64,000 bases of DNA, from NCBI RefSeq assembly GCF_000243115.2, contig NZ_CP007035.1, forward strand, positions 3,472,001-3,536,000. Reading direction: 5' to 3'. Origin of the DNA: Niabella soli DSM 19437 (GTDB lineage: Bacteria > Bacteroidota > Bacteroidia > Chitinophagales > Chitinophagaceae). The notes below the pieces were generated by a model. That model had not been told where the DNA came from and did no database searches. It saw only the letters and a program-made list of their open reading frames with translations. Below, in pieces: positions 1 through 64,000 of this stretch (position 1 is its first letter; every line of letters begins with the position of its first letter). The position numbers were made by a program, and so were the translations under genes.

Positions 1-320
1 TGCACCATTTTGCTGTTGGCTGCCGCGCCGTGCCAGTGCACCACGTCTTCCGGAATATTGACCACCGTTCCTTTTTTTATCGGCTGGGCCGGTTTGTCTT
101 TTTCCTGGTAAAAACCGGAGCCTTCGGTTACGATCAATATTTGCCCCCGGGGATGCGTATGCCAATGGGTACGGGCTCCTGGTTCAAAGGTAACACTGCC
201 TATGGCAAAAGCATTGTTTTTGTCTTTTGAAATTAGCGGGGTCAAAAAAGCATTTCCCGTGAACCAATCAGCGGGTAAAGGATTTCCTTTTGGGAAAAGG
301 GTATTCGTAATTGTTTCCAT
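1..320 (-). CDS. Cupin-domain protein, 3' part cut by window edge
   Basis: The frame opens with ATG at 320 and runs leftward without a stop to base 1, giving 106 codons; the C-terminus lies outside the window. The metal-binding cupin motif is visible: HWHTHPRGQ, followed by a glutamate in VTEGSG and the second-box residues EDVVHWHG. Small stand-alone cupins of this form resemble the quercetin dioxygenase-like or carboxymuconolactone-decarboxylase-associated cupins that bind a divalent metal. No substrate can be assigned. It starts 11 bases after the stop codon of the aldo/keto reductase on the same strand, so the two are probably co-transcribed. Confidence 0.8.
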   Translation of the reverse strand, partial: METITNTLFPKGNPLPADWFTGNAFLTPLISKDKNNAFAIGSVTFEPGARTHWHTHPRGQILIVTEGSGFYQEKDKPAQPIKKGTVVNIPEDVVHWHGAAANSKMV

Positions 321-331
321 TAGTACTATTT

Positions 332-1315
<984 letters not shown>

Positions 1316-1564
1316 TCAAATTTTTAATATTGATGGGGCAAAGTTCATACAAAAGGTGCGTTCCTGCGTTATATAGATCACCGGATTTTTTACCAAAATT
1401 ACTGTTGAATAAAGGTCGCGCGTCTATTAATAGAATAGCGCGAAACCGGGAGTGCGGGAAAGCGGTTTTAACAGCCTTGTTTTAAGGGTTTACCATTTTA
1501 ATGGCAAGAAAAATTCTTTTTAGTCCAAAAGCGCTTAAAAAAATTACCCCCCTGGCTTTCACGG

Positions 1565-2971
1565 TTATTTCTTCTGTGGCGCCGTAACAAGGGTTGTATC
1601 TGTTTCCAGCGTGGGAACAATATAGCCACCGGAATCCAGCAGCACTTTGGGAAAAGCCTGTTTCAGTTGCGCCCAATTGTTTTTATTGACCGCTGTTTTA
1701 TACAAATAGAGCTCCCGCAGGGTTTTCAGTCCTTTTAATGATCCCAATCCCTGTTGAGTGATTTTTGTTCCCACCAGGTTCAATACCTGTAATTGCTTTA
1801 AGGTGCTTAGTTGCGCCATTCCCGCATCCGTAATTGCGGTATTGCTCAGAGACAGACGGGTAAGGTTGGCAAGCGCGGCTATTGTTTTCAGGCTTTCATC
1901 GGTAATATTACTGTTGTCCAGTTTTAGCCACACCACCTGTTTTTTTATCGGCTCCAGCAGCTTGACCAGCGTTGCGGCTTTTGCCGTTGCCGTCACAAAA
2001 TTAACGGACACATAATTTTTGTCGTTCGATACCGGAACCACGATCACACCATTGTCTGTTAACTGCTTAACAGCGCTTTCATCTGCTGCGGCCACATCGT
2101 CTTTGGGAACAGCTATATTAGCGGCTGCGCCCGACCCGTCGCTGCCTGATTGCAGTGCCGCCAAAACCGGTTTTATTTTATCGGTTTGCGGTAATTCTTT
2201 TACTTTTTTTGTAAAACTGTTGCCGGTGCTGACCCACCAGCTTAACACGGCTACTTCATTGGGTGTTAATTGTGGTTTTTCTTTGGGTGGCATATGGTCA
2301 TCGTCGCTCAACGGCAGCAGCAGCCGCTTTACCAGGGCGCTTTCATCCGGCTTACCGCTGGCAAGGATCTTACCATCTTTACCTCCTTTTAAAATATTGG
2401 GCTCTTTATCCAGGCGCAGCCTACCTTTTTGTTTAGTACTTCCATGACAGCTATAACATTTACGTTGCAGGATTGGCTGCACTACGGCTGTGTACAGGAC
2501 CGCTTCCTGTATATTGGGAATGGGTTTTAGGGGTTGGTTGGGATCTACACTGTTAAGACCTGCGGTAAGATAATCTGCCCCATGAGTCAATGACCCGCCC
2601 AGGTGACCGGTAACGGTTACGGCGCCAATAGTAAGGCCCGCCATGATATTCGAATACCGGGTCAGAAGAGAAAAACGGTAGCACCCGTAAAGTAACAGCG
2701 CTGCAATGGCCGTAACAATTCCGAGCCATTGGTGCCGGGTCACCAGCTCCTGATCATAATCGCCGCTTAAGGAAAGCAGATAGCCCGTCATACAGGAAGC
2801 AATGGCGGCCAGCATTCCCCAAAAGAGCATTACAGGTATGGCAGGCTCCAATGAGGGAAGCCGTTTGGCAAACAATTGAAACAAACAGGCGATCAGCAAT
2901 ATCCCGATCGGCAGGTGCACCAATACCGGATGAAATCTTCCCACAAAATCCACGAGTGTAAGTAGCGTCAT
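1565..2971 (-). CDS. DUF2231 membrane protein with c-type cytochrome and leucine-rich repeats
   Basis: 468 residues. The first ~140 residues form about four membrane helices of the DUF2231 type (HPVLVHLPIGILL near the start, GHLGGSLTHGADYL at the end). A single CXXCH haem site follows (Cys172, Cys175, His176, CYSCHG) with a downstream MPP motif typical of the planctomycete-type PSCyt1 cytochrome domain. The last ~120 residues are leucine-rich repeats (LTRLSLSNTAITDAGM, LQVLNLVGTKITQQG). It is the last gene of the four-gene operon and starts 6 bases after the isomerase stop. Such proteins are thought to sit in the inner membrane with the haem domain in the periplasm. The electron partner and substrate are unknown. 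Confidence 0.85.
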   Translation of the reverse strand: MTLLTLVDFVGRFHPVLVHLPIGILLIACLFQLFAKRLPSLEPAIPVMLFWGMLAAIASCMTGYLLSLSGDYDQELVTRHQWLGIVTAIAALLLYGCYRFSLLTRYSNIMAGLTIGAVTVTGHLGGSLTHGADYLTAGLNSVDPNQPLKPIPNIQEAVLYTAVVQPILQRKCYSCHGSTKQKGRLRLDKEPNILKGGKDGKILASGKPDESALVKRLLLPLSDDDHMPPKEKPQLTPNEVAVLSWWVSTGNSFTKKVKELPQTDKIKPVLAALQSGSDGSGAAANIAVPKDDVAAADESAVKQLTDNGVIVVPVSNDKNYVSVNFVTATAKAATLVKLLEPIKKQVVWLKLDNSNITDESLKTIAALANLTRLSLSNTAITDAGMAQLSTLKQLQVLNLVGTKITQQGLGSLKGLKTLRELYLYKTAVNKNNWAQLKQAFPKVLLDSGGYIVPTLETDTTLVTAPQKK

Positions 2972-2977
2972 AAACAG

Positions 2978-3913
2978 TTATTGGTACCGGCTTCTGAGGG
3001 TTTTCATCATGTGTACATTAATCGTCCATTGATCGGCCACCGGCTGCTGTGTATAAGGCAGGGTGGGCATATAAGTGGGCGGGCCAAATTCTGTGAGCAC
3101 CGTCATTACCTCTCCTTTTTTTCTTTTTCGCTCCGCGATCTTATCCCACCAGTCGAAATGTTGTTTTACAACGGATTCCCATTCCGGCGCGCGCGGATCA
3201 TTGACCTGTGGGCCTTCCGGATGGCCAACCCGGGCATGAAAATGTTCCGTGCGATCGATGGCCAGTGCCACAGTTTCCCGCTGATCACTCAACATGCTTT
3301 CGTGCACATTGCACCAATGGGAGATATCCAATGTTAACCTTAAGTCGGGCAGTTGCTCAATAAACTGCCGGGCGATATGTGCGGCAAACAGGATCCGTGA
3401 ACGATGGGTTTCGTGATAGATCTTTATGCCGGTGTCTTTTGAAAGCTGCTGGGAGTAGGTAATAAAGGCTTTATTCTGCTCAAAGCTGAAATGATCTTTT
3501 CCGGCGTGACAATTAATATAAACGGGCTTTTGAGAACGATTGGTGGCAGATGCCGTGGTTATTTTTTTAAAATGCTCCAGGTTGGTCTTCCAATCATCCC
3601 CCGCACTCTGGCATAAAAAGGCCACCTGCAGGGAATGTTTTTTCAGGGCGGCGAATAATTCCTGCTGTGCAGTTTCGGTTGCCGGCCATACTACTTCAGC
3701 GCCGTCATAACCATCCCGCTTTGCGGCTGCACAAAAAGCATCAATCGTTCCGTTATAACCCCAGTTGGTGGCCATCACCATCAACTGAAAGCCCGCCTGC
3801 GCCGGCGTTTTCAGGAACCCTGGTTTTGCTGCGGATTCCCCGTAAGGGAAAAATAATCCGGCCGCCGCAGCAGCAGATGAGGATTTTAAAAAGTTTCTTC
3901 GGTTATAGTTCAT
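2978..3913 (-). CDS. Tat-exported sugar phosphate isomerase/epimerase-like TIM barrel protein
   Basis: 311 residues with a twin-arginine signal (NRRNFLKSS at residues 4-12), so it is exported folded to the periplasm. The body resembles the xylose isomerase-like TIM barrel (AP endonuclease 2 superfamily): DGAEVVWP, CQSAGD, YINCHAGKDHFS, IYHETHRS, LTLDISHWCNVHE and HARVGHPEGPQV provide the scattered His, Asp and Glu residues that bind the metal in this fold. Relatives isomerise or epimerise sugars and cyclitols, and several act on keto-sugars. It lies between the DUF1501 gene and the DUF2231 cytochrome gene in a tight operon, so it probably processes a sugar oxidised or released by its neighbours. 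The reaction is not known. Confidence 0.85.
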   Translation of the reverse strand: MNYNRRNFLKSSSAAAAAGLFFPYGESAAKPGFLKTPAQAGFQLMVMATNWGYNGTIDAFCAAAKRDGYDGAEVVWPATETAQQELFAALKKHSLQVAFLCQSAGDDWKTNLEHFKKITTASATNRSQKPVYINCHAGKDHFSFEQNKAFITYSQQLSKDTGIKIYHETHRSRILFAAHIARQFIEQLPDLRLTLDISHWCNVHESMLSDQRETVALAIDRTEHFHARVGHPEGPQVNDPRAPEWESVVKQHFDWWDKIAERKRKKGEVMTVLTEFGPPTYMPTLPYTQQPVADQWTINVHMMKTLRSRYQ

Positions 3914-3950
3914 AATTTATAGATCGTTTGTTTCCAAATTCAGTTTTTCG

Positions 3951-4012
3951 CTCTCACAGATCCCACAGATTTGCACAGATTTTTTTAGTCCTTCTGTGAA
4001 AATCCGTAAGCT
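3951..4012. repeat. CACAGAT-type intergenic repeat, copy 1
   Basis: The spacer holds three ACAGAT units at a 10-base period, followed by TTCTGTGAAAATC, which can pair back with CACAGA to make a hairpin. A second copy with the same order of elements lies at 18863-18928. This copy runs exactly into the TAG stop of the DUF1501 gene (4011-4013 on the minus strand), so it forms the start of that gene's 3' region, between two genes of an operon. Confidence 0.7.
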
Positions 4013-5516
4013 ATGCAATAACCTCATTGATCACTTTTCCACCCACGTCGGTCAAACGAAAAGGCCGGCCCTGGTAAGGATAAGTAAACTGCTCGTGATC
4101 AAATCCCAACTGATTCAAAATGGTAGCCTGTATGTCGAACGCATCCACTTTTCCACTTACCGCGGTATAGCCGATCTCATCGGTTTCCCCATGTGTATAG
4201 CCTTTTTTAATGCCGCCGCCGGCCATCCAAATGGTAAAAGCGTCCGTGTGGTGGTCTCTTCCTTTAAAAGGGTTCTGCGCACCGTTGCGGTTTTCCATCA
4301 TGGGGGTGCGACCAAATTCTCCTGCCCATACCACCAGCGTTTCATCCAGCAACCCGCGTTGCTTCAGATCCAGCAGCAGTGCGGTTACCGGCTTATCCAC
4401 GCTCCGGTATTTGTTGAGCATCCCTATGTTTAATGCATTATTGGCGTTATCGCCATGCGCATCCCAGCCCCAATCGAACAACTGCACAAAGCGCACTCCT
4501 TTTTCCACTAATTTTCTTGCCAGCAGCACGTTGTTCGCAAAACAGGCTTTACCCGGTTTCGTTCCATACATATCGTGAATGTACTGCGGTTCGTCGTTAA
4601 TATTCATCACCTCCGGTGCGGTGATCTGCATGCGGTAGGCCATTTCATACTGGGAGATGCGGGAAAGTATTTCGGGATCGTTATACTCTTTGTACTCCTG
4701 CATATTGGCTTTATTAACTGCTTCAATAGAAGCCTTACGCAGGTCACGGCTCATGCCGTCCGGGTCTTTGATGAAGAGCACCGGGTCGCCCTCGCTCCGG
4801 CATTGCACCCCCTGATATACCGATGGCAGAAAGCCGCTGCCCCACACGCTTTTGCCGGCATCGGGGAAACTGCCGCCGCTGGTAAGCACTACAAAGCCGG
4901 GCAGGTTTTGATTTTCTGTTCCTAACCCATAAGTGACCCAGCTTCCCATGCTGGGGCGGCCCAGGCGCGGGCTACCGGTATGCACCAGCAACTGTGCGGG
5001 AGCGTGGTTGAATTGATCCGTACTCACAGCCTTTAAAAAACTTACCTCATCCACTACCGTGGAAAGATGCGGGAGGTTGTCGCTGACCCATGCTCCTGAT
5101 TGACCGTGTTGCGCAAATTTTGCCTGGGGCCCCAGCATTTTGGGCACGCCGGTAATAAAGGCAAATTGTTTCCCGGCCAGGAAGGACGGTGGACAATCCT
5201 GTCCGTCCATCTTTGTCAGTTCCGGTTTATAATCGAATAATTCCAACTGAGAAGGAGCTCCGGCCATATGTAAGAAAATGACGCTCTTTGCCCGGCCCGC
5301 AAAAGGCGGCGCTTTTGGTAACAACGGATGCGCAGGATCAAAGGCGATAGAATGAGCTGCCTTTTTTTTGCCACAACCGCCCAATAGTGATCCCATGGCC
5401 AATGCCCCCAACCCCATGGCGCTTTCTTTTAAAAAATGCCGGCGGGTATGGGATTGCATCACCATCAATTCGGCTTCTTTTACCAAACGCTGATCAATAA
5501 GGTCTTTTTTTGTCAT
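4011..5516 (-). CDS. Tat-exported DUF1501 (sulfatase-like) protein
   Basis: 501 residues with a twin-arginine signal (TRRHFLKES, arginines 25-26) followed by a hydrophobic stretch ending in GGCGKKK. The body matches DUF1501, a family related to alkaline phosphatase/sulfatase folds: FLHMAGAPSQLELFD near the start, VWAGEFGRTPMMENRNG and GRDHHTDAFTIWMAGGGIKKGYTHG towards the end. DUF1501 genes are regularly found beside DUF1549/DUF1553 cytochrome genes, as here, where it starts 108 bases after that gene. Its enzymatic activity has not been established to my knowledge. Export through Tat suggests a folded, possibly metal-bearing protein in the periplasm. Confidence 0.9.
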   Translation of the reverse strand: MTKKDLIDQRLVKEAELMVMQSHTRRHFLKESAMGLGALAMGSLLGGCGKKKAAHSIAFDPAHPLLPKAPPFAGRAKSVIFLHMAGAPSQLELFDYKPELTKMDGQDCPPSFLAGKQFAFITGVPKMLGPQAKFAQHGQSGAWVSDNLPHLSTVVDEVSFLKAVSTDQFNHAPAQLLVHTGSPRLGRPSMGSWVTYGLGTENQNLPGFVVLTSGGSFPDAGKSVWGSGFLPSVYQGVQCRSEGDPVLFIKDPDGMSRDLRKASIEAVNKANMQEYKEYNDPEILSRISQYEMAYRMQITAPEVMNINDEPQYIHDMYGTKPGKACFANNVLLARKLVEKGVRFVQLFDWGWDAHGDNANNALNIGMLNKYRSVDKPVTALLLDLKQRGLLDETLVVWAGEFGRTPMMENRNGAQNPFKGRDHHTDAFTIWMAGGGIKKGYTHGETDEIGYTAVSGKVDAFDIQATILNQLGFDHEQFTYPYQGRPFRLTDVGGKVINEVIA

Positions 5517-5541
5517 CTTGTAACAATTTTATTTCATTTTC

Positions 5542-5608
5542 ACCGCGATGACGCTATGCGAAGATATTTTCTGAACAGTCGTGTAAAATATCTTCGCGCC
5601 CTTGCGGT
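5542..5608. repeat. Long imperfect inverted repeat between operon genes
   Basis: A perfect 13-base pair of arms, GCGAAGATATTTT (5558-5570) and AAAATATCTTCGC (5585-5597), encloses a 14-base loop. It is flanked by a second, weaker complementary layer (ACCGC at 5542, GCGGT at 5604). It lies in the 108-base gap between the PSCyt1 protein gene and the DUF1501 gene and would be transcribed as a long hairpin. Neither arm is followed by a T run, so it is not a typical terminator. The form resembles dispersed palindromic repeats common in Bacteroidota genomes. Confidence 0.75.
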
Positions 5609-5624
5609 CAGATCGAAACGTGAC

Positions 5625-8366
5625 TCAGTTTTTCGTCACTACTTCATCCAGGTTCAGCATCGCATTGGCCACCACGATCATTGCAGCACCAGAAGGCGTT
5701 GTTTTTTCTTTTTGTCCACCCGCCATGGCGATCGCTTTTTGCGGACTTGAGGTAAAATCCTTTAATGCCTGCAGGTATAATCCTTCAAATACCTTTACTT
5801 CCCCGGCTTGCGCGGGCCGGTACAGGAGCAGTTGGTATCCTTTTTTAATTTGTGCTGCTGCATCATTGCCTCCTTCCTTCTCCATCCTGGCCGCCAGATG
5901 TCGTGCCATATCCAGATAAGCTGAATCGTTGAGGGTGGTCAGCGCCTGCAGCGGCGTGTTGGTACGCACGCGTTTTACAGTGCACAATACCCGTTGGGCA
6001 CCGTCGAAAGAGATCATCGAAGGATAGGGCGCCGTGCGTTTCCAGTAAGTGTACACTGCCCTGCGGTATTGATCTTCCCCCGCACTGCTCTGCCATCGTG
6101 CGGCGTTGTAGGGCGACAACCAGATGCCATCAGGCTGCCAGGGCATTACGCTGGGGCCGTACATTTTGCTGCTCATCAGGCCGCTGATGCACAGATCCTG
6201 GTCGCGTAATTGTTCGGCGCTCAAACGTAAGCGTGGCCCTCTTGCGTAAAATTTATTGGCCAGGTCCTTTTCTTTCAGCTCCGGGGTTAGCTTTGAACTT
6301 TGCCGGTAGGTGGCGCTTAGCACTATTTCTTTCAATACTTTTTTGATGCTCCAATTATCATCGTTCATAAACTTCCAGGAAAGATAATCCAATAGTTCCT
6401 GGTGGGTCGGAGGCATTCCCTGGGTGCCCATATCGTCAAGTGTTTCCACGATGCCCTCTCCAAAAAGCTGTTCCCACAGCCGGTTCACCATGGTTCGTGA
6501 TACCAATGGATTGCGCTTATCGGTAAGCCACAGGGCTAGCCCCATACGGTTTTTAGGCGCATTGGCCGGCATGGCGAAGCCCAGCGAACGGGGAACAGCG
6601 GGTGCTACTTCTTTCCCCAGCGTTAACCGGTTGCCCCTTTCAAATACATGTGTTTTACGGCGCATCCAGCCCGGATTTTCCATCATTACGGGGGTTGTGG
6701 TCACCGGCGCCGTTAAAAGATCCCAATACATTTTTTTATTGGCCGCATAAGCCGGTGTGCCTTTGCCGGGCAGATCCGGAATAAACCCAAACCAATCAAA
6801 CGTTCCTAATATATCTTCAGTTCCCGCGGGCAGGCCCGGGTTTTCATAGACAACATACACATCATGCACTCCTTGCTGCTCCTGTATTTCAGCGGCTTCC
6901 TTGTGCCATTTATCCTGCGGCTGTATGGCTACTGAGCCCAGTAAAGGGCCATCGGGTGTATCCATCCTGAAGTTTAACCGTCCTCCGGGTTTGTTGGAAT
7001 AAAAATTCCAGATGACCTGCCGCGCCCCGTCCAGGTTTACATTTCTCAGTCTTGCGTAGGAATGGTTGCGCATGCCCAGCGCCACATTTTTATTAATGAT
7101 GATCGCGTTTTTCAGGCTATCGGCCGTTGTGGCATACGCCACAGGCTCCCAGGTTTTGAGAAACTGGTACAATTGCTGCGTTTGTGCTTCATTGCCCTTT
7201 TCGCGGATCCATTGTATCAACCCGGTTAGCCGTAGCTTCATGGAATCATTGTATTCCCGCACCAGCGGGTATTCGGCGGGGATATCGTCGTCCATTGTAT
7301 TATTAAAGTAGGCCGCAAACTGGTAATACTCTTCATGCCGGAAGGGGTCATAAGGATGACTATGACATTGCACGCAGGAAAACGTGGTGCTCATGAGTGT
7401 TGACCAGGTGGTGTTTACCCGATCCAGCACGGCGGCAGTACGGAATTCCTCATTATCCGTTCCGCCCTCATCGTTGGTCATACTGTTGCGACTGAACGCG
7501 GTGGCAATATATTGCGCGTCGGTAGGATGGGGCAACAGGTCGCCGGCAATTTGTTCGGTGATAAAAACATTATAAGGTTTATCCGCATTGAATGCGTCGA
7601 TCAGCCAATCGCGGTAACGCCAGATGCCGCGTCCGCCGTCGGATTCATATCCCTTGGTATCGGCATAGCGCGCCAGATCCAGCCACATCGAAGTCCATTT
7701 TTCTCCAAAATGCCTGGAGGATAACAGGGAGTCCACCAGTTGTTCATAGGCCTTATCATCACCCGTTCTCAGGTATTGCTGCGCTATTGCATCGGAGGGA
7801 TACATGCCGATCAGGTCCAGGCTCACTCTTCTTAATAAAGTATATTTATCTGCGGGCGCTGCCGGTTTTAGTCCCTGCGCATCCAGCTTCTCATAAATAA
7901 ACTTATCGATATCATTCCGGATCCAGGGATTTTGTTCATCCGGTACCTCCGTTTTTTTAACCGGCAGGTAGGCCCAGTGATCGCCCCATTTTGCTCCTTG
8001 TTTGATCCACCGGCGCAGGATATCTATTTCGTCATCGCTTAGGGGCGCATGTTTATAGGGCATCCGCTCTTCAGGATCTTTCGCCGTCAGCCGGCGGATC
8101 ATTTCGCTATGATCCGGATCGCCCGGGATAATGGCGGGTTCGCCTGATTCGGTAGTTGCAAGCGCTTCTTCTCTGAACAGTAAACTAAATCCACCTTTGG
8201 CTTTTACCCCGCCATGGCAAATGATACATTTTTTATTAAGGATGGGTTTTACGTCTGCGCTAAAGTCTACTTTTTTTGAGCTGCTGGTAAAGCAGGCCAC
8301 GGCTCCTGTTGTTACCAATAGCGCCAACACCCAAATTATTTTCCGGTTATGAAAAGAATGAAGCAT
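5625..8366 (-). CDS. PSCyt1-DUF1549-DUF1553 haem protein
   Basis: 913 residues with an N-terminal hydrophobic segment (lipoprotein or signal anchor, GAVACF). A PSCyt1 haem site follows (Cys47, Cys50, His51, CIICHGG) together with the MPYKHAPLSDDE segment. The DUF1549 domain (about 150-350) carries a second haem-type site, CVQCHSHPYDPF. The C-terminal DUF1553 domain (about 600-870) includes GTQGMPPTHQELLDYL and RTNTPLQALTTLND. This architecture is abundant in planctomycetes and also occurs in Chitinophagaceae. It is the first gene of a four-gene minus-strand operon. The family is presumed to carry out redox chemistry on sugars at the cell surface or in the periplasm, but no reaction is proven. 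Confidence 0.92.
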   Translation of the reverse strand: MLHSFHNRKIIWVLALLVTTGAVACFTSSSKKVDFSADVKPILNKKCIICHGGVKAKGGFSLLFREEALATTESGEPAIIPGDPDHSEMIRRLTAKDPEERMPYKHAPLSDDEIDILRRWIKQGAKWGDHWAYLPVKKTEVPDEQNPWIRNDIDKFIYEKLDAQGLKPAAPADKYTLLRRVSLDLIGMYPSDAIAQQYLRTGDDKAYEQLVDSLLSSRHFGEKWTSMWLDLARYADTKGYESDGGRGIWRYRDWLIDAFNADKPYNVFITEQIAGDLLPHPTDAQYIATAFSRNSMTNDEGGTDNEEFRTAAVLDRVNTTWSTLMSTTFSCVQCHSHPYDPFRHEEYYQFAAYFNNTMDDDIPAEYPLVREYNDSMKLRLTGLIQWIREKGNEAQTQQLYQFLKTWEPVAYATTADSLKNAIIINKNVALGMRNHSYARLRNVNLDGARQVIWNFYSNKPGGRLNFRMDTPDGPLLGSVAIQPQDKWHKEAAEIQEQQGVHDVYVVYENPGLPAGTEDILGTFDWFGFIPDLPGKGTPAYAANKKMYWDLLTAPVTTTPVMMENPGWMRRKTHVFERGNRLTLGKEVAPAVPRSLGFAMPANAPKNRMGLALWLTDKRNPLVSRTMVNRLWEQLFGEGIVETLDDMGTQGMPPTHQELLDYLSWKFMNDDNWSIKKVLKEIVLSATYRQSSKLTPELKEKDLANKFYARGPRLRLSAEQLRDQDLCISGLMSSKMYGPSVMPWQPDGIWLSPYNAARWQSSAGEDQYRRAVYTYWKRTAPYPSMISFDGAQRVLCTVKRVRTNTPLQALTTLNDSAYLDMARHLAARMEKEGGNDAAAQIKKGYQLLLYRPAQAGEVKVFEGLYLQALKDFTSSPQKAIAMAGGQKEKTTPSGAAMIVVANAMLNLDEVVTKN

Positions 8367-8389
8367 CGTATTCAGGGATCTATCCCTTC

Positions 8390-8397
8390 CAAACTTA
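8390..8397 (-). promoter_or_regulatory. Putative -7 box of the PSCyt1/DUF1501 operon
   Basis: On the minus strand this reads TAAGTTTG, a match to the Bacteroidota -7 consensus TAnnTTTG, 24 bases before the ATG at 8366. A convincing -33 element is not visible. The match is short and could be chance, but the position is right for the first gene of the operon. Confidence 0.45.
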
Positions 8398-8551
8398 CTA
8401 AAGTTTATCGTTTAAATAAAGGAAATAGCGCCATTTGTTGGATGGCCCATTTGCCGCTTCCTTCAACCGGCAGAAAAAAATTTCAATTACCACATGAAAA
8501 ATAACCCATAAAAAAATCAATTTTTTGTTAAGAACCCCTAAATTTATGTAA

Positions 8552-8585
8552 GCTTTCAAATACGATGGTATTGAGGTTTGAAAGC
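8552..8585. promoter_or_regulatory. Inverted repeat, possible operator
   Basis: A perfect 9-base inverted repeat, GCTTTCAAA (8552-8560) and TTTGAAAGC (8577-8585), with a 16-base spacer. The geometry suits a dimeric regulator site or an RNA hairpin. It lies about 400 bases upstream of the SusC start and no T run follows. Confidence 0.4.
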
Positions 8586-8865
8586 CTTAGTTTATACATG
8601 AGAGGAGTAATGCTGTTACGGACGGCATTATAATGTGATGCAATTATTGTTTTATTAGCTTGTTATCCCTAGGTAAGGGCGGTTGTTTTTATTCAGTTTT
8701 AATAAAAATAAATATTTCCAGTTTATGCAACAAAACCGGTACAAACCAGCTATGGACCGTATCCCTTATTTAACGCCTCCATATTTCCCCTGAGGTTTCT
8801 TTTAATTCCGCTTCTTTCCAGCGGCCGCACATTTCTTCGAAATCCATCGGCAGATCTGGTGCTGG

Positions 8866-8891
8866 TAAAAAAACCTTCTATCCAGAAGGTT
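8866..8891 (-). terminator. Terminator-like hairpin reading leftward
   Basis: Arms AACCTTC (8872-8878) and GAAGGTT (8885-8891) pair perfectly around a 6-base loop. Read on the minus strand the stem is followed by seven T residues (A run at 8867-8873 on plus). It would end transcripts coming from the right towards the PSCyt1 operon. No minus-strand gene lies just upstream, so it would stop antisense transcripts or an unannotated small RNA. Confidence 0.5.
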
Positions 8892-8932
8892 GCCCGCAAA
8901 GGAACTCATTTTATTGAACCTACTAACGTATG

Positions 8933-8959
8933 ACACCAATTGATCTGGTGTTATTTTTT
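8933..8959 (+). terminator. Hairpin with T run just before SusC, possible attenuator
   Basis: Arms ACACCA (8933-8938) and TGGTGT (8946-8951) are followed by ATTTTTT, with the SusC ATG about 30 bases further on. The stem is short (6 base pairs). If transcription starts upstream it could attenuate susC expression. Confidence 0.35.
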
Positions 8960-8987
8960 ATTCCCTTATAAATTTTAAACGCTGAGT

Positions 8988-11900
8988 ATGTTAAAAATCA
9001 ATATTCTGGCAGTGCTCCTACTATTTGGACTTGCCGCTTTTGCTCAAAACAGGCAATTGTCCGGGACTGTAAAGGAAGAGGGCTCGGGCAATGGTGTGTC
9101 CGCTGCAACTATATCTATTAAGGGTAGCTCAAAAGCAAGTGCCAGCGACGCTGATGGCAAGTTTAGAATTACCGTACCCAATGGCAAGGCAACCCTGCAG
9201 GTGAGTGCTGTGGGCTTTGTAACAAAAGACGTGCAGGTGGATGCCGGTACTAACGACATCGTCATTACTCTTGCGCAAGGCAATCAAAACCTAACCGAGG
9301 TGGTGGTTACTGCGTTGGGCATTAAACGAAACAAGGCTTCGCTAACCTATGCTTCACAAACCGTAGGAGGTGATGAGCTAAGAAAGGCCTCCAACACCAA
9401 CTTTGTAGACGCGTTGAGTGGTAAAGCGGCGGGGCTTGACATCAAAGTAAGTGGTTCTGGCGCGGGTGGGTCTACCAAAGCGGTGCTCAGAGGAAACAAA
9501 TCACTAACGGGGCTGAGTGAAGCCCTCTATGTAATAGATGGTATTCCCCTGGTAAACAATAAAAACGCGCAACCCGGTTCTTATGGCGGAACAGATGGCG
9601 GGGACGGACTTTCGTCAATTAACCCCGCTGATATTGAAAGTATCAACGTGTTAAGAGGCGCCAATGCCGCTATCCTTTATGGAAGCCAGGGTGCCAACGG
9701 TGTGATCTTAATTACCACGAAAAAAGGCCGGTCAGGCAGAATGTCTGTCGACTTTAATTCAAGCACTATTTTTGAACAGGTATCCGGGCTTCCTCAATTT
9801 CAATATCGTTATGGCACAAGTGGAAAGGGGGACTATAGTTGGATATATCCTGACATGACGAAGCTAAACGCTACAGACCTTATAAATATTCAAAAATCAC
9901 CGGTCGTGAATGTTACATCCGGTAATTATCAAAAAAACTATATCAAAGATTTTTTCCGGACCGGCGCTACTGCAACCAACGGCGTATCTATATCCGGCGG
10001 GAATGATAAAACGACCGTCTATTTTTCCTACGCTAATATTTCGGCAACGGGTGTAATGCCAACCAACACCTACAGCAAAAACAACTTCGCGTTTAACCAG
10101 AGCACCAAATTGTTCAATGACAAGCTGACAATCAGTTCCAATGTTATATTGTCTGCGGAGGTATCAAAAAACCGTCCCGGGGCCGGGTATTATAACAACC
10201 CTCTTACCGGCTTGTATTTATTTGCGAGGGACCGGAACTTTGATACGTATAAGAATAGCTACCAGATATTTGACAGCAGCAGGAATATGTATAAAATGAA
10301 TTGGTATTCTACCGAAGAAAAACAAAACAACCCTTATTGGGAAATTTATAAAGACCCTAAACTGGCTACTTCCAAACGGGCCATAGCCAGCTTGAAACTT
10401 GGTTACGACATTGCACCGGGCCTGCGGTTTGAGATAAGGGGCAATGTAGACTACAATAATGTGCTGAGGGACTATCGTTATGCGGCAGACGGCAATTCGG
10501 TAAGTGTGAGCCCGAATGGTAAGTGGGATTATACAAAATACACGGATCAGTCTTTGTATACCGATGGGATCTTAACCTACAACAAAACATTCGGAAACAT
10601 AAGTTTAACCTCTCTAGCCGGTCTTAGTTATCAAAAAAACATATTTAATGATGGTATGAACGTAAACAACAATACCGTATCCTTACAGTATCCCAATGTT
10701 TTCACACTTGCTAACATACCTTATAACGTTATCATTAACAGCACCGGGTATACAACTATAAAAGAGGGTGCGTTTGCAAACGCAACCCTAGGGTATAAGG
10801 ACATGGTTTTTCTGGATTTAGCTGCCCGTAACGACTGGGCTTCTACATTGGCACTTACCGGGAATGACTCCTATTTATATCCTTCTATTGGAGCCAGCGC
10901 CATTGTCAGCAAAATGCTCCGGTTACCCAAAGCCATTTCATTTTTAAAAGTACGGGCCTCCTTATCGCAAACAGCGAACGAAGTGCCCTTTAACGTAGTA
11001 AACCCGTGGAATACTATTGGCGGTGCAGGCGGTCCTTCCGGCATTGGGGGTATCAACCGAAATACACAGGTGCCGTTCACGAACTTAAAACCAGAAAAAA
11101 TCGTAAGTGATGAGTATGGTATTGAAAGCAGGTTTTTAGACGGCAGGCTTGGACTGGACTTCACCTATTATAAGGATATAAGTACCAATCAATTTCTTTC
11201 CCTGGCGGCCCCTTCCGGTTCGGGTTTTACTACTTACTATGTTAATGCAGGGAAAATTGATAACCATGGATTTGAGTTCACGCTGAGCGGAGATCCGGTA
11301 CACACTGAAAAGTTCAGTTGGAAAACGGCATTTAATGGCTCCCGGAACAAAAATAAAATTGTCGAATTAATTCCCAGTAACCCGAATTATATTACAGCTA
11401 TTACAGGTACTGCAAGCCTTACGGGGGGAGGGGATGAAGGTTTTTCATCGCTTGTGATGGCTGGAGGTTCTTTTAATGATGTGTACATTTATAAGTTTGC
11501 AAGAGATGATCAGGGACGGATTATACTGACTTATGATGCCAACAACCCTAAGGCAAGCCCTGTTCCAACAAAATCTGCTAAAATGGAAAAAGTAGGTAAT
11601 GTGAATCCTGATTTCCTGTTGGGATGGAACAATAGTTTTACCTATGATAATTGGTTTGCCAGTTTCCTGATTAATGGAAAATTCGGAGGCGTGGCTTTTT
11701 CAAAAACAGAAGCCTTTCTGGATTCTTATGGCGTGAGCGAAAGAACCGCTGCAGCAAGAGACCAGGGATATGTACCCATCAACGCGGTTTTTGGAACAAC
11801 TGCGGTAACAACTATTGATCCGGCCACTTATTATTCTGCAGTAGGCGACAGAAATAAGATCATGGAACCCTATATTTTTTCCAGGACGAACATAAGACTG

Positions 11901-12122
11901 GGGCAACTGGTACTGGGGTATAACTTCCGTGCAAAAAGCGAAAACCCGGTATTCAAAAATGTTTCTTTGTCTTTAGTAGGAAGAAATTTGTTCTTCTTCT
12001 ATAAAAAAGCGCCTTTTGATCCGGAACAGGCCATGAGCACTACCAATGCGATGCAGTCTAATGACGTGTTCAGCCTGCCTTCAACAAGGTCATTTGGGTT
12101 TAATGTGAAATTCAGCTTTTAG
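8988..12122 (+). CDS. SusC/RagA family TonB-dependent outer-membrane transporter
   Basis: 1044 residues with a signal peptide ending near FAQNRQ. A carboxypeptidase-regulatory-like domain (LSGTVKEEGSGNGVSAATI) is followed by the TonB box/plug region (VVVTALGIKRNKASL, then SGKAAGLDIKV and VLRGNKSL), the DGIPLVNN and GANAAILYGSQGANGVI plug motifs, and a beta-barrel ending in FGFNVKFSF with terminal Phe. It lacks the STN domain, so it probably does not signal to an anti-sigma factor. It imports a glycan or oligomer together with the SusD partner encoded 23 bases downstream. The substrate cannot be read from sequence. The nearest enzyme genes (GH30, GH3) are convergent. Confidence 0.95.
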   Translation: MLKINILAVLLLFGLAAFAQNRQLSGTVKEEGSGNGVSAATISIKGSSKASASDADGKFRITVPNGKATLQVSAVGFVTKDVQVDAGTNDIVITLAQGNQNLTEVVVTALGIKRNKASLTYASQTVGGDELRKASNTNFVDALSGKAAGLDIKVSGSGAGGSTKAVLRGNKSLTGLSEALYVIDGIPLVNNKNAQPGSYGGTDGGDGLSSINPADIESINVLRGANAAILYGSQGANGVILITTKKGRSGRMSVDFNSSTIFEQVSGLPQFQYRYGTSGKGDYSWIYPDMTKLNATDLINIQKSPVVNVTSGNYQKNYIKDFFRTGATATNGVSISGGNDKTTVYFSYANISATGVMPTNTYSKNNFAFNQSTKLFNDKLTISSNVILSAEVSKNRPGAGYYNNPLTGLYLFARDRNFDTYKNSYQIFDSSRNMYKMNWYSTEEKQNNPYWEIYKDPKLATSKRAIASLKLGYDIAPGLRFEIRGNVDYNNVLRDYRYAADGNSVSVSPNGKWDYTKYTDQSLYTDGILTYNKTFGNISLTSLAGLSYQKNIFNDGMNVNNNTVSLQYPNVFTLANIPYNVIINSTGYTTIKEGAFANATLGYKDMVFLDLAARNDWASTLALTGNDSYLYPSIGASAIVSKMLRLPKAISFLKVRASLSQTANEVPFNVVNPWNTIGGAGGPSGIGGINRNTQVPFTNLKPEKIVSDEYGIESRFLDGRLGLDFTYYKDISTNQFLSLAAPSGSGFTTYYVNAGKIDNHGFEFTLSGDPVHTEKFSWKTAFNGSRNKNKIVELIPSNPNYITAITGTASLTGGGDEGFSSLVMAGGSFNDVYIYKFARDDQGRIILTYDANNPKASPVPTKSAKMEKVGNVNPDFLLGWNNSFTYDNWFASFLINGKFGGVAFSKTEAFLDSYGVSERTAAARDQGYVPINAVFGTTAVTTIDPATYYSAVGDRNKIMEPYIFSRTNIRLGQLVLGYNFRAKSENPVFKNVSLSLVGRNLFFFYKKAPFDPEQAMSTTNAMQSNDVFSLPSTRSFGFNVKFSF

Positions 12123-12145
12123 CATTTAAAATTAAAATAATTAAC

Positions 12146-13720
12146 ATGAAACAAATAATTGTCGCTCTTTTTTGTTTGATTGTATTGGGTTCATGCACAA
12201 AAGGTTTTGAGACAGCCAACCAGAACCCCAATCAAATCTCGGATGAGCTGCTTAAGCAGGATTTTAACCTCGTAGGTTCTCCTATTTCAGGTATGGTCTT
12301 TAACCTGAATGGCCATCAGATAGAAGAAGATTTGTGTTATGATAACTGGATGGGCTATATGGGTACTCCTACCGACTTTGTGGGTAATGTAAATAATACT
12401 ACTTACTATATTCGGTGGAACAGTTATTGGGATCGTGTATATGGCAGCGTGATGGCACCGGCAAAACAGGTGATCAAATTAGCACAAGAAAACAGCCTTC
12501 CTCTTTTTGGTGACTGGGCTAAACTGATACGCATACTGGGCATCTCTAAGCTGGCTGCCATACATGGACCGGTTATTTACAGCAATTATGGTAGTACAGC
12601 CGCCTCGATACTTTATGACAAAGAATCTGATCTATATACGCTTTTATTTAAACAACTGGATTCCATTCAAACAGATTTTGGAGCAAATACCGCCTATGGG
12701 GGCTTTGCAAAATTTGACCCCACCAGCTACGCCGGCAGTATTCCCCAATGGATGAAAGTGGTGAATTCCTTACGCTTGAGACTGGCTATGCGTTTGTCAA
12801 AAGTTGACCCCGCAACAGCAAAAACACAGGGGGAGAAGGCCTTGAACGACCCGGCGGGGTTAATTGCTACCAATGCGGATAATTTCATTAATTCCCTTAA
12901 CGGCAATATCATGCCGGTAGCGCAGATTTGTTATCAATGGGATGATACCCGTATGGGGGGTGTAATTGAGTCGTTTATGGTGGGTTTGAAGGATGGAAGG
13001 ATCTCTAAATACTTTGCTCCTCTGGGTGATGCGAGCCTTGCTGCTGATCATCCGACTACTCCGTATAAAGGAATCCGTAACGGTGCGTACATCAAGGCGA
13101 AAGCTGATCATGTTCCTTTCTCCAAAGTGTCTAACGATTTTAATAGTGTTACCACCCGGAGAGATTTTTGCGCGGCCGAGGTGGCCTTTCTTAAAGCAGA
13201 AGCCGGGCTAAGAGGCTGGGCCGGCGCCGGCGATCCCAAGACCAATTATGAGAACGGGGTACGGTTATCTTTTGCAGACTGGGGCGCCAGCGGGGTAGAT
13301 GCCTACCTGGCGGACGCTACCAGCAAACCTGTCAATTACGTAGACCCAATAGACCCCCGCAATAGTTTTACTACGGCTTCTACTATCACGGTGGCGTGGA
13401 ACGCAGCGGATAACAACGAATTGAAATTAGAGAAGATCCTTACTCAGAAATATCTTGCAGCCTTCACACAAACGCTGGAAGCCTGGGTAGATTTCAGAAG
13501 AACGGGTTATCCCAAAATTCCTCATGTTGCCAAGAACGATAGTGGTCCGGATTGGGGTGTTATCCCCGCGGATCAATGGATTAAACGGATGCCGTTTGTA
13601 AATGCTGAGCGGACTGGCAACACTGCTGCTGTTACGGATGCTGTAACAAAAATGGGAACAGGGGCCAAAGATGATATTGCTACCCGCTTGTGGTGGGATA
13701 CCGGTGGACCTAATTTTTGA
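12146..13720 (+). CDS. SusD/RagB-like nutrient-binding outer-membrane lipoprotein
   Basis: 524 residues with a lipoprotein signal (LGSC, Cys17) followed by TKGFETANQNPNQIS, the usual start of the SusD-like_2 subgroup. Helical segments such as NSLRLRLAMRLSKVDPATA and the late QKYLAAFTQTLEAWVDFRRTGYP are typical of the family. It is anchored on the outer membrane and forms a lid over the SusC barrel. It directly follows SusC and is closed by a terminator 27 bases after its stop, so the pair forms a two-gene operon. Confidence 0.93.
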   Translation: MKQIIVALFCLIVLGSCTKGFETANQNPNQISDELLKQDFNLVGSPISGMVFNLNGHQIEEDLCYDNWMGYMGTPTDFVGNVNNTTYYIRWNSYWDRVYGSVMAPAKQVIKLAQENSLPLFGDWAKLIRILGISKLAAIHGPVIYSNYGSTAASILYDKESDLYTLLFKQLDSIQTDFGANTAYGGFAKFDPTSYAGSIPQWMKVVNSLRLRLAMRLSKVDPATAKTQGEKALNDPAGLIATNADNFINSLNGNIMPVAQICYQWDDTRMGGVIESFMVGLKDGRISKYFAPLGDASLAADHPTTPYKGIRNGAYIKAKADHVPFSKVSNDFNSVTTRRDFCAAEVAFLKAEAGLRGWAGAGDPKTNYENGVRLSFADWGASGVDAYLADATSKPVNYVDPIDPRNSFTTASTITVAWNAADNNELKLEKILTQKYLAAFTQTLEAWVDFRRTGYPKIPHVAKNDSGPDWGVIPADQWIKRMPFVNAERTGNTAAVTDAVTKMGTGAKDDIATRLWWDTGGPNF

Positions 13721-13746
13721 TAATAAACTGTAATTTTTATTTAGAA

Positions 13747-13779
13747 AGGAGCTACTTAAATGGTAGCTCCTCTTTTTTT
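13747..13779. terminator. Bidirectional intrinsic terminator
   Basis: A perfect 9-base-pair stem, AGGAGCTAC (13747-13755) and GTAGCTCCT (13763-13771), with a 7-base loop, followed by CTTTTTTT on the plus strand. It lies between the convergent SusD gene (stop at 13720) and GH30 gene (stop at 13781). On the minus strand the downstream side is A/T rich (CTTTCTAAATAAAAA), so it may also serve the GH30 transcript. Confidence 0.85.
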
Positions 13780-13780
13780 A

Positions 13781-15229
13781 CTAAAACCTCAGCGTCATCA
13801 CCGCACTACCCGGGATCGTAAGCAACGCTTTCTTATTGCCGTGCTGTAGATTAAACGAAGCGGCCGCATTATTTTCATTTAACAGGATCAAAACCTTTCC
13901 ACCTGAAGGTGTTATAAACGCTACGTTAGTGAGGCCGCTCACCTGGGAGCTTTCAATTCTTCTGGAACCAGCCGGAACAAATTTGGAGGCATGGGCAATA
14001 ATGTAGTAAGAAACATTCCGGGTAACGGTGGGGTTATTAATCGTTAAAGCTCCTTTGCATTGGGTACAGCCGCCCGGAGTATGTGGCTGATATAAGGGGT
14101 CATTGGCCAGGTTCCATTCGAGTGCAGACTTGCTCCAATTGTTCACCGTGCCGATAATTACATTTTTCACATGCCACAATAAATCACCTGCGAAGGTTCC
14201 GGTAGAGCCGGTCCATTGCTCCGTAAAATAAAGATTCTTATCCGGAAACCGCTCATGCAACTGGCCCATAGCGCTCACATCTCCCGCATACAAATGAAAC
14301 GCGGCACCATCCACATATTTTGAGGCCGCCGCATCCTGGTAAATGGTATCCGCATACAAAGGTTTGTCCAGGTTATGATCGTATACAACAATCTTTGTTG
14401 AAATGTTATTCTTTGCAAATGCAGGCCCCAGGCTGTTTTTGATAAAATCCCGCTGCATAACCGATGTCATATACATACTGGGATTATTGCCCGGATGATA
14501 GGGCTCATTCTGGGGCGTAATAGCAGTGATATTGATGCCTTCCCCCTGCATACCCTGAATATATTTTACAAAATACGCGGCATAGGAATCGTAATACTCC
14601 GGTTTGAGCGAGCCGCCTTTTGAATTGTTATTATCCTTCATCCATACCGGGGGACTCCAGGGGGTGGCTATAATTTTTAAATCAGGATTGATGGCAATAA
14701 TACTCTTTAAAATGGGTATAAGGTTTGTCTTATCCGGCTGCAAGCTGAATTTCGACTGGGTAATATCTGTTTGCCCTGTGGGGAGGTCATTGTACGAAAA
14801 TACAACTGAGTCCAGGTCTGACGCACCTATACTTAACCGGATATAACTGACCCCTATCGAATTATCTCCTTTGCCAAAGAGCTCATTTAGCAGGGCCGTT
14901 TTTTGATCCGCTGGCAACTGGTTGATGAGCACTGCGCTTCCCCCGGTAAGCGTATAACCAAAACCGTCGATGGTTTGATACTGTTTTGATGAATCGATCG
15001 TAATAGTTGGATAACCAGCGGAGGCAACATTGGCTTTACTATCTGTTTTTTGCAGCAAAGCCGATTGATCAGCTTTGGTGATCCAGACCTCGGGGTTCAG
15101 ATCAGCGGCCGCGGGTGTAGCGGGCGGAGGCGTGGTGCCGTTTCCCGGGTTTCCCTTTTTGTTACATTGTGCAGCCAGCGAAACGAAAGCAACAGCAATT
15201 GTAAAAAGAAAAATTTTGCTTTTATTCAT
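13781..15229 (-). CDS. GH30 family glycoside hydrolase, lipoprotein
   Basis: The start is taken at the ATG at 15229, giving 482 residues that begin with a lipoprotein signal (LAAQC); a longer frame from 15325 would hide the signal behind repeat-like sequence. The catalytic residues of GH30 are visible: acid/base Glu242 in TPQNEP and nucleophile Glu337 in YFTEQWTG, together with IDGFGYTLTGGSA and PWSPPVWMK. GH30 enzymes of Bacteroidota include endo-beta-1,6-glucanases and beta-glucosidases. With the lipid anchor it probably works at the cell surface or on the periplasmic face. It is the last gene of the 23-kb co-directional PUL run. Confidence 0.92.
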   Translation of the reverse strand: MNKSKIFLFTIAVAFVSLAAQCNKKGNPGNGTTPPPATPAAADLNPEVWITKADQSALLQKTDSKANVASAGYPTITIDSSKQYQTIDGFGYTLTGGSAVLINQLPADQKTALLNELFGKGDNSIGVSYIRLSIGASDLDSVVFSYNDLPTGQTDITQSKFSLQPDKTNLIPILKSIIAINPDLKIIATPWSPPVWMKDNNNSKGGSLKPEYYDSYAAYFVKYIQGMQGEGINITAITPQNEPYHPGNNPSMYMTSVMQRDFIKNSLGPAFAKNNISTKIVVYDHNLDKPLYADTIYQDAAASKYVDGAAFHLYAGDVSAMGQLHERFPDKNLYFTEQWTGSTGTFAGDLLWHVKNVIIGTVNNWSKSALEWNLANDPLYQPHTPGGCTQCKGALTINNPTVTRNVSYYIIAHASKFVPAGSRRIESSQVSGLTNVAFITPSGGKVLILLNENNAAASFNLQHGNKKALLTIPGSAVMTLRF

Positions 15230-15341
15230 GGTTGTTTTATTTGAATTTCTGAGATATGAGGCAAAAAAACTTAAGTGGTTCGTGCAGACACGAGCCATAG
15301 TTGCCGGCATTTCACTATTAACCATTCACTTCTCACTATTT

Positions 15342-17627
15342 TCACTTCGACCAATTTACCGTAGCCATTTTTACATCCCTGGAATTGCCGCCGATCATGA
15401 TGTCGAAAGCACCCTGCTCCCAATCGTATTTTAAAGTGCTGTTGTAAAACTTCAGATCCTCCGGAGTAATGTTGAATGTAACGGTTTTTGTCTCCCCTGC
15501 TTTAATCAGCAGTTTCTGAAATCCTTTCAATTCCTTCACGGGTCTTGAAATGCTGGCTACTTTATCCCGGATGTACAATTGAACGGTTTCCTGTCCGTCT
15601 ATCTTTCCGCTATTGGTGACTGCTATGCTGGCTTTTAAAGATTGAGTGCCTTTTAAGGAGGTAGCACTCAATTTCAGGTCGCCATAGCTGAAATTGGAAT
15701 AGCTGAGTCCATAGCCAAACGGATATACAGGGTCATTAGAAACGTCTAAATAATTGGAGCGAAATTTCTGAAACCATTTACCTTCCTCTAAGGGCCTGCC
15801 GGTATTCAGATGCGCATAATAAAGCGGGATCTGGCCTACATTCTGTGGGAAGGTCATCGTTAATTTTCCGGATGGATTCACCGTGCCAAACAGCACATCC
15901 GCAATAGCAGCCCCGGCTTCCGATCCGCCAAACCATACGTTTAGGATGGCGGGTACATTTTTATTTTCCCAACCCAGCGTCAGTGGACGACCCGTAAATA
16001 ATACCAACACCACAGGCTTCCCTGTTTTTAATAACTCCTTCAACAGCTCTCGTTGTATTTGCGGAATATTCAGGTCGGTCCGGCTGGCACTCTCACCGCT
16101 CATTTCGGCGGATTCACCCATGGCCGCGACAATCACGTCCGATTCGTTTGCAATCTTCAGGGCTTCTTTTTTCATTTCGGCTGCAGATCGTTTATCCCGG
16201 TTCAGCGTTTTTCCGAACATCGTAGCACGGTCTTCGAATGCCGTGTCGGCATCAAGATTGCATCCTTTTGCATACAATACAGCGCCATTATTTCCCAATG
16301 CCTGTTTTAACCCAGCCAGTACTGATACGGACCGATCCTGCACCGTGGCCACGCTCCAGGTACCCGCCATATTATTTGCTGCATCTGCCAGCGGGCCGAT
16401 CAATGCAATTTTCCCGGATTTTTTAAGGGGAAGGGTTTGCTGCTCATTCTTTAAAAGAACAAAGCTTTCTGCCGCAATTTTCCTGGCTATGTTTCGATGT
16501 TCAGGGGTAAAGATCTCTGTTTTCGCACGTTGCGCATTACAATATTTATAAGGATCGGTAAATAATCCTAATTTATATTTGGCTTCCAGCACGCTTTTAC
16601 AGGCCGCATTAATTTCAGTAAGTGTGATCTTTTTTTCATCCAGTGATTTCTTTAAGGTTTTCAAAAAACCTTCGCCCACCATATCCATATCCACGCCCGC
16701 TTTTAGCGCCAATGCCGAAACCGCCTGCAGATCGCCCATGCCATGTTCAATCATTTCATTGATGCCGGTATAGTCTGTAACCACAAAGCCTTTAAAGCCC
16801 CATTGTTTACGTAATACATCGGTAAGCAACCAGCGATTTCCTGTGGCCGGGATACCGTCTACTACGTTAAACGAGGCCATCACGCTGCCCGCGCCAGCAT
16901 CCACCGCAGCCTTATATGGCGGAAAATAATCATTATACATGCGCAGGTGGCTCATGTCAACGGTATTATAATCCCTGCCTGCTTCAGCGGCGCCATATAA
17001 GGCAAAATGTTTTACACAGGCCATAATATTTGTATTGGACGAATAGTTGCCCTGGTAGCCTTTTACCATGGCCTTTGCTATCTGAGAACCCAGGTAAGGA
17101 TCTTCGCCATTGCCTTCTGAAACTCTTCCCCAGCGCGGGTCACGGGCAATATCCACCATAGGGCTAAAGGTCCAGCAGATACCATCGGCGCTGGCTTCAA
17201 TGGCAGCGATACGGGCCGACTGTTCTACAGCCTTCATATCCCAGGTGCAGGAAAGCCCCAGTGGGATGGGGAAAGTGGTTTCATAACCATGGATCACATC
17301 CATGCCAAACAACATCGGTATTTTCAACCGGCTGTTCTCTACTGCCACTTTTTGTATCGCCCGGATCTTTTCAACACCCTTTATATTAAAGAGGCCGCCT
17401 ACTTTTCCTTCTTTTACATTTTTGCCAATATCGGAGTTGGTAGCCGTACCCGTGGTAAACTCGCCGGCGCTGGGCAGGTTCAGTTGCCCGATCTTTTCTT
17501 CCAGGGTCATTTTTTGCATTAAGCCGCTAATGAAGGCATTCATTTTGGCGTCGCCCGTTTGTGCCCCTGTTTTTATAACGGAGAAAATGATCAGCAGGTA
17601 TAACAGGACTATTCCTTTATGTTTCAT
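15342..17627 (-). CDS. GH3 family beta-glucosidase
   Basis: 761 residues with a signal peptide (ends near TGAQTGD), so periplasmic. The N-terminal TIM barrel holds the nucleophile Asp285 in VVTDYTGI and the KHFALYG motif. The alpha/beta sandwich (about 390-600) and the C-terminal fibronectin III-like domain (about 650-740, ETVQLYIRDKVASISRPVKELKG) are both present, as in BglX. GH3 enzymes of this form release glucose from beta-linked oligosaccharides. A B. thetaiotaomicron homologue of this family, encoded beside a GH144 gene, prefers beta-1,2-linked sophoro-oligosaccharides, which makes that linkage a candidate here. It lies 14 bases after the GNAT gene. Confidence 0.94.
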   Translation of the reverse strand: MKHKGIVLLYLLIIFSVIKTGAQTGDAKMNAFISGLMQKMTLEEKIGQLNLPSAGEFTTGTATNSDIGKNVKEGKVGGLFNIKGVEKIRAIQKVAVENSRLKIPMLFGMDVIHGYETTFPIPLGLSCTWDMKAVEQSARIAAIEASADGICWTFSPMVDIARDPRWGRVSEGNGEDPYLGSQIAKAMVKGYQGNYSSNTNIMACVKHFALYGAAEAGRDYNTVDMSHLRMYNDYFPPYKAAVDAGAGSVMASFNVVDGIPATGNRWLLTDVLRKQWGFKGFVVTDYTGINEMIEHGMGDLQAVSALALKAGVDMDMVGEGFLKTLKKSLDEKKITLTEINAACKSVLEAKYKLGLFTDPYKYCNAQRAKTEIFTPEHRNIARKIAAESFVLLKNEQQTLPLKKSGKIALIGPLADAANNMAGTWSVATVQDRSVSVLAGLKQALGNNGAVLYAKGCNLDADTAFEDRATMFGKTLNRDKRSAAEMKKEALKIANESDVIVAAMGESAEMSGESASRTDLNIPQIQRELLKELLKTGKPVVLVLFTGRPLTLGWENKNVPAILNVWFGGSEAGAAIADVLFGTVNPSGKLTMTFPQNVGQIPLYYAHLNTGRPLEEGKWFQKFRSNYLDVSNDPVYPFGYGLSYSNFSYGDLKLSATSLKGTQSLKASIAVTNSGKIDGQETVQLYIRDKVASISRPVKELKGFQKLLIKAGETKTVTFNITPEDLKFYNSTLKYDWEQGAFDIMIGGNSRDVKMATVNWSK

Positions 17628-17641
17628 TGTTGTCCTTTTTA

Positions 17642-18154
17642 TTAGTTAAGCATTTTTTTCATTAAAATATCTTTCTGTGGGTCAGTTCCTAACAGGAAAA
17701 CGTGGGTGTCAAATGCCACGAACCCGTTTTTCTGGTAAAACCGGATGGCTGCTTCATTCTGCTCCCACACACCCAGCCACAGATACTCTTTTTTATGCTC
17801 CTCTGCCACCTCAACAGCGGTTTGTAAGAGCCGTTTTCCCAACCCTTTTCCTTTTGTGAATGCTGCCACATAGATCCGTTCCAGTTCAAGGCTGCGCGGA
17901 TCGTTAAGGTCTGTTTGTGCGGGGCTCAGATTCAACTTTATATACCCGGCGAGCTCTTTATTTTCTTCTATAAGATAATACAAAACATGGGCGCTTTGCA
18001 GGTCTTTTTTAAAATTAGCCGTTGAAAAAACCTCGTCATGATAGTGCTGCATATCAGCTGCGGTGTTGTATTTCCCATAGGTATCAGCAAACGTACTGCG
18101 GGCAAATGCCTGCAGGCTTTCCAGATCTGTTATGGCTGCTTTTCTGATCATCAT
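17642..18154 (-). CDS. GNAT family N-acetyltransferase
   Basis: 170 residues, cytosolic. The acetyl-CoA binding motif A is readable in LERIYVAAFTKGKGLGKRLLQTAVE (the key residues are Gly, Gly, Gly after Lys), followed by WLGVWEQNEAAIRFYQKNGF, the usual motif B. It overlaps the upstream SGNH gene by 4 bases (ATGA), so the two are translationally coupled. The acyl acceptor is unknown. It may be a passenger in the PUL or may act on an amino sugar or amino compound. Confidence 0.88.
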   Translation of the reverse strand: MMIRKAAITDLESLQAFARSTFADTYGKYNTAADMQHYHDEVFSTANFKKDLQSAHVLYYLIEENKELAGYIKLNLSPAQTDLNDPRSLELERIYVAAFTKGKGLGKRLLQTAVEVAEEHKKEYLWLGVWEQNEAAIRFYQKNGFVAFDTHVFLLGTDPQKDILMKKMLN

Positions 18155-18807
18155 TTTTTTAAATAGGGCTGTATGATTTTCTGCCAGATATGGTAGCCTC
18201 CGGCATTCATATGCAGACTGTCGCTGAGAAAGATCGAGTGCTTCGGCTTTCCGTTTTCGCCCAGCATTGCAGGAAACACATTGATATAACGGGCATCCTT
18301 TTGTCTCATAATAAAGGCTTTTATGGCCGTATTGGCTTTCTGTATGTTTGAAAAGTACTGCATGCGGGAAGGGCTTGGTTTTATCGAAATAAAAGCCACC
18401 GGTACTTTTTTATTGTATTCCCTGATAAGGTGGTACAGTTGTTTAAAACGGCTTACGGCACTATCGGCAGGTGTTGCATTATGCGCCAGGTCGTTCTCTC
18501 CACAATAGATCACAATTTGCCGGGGCTTATAAGCAGGCACCAGGTCATTAAAATAATAGATTAGATCCTTTAATGTAGATCCGCCAAACCCGCGGTTAAT
18601 AATAGTATAGCCCGGAAAATAATCAGCTACATCTTTCCATTTTGTAAAGGAAGAGCTTCCGATGAAGAGGATAGCATTTTTGGGCGGCGGCGTTTGCCGG
18701 TCTAATTCTTTGAAATGCTGGATGTCCTGGTAAAAAGGAGGTTCCTGGGCGTTAATAAATCCTGTAATCACAAATAATAATCCCAGTAAGAAAGTGCCTT
18801 TTTTCAT
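18151..18807 (-). CDS. Secreted SGNH/GDSL-type hydrolase
   Basis: 218 residues with a signal peptide ending INAQ. The SGNH blocks are present: catalytic Ser in FIGSSSFTKW, Gly in RGFGGSTLKDL, Asn in GENDLA, and the Asp/His pair in DSLHMNAGGY. This resembles the Bacteroidota family of small periplasmic carbohydrate acetylesterases and lysophospholipase-like hydrolases. In a PUL the likely role is to remove acetyl or other acyl groups from the glycan. It overlaps the GNAT gene and follows the GH43-like gene after a 126-base spacer. Confidence 0.9.
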   Translation of the reverse strand: MKKGTFLLGLLFVITGFINAQEPPFYQDIQHFKELDRQTPPPKNAILFIGSSSFTKWKDVADYFPGYTIINRGFGGSTLKDLIYYFNDLVPAYKPRQIVIYCGENDLAHNATPADSAVSRFKQLYHLIREYNKKVPVAFISIKPSPSRMQYFSNIQKANTAIKAFIMRQKDARYINVFPAMLGENGKPKHSIFLSDSLHMNAGGYHIWQKIIQPYLKK

Positions 18808-18862
18808 TTTTTGTTTTTTTGATGCTTTATTATAATCGTTTAGTAAAGAACAATTTTAGGTT

Positions 18863-18928
18863 CTCACAGATTCCGCAGATTTACACAGGTTTTTGAAGTC
18901 TTTCTGTGAAAATCTATGTAAGCTGTGA
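18863..18928. repeat. CACAGAT-type intergenic repeat, copy 2
   Basis: Same order of elements as copy 1 at 3951-4012: TCACAGATTCC, GCAGATTTAC, ACAGGTTTTT at a 10-base period, then TTTCTGTGAAAATC and GTAAGCT. It ends about 6 bases from the TGA stop of the GH43-like gene (18934 on the minus strand). The location just 3' of a stop codon is the same in both copies. Confidence 0.7.
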
Positions 18929-18933
18929 GCCGC

Positions 18934-20796
18934 TCAATCCACTTTTATTGCTTCACTGCGTTTGCTCACCCCGTTCTCATTGATGGCTTCAATGCTGTAG
19001 TAATAGGGCTTTTGCGCGTCCATAGCCTTCATCCAGTATTCATTATTAGCATGCACCATGATGCAGTTGTACTGCTTGTGTGGCGCAATTCCATAATAAA
19101 TATTATACGCATACGCATCATCCGCTGGCCGCCATTTGATGTAAGCACTTCGCTTATCTTTTGGAGTACGCAATACAATAAAATCTCTTACCTCCTTTGG
19201 CGGGGCGCCATTGCCCTTTCCAAATATACGCAACCCGCTGATGGCAAATTTGCCGGTGGGCATATGTATATTTTCCAGTTTTATAAACCGTGCGGCCACC
19301 GGCTTTTTTAATTCCACATAATCATGCGGTATATCCGTTTTATTATTGCTTTTGTCAACCAGTGTCTGCCATTTTTTTCCATCCAATGAATAATAAAGAA
19401 TGTACTGGTGGTACTGATCTGTAAATTTTCCCAGCCGGTCGGGGGCAACGTCCTGGTCGGCATAATTGATCTGAATGGCGTTTACTGTTGCAACCGCGCC
19501 AAGATCCGATGTTATCCATTCGCCTTTATTACCCGTTTGCGCGCTCCAATAGGTTTTGATCAGTTCATCCACCGCATTATTGGGCACATAATCGCCCAAT
19601 GTTGATGATACCTGAACCGGCTTATTATAATTCAGTAACATCCATCCTGTAAAAAGAGTGCGTGGGGTATCGCCGGCTTCACCATCCAAAGATGAAGGAA
19701 GGTAAGTGGGATAATCGCCGAATGCCGTATTGCAGTACATCAGACCGTCTTTATCAAACCCGGCAGGCCAGATGCCGATACGCCGCTCAAACGTATTTTT
19801 TACAGAAATGATGCCGGTGGAAACATGCCAGTAATTGTTGAAATTGTCACGGAAGGTGGCCCCGTGCCCCGCGCCCCTGATGAAGCCGCCGACCTTCATA
19901 CTTAAAGGATCCGATTGGGGAGTGAAAGGTCCCAATGGCGAATCACCCACTAGCACGCCATCCGCATACCCGCTGAACTCGGTGCCCGGTGCACCATATT
20001 GCAGGTAGTATTTTCCATTGTGTTTGGTCATCCAGGCGCCTTCGATAAACGGATCAAGGAATGTATTATCCATATGCTCTCCAAAGCGCTGCCAGCCATA
20101 GCGCCAGCTTTCGAGGAAGTACATTTCTTTTCGTGTGCCGAAAGGCTTCATAGTTTTCCGGTTCAGCTCTACGCCGTATAGAGGATATACATTGCTGCTT
20201 CCGTTGTACATATAAAACTTACCGTCATCATCGGTGAAAAAAGCAGGGTCCCATCCGCCGATCTCAAATGAATCTACCAGGGGTTTCCATTCATTTGCTT
20301 TGGGATTAGTGCTCATCCAGATGGTAAAGTTTCTGGTATAAGTGGATCCGAATACCAGCATAGTGTCGCCAATGATTCCCACTGCCGGCGCACAAAGCTC
20401 ATCATAGGTATTGGTGTTCCAGGGGCGCAGGAATTTTTTTGGGATGAATTTCCAGTTCAACAAATCGCTGCTCCACCAGTAGCCCCACTGGTTGGTGCTG
20501 AATAAATAATAGTCGCCTTTATAATTAACGATTACTGGATCTGCTGTGGCGCGGTGCCGGCCCCATTGACTGAAATTGGGTATAGGCGTGTAACCATAAT
20601 CGATATTGATAGGGTTACAATAAGTGGTCCTCACCCCCGGCTCCTCTCCCTGGGGGGAGGGGTGTTGAGCGGATACACTCAAAGAAAAAAATAAGAAGCT
20701 TACTAGTAGCACAGCCGTTGAAGGTATTGCGACCCAACGAAGCCGAAGAGCTACCCTGCAGCCGGGCAACAAAAAAATAAAAATACGCCTGGTCAT
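18934..20796 (-). CDS. GH43-like glycosidase with F5/8-type (discoidin) and fibronectin III-like modules
   Basis: 620 residues. The start at 20796 lies 2 bases after the GMC gene stop. The five-bladed propeller of GH43-type enzymes covers about 75-380: RATADPVIV (catalytic-base Asp region), GGWDPAFFTDDDG (pKa-modulating Asp) and FIEGAWMTKHNGKYYL (acid Glu). A discoidin-like module follows (about 390-525, WITSDLGAVATVNAIQI), then a fibronectin III-like end (AYIKWRPADDAYAYNIYYG). The N-terminus is odd: the signal region is followed by HPSPQGEEPGVR, encoded by a GC-rich palindrome that looks like a repeat inserted in frame. The family includes arabinofuranosidases, xylosidases and galactosidases; specificity cannot be given. 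Confidence 0.88.
   Translation of the reverse strand: MTRRIFIFLLPGCRVALRLRWVAIPSTAVLLVSFLFFSLSVSAQHPSPQGEEPGVRTTYCNPINIDYGYTPIPNFSQWGRHRATADPVIVNYKGDYYLFSTNQWGYWWSSDLLNWKFIPKKFLRPWNTNTYDELCAPAVGIIGDTMLVFGSTYTRNFTIWMSTNPKANEWKPLVDSFEIGGWDPAFFTDDDGKFYMYNGSSNVYPLYGVELNRKTMKPFGTRKEMYFLESWRYGWQRFGEHMDNTFLDPFIEGAWMTKHNGKYYLQYGAPGTEFSGYADGVLVGDSPLGPFTPQSDPLSMKVGGFIRGAGHGATFRDNFNNYWHVSTGIISVKNTFERRIGIWPAGFDKDGLMYCNTAFGDYPTYLPSSLDGEAGDTPRTLFTGWMLLNYNKPVQVSSTLGDYVPNNAVDELIKTYWSAQTGNKGEWITSDLGAVATVNAIQINYADQDVAPDRLGKFTDQYHQYILYYSLDGKKWQTLVDKSNNKTDIPHDYVELKKPVAARFIKLENIHMPTGKFAISGLRIFGKGNGAPPKEVRDFIVLRTPKDKRSAYIKWRPADDAYAYNIYYGIAPHKQYNCIMVHANNEYWMKAMDAQKPYYYSIEAINENGVSKRSEAIKVD
20625..20665. repeat. GC-rich palindromic repeat inside the GH43-like gene
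   Basis: CCTCTCCC (20643-20650) faces GGGGGAGG (20653-20660), giving a hairpin with one wobble in a stretch otherwise unlike the surrounding AT-richer code. On the coding strand it gives the residues SPQGEEPGVR between the signal peptide and the propeller. Palindromes of this sort (CTCTCCC...GGGGAG) are dispersed between genes in many Bacteroidota genomes. Confidence 0.55.
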
Positions 20797-20798
20797 TT

Positions 20799-22514
20799 TT
20801 ATAAAGTTCCTTTTTTTAGTTCATTTACCACATGATCCACGGCGCGCGCGGTGAGCGCCATATATAAAATAGACGGGCTCTGATTGCCGGTGCTTGTCAT
20901 GCAGGCCCCGTCGGTTACCAAAACATTTTTACATTGATGCAGTTGGTTCCATTCATTCAGTAAGGAAGTTTTAGGATCACGGCCCATGCGAATGCCCCCC
21001 ATTTCATGAATATCCAGTCCCGGCGGTTGTTTGCTGTCGTTGGTCTGTATATTGATAGCGCCTGCGGCTTCAAACATTTGTTTTCCCTGTTCTAAAAAAT
21101 CGGCTACCATTTTATCATCATTATCATCATACCCCACAGAGGTAATCAGCAAGGGCATGCCATAGGCGTCTTTTTCTTTATTGCTTAACCGGACATGATT
21201 GCTTTCTTTGGGAATGGTTTCGCCCTGCATATACATATACATGCCCCACCCACCTGGCTCTTCCAGACTTTGTTTATAGGCTGCGCCGATCCCTTCTGAT
21301 TCTTCGTAATATTTTGTTTTGCGATAGCCGCCACTGAAAATAACATAGCCACCTTTAAAATCGGTTTCGAGCTTTTTTAAATTCCGGTAGTTGGGGATCA
21401 CGCATTCCGTAATGCGGCGTACTTTATAATATTGATCTTCCATGCCCGGGAATTCAGCATTCATACTGCCCCTGTAATTATGAAAGCAAATGTATTTACC
21501 CATCAGGCCATTGTCGTTACCCAAACCATTGGGGAAACGTTTGGAGGTTGAATTAAGCAGGATCAGGTTGCTGTTCAACGCCGATGCATTTACAAAAATG
21601 ATCTTTGCATAAAACTCCATTGCTTCCTTTGTTTGCGCATCGATAACCCTTACCCCGATGGCTTTTTGCTGTTGCTCATCGTAGATAACAGAATGCACTA
21701 CGGAGAAGGGCCGGATCGTAAGATTCCCTGTTCTTTTTGCCCAGGGAAGCGTGGAGCTTACGGAGCTGAAATAGCCGCCAAACGGGCATCCGCGCATACA
21801 GCGATCCCGGTTCTGGCATTGGGTACGGCCTTGCTGCCGGTAAATATCTTTTTCTTCGGTAATATGCGCCCACCGGCCGGGGATGTAGTAACGCTGGTAT
21901 TTTTCCCAGATGGTTTTCTTAAAATGTTTTTCAACCGCATTAAATTCCATTGGTGGTAAAAATTCACCGTCCGGCATGGATTCAATATTTTCAACAGAAC
22001 CGCAAACACCGATAAAATTTTCGGCATGGCTATACCAGGGGGCAATGTCATTATAACGGATGGGCCAGTCCACTGCATAACCATAACGTTGCGGCGCCGA
22101 AAAATCCCAATCGCTCCAGCGCTGGCAGCTCCTGCCCCAGGTGAGCGATTTTCCGCCTACCTGGTAGCCCCGTATCCAGTCGAACGGTTTTTCCTGGATA
22201 TAAGGATGGTCTTTATCCTGGATAAAAAAATGTTTGGTCGCTTCATCGTACCCGGCTGCTTTTGAAATCAGCGGGTTTTGCCTTTTTTGCGCTTCCGTTA
22301 TTTGTCCGCGGTGGGGTAACTCCCACCGGTTCAGGTTCATGGTAGGATAATCTTTTAAATGCTCCACATTCCGGCCCCGTTCCAGTACTATAGTTTTCAA
22401 CCCTTTTTCGCAAAGCTCTTTTGCGGCCCAGCCGCCACTGATGCCGCTGCCAATTACAATGGCATCAAAAGTGTTGCTGTTATTATTATTTTTTATACCT
22501 GTTGAATCGGACAT
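20799..22514 (-). CDS. GMC family FAD-dependent oxidoreductase
   Basis: The ATG at 22514 gives 571 residues beginning just before the FAD-binding Rossmann motif VIGSGISGGWAAKEL; a TTG at 22568 would overlap NagB by 4 bases and is the alternative. Further marks are the cysteine-rich CQNRDRCMRGCPFGG segment found in gluconate and glucoside dehydrogenase-type GMC proteins, and the C-terminal substrate/FAD region HEMGGIRMGRDP with TDGACMTSTGNQSP. No signal peptide is present; related enzymes reach the periplasm with a Tat-bearing small subunit, which is not seen here. The probable role is oxidation of a sugar hydroxyl (for example C3), passing electrons to a cytochrome or quinone. Confidence 0.9.
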   Translation of the reverse strand: MSDSTGIKNNNNSNTFDAIVIGSGISGGWAAKELCEKGLKTIVLERGRNVEHLKDYPTMNLNRWELPHRGQITEAQKRQNPLISKAAGYDEATKHFFIQDKDHPYIQEKPFDWIRGYQVGGKSLTWGRSCQRWSDWDFSAPQRYGYAVDWPIRYNDIAPWYSHAENFIGVCGSVENIESMPDGEFLPPMEFNAVEKHFKKTIWEKYQRYYIPGRWAHITEEKDIYRQQGRTQCQNRDRCMRGCPFGGYFSSVSSTLPWAKRTGNLTIRPFSVVHSVIYDEQQQKAIGVRVIDAQTKEAMEFYAKIIFVNASALNSNLILLNSTSKRFPNGLGNDNGLMGKYICFHNYRGSMNAEFPGMEDQYYKVRRITECVIPNYRNLKKLETDFKGGYVIFSGGYRKTKYYEESEGIGAAYKQSLEEPGGWGMYMYMQGETIPKESNHVRLSNKEKDAYGMPLLITSVGYDDNDDKMVADFLEQGKQMFEAAGAINIQTNDSKQPPGLDIHEMGGIRMGRDPKTSLLNEWNQLHQCKNVLVTDGACMTSTGNQSPSILYMALTARAVDHVVNELKKGTL

Positions 22515-22564
22515 TATACTTCGATTTAAAAGTGAAATTATTTTATCCCTTAACCCGCAATTAT

Positions 22565-23305
22565 TCAAACGGCAGCAGCACCGGTTATATCCGCAGCCGC
22601 CAATGCGTCAATCATTATATAAGCATTGGGGTGCTGCTGCAATATTGTTGCTGGAAAGTTTTCAGATAGTACTCCCTCAATTGCTTGTTTTATAACCGGA
22701 GCTTTGTGACTTCCATTGGCAACCAGCACTACCTTTTTTGCTTCCATCAGATCAGTGAGGCCCAACGTGATCCCTTTATTTAATGAAACAGGACCGGTAA
22801 AATATTTTTGCCCCACGGCTGTTGTTGTTGCATCCAGGCTGATCACATGGGCATGCAGTTCAACGTTTACACCCGGTTCATTGAACCCGATATGGCCGTT
22901 CATTCCGATCCCCACCACCATCAGGTCGATGCCGCCCCGGCTGGTGATCTCGTTTTCCATTTTCGCGCATTCTTCCTCGAGGTCTTCCGCCAGTGCATCA
23001 AAGAAATGATACTGGCCAGGCTGTAAGCCCAGCGGGGCAATAAGGCGCTGCTGAAAATCATTCCGGCAACTACCGCTGACTTCAGGGGCGAGGCCTACCC
23101 ATTCGTCTAATCCCACTAAAAAAATACGGCTGCTATCTATTTGTTTTTTCTTTACCTGGTAACAGAATGCGGCGCAGGCTTTTTTGGGAGAATCGCCGGA
23201 GGCCATACAAATAACCGCATCCGGCTTTTGTATGATAGTAGCGATCATCATTGCCGCAATAGCTTCTGCCGCCGCGTGGTCGTCTTTAAATATTTTTACT
23301 TCCAT
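22565..23305 (-). CDS. nagB: Glucosamine-6-phosphate deaminase/6-phosphogluconolactonase family protein (NagB-like)
   Basis: 246 residues, cytosolic, full length for NagB. Diagnostic segments are CMASGDSPKKAC (phosphate loop), LVGLDEWVG (catalytic Asp region) and VVGIGMNGHIGFNEPG, which is characteristic of NagB rather than of 6-phosphogluconolactonase. NagB converts glucosamine-6-phosphate to fructose-6-phosphate and ammonia. It is sandwiched with 2-base spacing after the Gfo/Idh gene and before the GMC gene, which is unusual for amino-sugar catabolism, since no chitinase, N-acetylglucosaminidase or NagA is nearby. A related deaminase or isomerase role on a modified sugar is possible. Confidence 0.88.
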   Translation of the reverse strand: MEVKIFKDDHAAAEAIAAMMIATIIQKPDAVICMASGDSPKKACAAFCYQVKKKQIDSSRIFLVGLDEWVGLAPEVSGSCRNDFQQRLIAPLGLQPGQYHFFDALAEDLEEECAKMENEITSRGGIDLMVVGIGMNGHIGFNEPGVNVELHAHVISLDATTTAVGQKYFTGPVSLNKGITLGLTDLMEAKKVVLVANGSHKAPVIKQAIEGVLSENFPATILQQHPNAYIMIDALAAADITGAAAV

Positions 23306-23307
23306 TT

Positions 23308-24489
23308 TTATCTTTTTTCTATGGACCCGGTCTGCTTATGTTTCACAATTATCTTCCGTTCACCGGAAGGGAGCAGCTCTTCCTTTATAAGGTAGTAATT
23401 TTCATCGTAACTTGGAAAATCGCGTTGTTGTGAAGTGTTGTTCGCTCCCCTCCAATCTTCGATTCTTACCGGCTCCCATTGTTTTGATCTTGCGGAAGCG
23501 TAAGCTGCATCCAGGATGGCGTTAACAATATACCCGTCATAAAATGTTTCTGAGGGTTGTTTTCCTTTCTCAATGGCTTCAAACATATCGGTAAACATAT
23601 GGCTATAGCCCAGTTCATGTACTTCATCGCCTACGGGGAACAACCAGCCGGTATTACTTTCTGCTTTTTCGGCCACATAATCATTTCCTTTGCCGGTAGT
23701 GAACAGCTCAAAGCCCGTGCGTAAAAAGTTGTTCAGCCAAATGGTACCCTCGGTGCCCATTACTTCATCGCGCAGATCCATGCCGCCGCGGAAACTCCAG
23801 CTTACCTCAAACTGGCCGATAGCGCCGTTGGCATATTTAACCAGCCCGATGGCATTATCTTCCGCATCAATAGGGTGTACCCGGGTGTCAGCCCAGCACA
23901 TAACCTCTATGGGCAGCATATCCTTACCAATAAAGTTGCGGCTGATCTCCACGCAATGGCAGCCCAGGTCGATCATACAGCCGCCGCCGGCTTTTTCTTT
24001 GCTCCAGAACCAGTCGCTATGCGGACCGGGATGGGTTTCCCGGCTTTTTGCCCAGATCACTTCGCCAATAGCCCCATTCTTTACGCTGCTCAGCGATTTA
24101 AGAAACTTGGGCGTATAGCAGAGGTCTTCCAGGTAGCCGCCAACGATGCCGGCTTTTTCGACCGCCTGTAGCATTTGCAGCGCCTCGGCAGCATTGCGCC
24201 CCAGCGGTTTGGTACATAACACATGTTTGCCGGCTTTGGCACAGGCCAGCACGGCCTGCAGGTGCAGGTGGTTCGGCAGTGCAACTACTACTGCATCCAC
24301 GTCCTTATGCGCCACGGCTTCTTCCAGGTTAGTGCTGTAATGGGGCACATCATATTGCTGAGCAAAGGCTTTTACTTTTTCGGGATCACGGGCGTAGATC
24401 ATGGTAACAACATCTTTTCTTCTTTGTGCCACTAATGATTCCGCATAAAAACGGGCAATGAATCCTGATCCGAGAATGGCTAACTGCAT
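23308..24489 (-). CDS. Gfo/Idh/MocA family NAD(P)-dependent oxidoreductase
   Basis: 393 residues without a signal peptide. The N-terminal Rossmann fold starts at once with LAILGSGFIARFYAESL, continues with VDAVVVALPNHLH and the catalytic CTKPLGRNAAEA (Lys of the EKP-type motif), and the C-terminal domain contains GGCMIDLGCHCVEISRNF with the conserved His. Members oxidise or reduce sugars and cyclitols, and in keto-glycoside pathways they reduce 3-keto-sugars. It begins an apparent tight sub-operon (Gfo/Idh, NagB, GMC, GH43) with 2-base gaps, which suggests a shared sugar-oxidation or sugar-modification task. Confidence 0.92.
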   Translation of the reverse strand: MQLAILGSGFIARFYAESLVAQRRKDVVTMIYARDPEKVKAFAQQYDVPHYSTNLEEAVAHKDVDAVVVALPNHLHLQAVLACAKAGKHVLCTKPLGRNAAEALQMLQAVEKAGIVGGYLEDLCYTPKFLKSLSSVKNGAIGEVIWAKSRETHPGPHSDWFWSKEKAGGGCMIDLGCHCVEISRNFIGKDMLPIEVMCWADTRVHPIDAEDNAIGLVKYANGAIGQFEVSWSFRGGMDLRDEVMGTEGTIWLNNFLRTGFELFTTGKGNDYVAEKAESNTGWLFPVGDEVHELGYSHMFTDMFEAIEKGKQPSETFYDGYIVNAILDAAYASARSKQWEPVRIEDWRGANNTSQQRDFPSYDENYYLIKEELLPSGERKIIVKHKQTGSIEKR

Positions 24490-24515
24490 TGTTTATTTTT
24501 TAAGATGATTAATAG

Positions 24516-24601
24516 TAAGGTCAATTTGGCCGGTAAGGCGGTGAGACGGTAAACTTTTATGCGATTGTAAACAAAATCTTTCCGTTTTTCCGCATTCCCG
24601 G
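24516..24601. repeat. Imperfect repeat, copy A
   Basis: Aligns by eye with 29242-29332: both contain TGGCCGG, GACGGTAAA and a run of the form AACAA.ATCTTYCCGTWTTTCCGYATTCCCGG. This copy lies in the 211-base gap between the Gfo/Idh start and the GH144 stop. The origin is unknown. Confidence 0.5.
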
Positions 24602-24700
24602 ACAGTGTCGCAGATCCCGATATAGGACACAGAACTATTCCTGCCGGGTCTGCAATAGTCTGCGGGAGCTGTAATCATAAAATATAATTTTGAATATGCT

Positions 24701-26050
24701 TTATTGTTTTGAAACAAACCCTAATTTTTTTAATCCCTGTTGTACTTCGGGGCAACTCATAAATAATTTCCATAACAGGCCCGACCGGTAATTTTCAATC
24801 ATTACCACTTCCGGCCCCTGGTCGATGGCCAGGTACTTTTGCGGATACCAGTAGTCCGTTTCACTAAAGGCATCGTAAAAGCCATACCTGCCCCAAAGTT
24901 TAGGATTCATTTTTTCATACCAGTATCTTATGGCGGCCATGGATTGCTGAGGGGTATAAGGCAATGATGAGATGGCTGCTGTAGGTGCGATCACTCCCAG
25001 ATCATTATCTTTATCCGGTGCATGTGCCGCATATCCTTTTACGGAATAGCTTGCCGTAAGGCCCCAGCTATTGGCGCCATACCCTTTGAACTGCTTCGGG
25101 TTGGTAACGCACCATTGATAATTAATTGTTGCCTGGGTTACATTTTCTTTCCAGTAATCGGCGTATTGATCTTTCAATCCCTTCGGGTTTAGCCCCAAAT
25201 AGGAATAATGCGCCCAGAACAAAGGACCGCCATGCGGCGGGTTACCCTGCATATGCAAATGCAAGGTATCATTCTGGTAATAACTGATCTTATTGATCGC
25301 CCCGTTTTCTGCCCAGCCTTCGTGATAAACAATAGCCGGAATGGAATGGGTGGGAGAAGATGCGGCCAGCACATACATGACCAGGCATTCATTATAGCCG
25401 TGCACTGCAAAGTTTTTTTTCCACCCATAGTTGGGGCTCCAGTGCCAATAGAGCACATTCTGCCCGTCTTTGCGGTACCAGTTAAAATCCACCTGTTTCC
25501 ATAATTGATCAATGCGTGTAGCCAGCTTCTTTTCTGCAATATTTCCGTGTTGGAAATATTGTCGCACGCACAACAGGCCCTGTATCAGGAAACTGGTTTC
25601 TACGAGGTCGCCCCCATCATCTTCTTTTCCAAAAGGTTTTACGCGGCCGGTTTGCCCGTTGAGCCAATGCGGCCAGGCGCCATAAAAACGGTCGGCTTTT
25701 TCCAAAAAAGAAACGATCTTCGTAAGCCGCTGCAGGCCCTGGGCCCGTGTAATAAATTTGCGCTCTATACCGGCAAGGATAGCCATAATGCCAAAGCCGC
25801 TGCCGCCGGTGGTTACAATATGCTTGTCGTTTTCCGGATAAATATTATTTATGTTTATCCGCTCGCAGGCCATCCCACTGTTCGGCTCGGCGCCCGTCCA
25901 AAAGTATTGGAAGGTTTGCTTTTGAACGCGGTTCAGCAGGGCGGCATCCGAAAGGGGTGCGACACGCGGGCGCTCCTTTGTGATGCTTTCTTGTGCGGAG
26001 CCAGCCATAGACACCAGTAGCATTATAGCCAGGAAAAGGTTTTTCAGCAT
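24701..26050 (-). CDS. GH144-like endo-beta-1,2-glucanase (glycoamylase-like domain)
   Basis: 449 residues with a signal peptide (ends GSAQ), so periplasmic or surface exposed. The whole body is the glycoamylase-like (PF10091-type) alpha/alpha-barrel: QKQTFQYFWTGAEP, TTGGSGFGIMAILAG, GAWPHWLNGQTG, DDGGDLVETSFLIQGLL, HWSPNYGWKKNFAVHGYNECL, NSWGLTASYSVKGYAAH, LGVIAPTAAISSLPYTP and IDQGPEVVMIENYRSGLLWKLFM. This family includes the endo-beta-1,2-glucanases of GH144 described from Chitinophaga. The neighbouring gene 26275-27954 is a paralogue, so tandem duplication is likely. Two TTGTACAA palindromes stand just upstream of the start. Activity on beta-1,2-glucan is inferred from the family. Confidence 0.88.
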   Translation of the reverse strand: MLKNLFLAIMLLVSMAGSAQESITKERPRVAPLSDAALLNRVQKQTFQYFWTGAEPNSGMACERININNIYPENDKHIVTTGGSGFGIMAILAGIERKFITRAQGLQRLTKIVSFLEKADRFYGAWPHWLNGQTGRVKPFGKEDDGGDLVETSFLIQGLLCVRQYFQHGNIAEKKLATRIDQLWKQVDFNWYRKDGQNVLYWHWSPNYGWKKNFAVHGYNECLVMYVLAASSPTHSIPAIVYHEGWAENGAINKISYYQNDTLHLHMQGNPPHGGPLFWAHYSYLGLNPKGLKDQYADYWKENVTQATINYQWCVTNPKQFKGYGANSWGLTASYSVKGYAAHAPDKDNDLGVIAPTAAISSLPYTPQQSMAAIRYWYEKMNPKLWGRYGFYDAFSETDYWYPQKYLAIDQGPEVVMIENYRSGLLWKLFMSCPEVQQGLKKLGFVSKQ

Positions 26051-26067
26051 AAATAAATTTACTTTTT

Positions 26068-26087
26068 TTGTACAAATTTTTGTACAA
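26068..26087. promoter_or_regulatory. Paired TTGTACAA palindromes upstream of GH144 gene
   Basis: Two identical 8-base palindromes, TTGTACAA at 26068-26075 and 26080-26087, are centred 12 bases apart and lie 18-37 bases upstream of the GH144 ATG at 26050. The spacing of about one helical turn suits a regulator binding on one DNA face. It suggests separate control of this part of the PUL. No binding protein can be named. Confidence 0.45.
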
Positions 26088-26170
26088 TGTTAATCGTTAA
26101 TATTTCTGAGTTTACGAAAAAGCTATGATCTTGCAGATCGCTGCACCCCAACTGCCACCGGATTTATCTA

Positions 26171-26220
26171 CGCCTCGACGCAAGCGGGGATCTGCTTCAG
26201 ATAGCTATCGGGATGCGGGC
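26171..26220. repeat. Short intergenic repeat-like segment with GATAGCTATC
   Basis: The 224-base spacer between the two GH144 genes contains the perfect 10-base palindrome GATAGCTATC (26200-26209) within ATAGCTATCGGGATGCGGG, a form I associate with dispersed repeats of Bacteroidota genomes. The rest of the spacer shows no coding potential. Confidence 0.35.
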
Positions 26221-26274
26221 AAAAAAATATTCTTCAATGCCGGCTTCACTACAGGAATAGATTTTTCAAAGAGC

Positions 26275-27954
26275 TTAAAACCCCGTAAAACCAAGCTTCG
26301 TAAGGCCTGCCCGCACTTCCGGGTCGCTCATAAATAATTTCCACAGCAAGCCCGACCGGTAGTTTTCAATCATCACGATTATCGGTCCCTGGTCAATAGC
26401 CAGGTAACTATCCGAAAACCAGGCGGCATTATTCTTTAACACATCCAATGAAAAGGCATCGGTAAAACCGAAGTTCTTAAATAACTGGTTGCCCAATACA
26501 TAATAGAAAAATTTTAAGGCACCCATAGACTCATCCGGGGTATAGGGCAAAGAAGCAATGGCAGCAGTAGGCGCAATAAACCCCAGGTCATTATTGGGCG
26601 AGCTTGCTGTATAACCTCCCTTTATATCGCTTGCCGTAAGCCCCCATACAGAATCACTATACCCAAAATAGTTTTTTGGATTGGTTTTGCAATAAGAATA
26701 ATTGATAAGCGTATGATTTTTTGTTTGTTGCTGATAATTGGCATAGGCATCACTCAACCCATTAGGGTTTATTCCCAAAAAAGAATAGTGTTCAAAGAAC
26801 AGGGGGCCGCCATAATCTTCGCCCAATGGCAATACGATATTATAAAATGTTTTGCCGTTTTTTATTGCCCCGCCCCGTGCCCATCCGTCGTCATAAGCTG
26901 TTTTGGGAATGCTGTAATTTTTTGATGCGGCTGCCAGCACATAACTGATCAGGCATTCGTTCCATCCCTGAATGGCAACATTCATCTGCCAGCCTTTATC
27001 GGGGCTCCAGTGCCAGTATAAAACATTTTGACCGTTTTGCCGGAACCAGTTCCATTCTACGCGATCGATGATAGTATTGATATCGGCGCGCAAATTGGTT
27101 TCGGCTGATGCAGCTCCATTAAAGTACTGACGGGCGCATACCAGGCCTTCGATAAGATAGGCGGTTTCAACAATATCTGCACCATTGTCGTTGGCACTGA
27201 AAGGAATCACGCTGCCCGTGCTTCCGTTTAACCAATGCGGGTAGGCCCCATGAAAAGTCTGTGCTGTATTTTTTAAAAAGCCAATCATTTTTTGCAGTCG
27301 CACCAGCACATCGCTCCTGGAAATAAAGCCTCTGCTGGCTCCTGCCAGCAAGGCCATCACGCCAAAACCAGAACCGCCGCTTGTGACCAGGTCCGGGTCA
27401 TGTTTTGATCCTTCCCGGATCAGGCCCGAAACGGGGTGGGCAAAGTCCCAGAAGTACCGGAGGGTCCTTTGTTGTACGGTATCCAGCAAGGCGTTGTCGG
27501 AAAGAACCGGGAATTTCCGGGAAGAATCCAATTGCGTTACAAAGCTGCTGCTGATCGCATTTTGCAGACCCTTGCCGGAAGCGGATTGCAGTGTGGTACT
27601 GATCGTAAAAGTGTATTTTGAGAGGTTCGCCAATTTACTTTGTGTGGTGACCGTTATCACCGAATCTCCTTTTGATGCTATTGAATTAATCGCTACAGGA
27701 GAACCGTTATTGTCAGTTAGTATTACAGCAGCAAGCGATGAGGGATTGATGGGTTGTGAAAAAGAGAGCCTGATGGTTGGGCGGGTAGTGGTGTTTAACA
27801 TTGTTGTACCGAACGCCGCCCCATTAAGCAGCATGCTGTTCAGGACAGGGCTCTTTTTGGTATCAGGGGCCGGCGTTAATACATCGCTTTTACTGCCGCA
27901 GGAGCATATATGCAGTATTGCAATAAAAATTATTGTATGTAAAAGCCTGTTCAC
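26275..27954 (-). CDS. GH144-like glucanase with N-terminal Ig-like domain, lipoprotein
   Basis: 559 residues from a GTG start at 27954 directly abutting the TAA of the upstream cytochrome gene. A lipoprotein signal (IFIAILHICSCGS) is followed by an Ig-like (Big_5-type) domain at about 35-145 (RPTIRLSFSQPINPSSL, TFTISTTLQSASGKGL). The catalytic alpha/alpha-barrel shares blocks with the paralogue at 24701-26050: TSGGSGFGVMALLAG, GAYPHWLNGSTG, NDNGADIVETAYLIEGL, HWSPDKGWQMNVAIQGWNECL, IDQGPIIVMIENYRSGLLWKLFM. The lipid anchor and Ig spacer suit a surface enzyme that cuts polymer outside, while the soluble paralogue could act in the periplasm. Beta-1,2-glucan specificity is inferred from the family. 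Confidence 0.88.
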   Translation of the reverse strand: MNRLLHTIIFIAILHICSCGSKSDVLTPAPDTKKSPVLNSMLLNGAAFGTTMLNTTTRPTIRLSFSQPINPSSLAAVILTDNNGSPVAINSIASKGDSVITVTTQSKLANLSKYTFTISTTLQSASGKGLQNAISSSFVTQLDSSRKFPVLSDNALLDTVQQRTLRYFWDFAHPVSGLIREGSKHDPDLVTSGGSGFGVMALLAGASRGFISRSDVLVRLQKMIGFLKNTAQTFHGAYPHWLNGSTGSVIPFSANDNGADIVETAYLIEGLVCARQYFNGAASAETNLRADINTIIDRVEWNWFRQNGQNVLYWHWSPDKGWQMNVAIQGWNECLISYVLAAASKNYSIPKTAYDDGWARGGAIKNGKTFYNIVLPLGEDYGGPLFFEHYSFLGINPNGLSDAYANYQQQTKNHTLINYSYCKTNPKNYFGYSDSVWGLTASDIKGGYTASSPNNDLGFIAPTAAIASLPYTPDESMGALKFFYYVLGNQLFKNFGFTDAFSLDVLKNNAAWFSDSYLAIDQGPIIVMIENYRSGLLWKLFMSDPEVRAGLTKLGFTGF

Positions 27955-29304
27955 TTATCTGAAGTTTATATTATTCCCTTTAATATACTTTATCAATTTT
28001 GCCGTTTCCTGCGGGTATACTTTTATCAAATGCGTACGCATGGCCGCGGGTATTCTTTTCCGGGTACCTTGTTCTGTAAATACAATGGCTTTAGAGGGTT
28101 GTACCGGCATGTGGCAGTTAATGCAATTGGCCTTTAGCGGATTTGCTTTAACTTCCTTCAGGGTACAGAAATTATTGCCCGCTTCGGTATGGCAACGCAT
28201 GCATTTTTGAGAAAAGACCTGGAATTGGTTTTCTTCATTTGCATGCGGATCATGACAACTATTGCAGGTCATGTCACTTTTACTAAAACATTTGCTTAAA
28301 CTAAGCAGGCCAAACTGGTTGCCATGAACATCCAGATTTTCAGCGCCGGCGCTCACAATATTGGGCAAATAATAATCAGACAATTTATCGCCCGGCTTAA
28401 AGCTAAAGGCCGGCTGCAGCTTATTCATACTTCCGGAGTGGCAAACGGCGCATAGATCCAGCTCCTGCTGGCGGGAAAATTTTTTTGGATTGATGATGTG
28501 AACAGTGTCCTGCGTATGGGGATGCTGTGTTTCGAAATTGATATGCTCCATTCCGGGACCGTGGCATTTTTCACATCCTACTCCATACAGGACGCCGGAT
28601 TTGTCGAAATCTTCAAACACACCGTTGACAGCGATAACTTTTGCGTTGGTAGTATGACACTCTAAGCAACGGGAGGTAATAACCCTGTTTAATACAATTT
28701 TATCGGGATATCCCGGGCTGTTATTCCATTTTTTGATATAAGAGAAATAGGATAGGGGGAGCTGTACCAGCCTGTTTCCCACCCATGAAGCATAGGATTG
28801 CGCATTTTTACCCGCCCCGAATATTATATCAAATGATTGCTGCTTTTTATTAACACCGTTTATATATACCTGCTGGTACATACGACCGTTACTGTCTATA
28901 CATTTTATTGTTTCCGAAACATTAAAGCGGTAAAAATTATTCCCTGGTTTAAAACTGCCAGGCACCTTGTCCCGGGTGGCTATTTGTGTTGCTCGAAAAT
29001 GAGTGGTTTGTATATATTTTTGATAAATATCCGGGTGACAGCTTTGGCAGGCCGCAGAACTTGCATACCGGCTCTGAAAGAGTACCCCGGCGGTATCAGC
29101 ATCATTTACACCGGTAGCAGTATGATCCGCTCCATTCGTACAACTGATCCACACCGCAACTGTACTAATTAAGCCGGTAATTACCCAGGCGCTTGTATGT
29201 AAACGAAACCATTTAATGTTTAGTTCTTTAATGCCTTCCGGCGATTTTTTATAGATGGCAATATCTGGCCGGGAAGACGGTAAATCAACGGATATTGAAA
29301 ACAA
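27955..29304 (-). CDS. Seven-haem c-type cytochrome
   Basis: Up to 449 residues. Seven CXXCH sites are present in order: CQSCH, CLECH, CEKCH, CAVCH, CNSCH, CMRCH and CINCH, the last followed by MPVQPSK. One membrane segment precedes them (SAWVITGLISTVAVWISC, about residues 38-55), so the protein is probably anchored with its haems in the periplasm or as a lipoprotein. The start is uncertain: no ATG exists in frame upstream of the membrane segment; the TTG at 29304 is the furthest option, and its first codons overlap an imperfect repeat shared with 24516-24601. Its stop abuts the GTG start of the lipoprotein GH144 gene. A multihaem cytochrome inside a glycan operon is unusual and points to electron transfer from sugar oxidation. 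Confidence 0.85.
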   Translation of the reverse strand: MFSISVDLPSSRPDIAIYKKSPEGIKELNIKWFRLHTSAWVITGLISTVAVWISCTNGADHTATGVNDADTAGVLFQSRYASSAACQSCHPDIYQKYIQTTHFRATQIATRDKVPGSFKPGNNFYRFNVSETIKCIDSNGRMYQQVYINGVNKKQQSFDIIFGAGKNAQSYASWVGNRLVQLPLSYFSYIKKWNNSPGYPDKIVLNRVITSRCLECHTTNAKVIAVNGVFEDFDKSGVLYGVGCEKCHGPGMEHINFETQHPHTQDTVHIINPKKFSRQQELDLCAVCHSGSMNKLQPAFSFKPGDKLSDYYLPNIVSAGAENLDVHGNQFGLLSLSKCFSKSDMTCNSCHDPHANEENQFQVFSQKCMRCHTEAGNNFCTLKEVKANPLKANCINCHMPVQPSKAIVFTEQGTRKRIPAAMRTHLIKVYPQETAKLIKYIKGNNINFR

Positions 29305-29332
29305 GATCTTCCCGTATTTCCGTATTCCCGGT
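29242..29332. repeat. Imperfect repeat, copy B
   Basis: Second copy of the repeat at 24516-24601, overlapping the presumed 5' end of the multihaem cytochrome gene. The resemblance casts doubt on the first ~20 codons of that frame. Confidence 0.5.
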
Positions 29333-29372
29333 TTTTGATACAGCTTCGTTTAAGCGATAACTATTGCCTTCC

Positions 29373-30203
29373 TTATTGTTTCCCGTTATAAAGGGCCTGT
29401 ATATCCGCATCGCTCAGTGCTGTTGTATAAACCCTGAACTGGTCTAAAGAGCCCTCCATAAAGGTCATCCATGTATTTTGACTGTTCGTATACGGGCTGG
29501 GACCTCCTATTGAAAATCCGTCAAAATTTCCCCAGGTTACATTACCCACTGTACCCACTGTATTGGTTTTAAACAACTGGCCATCGATATAACATTTTAA
29601 GGTAGACGATGAGCCGGTATAAGTAAAGGCGAGGTGATGCCAGGACCCGTTTAATACATTGGGCATCCTGTTTGCATTGGTATACTCTACCCAATTGTCC
29701 ATAAGGTAAAATTTAGCAGCGGCTAACGCGGTGGTACTTGGGTTGCCTGCATCTTCAAATTCCAGGAATAATTTTGTGTTGGTCCAGCTATAGCCTTTCG
29801 CATTCAGTGAAAAAACAAAATCGGTTCCTTTGCCGGCAGCCTGCGGTGTTTTTTTTATCCAAAAAGCGATGGTAAATGCTGTTAATGGGGAAGTAGAGGT
29901 GAACTCGTTCACGCCAGCATAAGAGGCATAAGAGGTATCGCTGCCCACATAGCATTTTCCTGATACACCCTCCCCGATGCCGCCTGAATTCACCGAAGGG
30001 AAATTAGCCCGCGTGCTGTCTACTGCATTCATTAAGGGATTTGTTGTAGTACCGTCAAAGGCAACATAAAACTTTAAAGGGCCTCCGGCGGGGTTCGCAT
30101 CTTTTGGATAATCACCCAATAGGGGGCGACTCATTTTTTGGCATCCAACTAATACTGCTGTCAGGAGCAATATGCTTGCTATATTTAAAAATAATGCTTT
30201 CAT
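29373..30203 (-). CDS. LamG/concanavalin A-like domain lipoprotein
   Basis: 276 residues with a lipoprotein signal (LTAVLVGC, Cys21). The rest is a laminin G/concanavalin-like jelly roll: FYVAFDGTTTNPL, FTIAFWIKKTP, GSWHHLAFTYTGSSSTLKCYIDGQL, GFSIGG and SLDQFRVYTTALSDADIQALYNG, the usual closing motif of LamG_3 domains. It follows the SusD gene by 24 bases, the position normally taken by a surface glycan-binding protein (SusE/F-like role). A binding function is therefore likely; no catalytic residues are evident. Confidence 0.88.
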   Translation of the reverse strand: MKALFLNIASILLLTAVLVGCQKMSRPLLGDYPKDANPAGGPLKFYVAFDGTTTNPLMNAVDSTRANFPSVNSGGIGEGVSGKCYVGSDTSYASYAGVNEFTSTSPLTAFTIAFWIKKTPQAAGKGTDFVFSLNAKGYSWTNTKLFLEFEDAGNPSTTALAAAKFYLMDNWVEYTNANRMPNVLNGSWHHLAFTYTGSSSTLKCYIDGQLFKTNTVGTVGNVTWGNFDGFSIGGPSPYTNSQNTWMTFMEGSLDQFRVYTTALSDADIQALYNGKQ

Positions 30204-30227
30204 GTTTTATTAATTTTTTGGTTGATA

Positions 30228-31799
30228 CTATGGCCATTCCGGGTTTTGCTTCAACACGGGTACACCATTCACTTTTGAAAGATCGATCGCTTTTTGCGGT
30301 ATGGGGTAATACCGGCACCGGTTCGTATAACCAAGGCTTCCTAATTCAGTCTGGGCATCGCCCCATCTTACCAGGTCAAAGAAGCGGTATCCTTCCATGG
30401 CAAACTCGAATCTTCTTTCATTTTTTATGGCCGTGCGCATTTGGGCCTGGTTGGCGAAAGCAATTTTAGGTACGATCGTTCTGGCCGGGCCAAGGTTGCC
30501 GCTTGCACGGTTTCTGATCAGTTCCAGGTTGGTTGCTGCGGTGGCTCCATCTCCCATTTCATTACTCGCTTCGGCCAGCATTAAGATCACATCAGCATAG
30601 CGCAATTGGCGGTGACTGATCCAGGAGGCATTACCTCCTCCAATGGTTCCTGTAAGGGCCCGCATCTGTGGATCAGAATACACTTTTTTGTTCCAATAGG
30701 GCTGGTCCAAACCGGGTCCCGGATTATAGGCAGGCAAGGTAGCGCCATAGCCGCCTTGTGTGGGACCGCCGTCAGACTGGCCCGAGTATAAGATGGTCAT
30801 GCGTTTTCTTGGATCACTATCATCCCAGGCATCCACCAGTTTTTGTGTAGGCGTGTTCCAGCCCCAGCCCAAATTCCATTCTTTGGCGGCGCCGCCCTGG
30901 CGTACATTCTGGCTGGTGCCCCAATTGGATCCCTGATTGGGAACGAGGTTTTTGCCTTGCAGGTTTTGGTGCTCCAAAATTGATTCAGCACTATTTTTTC
31001 CGGCGCCGTCCAACCCATCTTTCCATATATCATAAAAGTTAGGCAATAAGCTGTATTGATTGGATGCAACAACTTCATTACAAAGACTCACCACCTTTGC
31101 CCAGTTGGCTCTGAATAAATAAGTTTGTGCCCAAAGCGTGTTAACGGCGCCTTTAGTAAGCCTGCCCGGATAAGGATTACTGGTACCCACTTCCCAGGTT
31201 TGCGGAAGATAGTCCAGCGCCTTGGCTAAATCCGCATCAATTTGCGCATAAATATCCGCCACCGGTGATTTGGGTTTGATGCCATCAATGGCGTTGGTAA
31301 AATAAAAATTGATCAATGGCACCTCCCCATAAGTACGCACCAGGTCAAAAAAGGAAAACGCCCTGAAAAATAACGCTTCTCCAACATTGCGCAGGGAGCT
31401 TTTGTCGGTCATTTTTAATGAGTCGGCAAAATAGATCTCTTTATTTGCCTGGTTAATTAACGTGTAATGATCATTCCAGAAAGTATTGGGCGCCCAGTCG
31501 TCTTTTGAATACTGAAAGGTTTCAAACTCCGCATTTACTTCCGCCCCATCCGTAGCACTGCTTCCCTTTTGGGCATCATCATCACGGATGCTCATAAAGT
31601 CCAGCCAGGGCAACTCGTTCAGCCCTGCATAAGTATTAAAGGTGTTATATAAGCCCATGCTTTGTGCTTCCAATACACCCTGGTGCAGGTCGTCCAGGGT
31701 TTGCGTAAGCGGTTTCCGGTCGAGGAATTTTTTACATCCTGTAAAAAAAGCCAGCCCGGCAAAAGCGCTTAACAAGAGTATTATAGTATTTCGTTTCAT
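30228..31799 (-). CDS. SusD/RagB family outer-membrane lipoprotein
   Basis: 523 residues with a lipoprotein signal (FFTGC) and the standard N-terminus KKFLDRKPLTQTL. The RagB/SusD helical framework is clear: EALFFRAFSFFDLVRTYGEVPLI, then the C-terminal RQLRYADVILMLAEASNEMG and NERRFEFAMEGYRFFDLVRWGDA. It binds the glycan at the cell surface together with the SusC encoded just upstream (109-base gap). It belongs to the sigma/FecR-controlled PUL. Confidence 0.95.
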   Translation of the reverse strand: MKRNTIILLLSAFAGLAFFTGCKKFLDRKPLTQTLDDLHQGVLEAQSMGLYNTFNTYAGLNELPWLDFMSIRDDDAQKGSSATDGAEVNAEFETFQYSKDDWAPNTFWNDHYTLINQANKEIYFADSLKMTDKSSLRNVGEALFFRAFSFFDLVRTYGEVPLINFYFTNAIDGIKPKSPVADIYAQIDADLAKALDYLPQTWEVGTSNPYPGRLTKGAVNTLWAQTYLFRANWAKVVSLCNEVVASNQYSLLPNFYDIWKDGLDGAGKNSAESILEHQNLQGKNLVPNQGSNWGTSQNVRQGGAAKEWNLGWGWNTPTQKLVDAWDDSDPRKRMTILYSGQSDGGPTQGGYGATLPAYNPGPGLDQPYWNKKVYSDPQMRALTGTIGGGNASWISHRQLRYADVILMLAEASNEMGDGATAATNLELIRNRASGNLGPARTIVPKIAFANQAQMRTAIKNERRFEFAMEGYRFFDLVRWGDAQTELGSLGYTNRCRYYPIPQKAIDLSKVNGVPVLKQNPEWP

Positions 31800-31908
31800 C
31801 TGTTTGTTTTTTATTGTTTTTAATGGACAGATGGAATAGCCTAAATAATCATTGTTTTGAGTATAAAGGATTTTTATGGCTATTTCATAAAATCAGTATT
31901 AAATAGAA

Positions 31909-34900
31909 TTAAAAGCTAACATTTAAACCAAAAGTGGTAACTCTTGGTATGGCGCCCCCGGCAAAATCGAACCCGAAAGCAGTAGCATCGCCACCAAACT
32001 CCGGTGTATAGCCGTTATTGCGCTTCCATGTTTTCAGGTTTTGCACGTTTGCAAAAATCTTCAGCCCTTTAATCCAGGAGCTATGCAGCAGTCTTTGACT
32101 AAAGGCATAGGCCAGGTTCACGTTTCTTAATCTGAAATAGCTGCCATCCTCAATATTATAGGTAGAGCCGTTATAGTTGAACCGGTCTCCCTGGCTCAAA
32201 ATAGGCGCCCAATTGGATGTACCAGGGCCATGCCACCTGTCTAACTGAAGGGCGGCATAATTCACTCTTTGGAAGGGAGACTCTAAGGAAGCCCAGGTTC
32301 TGAACACATCATTACCATATACGCCACCCATGTCAACCGACAGGGAAACCTGTTTGTAGTTTAAATTTACAGAGGTGCCATATGTAAACTTGGGCGTAGG
32401 GTTACCAATAATCGTACGGTCGTCCGCAGTAATGACCCCATCGCCATTTACGTCCTTAAACTTAAAATCGCCCGGCCGGTAGGCTCCAATACTTGAGGCT
32501 ACCGGTGATGATAAGATATCAGCATAGCTCTGGTAGATACCGTCTACCACATAACCATAAAAGGAGCCAATGGGTTGCCCAACGATGGTACGGGCTTCGG
32601 CTGCACCATTATTCATAAATGTTCTGGGTAAGAATCCTCCGGGAATATCAGGGGCCAGGCTCAGCACTTTGTTTTTAAGAAAAGTGATATTGCCCGCAAC
32701 GTTCAATGAAAAGTCTTTTGACAACTGCTGATTCCAACTGGCACTAAACTCTTCCCCCCAGTTTTTAATGCTGCCGCCGTTTTCCAACAGGTCGTTTATT
32801 CCCTGGACCGACCTGTTGATATAGGTCATCAGGTTTTTAGTTACTTTGTCAAAATAATTAAATTCAAAATGCAGCCGGTTATCAAAAGCAGTTAACTCAA
32901 CGCCCACTTCTTTTGCATGCACGGTTTCCCATTTTAAATCAGGATTGGGCTGGTAGGCATTTTGGGCGGCATTGCTGATATTGGTTCCAAATGGGGCGCC
33001 TTTATTGGTAAGAAGATTAGGATACATGGGATAAGGAATAGGGCTTCCGTCCAACCTTGTAGCCGTTTGGTTTCCTAATACGCCGATGGATCCTTTTAGC
33101 TTCAGGAAGTTAATGGCGGTTATATCCTGCATAAACGCTTCTTTGGTAAGCTCCCACCCGGCGCCTACGGCCCAATAGAGCTGGTTCCTGTTTTTAGCGG
33201 GCAGTTGAGAGGAAGCGTCGTTACGCAGCGAAGCGTTTAAATAATACTTGTTCTTGTAATTGTATAACACCCGCGCTAACCCGGAAACGGTGGTATATTC
33301 ATATTGGTTGGTGCTGCCGGGATCAACGGTTGTAATGGAGGGATCGTTAAACCCGGAGTTCAGGTACCAGAACCGGGGATCGTTGGGAATGGGCCGGGCA
33401 GAGGAACCGGAGGTAAATTGTTTGGCTATTGCGCCGGTAAGAAATGATCCGTAATAATAGGTAGTAAACCCTGCGGTGGCGGTCAGGTTATGATCTCCAA
33501 ACCGGTTCTTATAGGTTAACACATAGTCCTGCTGAAATTTTTTCCAGTTATTCTGGTTCTGCGTAACAGATGTTAACGTACTGTAGAGATAGGGGTTATC
33601 CGTAATGGGGTCGTACGCATAATACAGGGGCTGATACACGCGTTTATCCTGGTTACTGAAATCTGCATACCAGGTGGGCCTGAAATTAAAATGTTTTAAG
33701 AAATTGATGTCGACGTATACATTGCCTACATACCGGTAGATGTAGTCTCGCTGGGTGTTCCAGGTGTTCTCTACTTCCAGAACGGGGTTTACCACACCAG
33801 AGTTTTGTAGGGTGGTAGCTAATCCGGAATAAATATTCATCATTACGCTGTCGCCAGTGTAGGGGTCTGCCACCTTAAACTGTTTGGTACCGGCATATAC
33901 ATTGGGCATCACCTTCCTTGCGTTATCCAGAACACTGGTTGCATCATATGGATTTCTTTGCCGGGAGGCGTTAAAATTTACGCCCAGTTTGATTGCCTTG
34001 TTCAGCTTTACTTCATCATTAAACGACAATTGAAGTTTCTTAAGGTTCTCATGAATAACAATACCATCTTCATTGGTATAGCCTAGTCCAAAAAAGAAAT
34101 TATTTTTTTCTGAGCTGCTCGAAATGCTTAAATTATTTGAATTAAAAACCCCGGTCCGGGTAACGGCATTCACCCAGTCTGTATTGGAGTTTAATTGCGC
34201 ATAGGGGGGAGTAGCAACATTATTGTTTGCGTTTTCTTCTGCAAAAAGCGTATTAAAGCCATTGGCGTCCACCATCTTAATTTTGTCCACCAGTTTCTTA
34301 AAACCATAGTTGGTGCTGAAGTTAATAGTGGTTTGCCCTTTTTTGGCTTTCTTGGTGGTGATGGCAATAACGCCGGTAGCGCCTTTAACGCCAAAAATGG
34401 CAAGAGAGGAAGGGTCTTTTAATACTTCGATCGATTCAATGTCATTTGGATTTATGAAATCGATATTGTCATTAAAAATACCATCCACAATATAAAGGGG
34501 GTGCACCTGCCCGATACTCACTGTTCCTCTTATCCTGATGTCGGGAGCAGCCCCGGGCGTTCCACTGTTTACCACGCTTAACCCGGCCACTTTTCCCTGT
34601 AAGGATGCTACAGGGTTGGTGTTGGGCTTGTCCGCTACCTCTTTACCATCAATTTTTACTATTGACCCGGTAAGGTCTCTTTTATTTGCGGTACCATACC
34701 CGATCACTACTACCTGGTCCATGATCTTTTGGGAGGCCATCATCTTAACAGCAATGCTGGCGTTGCCATTGAGCGGATATTCCTGGTCTTCATATCCCAC
34801 CGCCGAAAATACCAATATGCTGTTGGCGCTGGGCACCGCAAGGGCAAAAGCTCCCTCTGTATTGGTTACTGTGCCCACATTAGTTCCTTTTACCTGTACA

Positions 34901-35328
34901 GATACACCTGCTAAAGGCGCGCCTGAACTATCGGTAACGGTACCGGCAACTCTTACATCTGCTTTTGCCAGCGGGTCTGCTTTTATGACAATGAGCCCGT
35001 TTTCCATTTTCTGAAAAGTAAGGTCGGTGCGAAAAAGCAATACCGGAAGAATTTCATCAATAGTGGCTTCTTTTGCATGAATGGTCACTTTGGTGTTCAA
35101 TTGCTCCAGGCTGCTGTTGTACAGGAACCGGTAAGCTGTTTTTTGTTCGATCGATTTAAAAACATCCGCAATGTCCGTTCTCGTAGCATGTAAGTTAATA
35201 CGCTGCTGCCCAAACCCGCGCGCGTGGATATTTAACGTAAAAAAAAGCATGAACAGCACCGTCAGTTTCATAGCGAGAAAAACTTTTTTTGTTTCGGGAA
35301 AGGTTGTTCCTCTTTTTAAGCATTTCAT
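31909..35328 (-). CDS. SusC/RagA TonB-dependent transporter with STN signalling domain
   Basis: 1139 residues. After the signal region the STN (secretin/TonB short N-terminal) domain covers about 45-120 (ADVFKSIEQKTAYRFLYN, ATIDEILPVLL), followed by a carboxypeptidase-like domain (VAGTVTDSSGAPLAGVSV), the TonB box/plug (DQVVVIGYGTANKRDLTGSI, LQGKVAGLSVV, IRIRGTVSIG, ILKDPSSLAIFGVKGATGVI-like motif) and the beta-barrel. The STN domain marks it as a transducer that signals ligand binding to the FecR anti-sigma factor encoded just upstream. The 129-base gap to FecR holds a strong hairpin. Confidence 0.95.
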   Translation of the reverse strand: MKCLKRGTTFPETKKVFLAMKLTVLFMLFFTLNIHARGFGQQRINLHATRTDIADVFKSIEQKTAYRFLYNSSLEQLNTKVTIHAKEATIDEILPVLLFRTDLTFQKMENGLIVIKADPLAKADVRVAGTVTDSSGAPLAGVSVQVKGTNVGTVTNTEGAFALAVPSANSILVFSAVGYEDQEYPLNGNASIAVKMMASQKIMDQVVVIGYGTANKRDLTGSIVKIDGKEVADKPNTNPVASLQGKVAGLSVVNSGTPGAAPDIRIRGTVSIGQVHPLYIVDGIFNDNIDFINPNDIESIEVLKDPSSLAIFGVKGATGVIAITTKKAKKGQTTINFSTNYGFKKLVDKIKMVDANGFNTLFAEENANNNVATPPYAQLNSNTDWVNAVTRTGVFNSNNLSISSSSEKNNFFFGLGYTNEDGIVIHENLKKLQLSFNDEVKLNKAIKLGVNFNASRQRNPYDATSVLDNARKVMPNVYAGTKQFKVADPYTGDSVMMNIYSGLATTLQNSGVVNPVLEVENTWNTQRDYIYRYVGNVYVDINFLKHFNFRPTWYADFSNQDKRVYQPLYYAYDPITDNPYLYSTLTSVTQNQNNWKKFQQDYVLTYKNRFGDHNLTATAGFTTYYYGSFLTGAIAKQFTSGSSARPIPNDPRFWYLNSGFNDPSITTVDPGSTNQYEYTTVSGLARVLYNYKNKYYLNASLRNDASSQLPAKNRNQLYWAVGAGWELTKEAFMQDITAINFLKLKGSIGVLGNQTATRLDGSPIPYPMYPNLLTNKGAPFGTNISNAAQNAYQPNPDLKWETVHAKEVGVELTAFDNRLHFEFNYFDKVTKNLMTYINRSVQGINDLLENGGSIKNWGEEFSASWNQQLSKDFSLNVAGNITFLKNKVLSLAPDIPGGFLPRTFMNNGAAEARTIVGQPIGSFYGYVVDGIYQSYADILSSPVASSIGAYRPGDFKFKDVNGDGVITADDRTIIGNPTPKFTYGTSVNLNYKQVSLSVDMGGVYGNDVFRTWASLESPFQRVNYAALQLDRWHGPGTSNWAPILSQGDRFNYNGSTYNIEDGSYFRLRNVNLAYAFSQRLLHSSWIKGLKIFANVQNLKTWKRNNGYTPEFGGDATAFGFDFAGGAIPRVTTFGLNVSF

Positions 35329-35357
35329 GTGATAAATGTTATTTTTTAATAGATATC

Positions 35358-35392
35358 ACATGGAGTGGTCCTCGGTAAAAAACACTCCATGT
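35358..35392 (-). promoter_or_regulatory. Hairpin between fecR and susC genes
   Basis: Perfect 10-base arms, ACATGGAGTG (35358-35367) and CACTCCATGT (35383-35392), with a 15-base loop lie in the spacer between the FecR stop and the SusC start. No T run follows in the sense direction. It could mark an RNA processing point or stabilise the susC part of the transcript, allowing more SusC than FecR to be made; alternatively it is a regulator site. Confidence 0.5.
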
Positions 35393-35457
35393 AAAGTTAC
35401 TTGATACATTCTGGTTTGTCTTCATCGTTTATTTTTTCAGTTATACAGATATAATAG

Positions 35458-36546
35458 TTAGTGCAGGGAGCTAATAACTATTACATTATTCTCTATTATA
35501 TAATTAAACGGATTTGCAATTTTTAAGGCTGCCAGCGCCTGCTGAACCGTCTCTTTTTCAAAAGACCCGTTAAAGTTTAATTGCTTCACCCGGTCATCCG
35601 CAAAACGGATCTCCACATTATACCATTGTTCCATTTTATTTGCCAGGGTTGCAAAGTCGTCACCACGAAACTCCAGCCGGTTATACATCCATGCAGTTTC
35701 CACACGTTCCTGCTCCTTCTTTGTACTGTCAATAGTTTCGATCTTTATAGCGTCCTGCTGTTGTTCATTGGCGGTAGCGTTGTCTTCAACAACTTCCTTG
35801 CTGGGGATGACAATTTTTTGATTAGGGTATAACAGTACCGGTTGAAAATTTTTGTTACCCTCATGGCGGGTAATACTTACCAATCCCCGGTAAAGCACGG
35901 TAGTGATATTTGCTTCACTGCTGTATGCCTTTACGTTAAAAGCAGTGCCCAGCACTTTTACATCAATCGTTCCGGCATGTACAATAAATGGATGCTTCCT
36001 GTCTTTTACCACGTCAAAAAATGCTTCTCCTTCCAGCCGTACTTCCCGGGTGGCGCCTTTAAAATCGGTCACATAATACAGGTTGGATCCACCATTCAGC
36101 CACACCTGGCTACCATCAGGCAATAGCATTTGTTTGCGCGCCCCTTTACCGGTTGCCAAAGCCAAGGCAACCGGATCCTTTTTTATGGCAACGGTAGCGG
36201 GCTTATATAAAAGGAAAGCAGCGGCCCCAATTACAGCAATCACAATACCGGCGGCAGCATAATACGCCCTGCGGCGGCGCTTTAGCTGTATAACCGGTGC
36301 GCTTTCCAGGCCCCTGGCTTTTTCAACAAGTTCGGTTGCCTTTCGGGCATAATCCGGCTCCTCCATTTTTTCTTCCGGTAGCTGCTTCTTGCCCAAAAGC
36401 GGGTATAGTAATTCAAATTGCTGTTTTAAGTCGGGGTATTGAATGAAGTATTTCCGCAGTTCCTGTTGTTCTGCAGGCGAAGCCTCGCCATAGATGCTGC
36501 GCGCCATCAATTTCCATATGTATGCATCATCTCTCATATATGACAA
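35458..36546 (-). CDS. FecR family anti-sigma factor
   Basis: 362 residues. A cytosolic N-terminal helical region (about 1-85, AEQQELRKYFIQYPDLKQQF) is followed by one membrane helix (YYAAAGIVIAVIGAAAFLLY, about 91-110). The periplasmic FecR domain contains GARKQMLLPDGSQVWLNGGS, FDVVKDRKHPFIVHAG and VLGTAFNVKAYSSE, and the C-terminal DUF4974-type end is GDDFATLANKMEQWYNVEIRF. It is the partner of the adjacent ECF sigma factor and receives the signal from the STN domain of SusC. The gene follows sigma by 66 bases. Confidence 0.94.
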   Translation of the reverse strand: MSYMRDDAYIWKLMARSIYGEASPAEQQELRKYFIQYPDLKQQFELLYPLLGKKQLPEEKMEEPDYARKATELVEKARGLESAPVIQLKRRRRAYYAAAGIVIAVIGAAAFLLYKPATVAIKKDPVALALATGKGARKQMLLPDGSQVWLNGGSNLYYVTDFKGATREVRLEGEAFFDVVKDRKHPFIVHAGTIDVKVLGTAFNVKAYSSEANITTVLYRGLVSITRHEGNKNFQPVLLYPNQKIVIPSKEVVEDNATANEQQQDAIKIETIDSTKKEQERVETAWMYNRLEFRGDDFATLANKMEQWYNVEIRFADDRVKQLNFNGSFEKETVQQALAALKIANPFNYIIENNVIVISSLH

Positions 36547-36612
36547 GGCCGTACCCGTTATTTACAGGACAGGAAGAATGGTGTTGATCTACTATATAAA
36601 TCCGGCTTTTTT

Positions 36613-37182
36613 TTAAATTTTTTTTGCTGATTGCTGTTGCGGGATGTTTTTGGGGATACCAAGGGCCTCGCTGATGCGTTTAACAGCGGTGGCCATTTGT
36701 ACATCAATGGTGTTTACCGATATATTCAGGATGGCAGCTACTTCTTTGTATTTAAGCCCGTCTTCCCGGATCAATTTAAAAATCATTTTGCAGCGGGGTG
36801 GTAATTGGTCAATAGCATGGTTTACCCTGTTTAGCATTTCATTGGTTACAGTAAAGGTATAAGGGTCATTGTTGATGACCGCCACATCAGGCTCCAGGTT
36901 ATCCAAACCGGAAACCATCCATTCCCGGGCCTGGGCCGAAAGCCTGTTGAGGGATTGATTTTTTACCGCAACATACAGGTATACGGAAAGATTTTCCACG
37001 TTACGCAGCAGCGATTGGCTGGTCCACACCTTCATAAAAACGTCTTCCACCACTTCATTTGCGATGTCGGAAACCCTAACCAATGAGAGAGAGAAACTGT
37101 AAAGACGCCGGTAGAATAATTCATATAGCCGGGTAAAAGCGGCTTCGTCTCCTTGTAAAATTCTTGTTTTCAGTACAGGCAA
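36613..37182 (-). CDS. ECF RNA polymerase sigma-70 factor
   Basis: 189 residues. Region 2 is visible as FTRLYELFYRRLYSFSLSL and VVEDVFMKVWTS, and region 4 as IDQLPPRCKMIFKLIREDGLKYKEVAAILNISVNTIDVQMATAVKRI, with the helix-turn-helix of Bacteroidota PUL sigma factors. It heads the minus-strand series that continues with FecR, STN-SusC and SusD, the standard trans-envelope relay for PUL induction. A TAnnTTTG box stands about 50 bases upstream. Targets are presumably the SusC promoter region and possibly the enzyme genes. Confidence 0.94.
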   Translation of the reverse strand: MPVLKTRILQGDEAAFTRLYELFYRRLYSFSLSLVRVSDIANEVVEDVFMKVWTSQSLLRNVENLSVYLYVAVKNQSLNRLSAQAREWMVSGLDNLEPDVAVINNDPYTFTVTNEMLNRVNHAIDQLPPRCKMIFKLIREDGLKYKEVAAILNISVNTIDVQMATAVKRISEALGIPKNIPQQQSAKKI

Positions 37183-37232
37183 TTCATTTTTAATATGGTC
37201 AGAATCGTTAATAATATTAAAAAATTATAGTT

Positions 37233-37240
37233 CAAAGATA
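37233..37240 (-). promoter_or_regulatory. Putative -7 box of the ECF sigma gene
   Basis: Reads TATCTTTG on the minus strand, an exact match to TAnnTTTG, 50 bases upstream of the sigma ATG at 37182. The match would be the housekeeping promoter of the sigma/FecR unit. Confidence 0.5.
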
Positions 37241-37457
37241 GCAAAATGACTAACATGTATTAGAAACATAGTGCTGTTTTTCGGAGTTTAAAATCATCCA
37301 ATAAAACGGCCGCCTGTTGAATGTCGTTAATACAAGAAAGCTATACGGTCTTTTTTCTTAAAAAAAATTTAATTTATGCCATTATGAATCAAATATTTAT
37401 AATCAGTATTACGATAAAATAAGTCGTCGAAAAATAGTAATTTACTTTACAAAACAA

Positions 37458-37465
37458 TATATTTG
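37458..37465 (+). promoter_or_regulatory. Putative -7 box of rpoN
   Basis: Reads TATATTTG, an exact match to TAnnTTTG, 41 bases before the rpoN ATG at 37507. The upstream TTTAC stretch is a weak -33 candidate. Confidence 0.5.
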
Positions 37466-37506
37466 TAATTTACGGCTCGATTTTTGAGAACGCCTCGATT
37501 TTTTAA

Positions 37507-38991
37507 ATGGCCTTAGGACAATCATTACAACAAAGACTTTTACAGAAGTTATCGCCGCAGCAAATTCAGTTAATGAAATTGCTGCAGGTACCTACTGCGA
37601 ACCTGGAAGAACGGATCAAGGAGGAGATGGAGGAAAACCCGGCATTGGAACTGGATGAGGGAAAACACAGTGATGAGGGGGAGCTGAAAGATGAGTTTGC
37701 TGATAGTGAACATTCGCTGGACGATTCAGAAAACAACCGGGATGAATACGACAATATTGATGTTAGCGACTATGTGCAGGATGGCGATGATGATATTGCG
37801 GATTATAAAACAAGAGAAGATCATTACGGGGATGACGAGAACCGGCAGTTGCCTATAAAAACCGAAACCAGTTTTTATGATACGCTGGAGAACCAGTTGG
37901 GACTGCTTTCCCTTACGGAAGATGAACAGCGCATTGCACAGCATATTATTGGCAGTATAGATGAAGACGGCTACCTGCGCCGGGACACGCCGGCCCTGGT
38001 AGACGACCTGGCCTTCCGGCAGAATATTGAATCCACGCCGCAGGAAGTAGAAAAGATCATTCAAAAGATCCAGCAGTTTGACCCGCCGGGTGTGGGGGCG
38101 AGGGACCTTACCGAGTGTTTATTATTGCAGTTGCGGCGGCAAAAACAAGAAGGCAAGGATGTGGACAAAGCCATTCTGGCGATTGAAAAATATTTCGACG
38201 AATTTACCAAGAAGCATTACGAAAAGATCCAGCGGGGCCTGGGGTTAACGGAGGAGGAGCTGAAGGAAGTAATGCAACAGATCGTAAAGTTGAACCCCAA
38301 ACCGGGTGGCAATGTGGGCGCCGTAAACAAGGCGGAAAGCTACGTGGTTCCGGACTTTTTTATAATTAATAATAACGGGAAGCTGGAATTGACGTTGAAC
38401 AGCCGCAATGCGCCGGAACTGCGCATCAGCGAAGGCTACCGGGATATGATGCGGGATTATGACCGCAGTTCTAAAAAGGATAAGCAACAAAAAGAAGCGG
38501 TCCTTTTTATTAAGCAAAAAATTGACGCAGCAAAATGGTTTATTGACGCCATCAGGCAACGGCAGCATACGTTGCTGGATACGATGTCGGCGATCATGGA
38601 ACACCAGGAAGATTTTTTTCTTACCGGTGATGAAACATCGCTGAAACCCATGATCCTGAAAGATATTGCTGAAAAGACCAACCTGGATATTTCCACTGTA
38701 AGCCGGGTGGCGAACAGTAAGTTTGTGCAAACAGAATTTGGTACCTATCGCCTGAAATTCTTCTTCAGCGAATCCCTGAGCACGGATAGTGGGGAAGAGG
38801 TTTCTACCCGGGAGGTAAAGAAAATATTAACCGATCTTATTGAATCGGAAAGCAAAAAACATCCCTACAGTGATGAAAAGCTTACCGAACTGCTGCAGGA
38901 AAAGGGCTATAATATCGCCCGTCGCACCGTAGCCAAGTACCGGGAGCAACTGAATATTCCGGTGGCAAGGTTAAGGAAGGAACTGGTGTAA
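37507..38991 (+). CDS. rpoN: RNA polymerase sigma-54 factor
   Basis: 494 residues. The activator-interacting N-terminus is glutamine- and leucine-rich (LGQSLQQRLLQKLSPQQIQLMKLLQ), followed by an acidic linker (about 55-115), the core-binding domain (about 130-320, FDPPGVGARDLTECLLLQLR) and the DNA-binding domain with DISTVSRVANSKFVQTEFG. The RpoN box ARRTVAKYRE lies near the C-terminus (NIARRTVAKYREQLN). It directs RNA polymerase to -24/-12 promoters and needs an AAA+ activator, none of which lies in this window. It is divergent from the PUL sigma gene and stands alone. Confidence 0.97.
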   Translation: MALGQSLQQRLLQKLSPQQIQLMKLLQVPTANLEERIKEEMEENPALELDEGKHSDEGELKDEFADSEHSLDDSENNRDEYDNIDVSDYVQDGDDDIADYKTREDHYGDDENRQLPIKTETSFYDTLENQLGLLSLTEDEQRIAQHIIGSIDEDGYLRRDTPALVDDLAFRQNIESTPQEVEKIIQKIQQFDPPGVGARDLTECLLLQLRRQKQEGKDVDKAILAIEKYFDEFTKKHYEKIQRGLGLTEEELKEVMQQIVKLNPKPGGNVGAVNKAESYVVPDFFIINNNGKLELTLNSRNAPELRISEGYRDMMRDYDRSSKKDKQQKEAVLFIKQKIDAAKWFIDAIRQRQHTLLDTMSAIMEHQEDFFLTGDETSLKPMILKDIAEKTNLDISTVSRVANSKFVQTEFGTYRLKFFFSESLSTDSGEEVSTREVKKILTDLIESESKKHPYSDEKLTELLQEKGYNIARRTVAKYREQLNIPVARLRKELV

Positions 38992-39098
38992 GAAGTTGCC
39001 GGTTGCAGGTTTCCGGAGGGGATGTGCATTGCGCATTATGCGTTCCGCGTTGTGCCTTCAGAATTTAAGCCAATAGCCAGCAACTTGTAACGCTTTCG

Positions 39099-39476
39099 TC
39101 AAACCAGTTGCAATTTCGCTACTTTGGGGTCCACTTCTACCAAATCATCTTCAAAATTCAACCTGATGCGCCATTTTTGAAGAGTGGCAGCACCAATAAT
39201 GGCTTCTTCGCTTAAGTTGGGAACTACCAAAAATTCATCGGAAAGCAGCACATCGTTTATATAAAAGTCAAGAGTAACTCTTTCGCTAATTTCAATATAA
39301 TGCCCTTCGCTTGCTGTGGCCAGTTTTCTTACCCGCCCCAAATGAATGGGAACCTCTAATTCCTCTAACTGCTCTTTTGCAATACAAGAAAGATTCGCCC
39401 CGCTGTCAAATAAAGTGTACAGGTGCTTTTCTCCTTTGGAGCCTACAAATAATAAGCGTAGTTTTAATACTGACAT
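39099..39476 (-). CDS. Retropepsin-like aspartyl protease domain protein
   Basis: 125 residues from the ATG at 39476; an upstream extension to 39614 would run into a dyad repeat and is not credible. The pepsin-type active-site motif is present once (LFDSGANLSC, Asp-Ser-Gly-Ala), and the second hydrophobic-Gly motif is AIIGAATLQKW, as in retropepsin-fold proteins that work as homodimers. There is no signal peptide or membrane segment. Bacterial single-domain retropepsins are found in several phyla, but their targets are mostly unknown. It is read from the minus strand downstream of a lipoprotein gene. Confidence 0.75.
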   Translation of the reverse strand: MSVLKLRLLFVGSKGEKHLYTLFDSGANLSCIAKEQLEELEVPIHLGRVRKLATASEGHYIEISERVTLDFYINDVLLSDEFLVVPNLSEEAIIGAATLQKWRIRLNFEDDLVEVDPKVAKLQLV

Positions 39477-39540
39477 CGGTTTAGCATTTTTGTTGTGTAT
39501 AAAGGTACGAAATAGAAAGGTTCCTTCACCCCCGCCTTTG

Positions 39541-39627
39541 CCGGTGTTGCGCGCAGGCCGCGGCAAGATAAAACACCGACAAATAGTTCGTTGGTGTTTC
39601 TCCCGCCCACACACCTTCGCGCAACAC
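39541..39627. repeat. Nested palindromic repeat element
   Basis: Outer arms GTGTTGCGCG (39544-39553) and CGCGCAACAC (39618-39627) enclose an inner pair AAACACC (39571-39577) and GGTGTTT (39593-39599). The 87-base element fills most of the gap between the retropepsin-like gene and the lipoprotein gene. It is GC-richer than its surroundings and gives a misleading short open frame. The form suggests a mobile or dispersed intergenic element. Confidence 0.7.
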
Positions 39628-39642
39628 GCAACGACAGGCTGG

Positions 39643-40350
39643 TTATATCGTCCACTGATCGTGCACGACGCCCACCAGGTAATACCGTCCGTTTTCCAGT
39701 TTGTAAACCAGTCGTACGCTTTTCCAGTCGATGCCCCCGTTCTTTTTACTGCCGCGAAGATAGTTTTCCGTAAAGTCAGCGCCGGGATAGGCCGTTTTCA
39801 GGTTGTTTATAGAATTGCCATCGCCTAAAACCTTGTTAACGCCCTGTCTTTGCGGGCTTAAAAAGTTGCCGTCGTATACAAATTTGCTGAAATAGGCCGC
39901 AGGACTAAGAAGAATAGGGTTGCCACTGCCATCATAGTTGCCCCAGTTAATTTTTTGGCCCTTATTCTTCGTAACCAATGCCGCAAACTCTTCTTTGGTG
40001 AACTTTTTATCCTCTTTTGGGTCTACAGTAGCATAGGGTGAAAAACGGACCCCTTCCCGCGGGTGGATAAATGAATCCAGCCTTGCATAGTCTTTATTCT
40101 TAAAGAGGGTCAGTATTTCCTTGGTTGTGGCTGCCAGCACACTATCCTTATTTTCCGGGGTGATGACAAAGATTTTTGCTGTATCGGCCGGCGTGATATG
40201 ATTGACGATGGAATCGTGCCGCTCGCTGATGTCGATACCCGTGGTATCATCTTCTGTTTTGCCGCCGGAAGTTTTTTTATCCTTGCAACCATTACAACAA
40301 ACAATAAAAGCGATCCCCAGCCCCATCATTCCTATCAGTTGTTTCTTCAT
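39643..40350 (-). CDS. Lipoprotein of unknown function
   Basis: 235 residues with a lipoprotein-type N-terminus (IAFIVCCNGCKDKK). I do not recognise a family. Visible features are a low-complexity, Asp/Thr-rich linker after the cysteine (about 25-60) and a folded part from about residue 70 (TTKEILTLFKNKDYARLDSFIHP), with GVRFSPYATVDPKEDKKFTKEEF and the final RLVYKLENGRYYLVGVVHDQWTI. The beginning of this folded part, a helix preceding beta-strands, recalls NTF2/SnoaL-like sheets, but this is only an impression. It is probably membrane-anchored on the periplasmic side. It follows the DUF3127 gene by 36 bases. Confidence 0.75.
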   Translation of the reverse strand: MKKQLIGMMGLGIAFIVCCNGCKDKKTSGGKTEDDTTGIDISERHDSIVNHITPADTAKIFVITPENKDSVLAATTKEILTLFKNKDYARLDSFIHPREGVRFSPYATVDPKEDKKFTKEEFAALVTKNKGQKINWGNYDGSGNPILLSPAAYFSKFVYDGNFLSPQRQGVNKVLGDGNSINNLKTAYPGADFTENYLRGSKKNGGIDWKSVRLVYKLENGRYYLVGVVHDQWTI

Positions 40351-40386
40351 ATCGATCAGTGTATATTTTTAAGAATAGAAGCCCCG

Positions 40387-40743
40387 TTAAAAAGGCAGAT
40401 CGTCCGCCCCCGTGTTCAGATCTGAATAATTATCTGAAGGCTCATTGTCTTTGTAGTTATTCCCCTGATTGCCTGCCGCTGTCGCCGATTCTACTTTCCA
40501 GGCTTTTACATCGGTATACCAGCGGCCGTTATATTCCCGGCTTTCCACATCAAAAGAAATGGTCAGTTGTTTGCCAGTTTGCAACAGGCTCTCATTGATT
40601 TTATCGCCCCAAATGGAAATACAAACTTTTTTTGGATACTGCGCCTGTGTTTCAACAATAATATCCTGCTTTTTCCACTCTCCGTTTTTTCCTGTTCCTT
40701 TTTGCAAGGGTAAAACCTGTACCAGGGTCGCCGTCAACTGCAT
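40387..40743 (-). CDS. DUF3127 protein with SSB-like acidic C-terminal tip
   Basis: 118 residues, cytosolic. The OB-fold-like region reads TATLVQVLPLQKGTGKNGEWKKQDIIVET, then KVCISIWGDKI, LTISFDVESREYNGRWYTDVKAWKV, which fits DUF3127. The last residues, after a glycine/asparagine-rich linker, are GADDLPF, very close to the DDxPF tip with which single-stranded DNA-binding proteins recruit partners. A role in nucleic-acid binding is therefore suggested, not proven. A TAnnTTTG box lies 40 bases upstream. Confidence 0.8.
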   Translation of the reverse strand: MQLTATLVQVLPLQKGTGKNGEWKKQDIIVETQAQYPKKVCISIWGDKINESLLQTGKQLTISFDVESREYNGRWYTDVKAWKVESATAAGNQGNNYKDNEPSDNYSDLNTGADDLPF

Positions 40744-40782
40744 AATTCGCTCTTTATTTTAATGTAAACAAAATTTATGCTA

Positions 40783-40790
40783 CAAATATA
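40783..40790 (-). promoter_or_regulatory. Putative -7 box of the DUF3127 gene
   Basis: Reads TATATTTG on the minus strand (TAnnTTTG consensus), 40 bases before the ATG at 40743, in the 115-base divergent gap to the PAP2-like gene. No -33 element with the right spacing was found. Confidence 0.45.
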
Positions 40791-40858
40791 GCTGCGTTCG
40801 GGCAAAGCGGTTGGAAATTAACCGATGATTTTAGCGGGCTTCTTCTTTATTTTGCAGG

Positions 40859-41560
40859 ATGGATTCCAAACTGGTTTTAAATAGCGAGAATGAATTGAGA
40901 GAGACGATTGATCATCAGCCAAAGGCGCAAAAGATGATCGCAACCCTGCTGTCTTATATCTTTCACCCGGTGTTTGTACCGGTGTATGTTATTTATTTCC
41001 TGTTGTTTGTGCAACCTTTTTTGTTTGTTGCCCTCCGGCTGGAAGGGCCGGATGTGGTCATTCGCGCAAAAATGGGCATCCTGCTCCAGTCCATAGTGAA
41101 TTATACCTTTTTCCCGCTGGTAACGGTACTGCTGTTAAAAGGGGTAGGGTTTATTCAATCCATTAAATTAAAGGAACGTAAAGACCGAATCATCCCGTTT
41201 ATTGCCTGCAATATCTGGTACTTCTGGATCTGGTATGTATGGCGCAACCTGGAAGCCGTTCCAAAAGAACTGGTGATTTTTTCCTTTGCCGTTTTTATGG
41301 CCTCTTCCATTGGCTTGCTGGTAAATATTTATATGAAAGTCAGTATGCATGGCATTGCCCTGGGTACCGCTACTGCCTTTTTATGCCTGCTCGGTTTTGA
41401 GTATGGGCCGGGTATGGCTGTTTATATCGCAATAGCCCTGCTTATTACAGGCGTGGTAGCTACCGCCCGTCTTTTATTATCGGATCATACCGCAAAAGAA
41501 GTGTACTGGGGGCTGGCAGTAGGCGTGGCCGGATTGCTGGTAGCAACGGTTGTGGCATAG
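40859..41560 (+). CDS. PAP2-like multi-pass membrane protein
   Basis: 233 residues with about six membrane helices (starting at LLSYIFHPVFVPVYVIYFLL). The C-terminal half carries SMHGIALGTATAF and ATARLLLSDHTAKEVYWGLAVG, which echo the second and third phosphatase motifs of the PAP2 superfamily (SxxxH and ARxxLxxHxxxD/E). The first motif, KxxxxxxRP, is replaced by the weaker KLKERKDRIIPF, so phosphatase activity may be altered. Its substrate is unknown; undecaprenyl or lipid phosphates are the usual ones. It is divergently oriented from the DUF3127 gene. Confidence 0.75.
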   Translation: MDSKLVLNSENELRETIDHQPKAQKMIATLLSYIFHPVFVPVYVIYFLLFVQPFLFVALRLEGPDVVIRAKMGILLQSIVNYTFFPLVTVLLLKGVGFIQSIKLKERKDRIIPFIACNIWYFWIWYVWRNLEAVPKELVIFSFAVFMASSIGLLVNIYMKVSMHGIALGTATAFLCLLGFEYGPGMAVYIAIALLITGVVATARLLLSDHTAKEVYWGLAVGVAGLLVATVVA

Positions 41561-41734
41561 TCTGTTTCCCGGTCATTTTTATTGTTCCAAAATGCATTGG
41601 GCTAACGAAGCACCATTTTCATTTGAAAAATAGCCGCATAACTATGAAATGGACATAAAAAATTTTGAGCACCTTTATGCCGGATGCGATGAAAATTTTT
41701 ATGCGGGATCCCATGGCTGAAATCAATAATAAAA

Positions 41735-42454
41735 ATGCAGATGTACACAATGATTCTTAAACTTCAGTTTATTCTACTTTTTTTCCTGGCAGGCAACCTG
41801 CTGCTGGCGCAGCCTTCCACCACCGTACCTGTAGTACAAAACAGGGATAAGTTATATGACTGGCAACAGCGACACGAGGCGATACTCGCTTTGAATAAAG
41901 AGAACCCGCCACGCAATGTGATCATGGGCAATTCCATTATTCACTATTGGGCGGGACTGCCCAAGGCGCCCGTTGTTCGCGGAGCCGATTCCTGGACCGG
42001 ATATCTGGAACCCCTCGGATTAAGGAATATGGGTTTTGGATGGGACAAAATTGAAAACGTTTTATGGCGCGTGCAAAATGGGGAATTGGATGGATATACG
42101 GCAAAACATGTAGTGCTGATGATCGGCACCAATAATTTAGGAGATAATAATGATAAGGAGATAATTGAAGGACTGGCCGTATTGGTAAAAGCCGTGCGGC
42201 AACATCAGCCTGCTGCTAAGATCCTGCTGGCGGGCATTTTACCGCGCCGCAGGCAGGAAGACCGGATCGCCGGCTTAAACAAAGCTATCAAAAAACTTGC
42301 CCGTAAAAAGCATGTTGTGTTTATTAACCCGGGCCGTATATTTTTAAATAAACAAAGCAAGATTGACGAGCAATGGTTTGTCGATGGCCTGCACCCTAAT
42401 GCGGCCGGGTATCAAAAACTGGCGCCTTTACTGGCGAGGCATTTGAAAGATTGA
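41735..42454 (+). CDS. Secreted SGNH/GDSL-type hydrolase
   Basis: 239 residues (an ATG at 41750 is an alternative start) with a signal peptide ending LLLAQ. SGNH blocks are VIMGNSIIHYWAG (Ser), MGFGWDKIENVLWR (Gly), LMIGTNNLG (Asn) and VDGLHPNAAGYQKL (Asp/His). It is related to the platelet-activating-factor acetylhydrolase-like and carbohydrate-esterase-like SGNH proteins of Bacteroidota. It stands alone ahead of recA with no sugar genes around, so the substrate remains open. Confidence 0.9.
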   Translation: MQMYTMILKLQFILLFFLAGNLLLAQPSTTVPVVQNRDKLYDWQQRHEAILALNKENPPRNVIMGNSIIHYWAGLPKAPVVRGADSWTGYLEPLGLRNMGFGWDKIENVLWRVQNGELDGYTAKHVVLMIGTNNLGDNNDKEIIEGLAVLVKAVRQHQPAAKILLAGILPRRRQEDRIAGLNKAIKKLARKKHVVFINPGRIFLNKQSKIDEQWFVDGLHPNAAGYQKLAPLLARHLKD

Positions 42455-42504
42455 TTAAAAAATAATAAAATCCAATATTTTTAGTTTCGTATTGCTAATT
42501 TTAT

Positions 42505-42512
42505 TAGCTTTG
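42505..42512 (+). promoter_or_regulatory. Putative -7 box of recA
   Basis: Reads TAGCTTTG (TAnnTTTG), with GTTTCG about 20 bases upstream as a -33 candidate. It lies 52 bases before the recA ATG at 42565. No LexA-type box was recognised. Confidence 0.5.
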
Positions 42513-42564
42513 TGTTGTTGATAAAGTTAATCAGACAGGATATATTGAAATTGTAATTTTGGTT

Positions 42565-43593
42565 ATGGCAAAAACAGAAAAAACTATAGAAATGGACACA
42601 AATAGCGAAAAACTAAAGGCGCTGCGGCTGACCATGGATAAAATTGACAAGGATTACGGCAAAGGCAGTGTGATGATGATGAATGAGAAGGCCGAAGTGA
42701 ACCAGGAAGTGATTTCCACCGGTTCCATTGGCCTGGATACCGCACTGGGCATTGGCGGGCTGCCGCGTGGCCGGGTGATAGAAATTTACGGACCTGAATC
42801 TTCCGGTAAAACCACCATTGCAACCCATGTAATTGCAGAGGCGCAGAAAAAAGGAGGCATGTGCGCGATCATTGACGCGGAGCATGCTTTTGATAGTAAC
42901 TATGCAAAGAAATTAGGAGTAAATGTTGATAATTTGCTGATCTCTCAGCCTGATTACGGTGAGCAGGCGCTGGAAATTGCCGACCGCCTGATCCTTTCCG
43001 GGGCGTTGGATGTGGTGGTGATCGACTCTGTTGCAGCACTGGTACCTAAAAGCGAGCTGGAAGGCGAAATGGGAGATAGCAAAATGGGCTTGCATGCCCG
43101 GCTGATGAGCCAGGCGCTGCGGAAGCTTACCGCTACTATTTCCAAGACCAATACGGTTTGTATTTTTATTAACCAACTGCGGGAGAAGATAGGGGTCATG
43201 TTCGGTAACCCCGAAACCACTACCGGTGGTAATGCGTTAAAGTTTTATGCTTCCGTACGTTTGGATATCCGTCGTTCTGCACAAATCAAAGACGGCGACA
43301 GCGCTATCGGGAACCGCGTGAAAGTAAAAGTTGTTAAAAACAAGGTGGCGCCCCCCTTCCGTTCCGCTGAGTTTGATATCATTTTTGGAGAAGGAGTTTC
43401 CAAAACCGGTGAGATCATTGATATGGGTGTGGAATTGAATATCATCCAGAAAAGCGGGTCCTGGTATAGTTATAACAGCGATAAGCTGGGCCAGGGGCGT
43501 GATGCCGTAAAATCGTTGTTGCTGGACAACCCCGAATTGGCTGCTACCATAGAAGCCCAGATCCGGGAGAAGATCAAAGAGATGCAGGGATAG
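42565..43593 (+). CDS. recA: Recombinase RecA
   Basis: 342 residues from the ATG at 42565 (an in-frame TTG two codons earlier is less likely). The Walker A motif GPESSGKTT, the Walker B region [13 protein letters not shown], loop L2 ([16 protein letters not shown]) and the ADP-contacting segments are typical. It forms filaments on single-stranded DNA, drives strand exchange and activates SOS cleavage. The C-terminal acidic tail is short ([13 protein letters not shown]). It is monocistronic, closed by a hairpin 28 bases after the stop. Confidence 0.99.
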
Positions 43594-43620
43594 TTTTTTT
43601 AAATATAGATGGGTTAGTAA

Positions 43621-43646
43621 GAAACCTCGCTTTCGGGCGGGGTTTC
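43621..43646 (+). terminator. Terminator-like hairpin after recA
   Basis: Arms GAAACCTCGC (43621-43630) and GCGGGGTTTC (43637-43646) pair over 10 positions with one wobble and a 6-base loop. Only a weak T-rich tract follows (TGTATT). Confidence 0.6.
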
Positions 43647-43827
43647 TGTATTAAAATATAATTATCAGAGTTGGCAGTCGGCTTACGGGTTTTAGAAACG
43701 CGAAAAAGGCTCACCACGTTCCCGAATTCTTTTTAATTTGTATTGGATAACAAACCAAACCGTCCATTTGTCAACTATGATTGCTGCTGTAGTCCGGTCT
43801 GCCGTAGTTTAGTTGAAAATTAATGTT

Positions 43828-45534
43828 ATGAGACGAATCCTGATTTTCTTTTTATGTGCAGCGGCACTTTCGGCAAAGGCCCAGCCAGGAACGGTTAAAA
43901 TGATGGACAATGATATATCAACGCTTTCAAAAGATCATGCCCCATTGTATAAAATAGAAGTTCTCCCGCAGGATAGCGGATATGCACCTCCGGAACAAGC
44001 AAGAACTGCGCCTTATTCGATTAAAAATGAAGCACTTAATTTCTTATTTGTTGATGAAAGATCAAAGTACCTGCCTGGTGCAAAAAAAGTAATTGTGAGG
44101 TTTTATATAGCGAGATCTATAAAAGCGGAGGAACTCCGGTATTCAATAGAAGAAAACGGCACGACAAAAGCGGCAAACTGGGCGCCATTGCCTGATCGGC
44201 GCATTGCTGCTTCAGGGAATGAATTTAATATTTTTGAGATTAAAAATGTTAGGGCTGACAACCGGTTTCTGCATATTGGTATTTATAGCATAAAGGATCC
44301 TGGCGCTGTTCTTTTTCAAACGACCAGTACCATAAATTTGGCAAAGCCCGCGCTTGCTGTTTTCTTCACGTTCCAAAAAGATAAACCGGATACTACAAAA
44401 GGTGAAGATGGGGTTATCAATGTGCAATACAACTCCTTTGATAGGAATATGAGCGGTGTGACGTTTAATAATAAAGAAGTGGTGATAAACAGAACCCTTT
44501 TTATAAAAACGGATAATGCGCCGCAGCTCTTTAACCTGCTTATCAAATATGACGTAAATGAATACATGTATTTTAAGCCTCGCTGGATAAAATTATCTGC
44601 AAACGTTTTTACGCCTCTTGAAGATAGTATGCGGGCTGAAGGTTATAACTATAAAGCGGAAGTTCCGCAGGAGCTGGTTCGTTTTAGCGCAAAACTGCAA
44701 ATGTTTTTGTACTACAACTTTACTCAATTATATGGCAAAAAAAATAAAGACTTTAGTTATTCTTCCAATGATGTGGAATTTACGGTCAAAGATGTGTATG
44801 TGCTTAGCGCTCGAGACTGGTTGCTGATAAGCCTTGTTATAGGACTGCCGCTGTCCAGTATCGCCCTGTTATTTATTTTGTGGTACCGGGGAAAACAAAA
44901 AAGAAAATTGCAGCAGCAACGCTATATCAGTATGGAAGCGAAACTCAAATTGCAGTCCATCCGATCGCAGCTAAACCCGCATTTTATTTTTAATGCCCTT
45001 TCGGGTATTCAAAACCTGGTGCATAAAAATGAAACAGGTAAGGCTGAAACATACCTGGGCACTTTTTCCCGGCTTACCAGAAATGTACTGGATGATTCGG
45101 ATAAAGAGATGATAACGCTCCACAATGAAATAAAATTACTGGATGATTATTTAAAAATGGAGCAGCTTCGTTTTGGCTTTCAATACCATATTCTTGCAAA
45201 CGAAGACCTCGACCGCTATAATATTGAGCTGCCAGCGATGTTATTACAACCTCTTATTGAAAACGCCGTCAAACATGGTATCGCATCCTTGAAAGCGAAT
45301 GGAATGATAACTATTGATTTTGAAAAATCGGAAGATGACCTGGCAATACGACTAACAGATAACGGAATTGGCTTTGATGAAGTAAAAGAGTATAACGGCA
45401 TGGGGCTGCGGTTAACCCGAAACCGGATATCTTTACTGAATACAGTGTATAAAAATACCCCTGTTGGTTTAGAGATGCAATCGGGCACAAACGGAACAAT
45501 TGTAATCATTACTTTAAAGAACTGGTTAGTATGA
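43828..45534 (+). CDS. LytS-type sensor histidine kinase
   Basis: 568 residues from the ATG at 43828, with a signal peptide ending KAQ. A large periplasmic domain (about 25-325) of no recognised family is followed by one membrane helix (WLLISLVIGLPLSSIALLFILWY, about 328-350). The cytosolic His_kinase region contains LQSIRSQLNPHFIFNALSGIQN with phospho-acceptor His385, then the ATPase segments PLIENAVKHGI and LTDNGIGF. This is the usual LytS/YehU form that phosphorylates a LytTR response regulator, here encoded by the next gene with a 4-base overlap. The signal sensed is unknown. Confidence 0.93.
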   Translation: MRRILIFFLCAAALSAKAQPGTVKMMDNDISTLSKDHAPLYKIEVLPQDSGYAPPEQARTAPYSIKNEALNFLFVDERSKYLPGAKKVIVRFYIARSIKAEELRYSIEENGTTKAANWAPLPDRRIAASGNEFNIFEIKNVRADNRFLHIGIYSIKDPGAVLFQTTSTINLAKPALAVFFTFQKDKPDTTKGEDGVINVQYNSFDRNMSGVTFNNKEVVINRTLFIKTDNAPQLFNLLIKYDVNEYMYFKPRWIKLSANVFTPLEDSMRAEGYNYKAEVPQELVRFSAKLQMFLYYNFTQLYGKKNKDFSYSSNDVEFTVKDVYVLSARDWLLISLVIGLPLSSIALLFILWYRGKQKRKLQQQRYISMEAKLKLQSIRSQLNPHFIFNALSGIQNLVHKNETGKAETYLGTFSRLTRNVLDDSDKEMITLHNEIKLLDDYLKMEQLRFGFQYHILANEDLDRYNIELPAMLLQPLIENAVKHGIASLKANGMITIDFEKSEDDLAIRLTDNGIGFDEVKEYNGMGLRLTRNRISLLNTVYKNTPVGLEMQSGTNGTIVIITLKNWLV

Positions 45535-46277
45535 AAGCAATTATTGTAGATGATGAGGAACATAATATTGAGAACCTTGCCGTTCTTTTAAAAAGATCAG
45601 GCGCTGATATAAAGGTTACCGGTGTTGCGGATAATATTGTCTTTGCTGAAAAATTGATCAGGGAGACGGCGCCCGATATCGTTTTTCTGGATATACAGAT
45701 GGGCAAAGAAACAGGCTTTGATCTGCTGCAAACTATTTATCCCAGGAATTTCGAAGTGATTTTTGTAACAGCATATGATAAGTATGGCATCCAGGCGGTA
45801 AAATATGCTGCGTTGGATTATATTTTAAAACCGGTGGACAGCGAAGAGCTGAAACTGGCTATTGAAAAAGCCCGGCAAAAACTGCTACTAAAACAAAACC
45901 AACGGCAACTTGATTTCCTGGTAGAACATATCAGGCAAAACAATAAGCCATCTAAAATTGCTTTACCACAGCAAAATGAAATACGTTATGTTGCCATTAA
46001 AGACATTATCCGCTGTGAAGCAAATAATGCATATACCTACTTTTTTCTTGTCGGCGATCAAAAGATCTTAACCTCAAAGTCGCTAAAAGAATACGAAGAG
46101 CTGCTTGCGGAACATCAGTTTATAAGGACACATCAATCGCATCTTGTTAATCCATTGTATATAAAAAGTCTGTTAAAGGAAGATGGAGGCCAGTTATTAT
46201 TAACGAACGGCGCAAAGGTTCCCATATCCAAAGCCAGGAAAGACTTTGTAAAAGAGATTCTGAGAAATGGTCAGTAA
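45531..46277 (+). CDS. LytTR response regulator
   Basis: 248 residues. The receiver domain (1-120) contains the acidic pocket DDEEHN, phospho-acceptor Asp54 in VFLDIQMGKE and the conserved Lys in DYILKPVDSEE. The C-terminal LytTR DNA-binding domain (about 145-245) includes IRYVAIKDIIRCEANNAYTYF and HQFIRTHQSHLVNPLYIKSL. It is translationally coupled to the histidine kinase. LytTR proteins bind paired 9-base imperfect repeats; none was identified. Confidence 0.95.
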   Translation: MKAIIVDDEEHNIENLAVLLKRSGADIKVTGVADNIVFAEKLIRETAPDIVFLDIQMGKETGFDLLQTIYPRNFEVIFVTAYDKYGIQAVKYAALDYILKPVDSEELKLAIEKARQKLLLKQNQRQLDFLVEHIRQNNKPSKIALPQQNEIRYVAIKDIIRCEANNAYTYFFLVGDQKILTSKSLKEYEELLAEHQFIRTHQSHLVNPLYIKSLLKEDGGQLLLTNGAKVPISKARKDFVKEILRNGQ

Positions 46278-46374
46278 AAGTTGATTCCCTGGTTTTCTTT
46301 TTCCTGATCGCGCAACTTCTTTTTCTTTTTTCGAAACATAACCGGGGATTATCCGGATATTTTTGAAAAAAAAT

Positions 46375-46710
46375 ATGTGCAGCTTTAAAACACTTTATTA
46401 TGGCGAAGAAGGTTACCTGATCGCTTGTGAGGAATGCCGGCATTTTCAACTGGCTTTTCAGACTTCTTTATTTACACTTACAGCCGACGATCTTAAAATA
46501 TTTCATAGCCTGGTAAAACAGCACCGGGAATATCATCGGGAAGCAACGGGGTCGTTCCAAAAAAATATTTACATTCCCACACCGTTGGAAGGTTACGGAA
46601 TGATCCTGGATCAAAGAGAATTGCAGCAACTTTTTGAACTGCTGGAAACAGCCGAAATAAATTTTAAGACAATGGGACTGCTGGAACTATTTAAGCCGGT
46701 TGGTCATTAA
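46375..46710 (+). CDS. Small conserved Bacteroidota protein (DUF6686-like)
   Basis: 111 residues from the ATG at 46375. It starts MCSFKTLYYGEEGYLIACEECRHFQLAFQ and has a CEEC pair with an additional early Cys. There is no signal or membrane segment. It resembles the short proteins catalogued as DUF6686, whose function is unknown. It follows the LytTR gene on the same strand after 97 bases and may be co-transcribed. Confidence 0.7.
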   Translation: MCSFKTLYYGEEGYLIACEECRHFQLAFQTSLFTLTADDLKIFHSLVKQHREYHREATGSFQKNIYIPTPLEGYGMILDQRELQQLFELLETAEINFKTMGLLELFKPVGH

Positions 46711-46741
46711 TTGTTATATAGCCCAACGGGTTGTTTTTCTT

Positions 46742-47911
46742 TCATATATTCTTTAAAATATTTTTCAGTTGGCTTAAATCAGCATCATTTTCATATTTCT
46801 TCTCTGCACTGTCATATAGTATTTTCCCATTCTTATCAATAAGGCACAGTCTGGGCACCGGCCGGTTGCCATATTTGTTGATCAAATTATCATCATTATA
46901 TATATTGATCCAATTCATCCTTTCTTTTTTTATGGTCTTGGAATAATCGCTGTCTTTTGATGATTGAAGTGCAACAGAAATGATTTTCAGGTTCCGGGAT
47001 GCGAACTCATTATTGATTTTACTTATTGCAGGAATCTCCTGAACACATCCGCGGCACCAGGTTGCCCAAAAATGAAGCAATACAAAATTTTTTCCTTTGA
47101 AATCAGACAGACGTATCGTTTTACCATCGATGGATCTGGAAACAAATCCGATTGCAGTTGAATCGCTTTTGAGCGGACGCCTTCCGAAAAGAGTTTCTTT
47201 CAAATAATTGCCTTCATTGCTGTTTTTATACTTGTCCGGAAAAGCGTTGTTTAATATATTCAAAAGACTATCAGGAGCAAAGGCATTCGCCACAAGATTG
47301 CAAAAAGCATAGAAGGAATAGAAGGAATCGGGTGTTTTTAAAATATACTCTAATCGTTTTTTGTTTAGATTCTTAAGTAGCACATCGAAATATTGATGAT
47401 TGATTTCCGGATTTTTGTTGGCATCAATAATTGCCATGTTCTTCTCCTCAAAAGCTGATGCTCTTTTCCTTTCGCTGGATGTATAAGCATCCATCCTTTC
47501 TTTTTCTTTTCTAAAATCTTTTGCGTTTTTTAGTTCATACTTTTCAAAAGGAGAGCCTGTAGCTGCATCCCGTCTCAATACTATTGCAGCAGGCTGTTCA
47601 TCCAGGAAAAAAATACCTCCCCAGGTGTTTTCCGGATGCTCTTTACTTTTGGGATATTGCAGATCAATGACTGCATAAGTAGAGTAGAATGTTCCGGAAA
47701 ACTGTAATGCACCATTGGGAGCAGCAGTGTAATTTATTTTTTCGGTGTGCTTTCCGTCGTTTAAAAACGCGGTAAATGCAGTTGCATCTGCCCCGGCGGG
47801 CGGCGTTACGGTTAACCGGAATTGCTTTTGTGCATTAACAACCGAAGTAACGCAAATGCACTGGATCAAAATAAATACCAGCCTAACTTTAATAGGAACG
47901 AATTGGATCAT
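46742..47911 (-). CDS. TlpA-like thioredoxin-domain protein
   Basis: 389 residues with a signal peptide (ends VVNAQ), hence periplasmic. An N-terminal beta-rich DUF4369-like region (about 30-130, FRLTVTPPAGADATAF) and a helical middle (about 140-240) precede the thioredoxin fold, in which LLHFWATWCRGCVQEIP carries Cys286 and Cys289. Such proteins reduce disulfides in the periplasm, for example on apocytochromes before haem attachment, which would fit the many c-type haem proteins elsewhere in the window. It is convergent with the DUF6686-like gene. Confidence 0.9.
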   Translation of the reverse strand: MIQFVPIKVRLVFILIQCICVTSVVNAQKQFRLTVTPPAGADATAFTAFLNDGKHTEKINYTAAPNGALQFSGTFYSTYAVIDLQYPKSKEHPENTWGGIFFLDEQPAAIVLRRDAATGSPFEKYELKNAKDFRKEKERMDAYTSSERKRASAFEEKNMAIIDANKNPEINHQYFDVLLKNLNKKRLEYILKTPDSFYSFYAFCNLVANAFAPDSLLNILNNAFPDKYKNSNEGNYLKETLFGRRPLKSDSTAIGFVSRSIDGKTIRLSDFKGKNFVLLHFWATWCRGCVQEIPAISKINNEFASRNLKIISVALQSSKDSDYSKTIKKERMNWINIYNDDNLINKYGNRPVPRLCLIDKNGKILYDSAEKKYENDADLSQLKNILKNI

Positions 47912-47989
47912 TACCGACGTTTTTTAATTTGCGCTGGGGCTGATCAAAAAATATCTGACTGATGATCAGCCCCGGAATTTGAGTCTTTT

Positions 47990-48045
47990 TGATTTTCCCG
48001 CAGATTTTCGCAGAAGAAAAAAAGTGTGATCTGCGCCACGCCATC
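47990..48045. repeat. Degenerate relative of the CACAGAT/CGCAGATT repeat
   Basis: Contains CCCGCAGATTTTCGCAGAAG and a later TCTGCG that can pair with CGCAGA. It resembles the period-10 units at 3951-4012 and 18863-18928, though less well conserved. It lies in the 250-base gap between the M60 peptidase stop and the TlpA-like start, where nothing else is seen. Confidence 0.4.
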
Positions 48046-48161
48046 GGCTTGAATCTGCTGACCAAAAATGCTTTTCATACCCAGGGCCTAATAAAATTAC
48101 GCATAATAAAAGAGGTGCCACAGGAAGAAATCGTTAAAATAATCGCAACACCCCCTCACAA

Positions 48162-49535
48162 CTAATTATCCTTTAATGTACTGGGCTCCACGGCTGGTTG
48201 CGGCAGTCCCAGGCTGGCGATTTCAGTATAAACAGATGCGCCAGGTTTAAAACCCCACTTTTTGAAGAAAGTAGTAAGATCCTTGCCCGATATGGTACAG
48301 GCTTTCAGCATAAAATAACGCATTTTTTCCGCGTCAGCCGATAGGCTGGGTTTTTCGGCTCTTGTTTGTTTGTGCAAAGTGATGTAAAATTGATCGCCAA
48401 AGGCCAGCCAAAGCTGGTGGAACATAACTAACCGGGTAAAATTACCATCGGTCATTTGCGCATCCGAATTAAAATCTTTGCTGGTGTCCGTAATGGCCAA
48501 AAAGTTCATAGCGTTGGTGGTGGTGGGTCCTTTCAAACGCAGAGCGCCGGTGCCGTTGACGGCCCGCTCGGCTGCCAGGGTATAAATGTTGACGGTTACT
48601 TCACCCAGTGTAGACCATTTCCACGCTTGCTGCTGATGCAGATGACCCAGTTCGTGCCAGGCGCCCCAGCCATTGTCGACAATGTTCTTTGCTGTCAGTG
48701 CTTCATTCATCAGGCCGGGTGCAAACCAGGTCCTGTAATAGCTGGCAACGCCCCAGATATTTTTAGCGTTGGAAATGGTCATCAGGATCTTATGGGTGGG
48801 GGGTGCATTTTCCGGCGCCGAATTATCCATCCCGGCAATATAGTTCTCTCCTTTTTCTACTCCTTTGTCGATCGTTTGAAGGATAAAATTAGCATCGCCA
48901 TTGCTGGTGCTCAGCGCCCGGTTTCTTTCAAAAACAAGATAAGTATTGTTGTTGGTCAGGATCGCCGCCGGGGATTGGGTGTATTGATTCAATTGCGCCG
49001 TCCAGTCGGTGGTTTTATCTTTTACAAATACCGGTGCCCTCACCGCGCCGCCCTTAAAGGTAATGCGCACTTTTGCAGTTGGAGTGCCGGTGGTAGTGAA
49101 CCGGATCCATAGGAGTCCTCCGTATGGATCACCGGTTATCGTGTTGTCGCCCGCTGCAAGCTGCTCTGAGCGCGGGTTCCAGCGCAGCGTGTCAAAAGAA
49201 TAAGTACCTATTAACAATTTGGGGAGCGTGGTGCCCGCCAGTGGTGCCACAGTAAGCGTTAATGAAGTGTTCGGCGGAAGGTAATATCCGGTAGGCTCAA
49301 AATCGGACCATACAAATCCCTGCCGTAACCGGTCCAATGACTCTTTGGAGCCATCAATGCCTTCACTGAAATCCTGCACATTCGATCCCAACGAATATAG
49401 CGGCGCTGTGCTTTTTGCGGCACTATCTGCAGGAGCGGTATGGATCATTAATGGCGTTGCCTTTTGACAAGCCTGAACCAGCATCCACAAAAGAAAAAGA
49501 AACAGATAACTTTTTTTAAACAGGAACAATCGCAT
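48162..49535 (-). CDS. M60 family (enhancin/SslE-type) metallopeptidase, lipoprotein
   Basis: 457 residues with a lipoprotein signal (LLWMLVQACQKA). The gluzincin zinc motif is complete: HELGH at 294-298 and the third ligand Glu312 in STLGEVT (HExxH followed by Glu at about +14 residues). Preceding N-terminal sheets (about 60-200, GTTLPKLLIGTYSFDTLRWNP and GDPYGGLLWIRFTTTGTP) match the region that precedes the catalytic domain in M60 proteins. M60 peptidases attack mucin-type O-glycoproteins. The gene faces away from the SusC/SusD operon at 50179-58283, which may take up the released products. Confidence 0.9.
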   Translation of the reverse strand: MRLFLFKKSYLFLFLLWMLVQACQKATPLMIHTAPADSAAKSTAPLYSLGSNVQDFSEGIDGSKESLDRLRQGFVWSDFEPTGYYLPPNTSLTLTVAPLAGTTLPKLLIGTYSFDTLRWNPRSEQLAAGDNTITGDPYGGLLWIRFTTTGTPTAKVRITFKGGAVRAPVFVKDKTTDWTAQLNQYTQSPAAILTNNNTYLVFERNRALSTSNGDANFILQTIDKGVEKGENYIAGMDNSAPENAPPTHKILMTISNAKNIWGVASYYRTWFAPGLMNEALTAKNIVDNGWGAWHELGHLHQQQAWKWSTLGEVTVNIYTLAAERAVNGTGALRLKGPTTTNAMNFLAITDTSKDFNSDAQMTDGNFTRLVMFHQLWLAFGDQFYITLHKQTRAEKPSLSADAEKMRYFMLKACTISGKDLTTFFKKWGFKPGASVYTEIASLGLPQPAVEPSTLKDN

Positions 49536-50178
49536 CGGAACATTTTTTTAAAGCTAAGCAACAATCATGCGAAAAGGCTAAACAACCGTTTGCGCTGCAA
49601 ACAAGCGTTAATGAACCGGGCGCACTCCTTTGAAAAAGAGCATACCAATGAATCGAATGGCCGTCTTGCGGGACCGATTGGATTTGTAAGAACAAAACCG
49701 GAAAGTATCGGAAGTTGCTAAACGCATATAAGCGTATTTTTCTTTCATTTTATAAGGGTATTTGGGGTTCGGGCTGCCAAGAGTATGTTAAAGTGAGCCG
49801 GTTTTATACAAAAAAACGGTTTATAATTTAAAAATTAACAATTTGTTAACATTACAAATTGTATCAAAGTAAGTCAAAAAAACAAGATCGATTTCAAAAA
49901 CTTTTTATATATTTTTTAACAAGTCGATGGAAAATGAAAGATATTTCATTTATCCTGCTCTTCTTTCAATAATAATTATGAGATGCTGCCTCTTTATTCT
50001 AACATCCCGGTTTTTTAAAATCATTGCTCCAAAACGAAAATGATGGTTTAATAGATTCAATTCTCTTTTTTTGTAAGAGAATGTAATAAACCAAAAGTGT
50101 TTGGCCCTGATTGTTGATTGCTTTCCCCAAATACTGTCGATTATAAAAATTTATTGGACGAAATCAAAACGTTATCGT
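49536..50178. other. 643-base divergent intergenic region
   Basis: AT-rich, no supported gene and no clear TAnnTTTG box facing SusC. Two palindromes lie in the middle: TTAACAATTTGTTAA (49835-49849) and TACAAATTGTA (49853-49863). The region probably carries the control signals of the M60 gene and of the third PUL. Confidence 0.5.
49835..49863. promoter_or_regulatory. Adjacent palindromes, possible operators
   Basis: TTAACAATTTGTTAA has 7-base arms around one base; TACAAATTGTA has 5-base arms around one base; they are 3 bases apart. AT-rich DNA gives such palindromes by chance more often, so support is weak. Confidence 0.3.
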
Positions 50179-53100
50179 ATGAGATCAGTATGGATCGTAT
50201 TGCTCGTATTCTGCCATGTTATGGGGTATGCCCAAACCAAGAGCATCTCGGGTGTTGTAAAAAATGCGGAAGACGGCGTTGTGCTTCCGGGGGTTACTGT
50301 AAGAGTAGTAAACAAGCAGTTCCAGACAATCACCGACAAGAATGGTGAATTTAAGATTAGCGCTGCGGTGGGCGATTCGCTTGCTTTTTCCTTCGTGGGG
50401 AAAAAGGAGCTGAGAAAAGCTGTGGGAGAGAGCAGCATTCTTGAAGTGCTATTGTACAACGATAAAAACGATATGGACGAAGTAACGGTGGTGGCTTTTG
50501 GCAAGCAGAAAAAGGCCACGATAGTAGGTGCCATAACAACCGTAAACGCCAAGGATCTGCGCATACCGGCATCCAACATCACCAGCGCCTTTGCCGGCCG
50601 GATACCGGGGATGATCTCTTATTCGTTGTCCGGGGAACCGGGGGCAGACAATGCCCAGTTTTTTGTACGCGGCGTTACCACGTTCGGGTACCAGTCTGCA
50701 CCACTCGTTTTGATCGACGGGTTCGAATCATCAATGGACAATCTGGCGCGGATGCAGCCGGATGATATCGAGTCCTTCTCGATAATGAAGGATGCGCTGG
50801 CTACAGGAATGTATGGTGCCCGGGGCGCCAACGGGATCATTATGGTAACGACCAAAGCCGGCCACGAAGGCCCGGTGGGCTTTAATATGCGGTTTGATGT
50901 AAACACGGCCCGCCCGGTAAGTGTGCCCAAAATGCTGGATGGTCCAACCTATATGAAGCTGTACAATGAAGCCCGCATTACCAGGGACCCCAACCTGGGG
51001 CCGTACTACTCTCAGCAAAAAATACAATCTACCATCGATAATGAAAATCCGATGATCTATCCGAATATCGACTGGTATAAAACCCTGTTTAAGCCGTCTG
51101 CCACTAATTTGAAAACCAACGTAAATATCTCCGGCGGCGGTCAGGTGGCTACTTATTATGTGTCTATGGGTATGGATAAGGAGCAAGGCCTTTTGAAAAC
51201 GGATCAAATAAATAAATACAACAATAATATCGATATCCAACGGTATTTTATTCGTTCCAACGTGATCTTCAAACTAACCCCCACTACTAAACTGGACACC
51301 CGGATACAGGGCCGGTTTGAAGGGCAAAATGGTCCTTATATTTCGGCTTCCCAGCTATTCCGGCTGGTAATGAACAGCAATCCCGTGGACTTTCCGGCGG
51401 TGTATGAACCGGATTCAGTTAACCAGTACTCGAGGTTTACATTGTTTGGCAGCAGTTTTGTTAACGGAGCAGCCAAGGTGAACCCCTATGCGGAAATGGT
51501 GCGCGGCTACCAGGATAAAAATGTATCGGATATTACGGCACAGGCAACATTGATGCAGGACCTGGGAATGATTACAAAAGGACTGCGGGCACAGTTAAAA
51601 GCTTCGGCCAACACCTCCGGAGAAAATACCGGACGGCGTACCTACCTGCCCTATTATTACGACCTGGAATCCTATAACCAGGTTACAGGAAAATATACAC
51701 TGTTCCCACTGAATCCTACCAGCGGACGCCCTTACCTGGGTGATATTGAACCGGTCAGAAATGCCAGTGGCCGCTATTATTATGAGCTATTGTTTAACTG
51801 GGAACGCACTTTTGGTCCGCATAGCCTGGCAGCAACCGAAGTGGGAACCATGGAAAAAAACCTGCTGACCTCCGGAACGGCTACTTCCATTTTTGAAGCG
51901 CTTCCCGAAAAGAATATACGCAACTCCGGAAGGGCTAATTACACGTATGACCGGCGTTACATGATGGAAGTTGGATATTCTTACATGGGTTCAGAGAAAT
52001 TTACCGGGGGCAAACGCTGGGGTTTCTTCCCCACGGTGGGTGCCGGTTGGTCTGTTTCAAACGAAGCATTCTGGGAGCCGGTCAAAGATGTGATCAGTAC
52101 GCTGAAGCTGAGAGGCTCCTGGGGGCTGGTGGGTAACGATGCTATTGCCCAGCGCAGAGACCGCTTCTTTTTTCTGTCGGACATTTCATTGTTTAACGGG
52201 GCAACCGTTATCGACAACGGCTATCGCTGGGGTACCTCCTTCATGAACTCCTATGGCGGCTACAAGGTAAACCGGTATGCGAATCCGGATATTACCTGGG
52301 AGATGTCTGAAAAATGGAATGCCGGCATTGATATGAACCTTTTTAACGAAACGCTGAAGTTGCAGGCCGATTTTTACCGCGACCGCAGGAGTAAAATTTA
52401 CATGCAACGACAGAATTTTCCTGCCTCGGCAGGTTTGGAGGCTTCCATCAGCGGCAATGTGGGCGAAGTATTATCCAAAGGATTTGAAAGCTCTCTTAGC
52501 TACGAAAAAAGCCTGTCTAAAGACTTCTGGTTTTCAGCAAGAGCCAATTTTACCTATGCCACCAACAAGCTGGTAAAACTGGATGAGCGGAACTATCCGG
52601 ATCAATACCTGAAGCGCCTGGGAAGCAACATTAACCAGGAATGGGGATTGATCGCCGAACGACTTTTTGTAGACCAGAATGAGATCGATAACTCGCCCAG
52701 GCAGGATTTTGGCGGGTATCTGGCCGGCGACATCAAGTATAAAGATGTAAATGGCGATGGGGTGATAAACGGCAACGACCGGGTAGCCCTGGGTTTCCCA
52801 ACGGTTCCTGAAGTACAATATGGCTTTGGTACCTCTATGGCCTATAAAATGTTTGATTTTGGCTTTTTCTTCAATGGCAGCGCGCGCGTATCCTTTTTTA
52901 TTGATGCAAGCGCCTCCAGTTCGGAAGATCCTCCCCGGGCGGGTATTGCGCCTTTCGCCAACCGCAGAAATGCATTGGCGATCATAGGCAACGACTATTG
53001 GAGCGAAACCAACCCCAATGTGCATGCTTTCTGGCCCCGGTTGTCAACCTTCCCGGTAGACAATAACACACAGCAATCCTCGTGGTGGATACGGGATGGT

Positions 53101-53310
53101 TCATTCCTGAAGTTGCAATCGGTGGAGCTGGGCTATAGCCTTCGAAACCTTAAAAAATGGAAAGTGAAGGGGGGCAGTCGCATCTATGTCAGCGCACAAA
53201 ACCTGTTCACCTTCTCTTCATTCAAGCTCTGGGATCCGGAAATGCGGGACCGCGGGCTGGGATATCCAAACAATAAAAGAATTAATGCCGGGATTCAATT
53301 GACGTTTTAA
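50179..53310 (+). CDS. SusC/RagA family TonB-dependent transporter
   Basis: 1043 residues from the ATG at 50179, with a signal peptide ending GYAQ; the frame extends upstream to 50101 from a TTG, which is less likely. The carboxypeptidase-like domain (SISGVVKNAEDGVVLPGV), plug motifs (DEVTVVAFGKQKKATIVGAI, FAGRIPGMISY, FVRGVTTFG, IMKDALATGMYGARGANGII) and barrel ending in Phe are standard. There is no STN domain. It begins the plus-strand operon with SusD and two further lipoproteins. Confidence 0.95.
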   Translation: MRSVWIVLLVFCHVMGYAQTKSISGVVKNAEDGVVLPGVTVRVVNKQFQTITDKNGEFKISAAVGDSLAFSFVGKKELRKAVGESSILEVLLYNDKNDMDEVTVVAFGKQKKATIVGAITTVNAKDLRIPASNITSAFAGRIPGMISYSLSGEPGADNAQFFVRGVTTFGYQSAPLVLIDGFESSMDNLARMQPDDIESFSIMKDALATGMYGARGANGIIMVTTKAGHEGPVGFNMRFDVNTARPVSVPKMLDGPTYMKLYNEARITRDPNLGPYYSQQKIQSTIDNENPMIYPNIDWYKTLFKPSATNLKTNVNISGGGQVATYYVSMGMDKEQGLLKTDQINKYNNNIDIQRYFIRSNVIFKLTPTTKLDTRIQGRFEGQNGPYISASQLFRLVMNSNPVDFPAVYEPDSVNQYSRFTLFGSSFVNGAAKVNPYAEMVRGYQDKNVSDITAQATLMQDLGMITKGLRAQLKASANTSGENTGRRTYLPYYYDLESYNQVTGKYTLFPLNPTSGRPYLGDIEPVRNASGRYYYELLFNWERTFGPHSLAATEVGTMEKNLLTSGTATSIFEALPEKNIRNSGRANYTYDRRYMMEVGYSYMGSEKFTGGKRWGFFPTVGAGWSVSNEAFWEPVKDVISTLKLRGSWGLVGNDAIAQRRDRFFFLSDISLFNGATVIDNGYRWGTSFMNSYGGYKVNRYANPDITWEMSEKWNAGIDMNLFNETLKLQADFYRDRRSKIYMQRQNFPASAGLEASISGNVGEVLSKGFESSLSYEKSLSKDFWFSARANFTYATNKLVKLDERNYPDQYLKRLGSNINQEWGLIAERLFVDQNEIDNSPRQDFGGYLAGDIKYKDVNGDGVINGNDRVALGFPTVPEVQYGFGTSMAYKMFDFGFFFNGSARVSFFIDASASSSEDPPRAGIAPFANRRNALAIIGNDYWSETNPNVHAFWPRLSTFPVDNNTQQSSWWIRDGSFLKLQSVELGYSLRNLKKWKVKGGSRIYVSAQNLFTFSSFKLWDPEMRDRGLGYPNNKRINAGIQLTF

Positions 53311-53320
53311 AAAAAGGAAC

Positions 53321-55279
53321 ATGAAAGTTATTACTACTACTGTATTTGCGCTCTTGCTGCTTACTGTTGTTTCCTGCAAAAAAAAGTATCTGGATGTAGT
53401 TCCGGATAACACATTAAAGCTGGAAGACGTTTTCGACACAAAAACCGACGCCTGGAACGCCCTGGCGAAAGCCTATAATTATATTCCAAGGGACGATAAT
53501 ACGCACTTAACCTCCTGGACACTGGGTGACGAATGGCTCGGCCGTTTGGATTTGAATAACAATACAGACCAGCTACGGGCCACGCGCATTATGCGGGGGC
53601 TACAGTCTATGACCTCTCCGCAGTTGGGGCTTTGGTCCGGCACGCAGGGAGGGAAACCTCTGTACCAGGGCATCCGCCAGACTGAGGTGTTCCTGGACAA
53701 TATTGACAAGGTGAGGGATATGCAGGATGGCGAAAAGAAAGAATGGAAAGCGCAGGTAAAAATGCTCAAAGCGTATTATATGTTCCTGCTGGTGCAGCAT
53801 TACGGTCCCATTATTATTCCTGATAAAATGGCCTCGCCCGAATCAAAACCGGAAGACCTGTTTTTGCCCCGCGCCAAGGTAGAAGATTGTTTTCAATACA
53901 TCCTGAAACTGATCAATGAAGCCCTACCCGACCTTACGGAACGGGCAGATGCGAATAATAAGGGACAGATCGACCAAATTGTAGCCAAGGCCATTAAGGC
54001 GCGGGTGCTGTTTTTCAGGGCAAGCCCTTTCTTTAACGGGAACCGGGAATATTTCGGGGATTTCTTTGATCATGATGGCAAGCCTTTTTTCCCGCTGGAG
54101 TATCAACCGGAAAAATGGAAGGAAGCACTGGATGCCATTAATGATGCCATTACCATTGCCGAGGGTAACGGTCACCGCTTGTACAACTTTACCCGGGATC
54201 CTTACGCCTATGACCGCAGTGCTTTTGCCGTAAATGGCAATAATATGAAAACGCTTTATGACCTGCGTATGGTGATTTGTGACCCGTGGAATGAAGAACT
54301 GGTATGGGGGTATTCAAATATCGATTATTATAACCAGGGAGAATTGGCGCATGCCTCCAATATACGACTGCCAACGGGCTATGAAGGTGTGATAAATACC
54401 ACCTCTTTCTCCTGGCAGTGGCTGGGGGCCTCTTACCAGATGGCAGAACGCTATTATACGAAGAACGGATTGCCGATCGACGAAGACGCCACCTTTGATA
54501 AAAGTACTATGTATGAACTGGTAACCACTCCGGGTTTGAACACGCCGGAATACGCTCCGCTGGCGGGTTATATGCAGCCGGGAGTACAAACCATACGGCT
54601 TTACATGAACCGGGAACCACGGTTTTATGCGAATTTGGGTATTACCGGCGGCTATTGGCGGGCGCATACACAGTTGATCAGCACTATGATGTATTCCGGT
54701 ACCGCCGGCGGCTTTACTTCCTCCGTAAGCCAAACGGATTACCTGGCCACCGGTATTGGCGTTCAAAAATTTGTACATCCCGAATCTCAATCCGGAGCCT
54801 GGCAGCGTACGATTAAATATCCCTATCCGCTGATCCGTATGGCCGACCTGTACCTGATGAAAGCGGAAGCCATGAATGAATTCAGTGGCCCCAGCGCACA
54901 GGTATATGATGAAATCAACAAAGTACGCCGGCGGGCAGGCGTGCCGGATGTAGAGGTGGTATGGTCGGATCCGAGTATTTGCAGAAACCCCGGAAAGCAT
55001 CTTACAAAAGAAGGATTGCGCGATATTATTTTACAGGAACGCTCCGTTGAATTCGCTTTTGAAGGGCAATATTTTTGGGACATGCTCCGGCACAAAAGAG
55101 CCGCTTCCGTTTTTTCAGCGCCCATCCGCGGCTGGACATACACCGGCACCAATGCTGCATCGTTCTTTATATTGGAGGATAAACAGGCACGACGGTTTAC
55201 CATTACGGATTGTTTGTGGCCGATTGATCTGAATGAAATGAATACTAACGGAAAACTGATCCAGAATCCCGGATGGTAG
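53321..55279 (+). CDS. SusD/RagB family outer-membrane lipoprotein
   Basis: 652 residues, longer than the usual ~520-600, with a lipoprotein signal (LLTVVSC) and KKKYLDVVPDNTLKLEDVF. Helical motifs are KAYYMFLLVQHYGPIII, IRMADLYLMKAEAMNEFSG and QERSVEFAFEGQYFWDMLRHKRA. It starts 10 bases after SusC. With the SusC it forms the glycan uptake gate for this operon. Confidence 0.94.
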   Translation: MKVITTTVFALLLLTVVSCKKKYLDVVPDNTLKLEDVFDTKTDAWNALAKAYNYIPRDDNTHLTSWTLGDEWLGRLDLNNNTDQLRATRIMRGLQSMTSPQLGLWSGTQGGKPLYQGIRQTEVFLDNIDKVRDMQDGEKKEWKAQVKMLKAYYMFLLVQHYGPIIIPDKMASPESKPEDLFLPRAKVEDCFQYILKLINEALPDLTERADANNKGQIDQIVAKAIKARVLFFRASPFFNGNREYFGDFFDHDGKPFFPLEYQPEKWKEALDAINDAITIAEGNGHRLYNFTRDPYAYDRSAFAVNGNNMKTLYDLRMVICDPWNEELVWGYSNIDYYNQGELAHASNIRLPTGYEGVINTTSFSWQWLGASYQMAERYYTKNGLPIDEDATFDKSTMYELVTTPGLNTPEYAPLAGYMQPGVQTIRLYMNREPRFYANLGITGGYWRAHTQLISTMMYSGTAGGFTSSVSQTDYLATGIGVQKFVHPESQSGAWQRTIKYPYPLIRMADLYLMKAEAMNEFSGPSAQVYDEINKVRRRAGVPDVEVVWSDPSICRNPGKHLTKEGLRDIILQERSVEFAFEGQYFWDMLRHKRAASVFSAPIRGWTYTGTNAASFFILEDKQARRFTITDCLWPIDLNEMNTNGKLIQNPGW

Positions 55280-55303
55280 CAAGGTTTAAATGACGTGTAT
55301 TTA

Positions 55304-56581
55304 ATGAAAATGATTATGAAAAATCAACTTATTATAACCCTATTGATACTAATGCTGGTGGCGGCGTGTAAAAAGCAGAGCCGTTTTGAAACAGGAGGCA
55401 GCGACAATACACCCCCCGGTAAGGTTACGCTAAAGGAATACAAACCCTTGTTTGGCGGCGCCCGGTTTTTTTATACGGTTCCGAAAGATGAAGACCTGCT
55501 GGGCGTTGAAGCCGTTTATACCAACAAAAACGGACAGTCGTTTAAGTTTATGGCTTCGTATTTTTCCGACTCGCTGGATGTGTACGGGTTTGGCAGTATT
55601 GATGAATACAATGTACAATTGTATGCTGTAGACCGCTCCGGGAACAAATCGGATGTGCTGGATGTAAAAGTAGTACCACTTGAACCTGCTTATACAAGGG
55701 TGGCGAAAACAATACAGGCAAAAGCCGGATTTAGCTCATTTTTCCTTGACTGGCAAAACGAGCTGAAGCAGAACGTAAACGTATATGTGGAATATGAATT
55801 TCCGCAGGGAGGCACTACCCGAAAACTGACCACCGTGTTTTCCTCCAATCAGCCTGCAGACCGCAGGTTTATCAGCGACCTCTACCTCGCTTCCAATGAA
55901 CAGGTAAAAGTAAAGGTAAAGGTGGGCGATATTTATGGCAACATAACCGATTTTATAGATAAGGGCTCTTTATCGCTTTATGATGATATTAAAATCCCCA
56001 AACAGGCGTGGACGATTCCGAACCCCAATGATTCTATTGGCGGAGTGCCTATGATGTTTGGGAACGGGCTGGAGGGAAGATCGCTGAAAGTGATTGACGA
56101 TATTATCGACAGGGGCGATAACCTGAACTTCCTGCACACGCAAAGCCGCGGACGCACCGGCAAAAGCGCTAATGGCAATATGCCCTGGAACTTTATCATT
56201 GACCTGGGCGATTATTACGAGATCAGCCGGATTGTAACCCATCAACGGCATTCCGGCGGGCTGGCCAATGTAAGCCGCGGGCAGTACTATCGTACCGAAA
56301 ATGTAGGGCGTTACCGTACCTATACCTGGAATGACACCACCAGCGAATGGGAGCAGGTGATGGAGTACCAGATTCCCGTTCCTGCGGGACTTACAGAGCT
56401 TGAGTTTGTAAAAATGGGCGAAGCAGGGGATATGGCTTATATGTATCCGGATAACCCCAAATACACCAAACGCACCCGAAAGTTCCGGTTTGAGGCAGTA
56501 AAAGGATTTTCAGGGAACTATACCCTCGATGATGCAAACTGTCTTTCGGAAATTACTCTTTATGGAAAAAAATCGCAATAG
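55304..56581 (+). CDS. Surface lipoprotein, DUF4959/DUF5126/DUF5000-like
   Basis: 425 residues from the ATG at 55304 (ATGs at 55310 and 55316 are alternatives). A lipoprotein signal (LMLVAACKKQ) is followed by a DUF4959-like fibronectin domain (about 35-130), a second sheet domain of the DUF5126 kind (about 135-225) and a C-terminal discoidin-like DUF5000 region (about 260-425, NGLEGRSLKVIDDIIDRGDNLNF, WNFIIDLGDYYEISRIVTHQRH). These proteins usually follow SusD and bind surface glycans. The gene starts 24 bases after SusD. Confidence 0.82.
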   Translation: MKMIMKNQLIITLLILMLVAACKKQSRFETGGSDNTPPGKVTLKEYKPLFGGARFFYTVPKDEDLLGVEAVYTNKNGQSFKFMASYFSDSLDVYGFGSIDEYNVQLYAVDRSGNKSDVLDVKVVPLEPAYTRVAKTIQAKAGFSSFFLDWQNELKQNVNVYVEYEFPQGGTTRKLTTVFSSNQPADRRFISDLYLASNEQVKVKVKVGDIYGNITDFIDKGSLSLYDDIKIPKQAWTIPNPNDSIGGVPMMFGNGLEGRSLKVIDDIIDRGDNLNFLHTQSRGRTGKSANGNMPWNFIIDLGDYYEISRIVTHQRHSGGLANVSRGQYYRTENVGRYRTYTWNDTTSEWEQVMEYQIPVPAGLTELEFVKMGEAGDMAYMYPDNPKYTKRTRKFRFEAVKGFSGNYTLDDANCLSEITLYGKKSQ

Positions 56582-56603
56582 GTAAGCATCCAAAATCAGC
56601 ATC

Positions 56604-58283
56604 ATGAGCAACAAAAAATATATATACCTGTTCTTTTGTATCGTATTGGTAGTGGTATTGGCATCTTCGTCCTGCAGTAAGATGTACGATAATATGGAAA
56701 AATATGCCGGCGAAACGGTATACCCCGGCAGATTTGATACTATTATCGGGCACGTGGGATTTGAACGCGTTGAAATTGACCTGATGAGGGCCGGAAGAAT
56801 CCCCGCCAGCCAAATAAAACTGGGCAAGGCAATGAAAACGATTGTGGAATATGATAGTATGAAAATCACAATCGATTCGCTGGCCTCCTGGATCAATATT
56901 AAGGACCTTAAGGTTTCTAAACTCTACCGGTTCAAAATATATACCATAGATGATAACGGAAATAAGTCCGTGCCGCAGCAGATCGGCCTGATCCCCTACA
57001 CGGAAACCGACCTGGGAAACCTGGTTATTCCGTCGCCCCAGGCGCTTACTTCCTCTTCTTCAGCAATACTGACCTGGCCCACCGGAATTTCATCTGCCGT
57101 GTTAACCTATTATGGGCTGAAATATGCTTATAAGGATAAAAACGACGCCGCAATGACTGGTGACGGGGCGCAAAACCCGCGTATCGTAATGACAAACCTG
57201 AGTGCCGGGGCCACTGCGTCAATTGATATAAGTTATAAAATAATTCCTAAAGTCAATGGTACGCCTATATTGGATACCGTATGGGTACCACGCAAGATCC
57301 AGGCCAGTATCCCAACGGGAACTACTCCGTTCCAGCCCACTGAAGCAGCCGTTTTAACCGCTAACGGGGTTACCACGTTTACAGCGGATGCCATTGCCCC
57401 CATACAGAAATTGACTTTCCCCGTACATACGGTTAGCCTGCAGGATATTTTCTATTTCCAGGGCCTGAAAGAGCTGGATCTTACCGGCGGCACTATGTTT
57501 GAAATGACTAAAAACAGCTATAGCCGCAATGGTGCTTCGGATGTTATTGGCGGGGGGCCGCTGGTACCCTTTGCGCGACGCGTAGGCGACATGCCCGCGG
57601 CAAATGCACAATTCCTTCTTGATCTGCTTGATCAGGGAAAACTTACAAAAGTAAAATACCTGGCAAATTCGATGGGTATTGATAACTTGCTGGCGCCCTA
57701 TGTAAGCAGTGGGGTGGTTGAAATAGTGGCCAAACCCGACGAAGCGCTCATTCCACTGCAACCCTTTTTACTAAATGGGGTTATCCAGGATGCGAACTGG
57801 GAGTTGGCCGTGGATGAAACGGGTGGCACCTACCCCGCAGGAACAGGGCTGCAAAATGTGGTGAAAGCCACTGTGAAGAAGGCGAATGGTACGCTGGTAA
57901 TAGAATTACCGAAAGAATACGAGTTCGATGCAACACAATACAAGTATCTGAAATTTAAAGTGTATGCACCAGCAAAAACGGCGTTATCCGGCTCGTATGC
58001 ACCTTACCAGCGCCTTTGGTTCCGCATAATGAATTATTTGTGGGCCTTTGCCACTGAAAGCAGCTATGGCCAGCAATATTGGGAGTATGGTAAAGATGCA
58101 AATAAAATCCCCGATGCCAGTTTGCAAACCTGGACGGATATGAAAATAGACCTGTCCCAATGTGCCGGCAAGCACAACCGTGTATTTGTTATCAATATCG
58201 GCGGAGAGCCTTCGGGTGCCTCCTTCCCCCCGGCACAGGAAATCACCTATTATTTTGCCAACCTGAGGTTTAGTAAAAATTAA
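56604..58283 (+). CDS. Surface lipoprotein, DUF4998-like
   Basis: 559 residues with a lipoprotein signal (VVLASSSCSK) and a DUF4998-like N-terminal region (about 25-230, GRFDTIIGHVGFERVEIDL, DLKVSKLYRFKIYTIDDNGNKS). The rest (about 240-559) holds a stretch with leucine-rich character (FQGLKELDLTGGTMFEMTKN) and a final carbohydrate-binding-like sheet (ATQYKYLKFKVYAPAKT to ITYYFANLRFSKN). It is the last gene of the operon, closed by a strong hairpin. The role is probably glycan binding. Confidence 0.8.
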   Translation: MSNKKYIYLFFCIVLVVVLASSSCSKMYDNMEKYAGETVYPGRFDTIIGHVGFERVEIDLMRAGRIPASQIKLGKAMKTIVEYDSMKITIDSLASWINIKDLKVSKLYRFKIYTIDDNGNKSVPQQIGLIPYTETDLGNLVIPSPQALTSSSSAILTWPTGISSAVLTYYGLKYAYKDKNDAAMTGDGAQNPRIVMTNLSAGATASIDISYKIIPKVNGTPILDTVWVPRKIQASIPTGTTPFQPTEAAVLTANGVTTFTADAIAPIQKLTFPVHTVSLQDIFYFQGLKELDLTGGTMFEMTKNSYSRNGASDVIGGGPLVPFARRVGDMPAANAQFLLDLLDQGKLTKVKYLANSMGIDNLLAPYVSSGVVEIVAKPDEALIPLQPFLLNGVIQDANWELAVDETGGTYPAGTGLQNVVKATVKKANGTLVIELPKEYEFDATQYKYLKFKVYAPAKTALSGSYAPYQRLWFRIMNYLWAFATESSYGQQYWEYGKDANKIPDASLQTWTDMKIDLSQCAGKHNRVFVINIGGEPSGASFPPAQEITYYFANLRFSKN

Positions 58284-58307
58284 AATCATACAAATTTATA
58301 ACGGATT

Positions 58308-58336
58308 CCTGCCGCAGCGTTTTTGGCTGCGGCAGG
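58308..58336 (+). terminator. Strong hairpin terminator after the third PUL operon
   Basis: Perfect 11-base-pair stem, CCTGCCGCAGC (58308-58318) and GCTGCGGCAGG (58326-58336), with a 7-base T-rich loop, 25 bases after the stop of the DUF4998-like gene. The downstream tract TTCATTAT is only weakly T-rich. Confidence 0.7.
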
Positions 58337-58474
58337 TTCATTATCAGGCACAACAAAAATAGCTTCCACCTGCTTTTAAAAGAGGTAGGCATCGCTTTAA
58401 TAAAAGTCTTACTTTCTTTAAGATCCTGCCCTTCCGTTTGTTATTTGTTACCTTTAACGAAAGTTGAGTAAGTA

Positions 58475-59707
58475 ATGAATAATAATTCTCCCCGCTATTT
58501 TGATGATTTTTGCTCTGCAGCGATACACGGTATTGCTGATGAGGGAAGCTTGCATGCGCATGCAATCCCCATCTATGCCACATCAACATTTGTGTTTGAC
58601 AGTGCCGAACAGGGTATGAACCGCTTTGCAGGAAAAGAGCCGGGATATATTTATTCGCGTTTTGCAAACCCTACTACGTCGGCGGCGGAGCAATTAATTG
58701 CCGGGCTGGAAGCGTTTGGGCTTACAAATGAGAACGGGCAGCCGCTGCAGTTAAAGGCGTTGTTGCACGCCAGCGGGCAGGGCGCGTTGGCTACTTTATG
58801 TTTTGCGTTGTTAAAAAGCGGAGACCGGATCCTCACTAATACCGCCCTTTACGGCGGCACGCACGAATTCTTCTCTTTTATTTTATCTAAAGCCGGGGTT
58901 CAAACGATTTTTACAGATCTTACGGATCTCAATGCCGTTGCAACAGCTTTGGAGCAATACCCCGATATAAAACTGATTCATATCGAATCGCCTACTAATC
59001 CCACTATGGCTTGTACAGATATCGAAGGGGTTTGTAAGCTTGCGGCGCCTTATGGTGTAAAAGTGAGTATCGACAATACCTTTGCCACGCCTTATCTGCA
59101 GCAGCCTTTTACCTTTGGCGTTGATTTCGTCTATCATTCCACCACAAAATTTTTAAATGGTCATGGCACGGCTATTGGCGGAGCCTTAATTGGTAAGGAT
59201 ATTGATTTTATGCAAACCTCCGGTACCAAAACATTTAAACTGTTGGGGGCAAACAGTAATCCCTTTGACGCCTTTCTGCTGATCAACGGTATCAAAACAT
59301 TGCCGCTCCGTATGCAGCAGCACAGTAAAAATGCACAGCAAATAGCGGAATGGTTACATGCGCATCCGGCCGTTGCAAAGGTTAATTATAACGGATTGCC
59401 CGACCATCCTAATTACGCTTTAAGCAGAAAACAAATGCGCTACCCCGGAGCACTCCTTAGTTTTGAGTTAAAAAGCGGCCTTGAAGCGGGAAAAACATTT
59501 ATCAATAAATTACAAATGTGCACCCGCGCTGTTTCTTTAGGCACGGTTGATACATTGATCTCGCATCCGGCTTCCATGTCGCATTCAGGAATGAAACCCG
59601 AAGATCGTTTAAGATCGGGAATAACAGATGGGTTGATCCGGATGAGCGTTGGCATTGAAGCCGTGGAAGATATTTTGAACGATCTTCAGCAAGCCCTTTT
59701 GCCTTAG
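58475..59707 (+). CDS. PLP-dependent trans-sulfuration enzyme (methionine gamma-lyase/O-acetylhomoserine sulfhydrylase family)
   Basis: 410 residues, cytosolic. The Cys/Met metabolism PLP fold is clear: PIYATSTFVFDSAEQG and YIYSRFANPTTSAAEQLIAGLEA at the N-terminus, IHIESPTNPTMACTDIEGV, and the PLP lysine Lys225 in STTKFLNGHGTAIGGAL. The C-terminus SLGTVDTLISHPASMSHSGM completes the active site. Members make homocysteine from O-acetylhomoserine or cleave methionine; the two cannot be separated safely here. No methionine pathway gene is nearby. Confidence 0.9.
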   Translation: MNNNSPRYFDDFCSAAIHGIADEGSLHAHAIPIYATSTFVFDSAEQGMNRFAGKEPGYIYSRFANPTTSAAEQLIAGLEAFGLTNENGQPLQLKALLHASGQGALATLCFALLKSGDRILTNTALYGGTHEFFSFILSKAGVQTIFTDLTDLNAVATALEQYPDIKLIHIESPTNPTMACTDIEGVCKLAAPYGVKVSIDNTFATPYLQQPFTFGVDFVYHSTTKFLNGHGTAIGGALIGKDIDFMQTSGTKTFKLLGANSNPFDAFLLINGIKTLPLRMQQHSKNAQQIAEWLHAHPAVAKVNYNGLPDHPNYALSRKQMRYPGALLSFELKSGLEAGKTFINKLQMCTRAVSLGTVDTLISHPASMSHSGMKPEDRLRSGITDGLIRMSVGIEAVEDILNDLQQALLP

Positions 59708-60094
59708 TTTATACAACAAGACTAAACTCCCGTTAAAGCGCTTTTGAAGAACAGGCAGCAATGGTGCAGCAGTGCAATCGCTTTTCTGTATTAAGGAGCG
59801 CTGGCTGTGGTGTTGCGTACCTTGCTGCTGCATGGCATATTTATTGTACGTCTAATAGTCTGTATTCCAGCAGGTCGTAACAGCAACTCCTTGTTTTCGG
59901 CGGGGAGCGTTGCGTTCATCCGCCGGACCGCAAAGTGGGGAAGCTTCTTTCCGGGATGTATTGAAATGATTCCGGTAATGCCCGTATAACCGGCAGAGCT
60001 TTTTTAATAAATTCCCGCCGGGCGGCGAATAAGCAACAGCGATTCAGACCTGACCGGAATATTTTTTTTGGATCTATTCATTTATTGAACTACT
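59708..60094. other. 387-base intergenic region with repeat-like sequence
   Basis: No gene is supported. The left part (about 59735-59870) contains the palindrome AAAGCGCTTT (59735-59744) and short low-complexity GCAGCAATGGTGCAGCAGTGCA-like and TTGCTGCTGCATGG stretches that read as a dispersed intergenic repeat rather than code. The right part is the leader of the glucan synthase-like gene; no TAnnTTTG box was found. Confidence 0.5.
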
Positions 60095-63000
60095 ATGAAA
60101 ATTTCTAAACCCGTTGATGAGATAGTGGTGCGCATGCGTGAACTTTTTACGGGTGATGCCCTTCCTGCGTTCTCAAAAGAAGAGCCCTTCCGACAGGAAT
60201 TATTTGGCTACGACCAGATGCAGCAACATGGCGTTCGTGTGGCAAAATCACATACGGTAGTAAGGGAGCACCCGCATGATAAAGTGTTGGCCCGCCTTAC
60301 CGATAACGAGGCGGTGATCGGGAAAGTATATGAGTTGATGACGGATGCCGTAAGTGCCCAACTGCCCATTGTGCCGGCAAGTGAATGGCTCCTGGATAAT
60401 TATTACCTCATAAAGGAGCAGATCGCCCTGGGGCGCAGCCATCTTCCAAAAGGGTACAGCGAAACGCTCCCGATCCTGGCAAAAGGCAGGTCAGCCGGTT
60501 TCCCCCGCGTATATGATATTGCGCTGGAACTGATCGCGCATAGCGACGGGCATATCAGTATCTCCAGCCTTACGGCATTTATCGATTCCTATCAAACGGT
60601 TACCCGGCTTACGTTGGGTGAGCTGTGGGCGGTACCGATCATGTTGCGCCTGGCAATCATTGAAAATATCCGGCGCATTGCTTCCCGCATTGCATTGGAC
60701 CGGTTGGATAAAAACGTGGCCAGCTACTGGACACAACAACTATTGGAAACGGCGCAAAAAAAACCACAGGACGTTATCATTGTGATTGCTGAAATGGCAA
60801 AATCAAAACTAACCCTGAACAGCGGGTTTGTTGCAGAATTTATCCGGCGCCTGCAAGGCAAGGGGCATGGCCTGGGGATGGCCCTTACCTGGCTGGAAGA
60901 GCGATTGGCGGAAACGGAAAATTCATCCATCGACCTGGTAAATAGTGAAAATCAGAAACAGGCTACGGACCAGGTTTCGATACGGAACTCCATTGAAAGT
61001 ATCCGCCTGATCAAAAGTACCGACTGGCGCACATTTGTCGAAACCGTCAGCGTGGTGGAAAAGATATTGCGTACCGACATCGGCGGCATTTATGAAAAAA
61101 TGAATTTTACGACCCGCGACCGGTATCGACATGTGGTGGAATGGGTAGCTAAATATAGTGCACATGAGGAGTACCAGGTAGCACAGTTGGCAATAGACCT
61201 GTCCCGGGAAAGCTTTGAAAAAGACGACACGCCCCGCAAACAACATGTGGGGTATTACCTCGTGCATGAAACGGGCCAGAAGTTGCTGTTGCAAAAAGCG
61301 GACATGAAACTTACCGCCCGGCACCGCCTGAAAAGAGTATTGAAATATAACAGGTTGGTGTCCTATGTAAGCGCAACCATTATCATTACGCTTTTATTAA
61401 GCGGCTGGGCGGCATGGCATGCCTATAGCCGGGGCGCAAGCGAATGGCTGGCGCTGGCCCTGTGCCTGTTGGGTTTTGTTGCGCTGAGCCAGGCTATCAT
61501 AATGCTTACCAACTGGATGGCTACCATCCTGGTAAGTCCGCGACCGTTGCCAAAAATGGATTTCTCTGAAGGTATTCCGGAATCGGAGAGTACGCTGGTA
61601 GCAGTTCCAAGTATGCTAATAAGTATAGCCGGCATTGATGAACTGGTGGATGAACTGGAAGTGCGTTACCTCGCCAACCCCGAAGAGCACTTATACTTTG
61701 CGTTGCTCACCGACCTTGCCGACGCTCCGGCGGAACACCTGCCGGAAGATGCTCCATTGATCGACCATGCAAAAAAACAAATAGAAACATTAAATGAGCG
61801 GTATGTAGCAGCGGATGCTGCCGGCAGCAAATTTTTTCTTTTCCATCGTCCCAGGAAATGGAACGCCGGCGAAAAAGTATGGATGGGTCACGAACGGAAA
61901 CGCGGAAAGCTGGCCGAGTTGAATAGCTTTTTAAGGAAAACAGGTCATGACGATTTTGCTGAAATAACCGGGGATACTGCTTCTCTTCGTGCCATTAAGT
62001 ATGTAATAACGCTTGATGCAGATACGCAATTGCCCCGGGAAGCCGCATGGAAACTGATTGCCGCCATGGCACATCCGCTGAACCGGCCCGAGATCAATAA
62101 ACAGGGCCTGAGGGTTATTGACGGTTATGGCATTCTGCAACCGCGCGCATCGGTAAGTATCCCCAAAACCACCAGCAGTTATTATACAAAAATGCATAGT
62201 AACGATTCTGGACTGGACCCTTATACCCAACTGGTGTCGGATGTTTACCAGGATCTTTTTTCGGAAGGGTCTTTTGTTGGAAAAGGTATTTACGATATTG
62301 ATGTTTTTGAACAACTGTTGGGGGACACTTTTCCGGCCAACCGCATTTTAAGTCATGATCTTTTAGAGGGATCCTATGTGCGTTCTGGCTTATTAACCGA
62401 TGTGGAGTTGTTTGAGGAATACCCGGAAACTTATTGGGCCGATGTAAAACGGCGGCACCGTTGGATAAGGGGCGATTGGCAGATTGCAAGCTGGGGAACG
62501 CCTTTCGTTCCGGGAAAAGAGAACCGGGTACACAAAAATTTTATCTCAAGTCTTTCGCGCTGGAAGATTATGGATAACCTGCGGCGCAGCCTGATGCAGC
62601 CGGCAACGGTATTGTTCCTCATCCTGGGCTGGGTATGGGCGCCGCAGCCTGCTTTCTGGACCCTGTTGCTTATTATAACCTGGCTGCTCCCGATTGCTAT
62701 TACGGCCGTATGGCAACTGTTTCAACGGTCAGAAACAATCAGCCGCCGTGCGCATTTGGTAGAAGTGGCAGATACGGTTATTTCAGATCTGTCGCACCTG
62801 CTGTTCACTATTGTTTGCCTGCCGTTTGAGGCGGTTAAAAACCTGGATGCGATCCTTCGTTCCAATTGGCGCATCCTGCTCTCGCACCGGCATTTATTAC
62901 AATGGACCCCTTCAAAAGCAGCAGCAAACAAGCAAAAAGACCTTAGCGGGGCCTACCTGTACATGTGGCCTTCCGTTATCATTCCGGTAAGCTGTATTTT

Positions 63001-64000
63001 TCTTTTAAGCTTCTTTAGCCCTTCGTCTTTATTTATTGCGGCGCCGATCCTGATCGCCTGGCTGCTGGGACCGGCTATTGCCTGGTGGGTCAGCAAGCCC
63101 CGGGAAGCAAAAGCTGCAACGCTCCCTGCCAAAGCCATCCAGACCTTGCATCTTTACGCCCGGAAAACCTGGGCTTATTTTGAAGATTTTGTAGCATCGG
63201 AAGATAACTGGCTGGCACCGGATAATTTCCAGGAGCAGCCCATCACCTCATTGGCGCATCGTACTTCGCCAACAAATATCGGCCTGGCCCTTATTTCGAA
63301 CCTGGCAGCCTACGATTTTGGGTATTTATCCCTTAAAAAGCTAAAAGAGCGCGTTGCCAATACCTTTGGAACCCTTTCCTTATTGGAGCGCTACAAAGGG
63401 CATTTTTATAATTGGTACGATACAACAACCTTATTGCCGCTCAACCCAAAATACGTTTCTATGGTGGACAGCGGCAACTTCTTTGGCTGCCTGCTGGTAT
63501 TGCGGCAAGGCCTGCAGGAGCTGAGACAGGAACCCATATTTAAGCCACAGCAGGCATCAGGATTACAGGATGCCCTGTCTGTTTTAAAAAGTTATATCGA
63601 CAAAAAAAATCAGCCGGAGCTGCTGAAGGAGCTGGATGTGCTGATCGCCGATCTGAAAATACAGGATTCTCTTACCGCAATACTGCCATTGCTGCAAACC
63701 ATTCTTGAAAAAACGAAGGCACTTAAATTGGTTCCTGCCATTGCTCAAAATACTGCTGCAGCCGATTGGCAAAATCGACTGGAACTGCAACTGGAAGATT
63801 GTTTGGATGGCATCAATAGTTTTTTGGGGAATAGCGACGCTTCCTTATTGTCCGGAAAGATCCCCTCGCTTAATGAATTGATCGCTCTTGAAACAACGCC
63901 ATTGCCAGTTACTGTTGCAACCGCAAAAACATTTTTAACAGAACTGGAAGCGCTTGAAAAAAGCTGCCTGGAATACACGATCGTTGAGTATGATTTTTTC
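60095..64000 (+). CDS. Cyclic beta-1,2-glucan synthase-like protein (GT84/glycoamylase-like domains), 5' part
   Basis: The frame opens with ATG at 60095 and runs to the window end without a stop, giving 1302 codons; known cyclic beta-1,2-glucan synthases have about 2800 residues, so roughly half is missing. The N-terminal region (1-410) contains LTLGELWAVPIMLRLAIIENI. After membrane helices (about 425-480) comes the glycosyltransferase domain with the DxD motif VITLDADTQLPRE and later ILSHDLLEGSYVRSGL and RRHRWIRGDWQIASW, as in GT84. Further helices (about 840-1000) lead into a PF10091/GH189-type domain (SPTNIGLALISNLAAYDFG, GHFYNWYDTTTLLPLNP, SMVDSGNFFG). The GH94 end lies outside. It would be an inner-membrane enzyme. 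Confidence 0.88.
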   Translation, partial: MKISKPVDEIVVRMRELFTGDALPAFSKEEPFRQELFGYDQMQQHGVRVAKSHTVVREHPHDKVLARLTDNEAVIGKVYELMTDAVSAQLPIVPASEWLLDNYYLIKEQIALGRSHLPKGYSETLPILAKGRSAGFPRVYDIALELIAHSDGHISISSLTAFIDSYQTVTRLTLGELWAVPIMLRLAIIENIRRIASRIALDRLDKNVASYWTQQLLETAQKKPQDVIIVIAEMAKSKLTLNSGFVAEFIRRLQGKGHGLGMALTWLEERLAETENSSIDLVNSENQKQATDQVSIRNSIESIRLIKSTDWRTFVETVSVVEKILRTDIGGIYEKMNFTTRDRYRHVVEWVAKYSAHEEYQVAQLAIDLSRESFEKDDTPRKQHVGYYLVHETGQKLLLQKADMKLTARHRLKRVLKYNRLVSYVSATIIITLLLSGWAAWHAYSRGASEWLALALCLLGFVALSQAIIMLTNWMATILVSPRPLPKMDFSEGIPESESTLVAVPSMLISIAGIDELVDELEVRYLANPEEHLYFALLTDLADAPAEHLPEDAPLIDHAKKQIETLNERYVAADAAGSKFFLFHRPRKWNAGEKVWMGHERKRGKLAELNSFLRKTGHDDFAEITGDTASLRAIKYVITLDADTQLPREAAWKLIAAMAHPLNRPEINKQGLRVIDGYGILQPRASVSIPKTTSSYYTKMHSNDSGLDPYTQLVSDVYQDLFSEGSFVGKGIYDIDVFEQLLGDTFPANRILSHDLLEGSYVRSGLLTDVELFEEYPETYWADVKRRHRWIRGDWQIASWGTPFVPGKENRVHKNFISSLSRWKIMDNLRRSLMQPATVLFLILGWVWAPQPAFWTLLLIITWLLPIAITAVWQLFQRSETISRRAHLVEVADTVISDLSHLLFTIVCLPFEAVKNLDAILRSNWRILLSHRHLLQWTPSKAAANKQKDLSGAYLYMWPSVIIPVSCIFLLSFFSPSSLFIAAPILIAWLLGPAIAWWVSKPREAKAATLPAKAIQTLHLYARKTWAYFEDFVASEDNWLAPDNFQEQPITSLAHRTSPTNIGLALISNLAAYDFGYLSLKKLKERVANTFGTLSLLERYKGHFYNWYDTTTLLPLNPKYVSMVDSGNFFGCLLVLRQGLQELRQEPIFKPQQASGLQDALSVLKSYIDKKNQPELLKELDVLIADLKIQDSLTAILPLLQTILEKTKALKLVPAIAQNTAAADWQNRLELQLEDCLDGINSFLGNSDASLLSGKIPSLNELIALETTPLPVTVATAKTFLTELEALEKSCLEYTIVEYDFF

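Follow-up and report, generated by a model that had tools for sequence, protein, structure and literature searches.

A Sus-type locus of Niabella soli with two GH144 genes, probably for beta-1,2-glucan, joined by a GH43-like partner and a candidate sugar-oxidation branch

Which polysaccharide is served by a gene cluster in which two GH144-like proteins stand beside a GH30, a GH43-like protein and several oxidoreductases, and what would the redox genes contribute? The cluster lies in the genome of Niabella soli DSM 19437, a single contig of 4.70 Mb, within a stretch of 64,000 nucleotides that we analyzed as a whole and refer to as the window. According to the ORF list, positions 37182 down to 13781 hold sixteen co-directional minus-strand ORFs whose spacing ranges from a 4-base overlap to a 224-base gap; each was named by a Pfam profile search (Table 1). 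The gene order is ECF sigma factor, FecR, SusC, SusD, LamG lipoprotein, multihaem cytochrome c, GH144 with Big_5, GH144, Gfo/Idh/MocA, NagB-like, GMC, GH43-like with F5/8 C, GDSL, GNAT, GH3 and GH30. An earlier note on this DNA had proposed sixteen co-directional genes with small gaps, and all the features it named are present; the seven-haem cytochrome and the NagB-like gene were not mentioned there by name. SusC adjoins SusD and glycoside hydrolases accompany the pair, which identifies a Sus-type polysaccharide utilization locus. The N terminus of SusC is STN-like, although at 25.3 bits it falls short of the 28.4 cut-off; together with the ECF and FecR genes it suggests transport-coupled signaling. 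From comparison of the encoded proteins, we consider it probable that the locus serves a beta-1,2-glucan, most likely a branched or ester-decorated one resembling periplasmic glucans, and that it includes a sugar-oxidation branch.

Table 1 Genes of the sixteen-gene locus and the neighboring operon, in window coordinates.
Feature	Position	Strand	Basis
ECF sigma factor	36613..37182	-	Sigma70_r2/r4_2
FecR-type anti-sigma factor	35458..36546	-	FecR, FecR_C
SusC, TonB-dependent transporter, N-terminal STN-like stretch	31909..35328	-	Pfam
SusD	30228..31799	-	SusD_RagB, SusD-like_3
LamG-domain lipoprotein, probable surface glycan-binding protein	29373..30203	-	Laminin_G_3; lipobox by eye
Seven-haem (7 CXXCH) cytochrome c, probable lipoprotein by eye	27955..29304	-	Pfam, motif count
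GH144 + Big_5, probable lipoprotein by eye	26275..27954	-	PF10091 228 bits; residues
GH144, close to solved endo-beta-1,2-glucanase 5gzh/5gzk	24701..26050	-	PF10091 266 bits; 697 bits; residues
Gfo/Idh/MocA oxidoreductase, possible glucoside C3-oxidoreductase	23308..24489	-	Pfam, NCBIfam, solved matches
NagB-like sugar-phosphate deaminase/isomerase	22565..23305	-	PF01182; NF001684 199 bits
GMC oxidoreductase, fructose-dehydrogenase large-subunit type	20799..22568	-	Pfam, alignment, tree
GH43-like + F5/8 C domain	18934..20796	-	Pfam; alignment
GDSL esterase	18151..18807	-	Pfam
GNAT acetyltransferase	17642..18154	-	Pfam
GH3 beta-glucosidase, BglX type	15342..17627	-	Pfam, NF011678, solved matches
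GH30, beta-1,6-glucanase-like	13781..15325	-	Pfam, NCBIfam, solved matches
Neighboring operon of five genes, possibly linked	332..8366	-	Homologues in relatives

The two PF10091 proteins carry most of the information on the backbone. Both score far above the cut-off of 27 bits. The 449-residue protein aligns over nearly its whole length with 5gzk (697 bits) and with 5gzh, labelled Endo-beta-1,2-glucanase (696 bits), which we take to be CpSGL of Chitinophaga pinensis; the best solved match of the 559-residue protein is 4gl3 (497 bits), and it scores 467 bits against 5gzk. At an offset of 20, the CpSGL residues given in PMC12102758 match the right letters of 5gzh and 5gzk, and the seven that were checked, D135, D139, E142, E211, F268, Y330 and D400, are retained in both window proteins. 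Of these, E211 is the acid and E142 the most plausible base (PMC12102758). By profile, closest solved relatives and conserved residues, both proteins are therefore assigned to GH144 and not outside it. The earlier note had named beta-1,2-glucan as the main substrate, and GH144 identity and residues support that backbone well; we regard it as very likely. An exolytic relative carries an additional N-terminal region (excerpt of PMC8861115). Structure 5z06 aligns to the window proteins from residue 264 onward only, from which we infer that both are endo-acting. Inspection by eye found a lipobox in the larger GH144 protein and a plain signal peptide in the smaller one.

The block GH144, Gfo, NagB-like, GMC, GH43-like, GDSL and GH3 recurs, whole or partial, among relatives (G011, G016, G024, G035, G049, G053 and the MAG contig L004); G012 has a GMC gene near partial GH144 frames and no GH43-like gene in the stretch. 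Because such blocks recur, the gene set is not a product of chance. Of 244 genomes of the family, 129 carry the GH43-like gene; 40 stretches round it, each at most 20 kb long, hold GH3 in 36 cases, GH144 in 31 and GDSL in 28. Less frequent are SusC and SusD (18 each), GH30 (17), LamG (12), DoxX (10), Tat-type Gfo and ASPIC/UnbV (9 each), GMC (8, one a distant paralogue), alpha/beta esterase (6) and PhoD-like genes (4; one member of each of these last two is Pfam-named), SIS (3), and ROK and SDR (2 each). The cytochrome stands in 7 of the 40, a count that is not a rate because at least 11 of the stretches were picked with a nearby cytochrome already visible. Counted from the other side, the best 63 GH144 rows among the matches listed (604 bits or more) include 52 in genomes with the GH43-like gene, 38 of them on the same contig and 33 of those 38 within 30 kb; the GH43-like rows used here, at about 60% identity or more, represent 112 of the 129 genomes. 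Since 31 of 40 stretches and 33 of 38 same-contig pairs join them, the two families travel together, and the GH43-like gene is a core partner of GH144. The earlier note had counted the esterase and the GH43-like enzyme among the additions that distinguish this locus, a view that these counts do not bear out; the genes it called simply 'redox proteins' are the less common part.

The GH43-like protein itself scores 81 bits with Pfam GH43 (cut-off 32), and D86, D183 and E252, candidates for the acidic triad, are invariant across 41 rows, the window's included; we assume that these three hold the GH43 catalytic roles. Its solved relatives are weak (best match 50 bits), it matches no NCBIfam model, and a search of viral contigs returned no relative. 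To our knowledge, GH43 enzymes have no described activity that would suit a beta-1,2-glucan of any kind. One alternative is that the locus targets plain beta-1,2-glucan, linear or cyclic, with GH30, the GH43-like gene and the redox genes as passengers or as parts of general sugar metabolism. Consistent with that alternative, 23 of the 40 stretches are free of GH30 and 32 of GMC, within a reach of 20 kb that misses genes farther out, and the same genome carries a cyclic-glucan-synthase-like gene some 23 kb away. Passengers, however, would not be expected to stay as near to GH144 as the GH43-like gene does in those same-contig pairs, nor to fall into one tree group as the linked GMC genes do (see below). 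We consider the plain-glucan explanation a minor possibility.

The remaining hydrolases would fit a more elaborate substrate. The GH3 protein, named in the earlier note, is of the BglX type (NF011678, 955 bits, cut-off 666), and its best solved matches are 3u48, 3u4a, 9urf, 5tf0 and, in fifth place, 5xxl, labelled periplasmic beta-glucosidase and presumably the Bacteroides thetaiotaomicron enzyme from a GH144 cluster. GH30, to which the note had tentatively assigned beta-1,6-linked parts, has the BT3312 endo-1,6-beta-glucanase (NF053856) as its best model and 5ngk as its best solved match; the model weakly supports that assignment, since the score of 399 bits, with 700 required, makes the protein a relative rather than a member. 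The GNAT gene has no homologue in the compared stretches of relatives. In group 1 periplasmic glucans the backbone is beta-1,2-linked, the branches are beta-1,6-linked, and the attached groups are phosphoglycerol, succinyl or phosphoethanolamine (excerpt of PMC10514313). A glucan of that branched, decorated kind would suit the combination of GH144, GH30, GH3 and esterase in the window together with the phosphoesterase genes of relatives, which include the PhoD-like genes counted above and a PF01663 phosphodiesterase in G035, G049 and, by similarity, G158; Pfam finds no phosphoesterase among the sixteen window genes. We judge it nearly an even call that the substrate is branched or decorated in this way, with osmoregulated periplasmic glucans as one example. 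Two observations touch on this explanation: GH30 and the GH43-like protein are ill-suited to unbranched beta-1,2-glucan, and the structure of group 1 periplasmic glucans leaves the GH43-like enzyme unaccounted for.

The GH30 model might also be taken to mean that the locus chiefly targets a beta-1,6-rich glucan, fungal or other, so that GH30 and GH3 would be central and GH144 secondary. Two Pedobacter relatives do carry GH30 and the cytochrome in one SusCD locus, and the stretches examined there lack GH144. Beside the GH43-like gene, however, GH144 is found nearly twice as often as GH30, and in the window itself GH144 outnumbers GH30 by two genes to one, so that a beta-1,6-rich main target appears very unlikely.

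The redox genes are best approached through the GMC protein. It aligns over its whole length with the fructose dehydrogenase large subunit (7w2j, 8k6k), with 127 bits only; three cysteines are aligned, recur in the motif list of 39 GMC rows, and are presumably the cluster cysteines of an Fe-S GMC sugar dehydrogenase. Near the C terminus, linked copies have Ser where fructose dehydrogenase has Asn. No signal peptide is evident by eye, and none of the three genome copies of the Gluconate_2-dh3 small subunit (PF13618) lies within the locus. In a tree of 39 GMC rows, drawn from stretches chosen for GMC, the GH43-like gene or the cytochrome, the copies that lie no more than 6 kb from GH144 or the GH43-like gene number 15, and all of them fall in one group of 16 (SH-aLRT 99 by a quick method). 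The linkage labels change twice on the tree, against a mean of 12.3 after shuffling, and 0 of 500 shuffles were as low; the contig of G039 is too short for its linkage to be judged, and the sixteenth member of the group belongs to G022 and shows no such linkage within the stretch examined.

For the Gfo/Idh/MocA protein, the first solved relatives are 6nor and 6jw6, which we take to be the antibiotic enzymes GenD2 and KanD2, and the third is 6a3f, identical in sequence to 6a3i. The latter is a levoglucosan dehydrogenase that forms a 3-keto sugar, and the beta-eliminase of the same pathway is placed in PF01261 (excerpt of PMC10066097). For each of the ten NCBIfam models listed, our protein scores below the cut-off; against the levoglucosan and glycoside 3-dehydrogenase models it reaches 122 of 650 bits (NF052479), 29 of 650 (NF058563) and 29 of 750 (NF058561). 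The NagB-like protein likewise falls short of the NagB and AgaI deaminase models (cut-off 326 bits for NF001684; 184 against 271 bits). Its matches occur in 49 of 244 family genomes, 41 of them genomes whose GH43-like row was taken in; 19 share the contig of the GH43-like gene, and 15 of these 19 lie within 15 kb of it. We read the redox genes as a candidate module for glucoside oxidation and salvage, judged from these similarities, and we propose only tentatively that oxidation of the glucosides occurs at C3. Because most stretches with GH144 and the GH43-like gene have no GMC, oxidation appears to be dispensable for the basic function.

Linkage of the NagB-like gene to the GH43-like gene could instead point to a heteropolysaccharide in which an amino or keto sugar neighbors beta-1,2-linked glucose and is catabolized by NagB-like, SIS, ROK and Gfo proteins in the larger loci of relatives. 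Such loci exist: G035, G049 and G226 add SDR, ROK, SIS, MetE-like, MBL-fold and DoxX genes, and in these three the SDR, ROK, SIS, MetE-like and NagB-like genes lie near GMC. G053 likewise has SDR, ROK, SIS and MetE-like genes near GMC, and also the MBL-fold gene, with no DoxX match seen; its NagB-like match is on another contig. Yet the sixteen window genes include no ROK, SIS or SDR, and these three families are rare round the GH43-like gene, as counted above. We find the heteropolysaccharide an unlikely substrate, and continue with a beta-1,2-glucan plus an oxidative branch as the preferred reading.

The seven-haem cytochrome, whose true start is probably inside the annotated ORF, has homologues (E <=1e-20) in 104 of 244 family genomes. 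Seven CXXCH motifs are present in 29 of the 30 homologous ORFs that passed a filter for at least five; the remaining one, truncated by the end of its stretch, has six. Strong cytochrome rows (taken to about E 1e-68) and GH43-like rows coincide in 52 genomes; the two genes share a contig in 26, lie within 25 kb in 18 and within 50 kb in 21, and random placement in all 52 would give roughly 0.7 pairs within 25 kb. A second copy in G175, on another contig than the GH43-like gene, was left out of this count. All eight loci with a SusD 61-72% identical to that of the window have SusD, LamG and cytochrome in this order on the same strand, and all eight were chosen knowing of a cytochrome match there. 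By comparison, 0 of 17 remote SusD genes (25-49% identity, from 15 GH144/GH43-like stretches) have the cytochrome within the next three genes. What this selection does not account for is the lack of any close SusD among the 17 from cytochrome-free GH144/GH43-like stretches. Six stretches (L005, L006, L007, L122, L124 and L134) carry a same-strand cytochrome behind remote SusD genes (23-29%), and in L087 (G158) and L089 (G099) the cytochrome and the GH144 genes occupy opposite strands; both findings count against a fixed SusD-LamG-cytochrome order.

Two simpler roles for the cytochrome were rejected. As a dedicated partner of GMC, it would not be expected to be missing from the examined stretches of G011 and G024, whose loci have GMC, nor to occur in G004, G214 and G138, which have no GMC beside the GH43-like gene. 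Specificity for GH144 fails as well: in most of 20 more stretches (19 picked for a cytochrome not close to a GH43-like gene, and one with the second copy of the Niabella soli genome itself), paralogues neighbor other SusCD genes or no SusCD genes at all; one of the stretches, L118 of G112, holds GH144 genes. From the order counts, the copies after remote SusD genes and the reversed copies, the cytochrome appears to go with a SusCD lineage and not with GH144 or GMC as such; a role in surface electron transfer is our guess.

Beyond the sixteen genes, the neighboring redox operon encodes an aldo/keto reductase, a PSCyt1-LRR protein, an AP_endonuc_2 protein with a Tat signal, a DUF1501 protein and a PSD1/PSCyt cytochrome. 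Homologues of four of the five, with 49-72% identity, lie inside the GH144 locus of G049, and homologues of the operon are absent from all 40 stretches round the GH43-like gene; the operon possibly belongs to the GH144 locus. The gene with the Tat signal (2978-3913, PF01261) lies some 10 kb away from the locus. In G011, a PF01261 homologue (64%) follows a second SusC-SusD-GH30 unit, itself just past the GH144 locus. The cyclic-glucan-synthase-like gene mentioned above starts near window position 60096 and encodes 2870 residues; with such a gene in the same genome, the host may itself make such a glucan. A DUF1080 hydrolase was considered as a further locus member and discarded, since of 13 matches in the genome, 12 above the cut-off, none lies inside the window.

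These features can be arranged into a working model. The LamG lipoprotein and SusD would bind the glucan, the lipoprotein GH144 would cut it at the surface, and SusC would import the fragments while signaling through FecR to the ECF factor. In the periplasm, the second GH144, GH30, GDSL, GH43-like and GH3 proteins would complete the breakdown. The Gfo/Idh/MocA and GMC proteins would oxidize or reduce the glucosides, perhaps at C3. A bolder version has decorated periplasmic glucans of other bacteria cut by GH144, with the products passing through 3-keto sugars by GMC and Gfo, and the seven-haem SusCD lineage coupling capture of the glycan with electron transfer on the cell surface. Such a combined hydrolytic and oxidative locus seems unlikely to us, and the selection of the eight close-SusD loci and the two reversed cytochrome genes make it less likely still.

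A 3-keto glycan pathway is reportedly the subject of work from 2024. Recycling of beta-1,2-glucans by other bacteria is little known, and a conserved GH43-like partner hints at a breakdown step that has not been described. Redox chemistry within a Sus-type locus would have testable examples in the haem protein tied to one SusCD lineage and in the sugar dehydrogenase group that accompanies GH144. The glucans themselves come from many Gram-negative bacteria and have roles in symbiosis, infection and osmoregulation (excerpt of PMC12102758).

How does the locus compare with known systems? With CpSGL, the smaller GH144 protein shares near-whole-length similarity and all seven checked residues, and the locus differs in having two GH144 genes, one with Big_5 and a probable lipobox. 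The clusters of B. thetaiotaomicron and Ignavibacterium album combine GH144 with GH3, as here, and that of Ignavibacterium adds a transport system, which is an ABC transporter instead of the SusCD pair found here; the excerpt describing them names no GMC, Gfo or multihaem gene, and the paper itself has zero matches to GH43 (PMC8861115). GH144-containing loci are reported to be abundant in Bacteroidetes, so the locus type is already known; marine examples add a sulfatase, and the excerpt mentions no redox module (PMC6499787). The C3-oxidation pathway for levoglucosan uses a Gfo/Idh/MocA C3-oxidoreductase and a PF01261 beta-eliminase, to which the Gfo protein and the PF01261 gene outside the locus are similar here; the excerpt mentions neither GH144 nor SusCD (PMC10066097), and the tie is one of distant sequence similarity only. 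The GMC protein shares length and three cysteines with the fructose dehydrogenase large subunit and departs from it in its low score, in Ser for Asn and in having no small-subunit gene within the locus. In the open-licence literature, as far as excerpts allow, no GMC, multihaem or GH43 partner is reported in a GH144 locus. What is new here is the GH43-like core partner, the GMC group linked to GH144 and the GH43-like gene together with the linkage of the NagB-like gene, and the seven-haem probable lipoprotein linked to SusD and LamG.

Across the genome, the 3-keto-disaccharide hydrolase family has 13 matches, all outside the window and 12 of them above the cut-off, which hints that N. soli may use 3-keto sugars widely. 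Homologues of four products of the redox operon near the GH144 locus, the putative beta-1,2-glucan utilisation locus, (PSD1/PSCyt cytochrome, DUF1501, AP_endonuc_2 and PSCyt1-LRR) are contained in the GH144 locus of a relative, G049. The second SusC/SusD pair sits between this operon and the GH144 locus, on the strand opposite to both.

In relatives, proteins of the SDR, ROK kinase, SIS isomerase, MetE-like and MBL-fold types form a set near the homologues of the GH43-like gene of the GH144 locus. It is present in genomes G035 (stretch L041), G049 (L044), G053 (L042), G226 (L088) and G037 (L090), and in part in G271 (L098); its MetE-like proteins share 87–89% identity with that of G053.

The M60-type peptidase gene adjoins the third SusC/SusD pair in a region spanning 48162–58283, with DUF4959/DUF5126/DUF5000 and DUF4998 proteins encoded downstream of the pair.

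Further features of the window
Feature	Position	Strand
Operon: PSD1/PSCyt cytochrome, DUF1501, Tat-signal AP_endonuc_2, PSCyt1-LRR, aldo/keto reductase	332–8366	-
Second SusC/SusD pair	8988–13720	+
M60-type peptidase	48162–49535	-
Third SusC/SusD pair	50101–55279	+
Cyclic-glucan-synthase-like gene	from about 60096, extending past the window end	+
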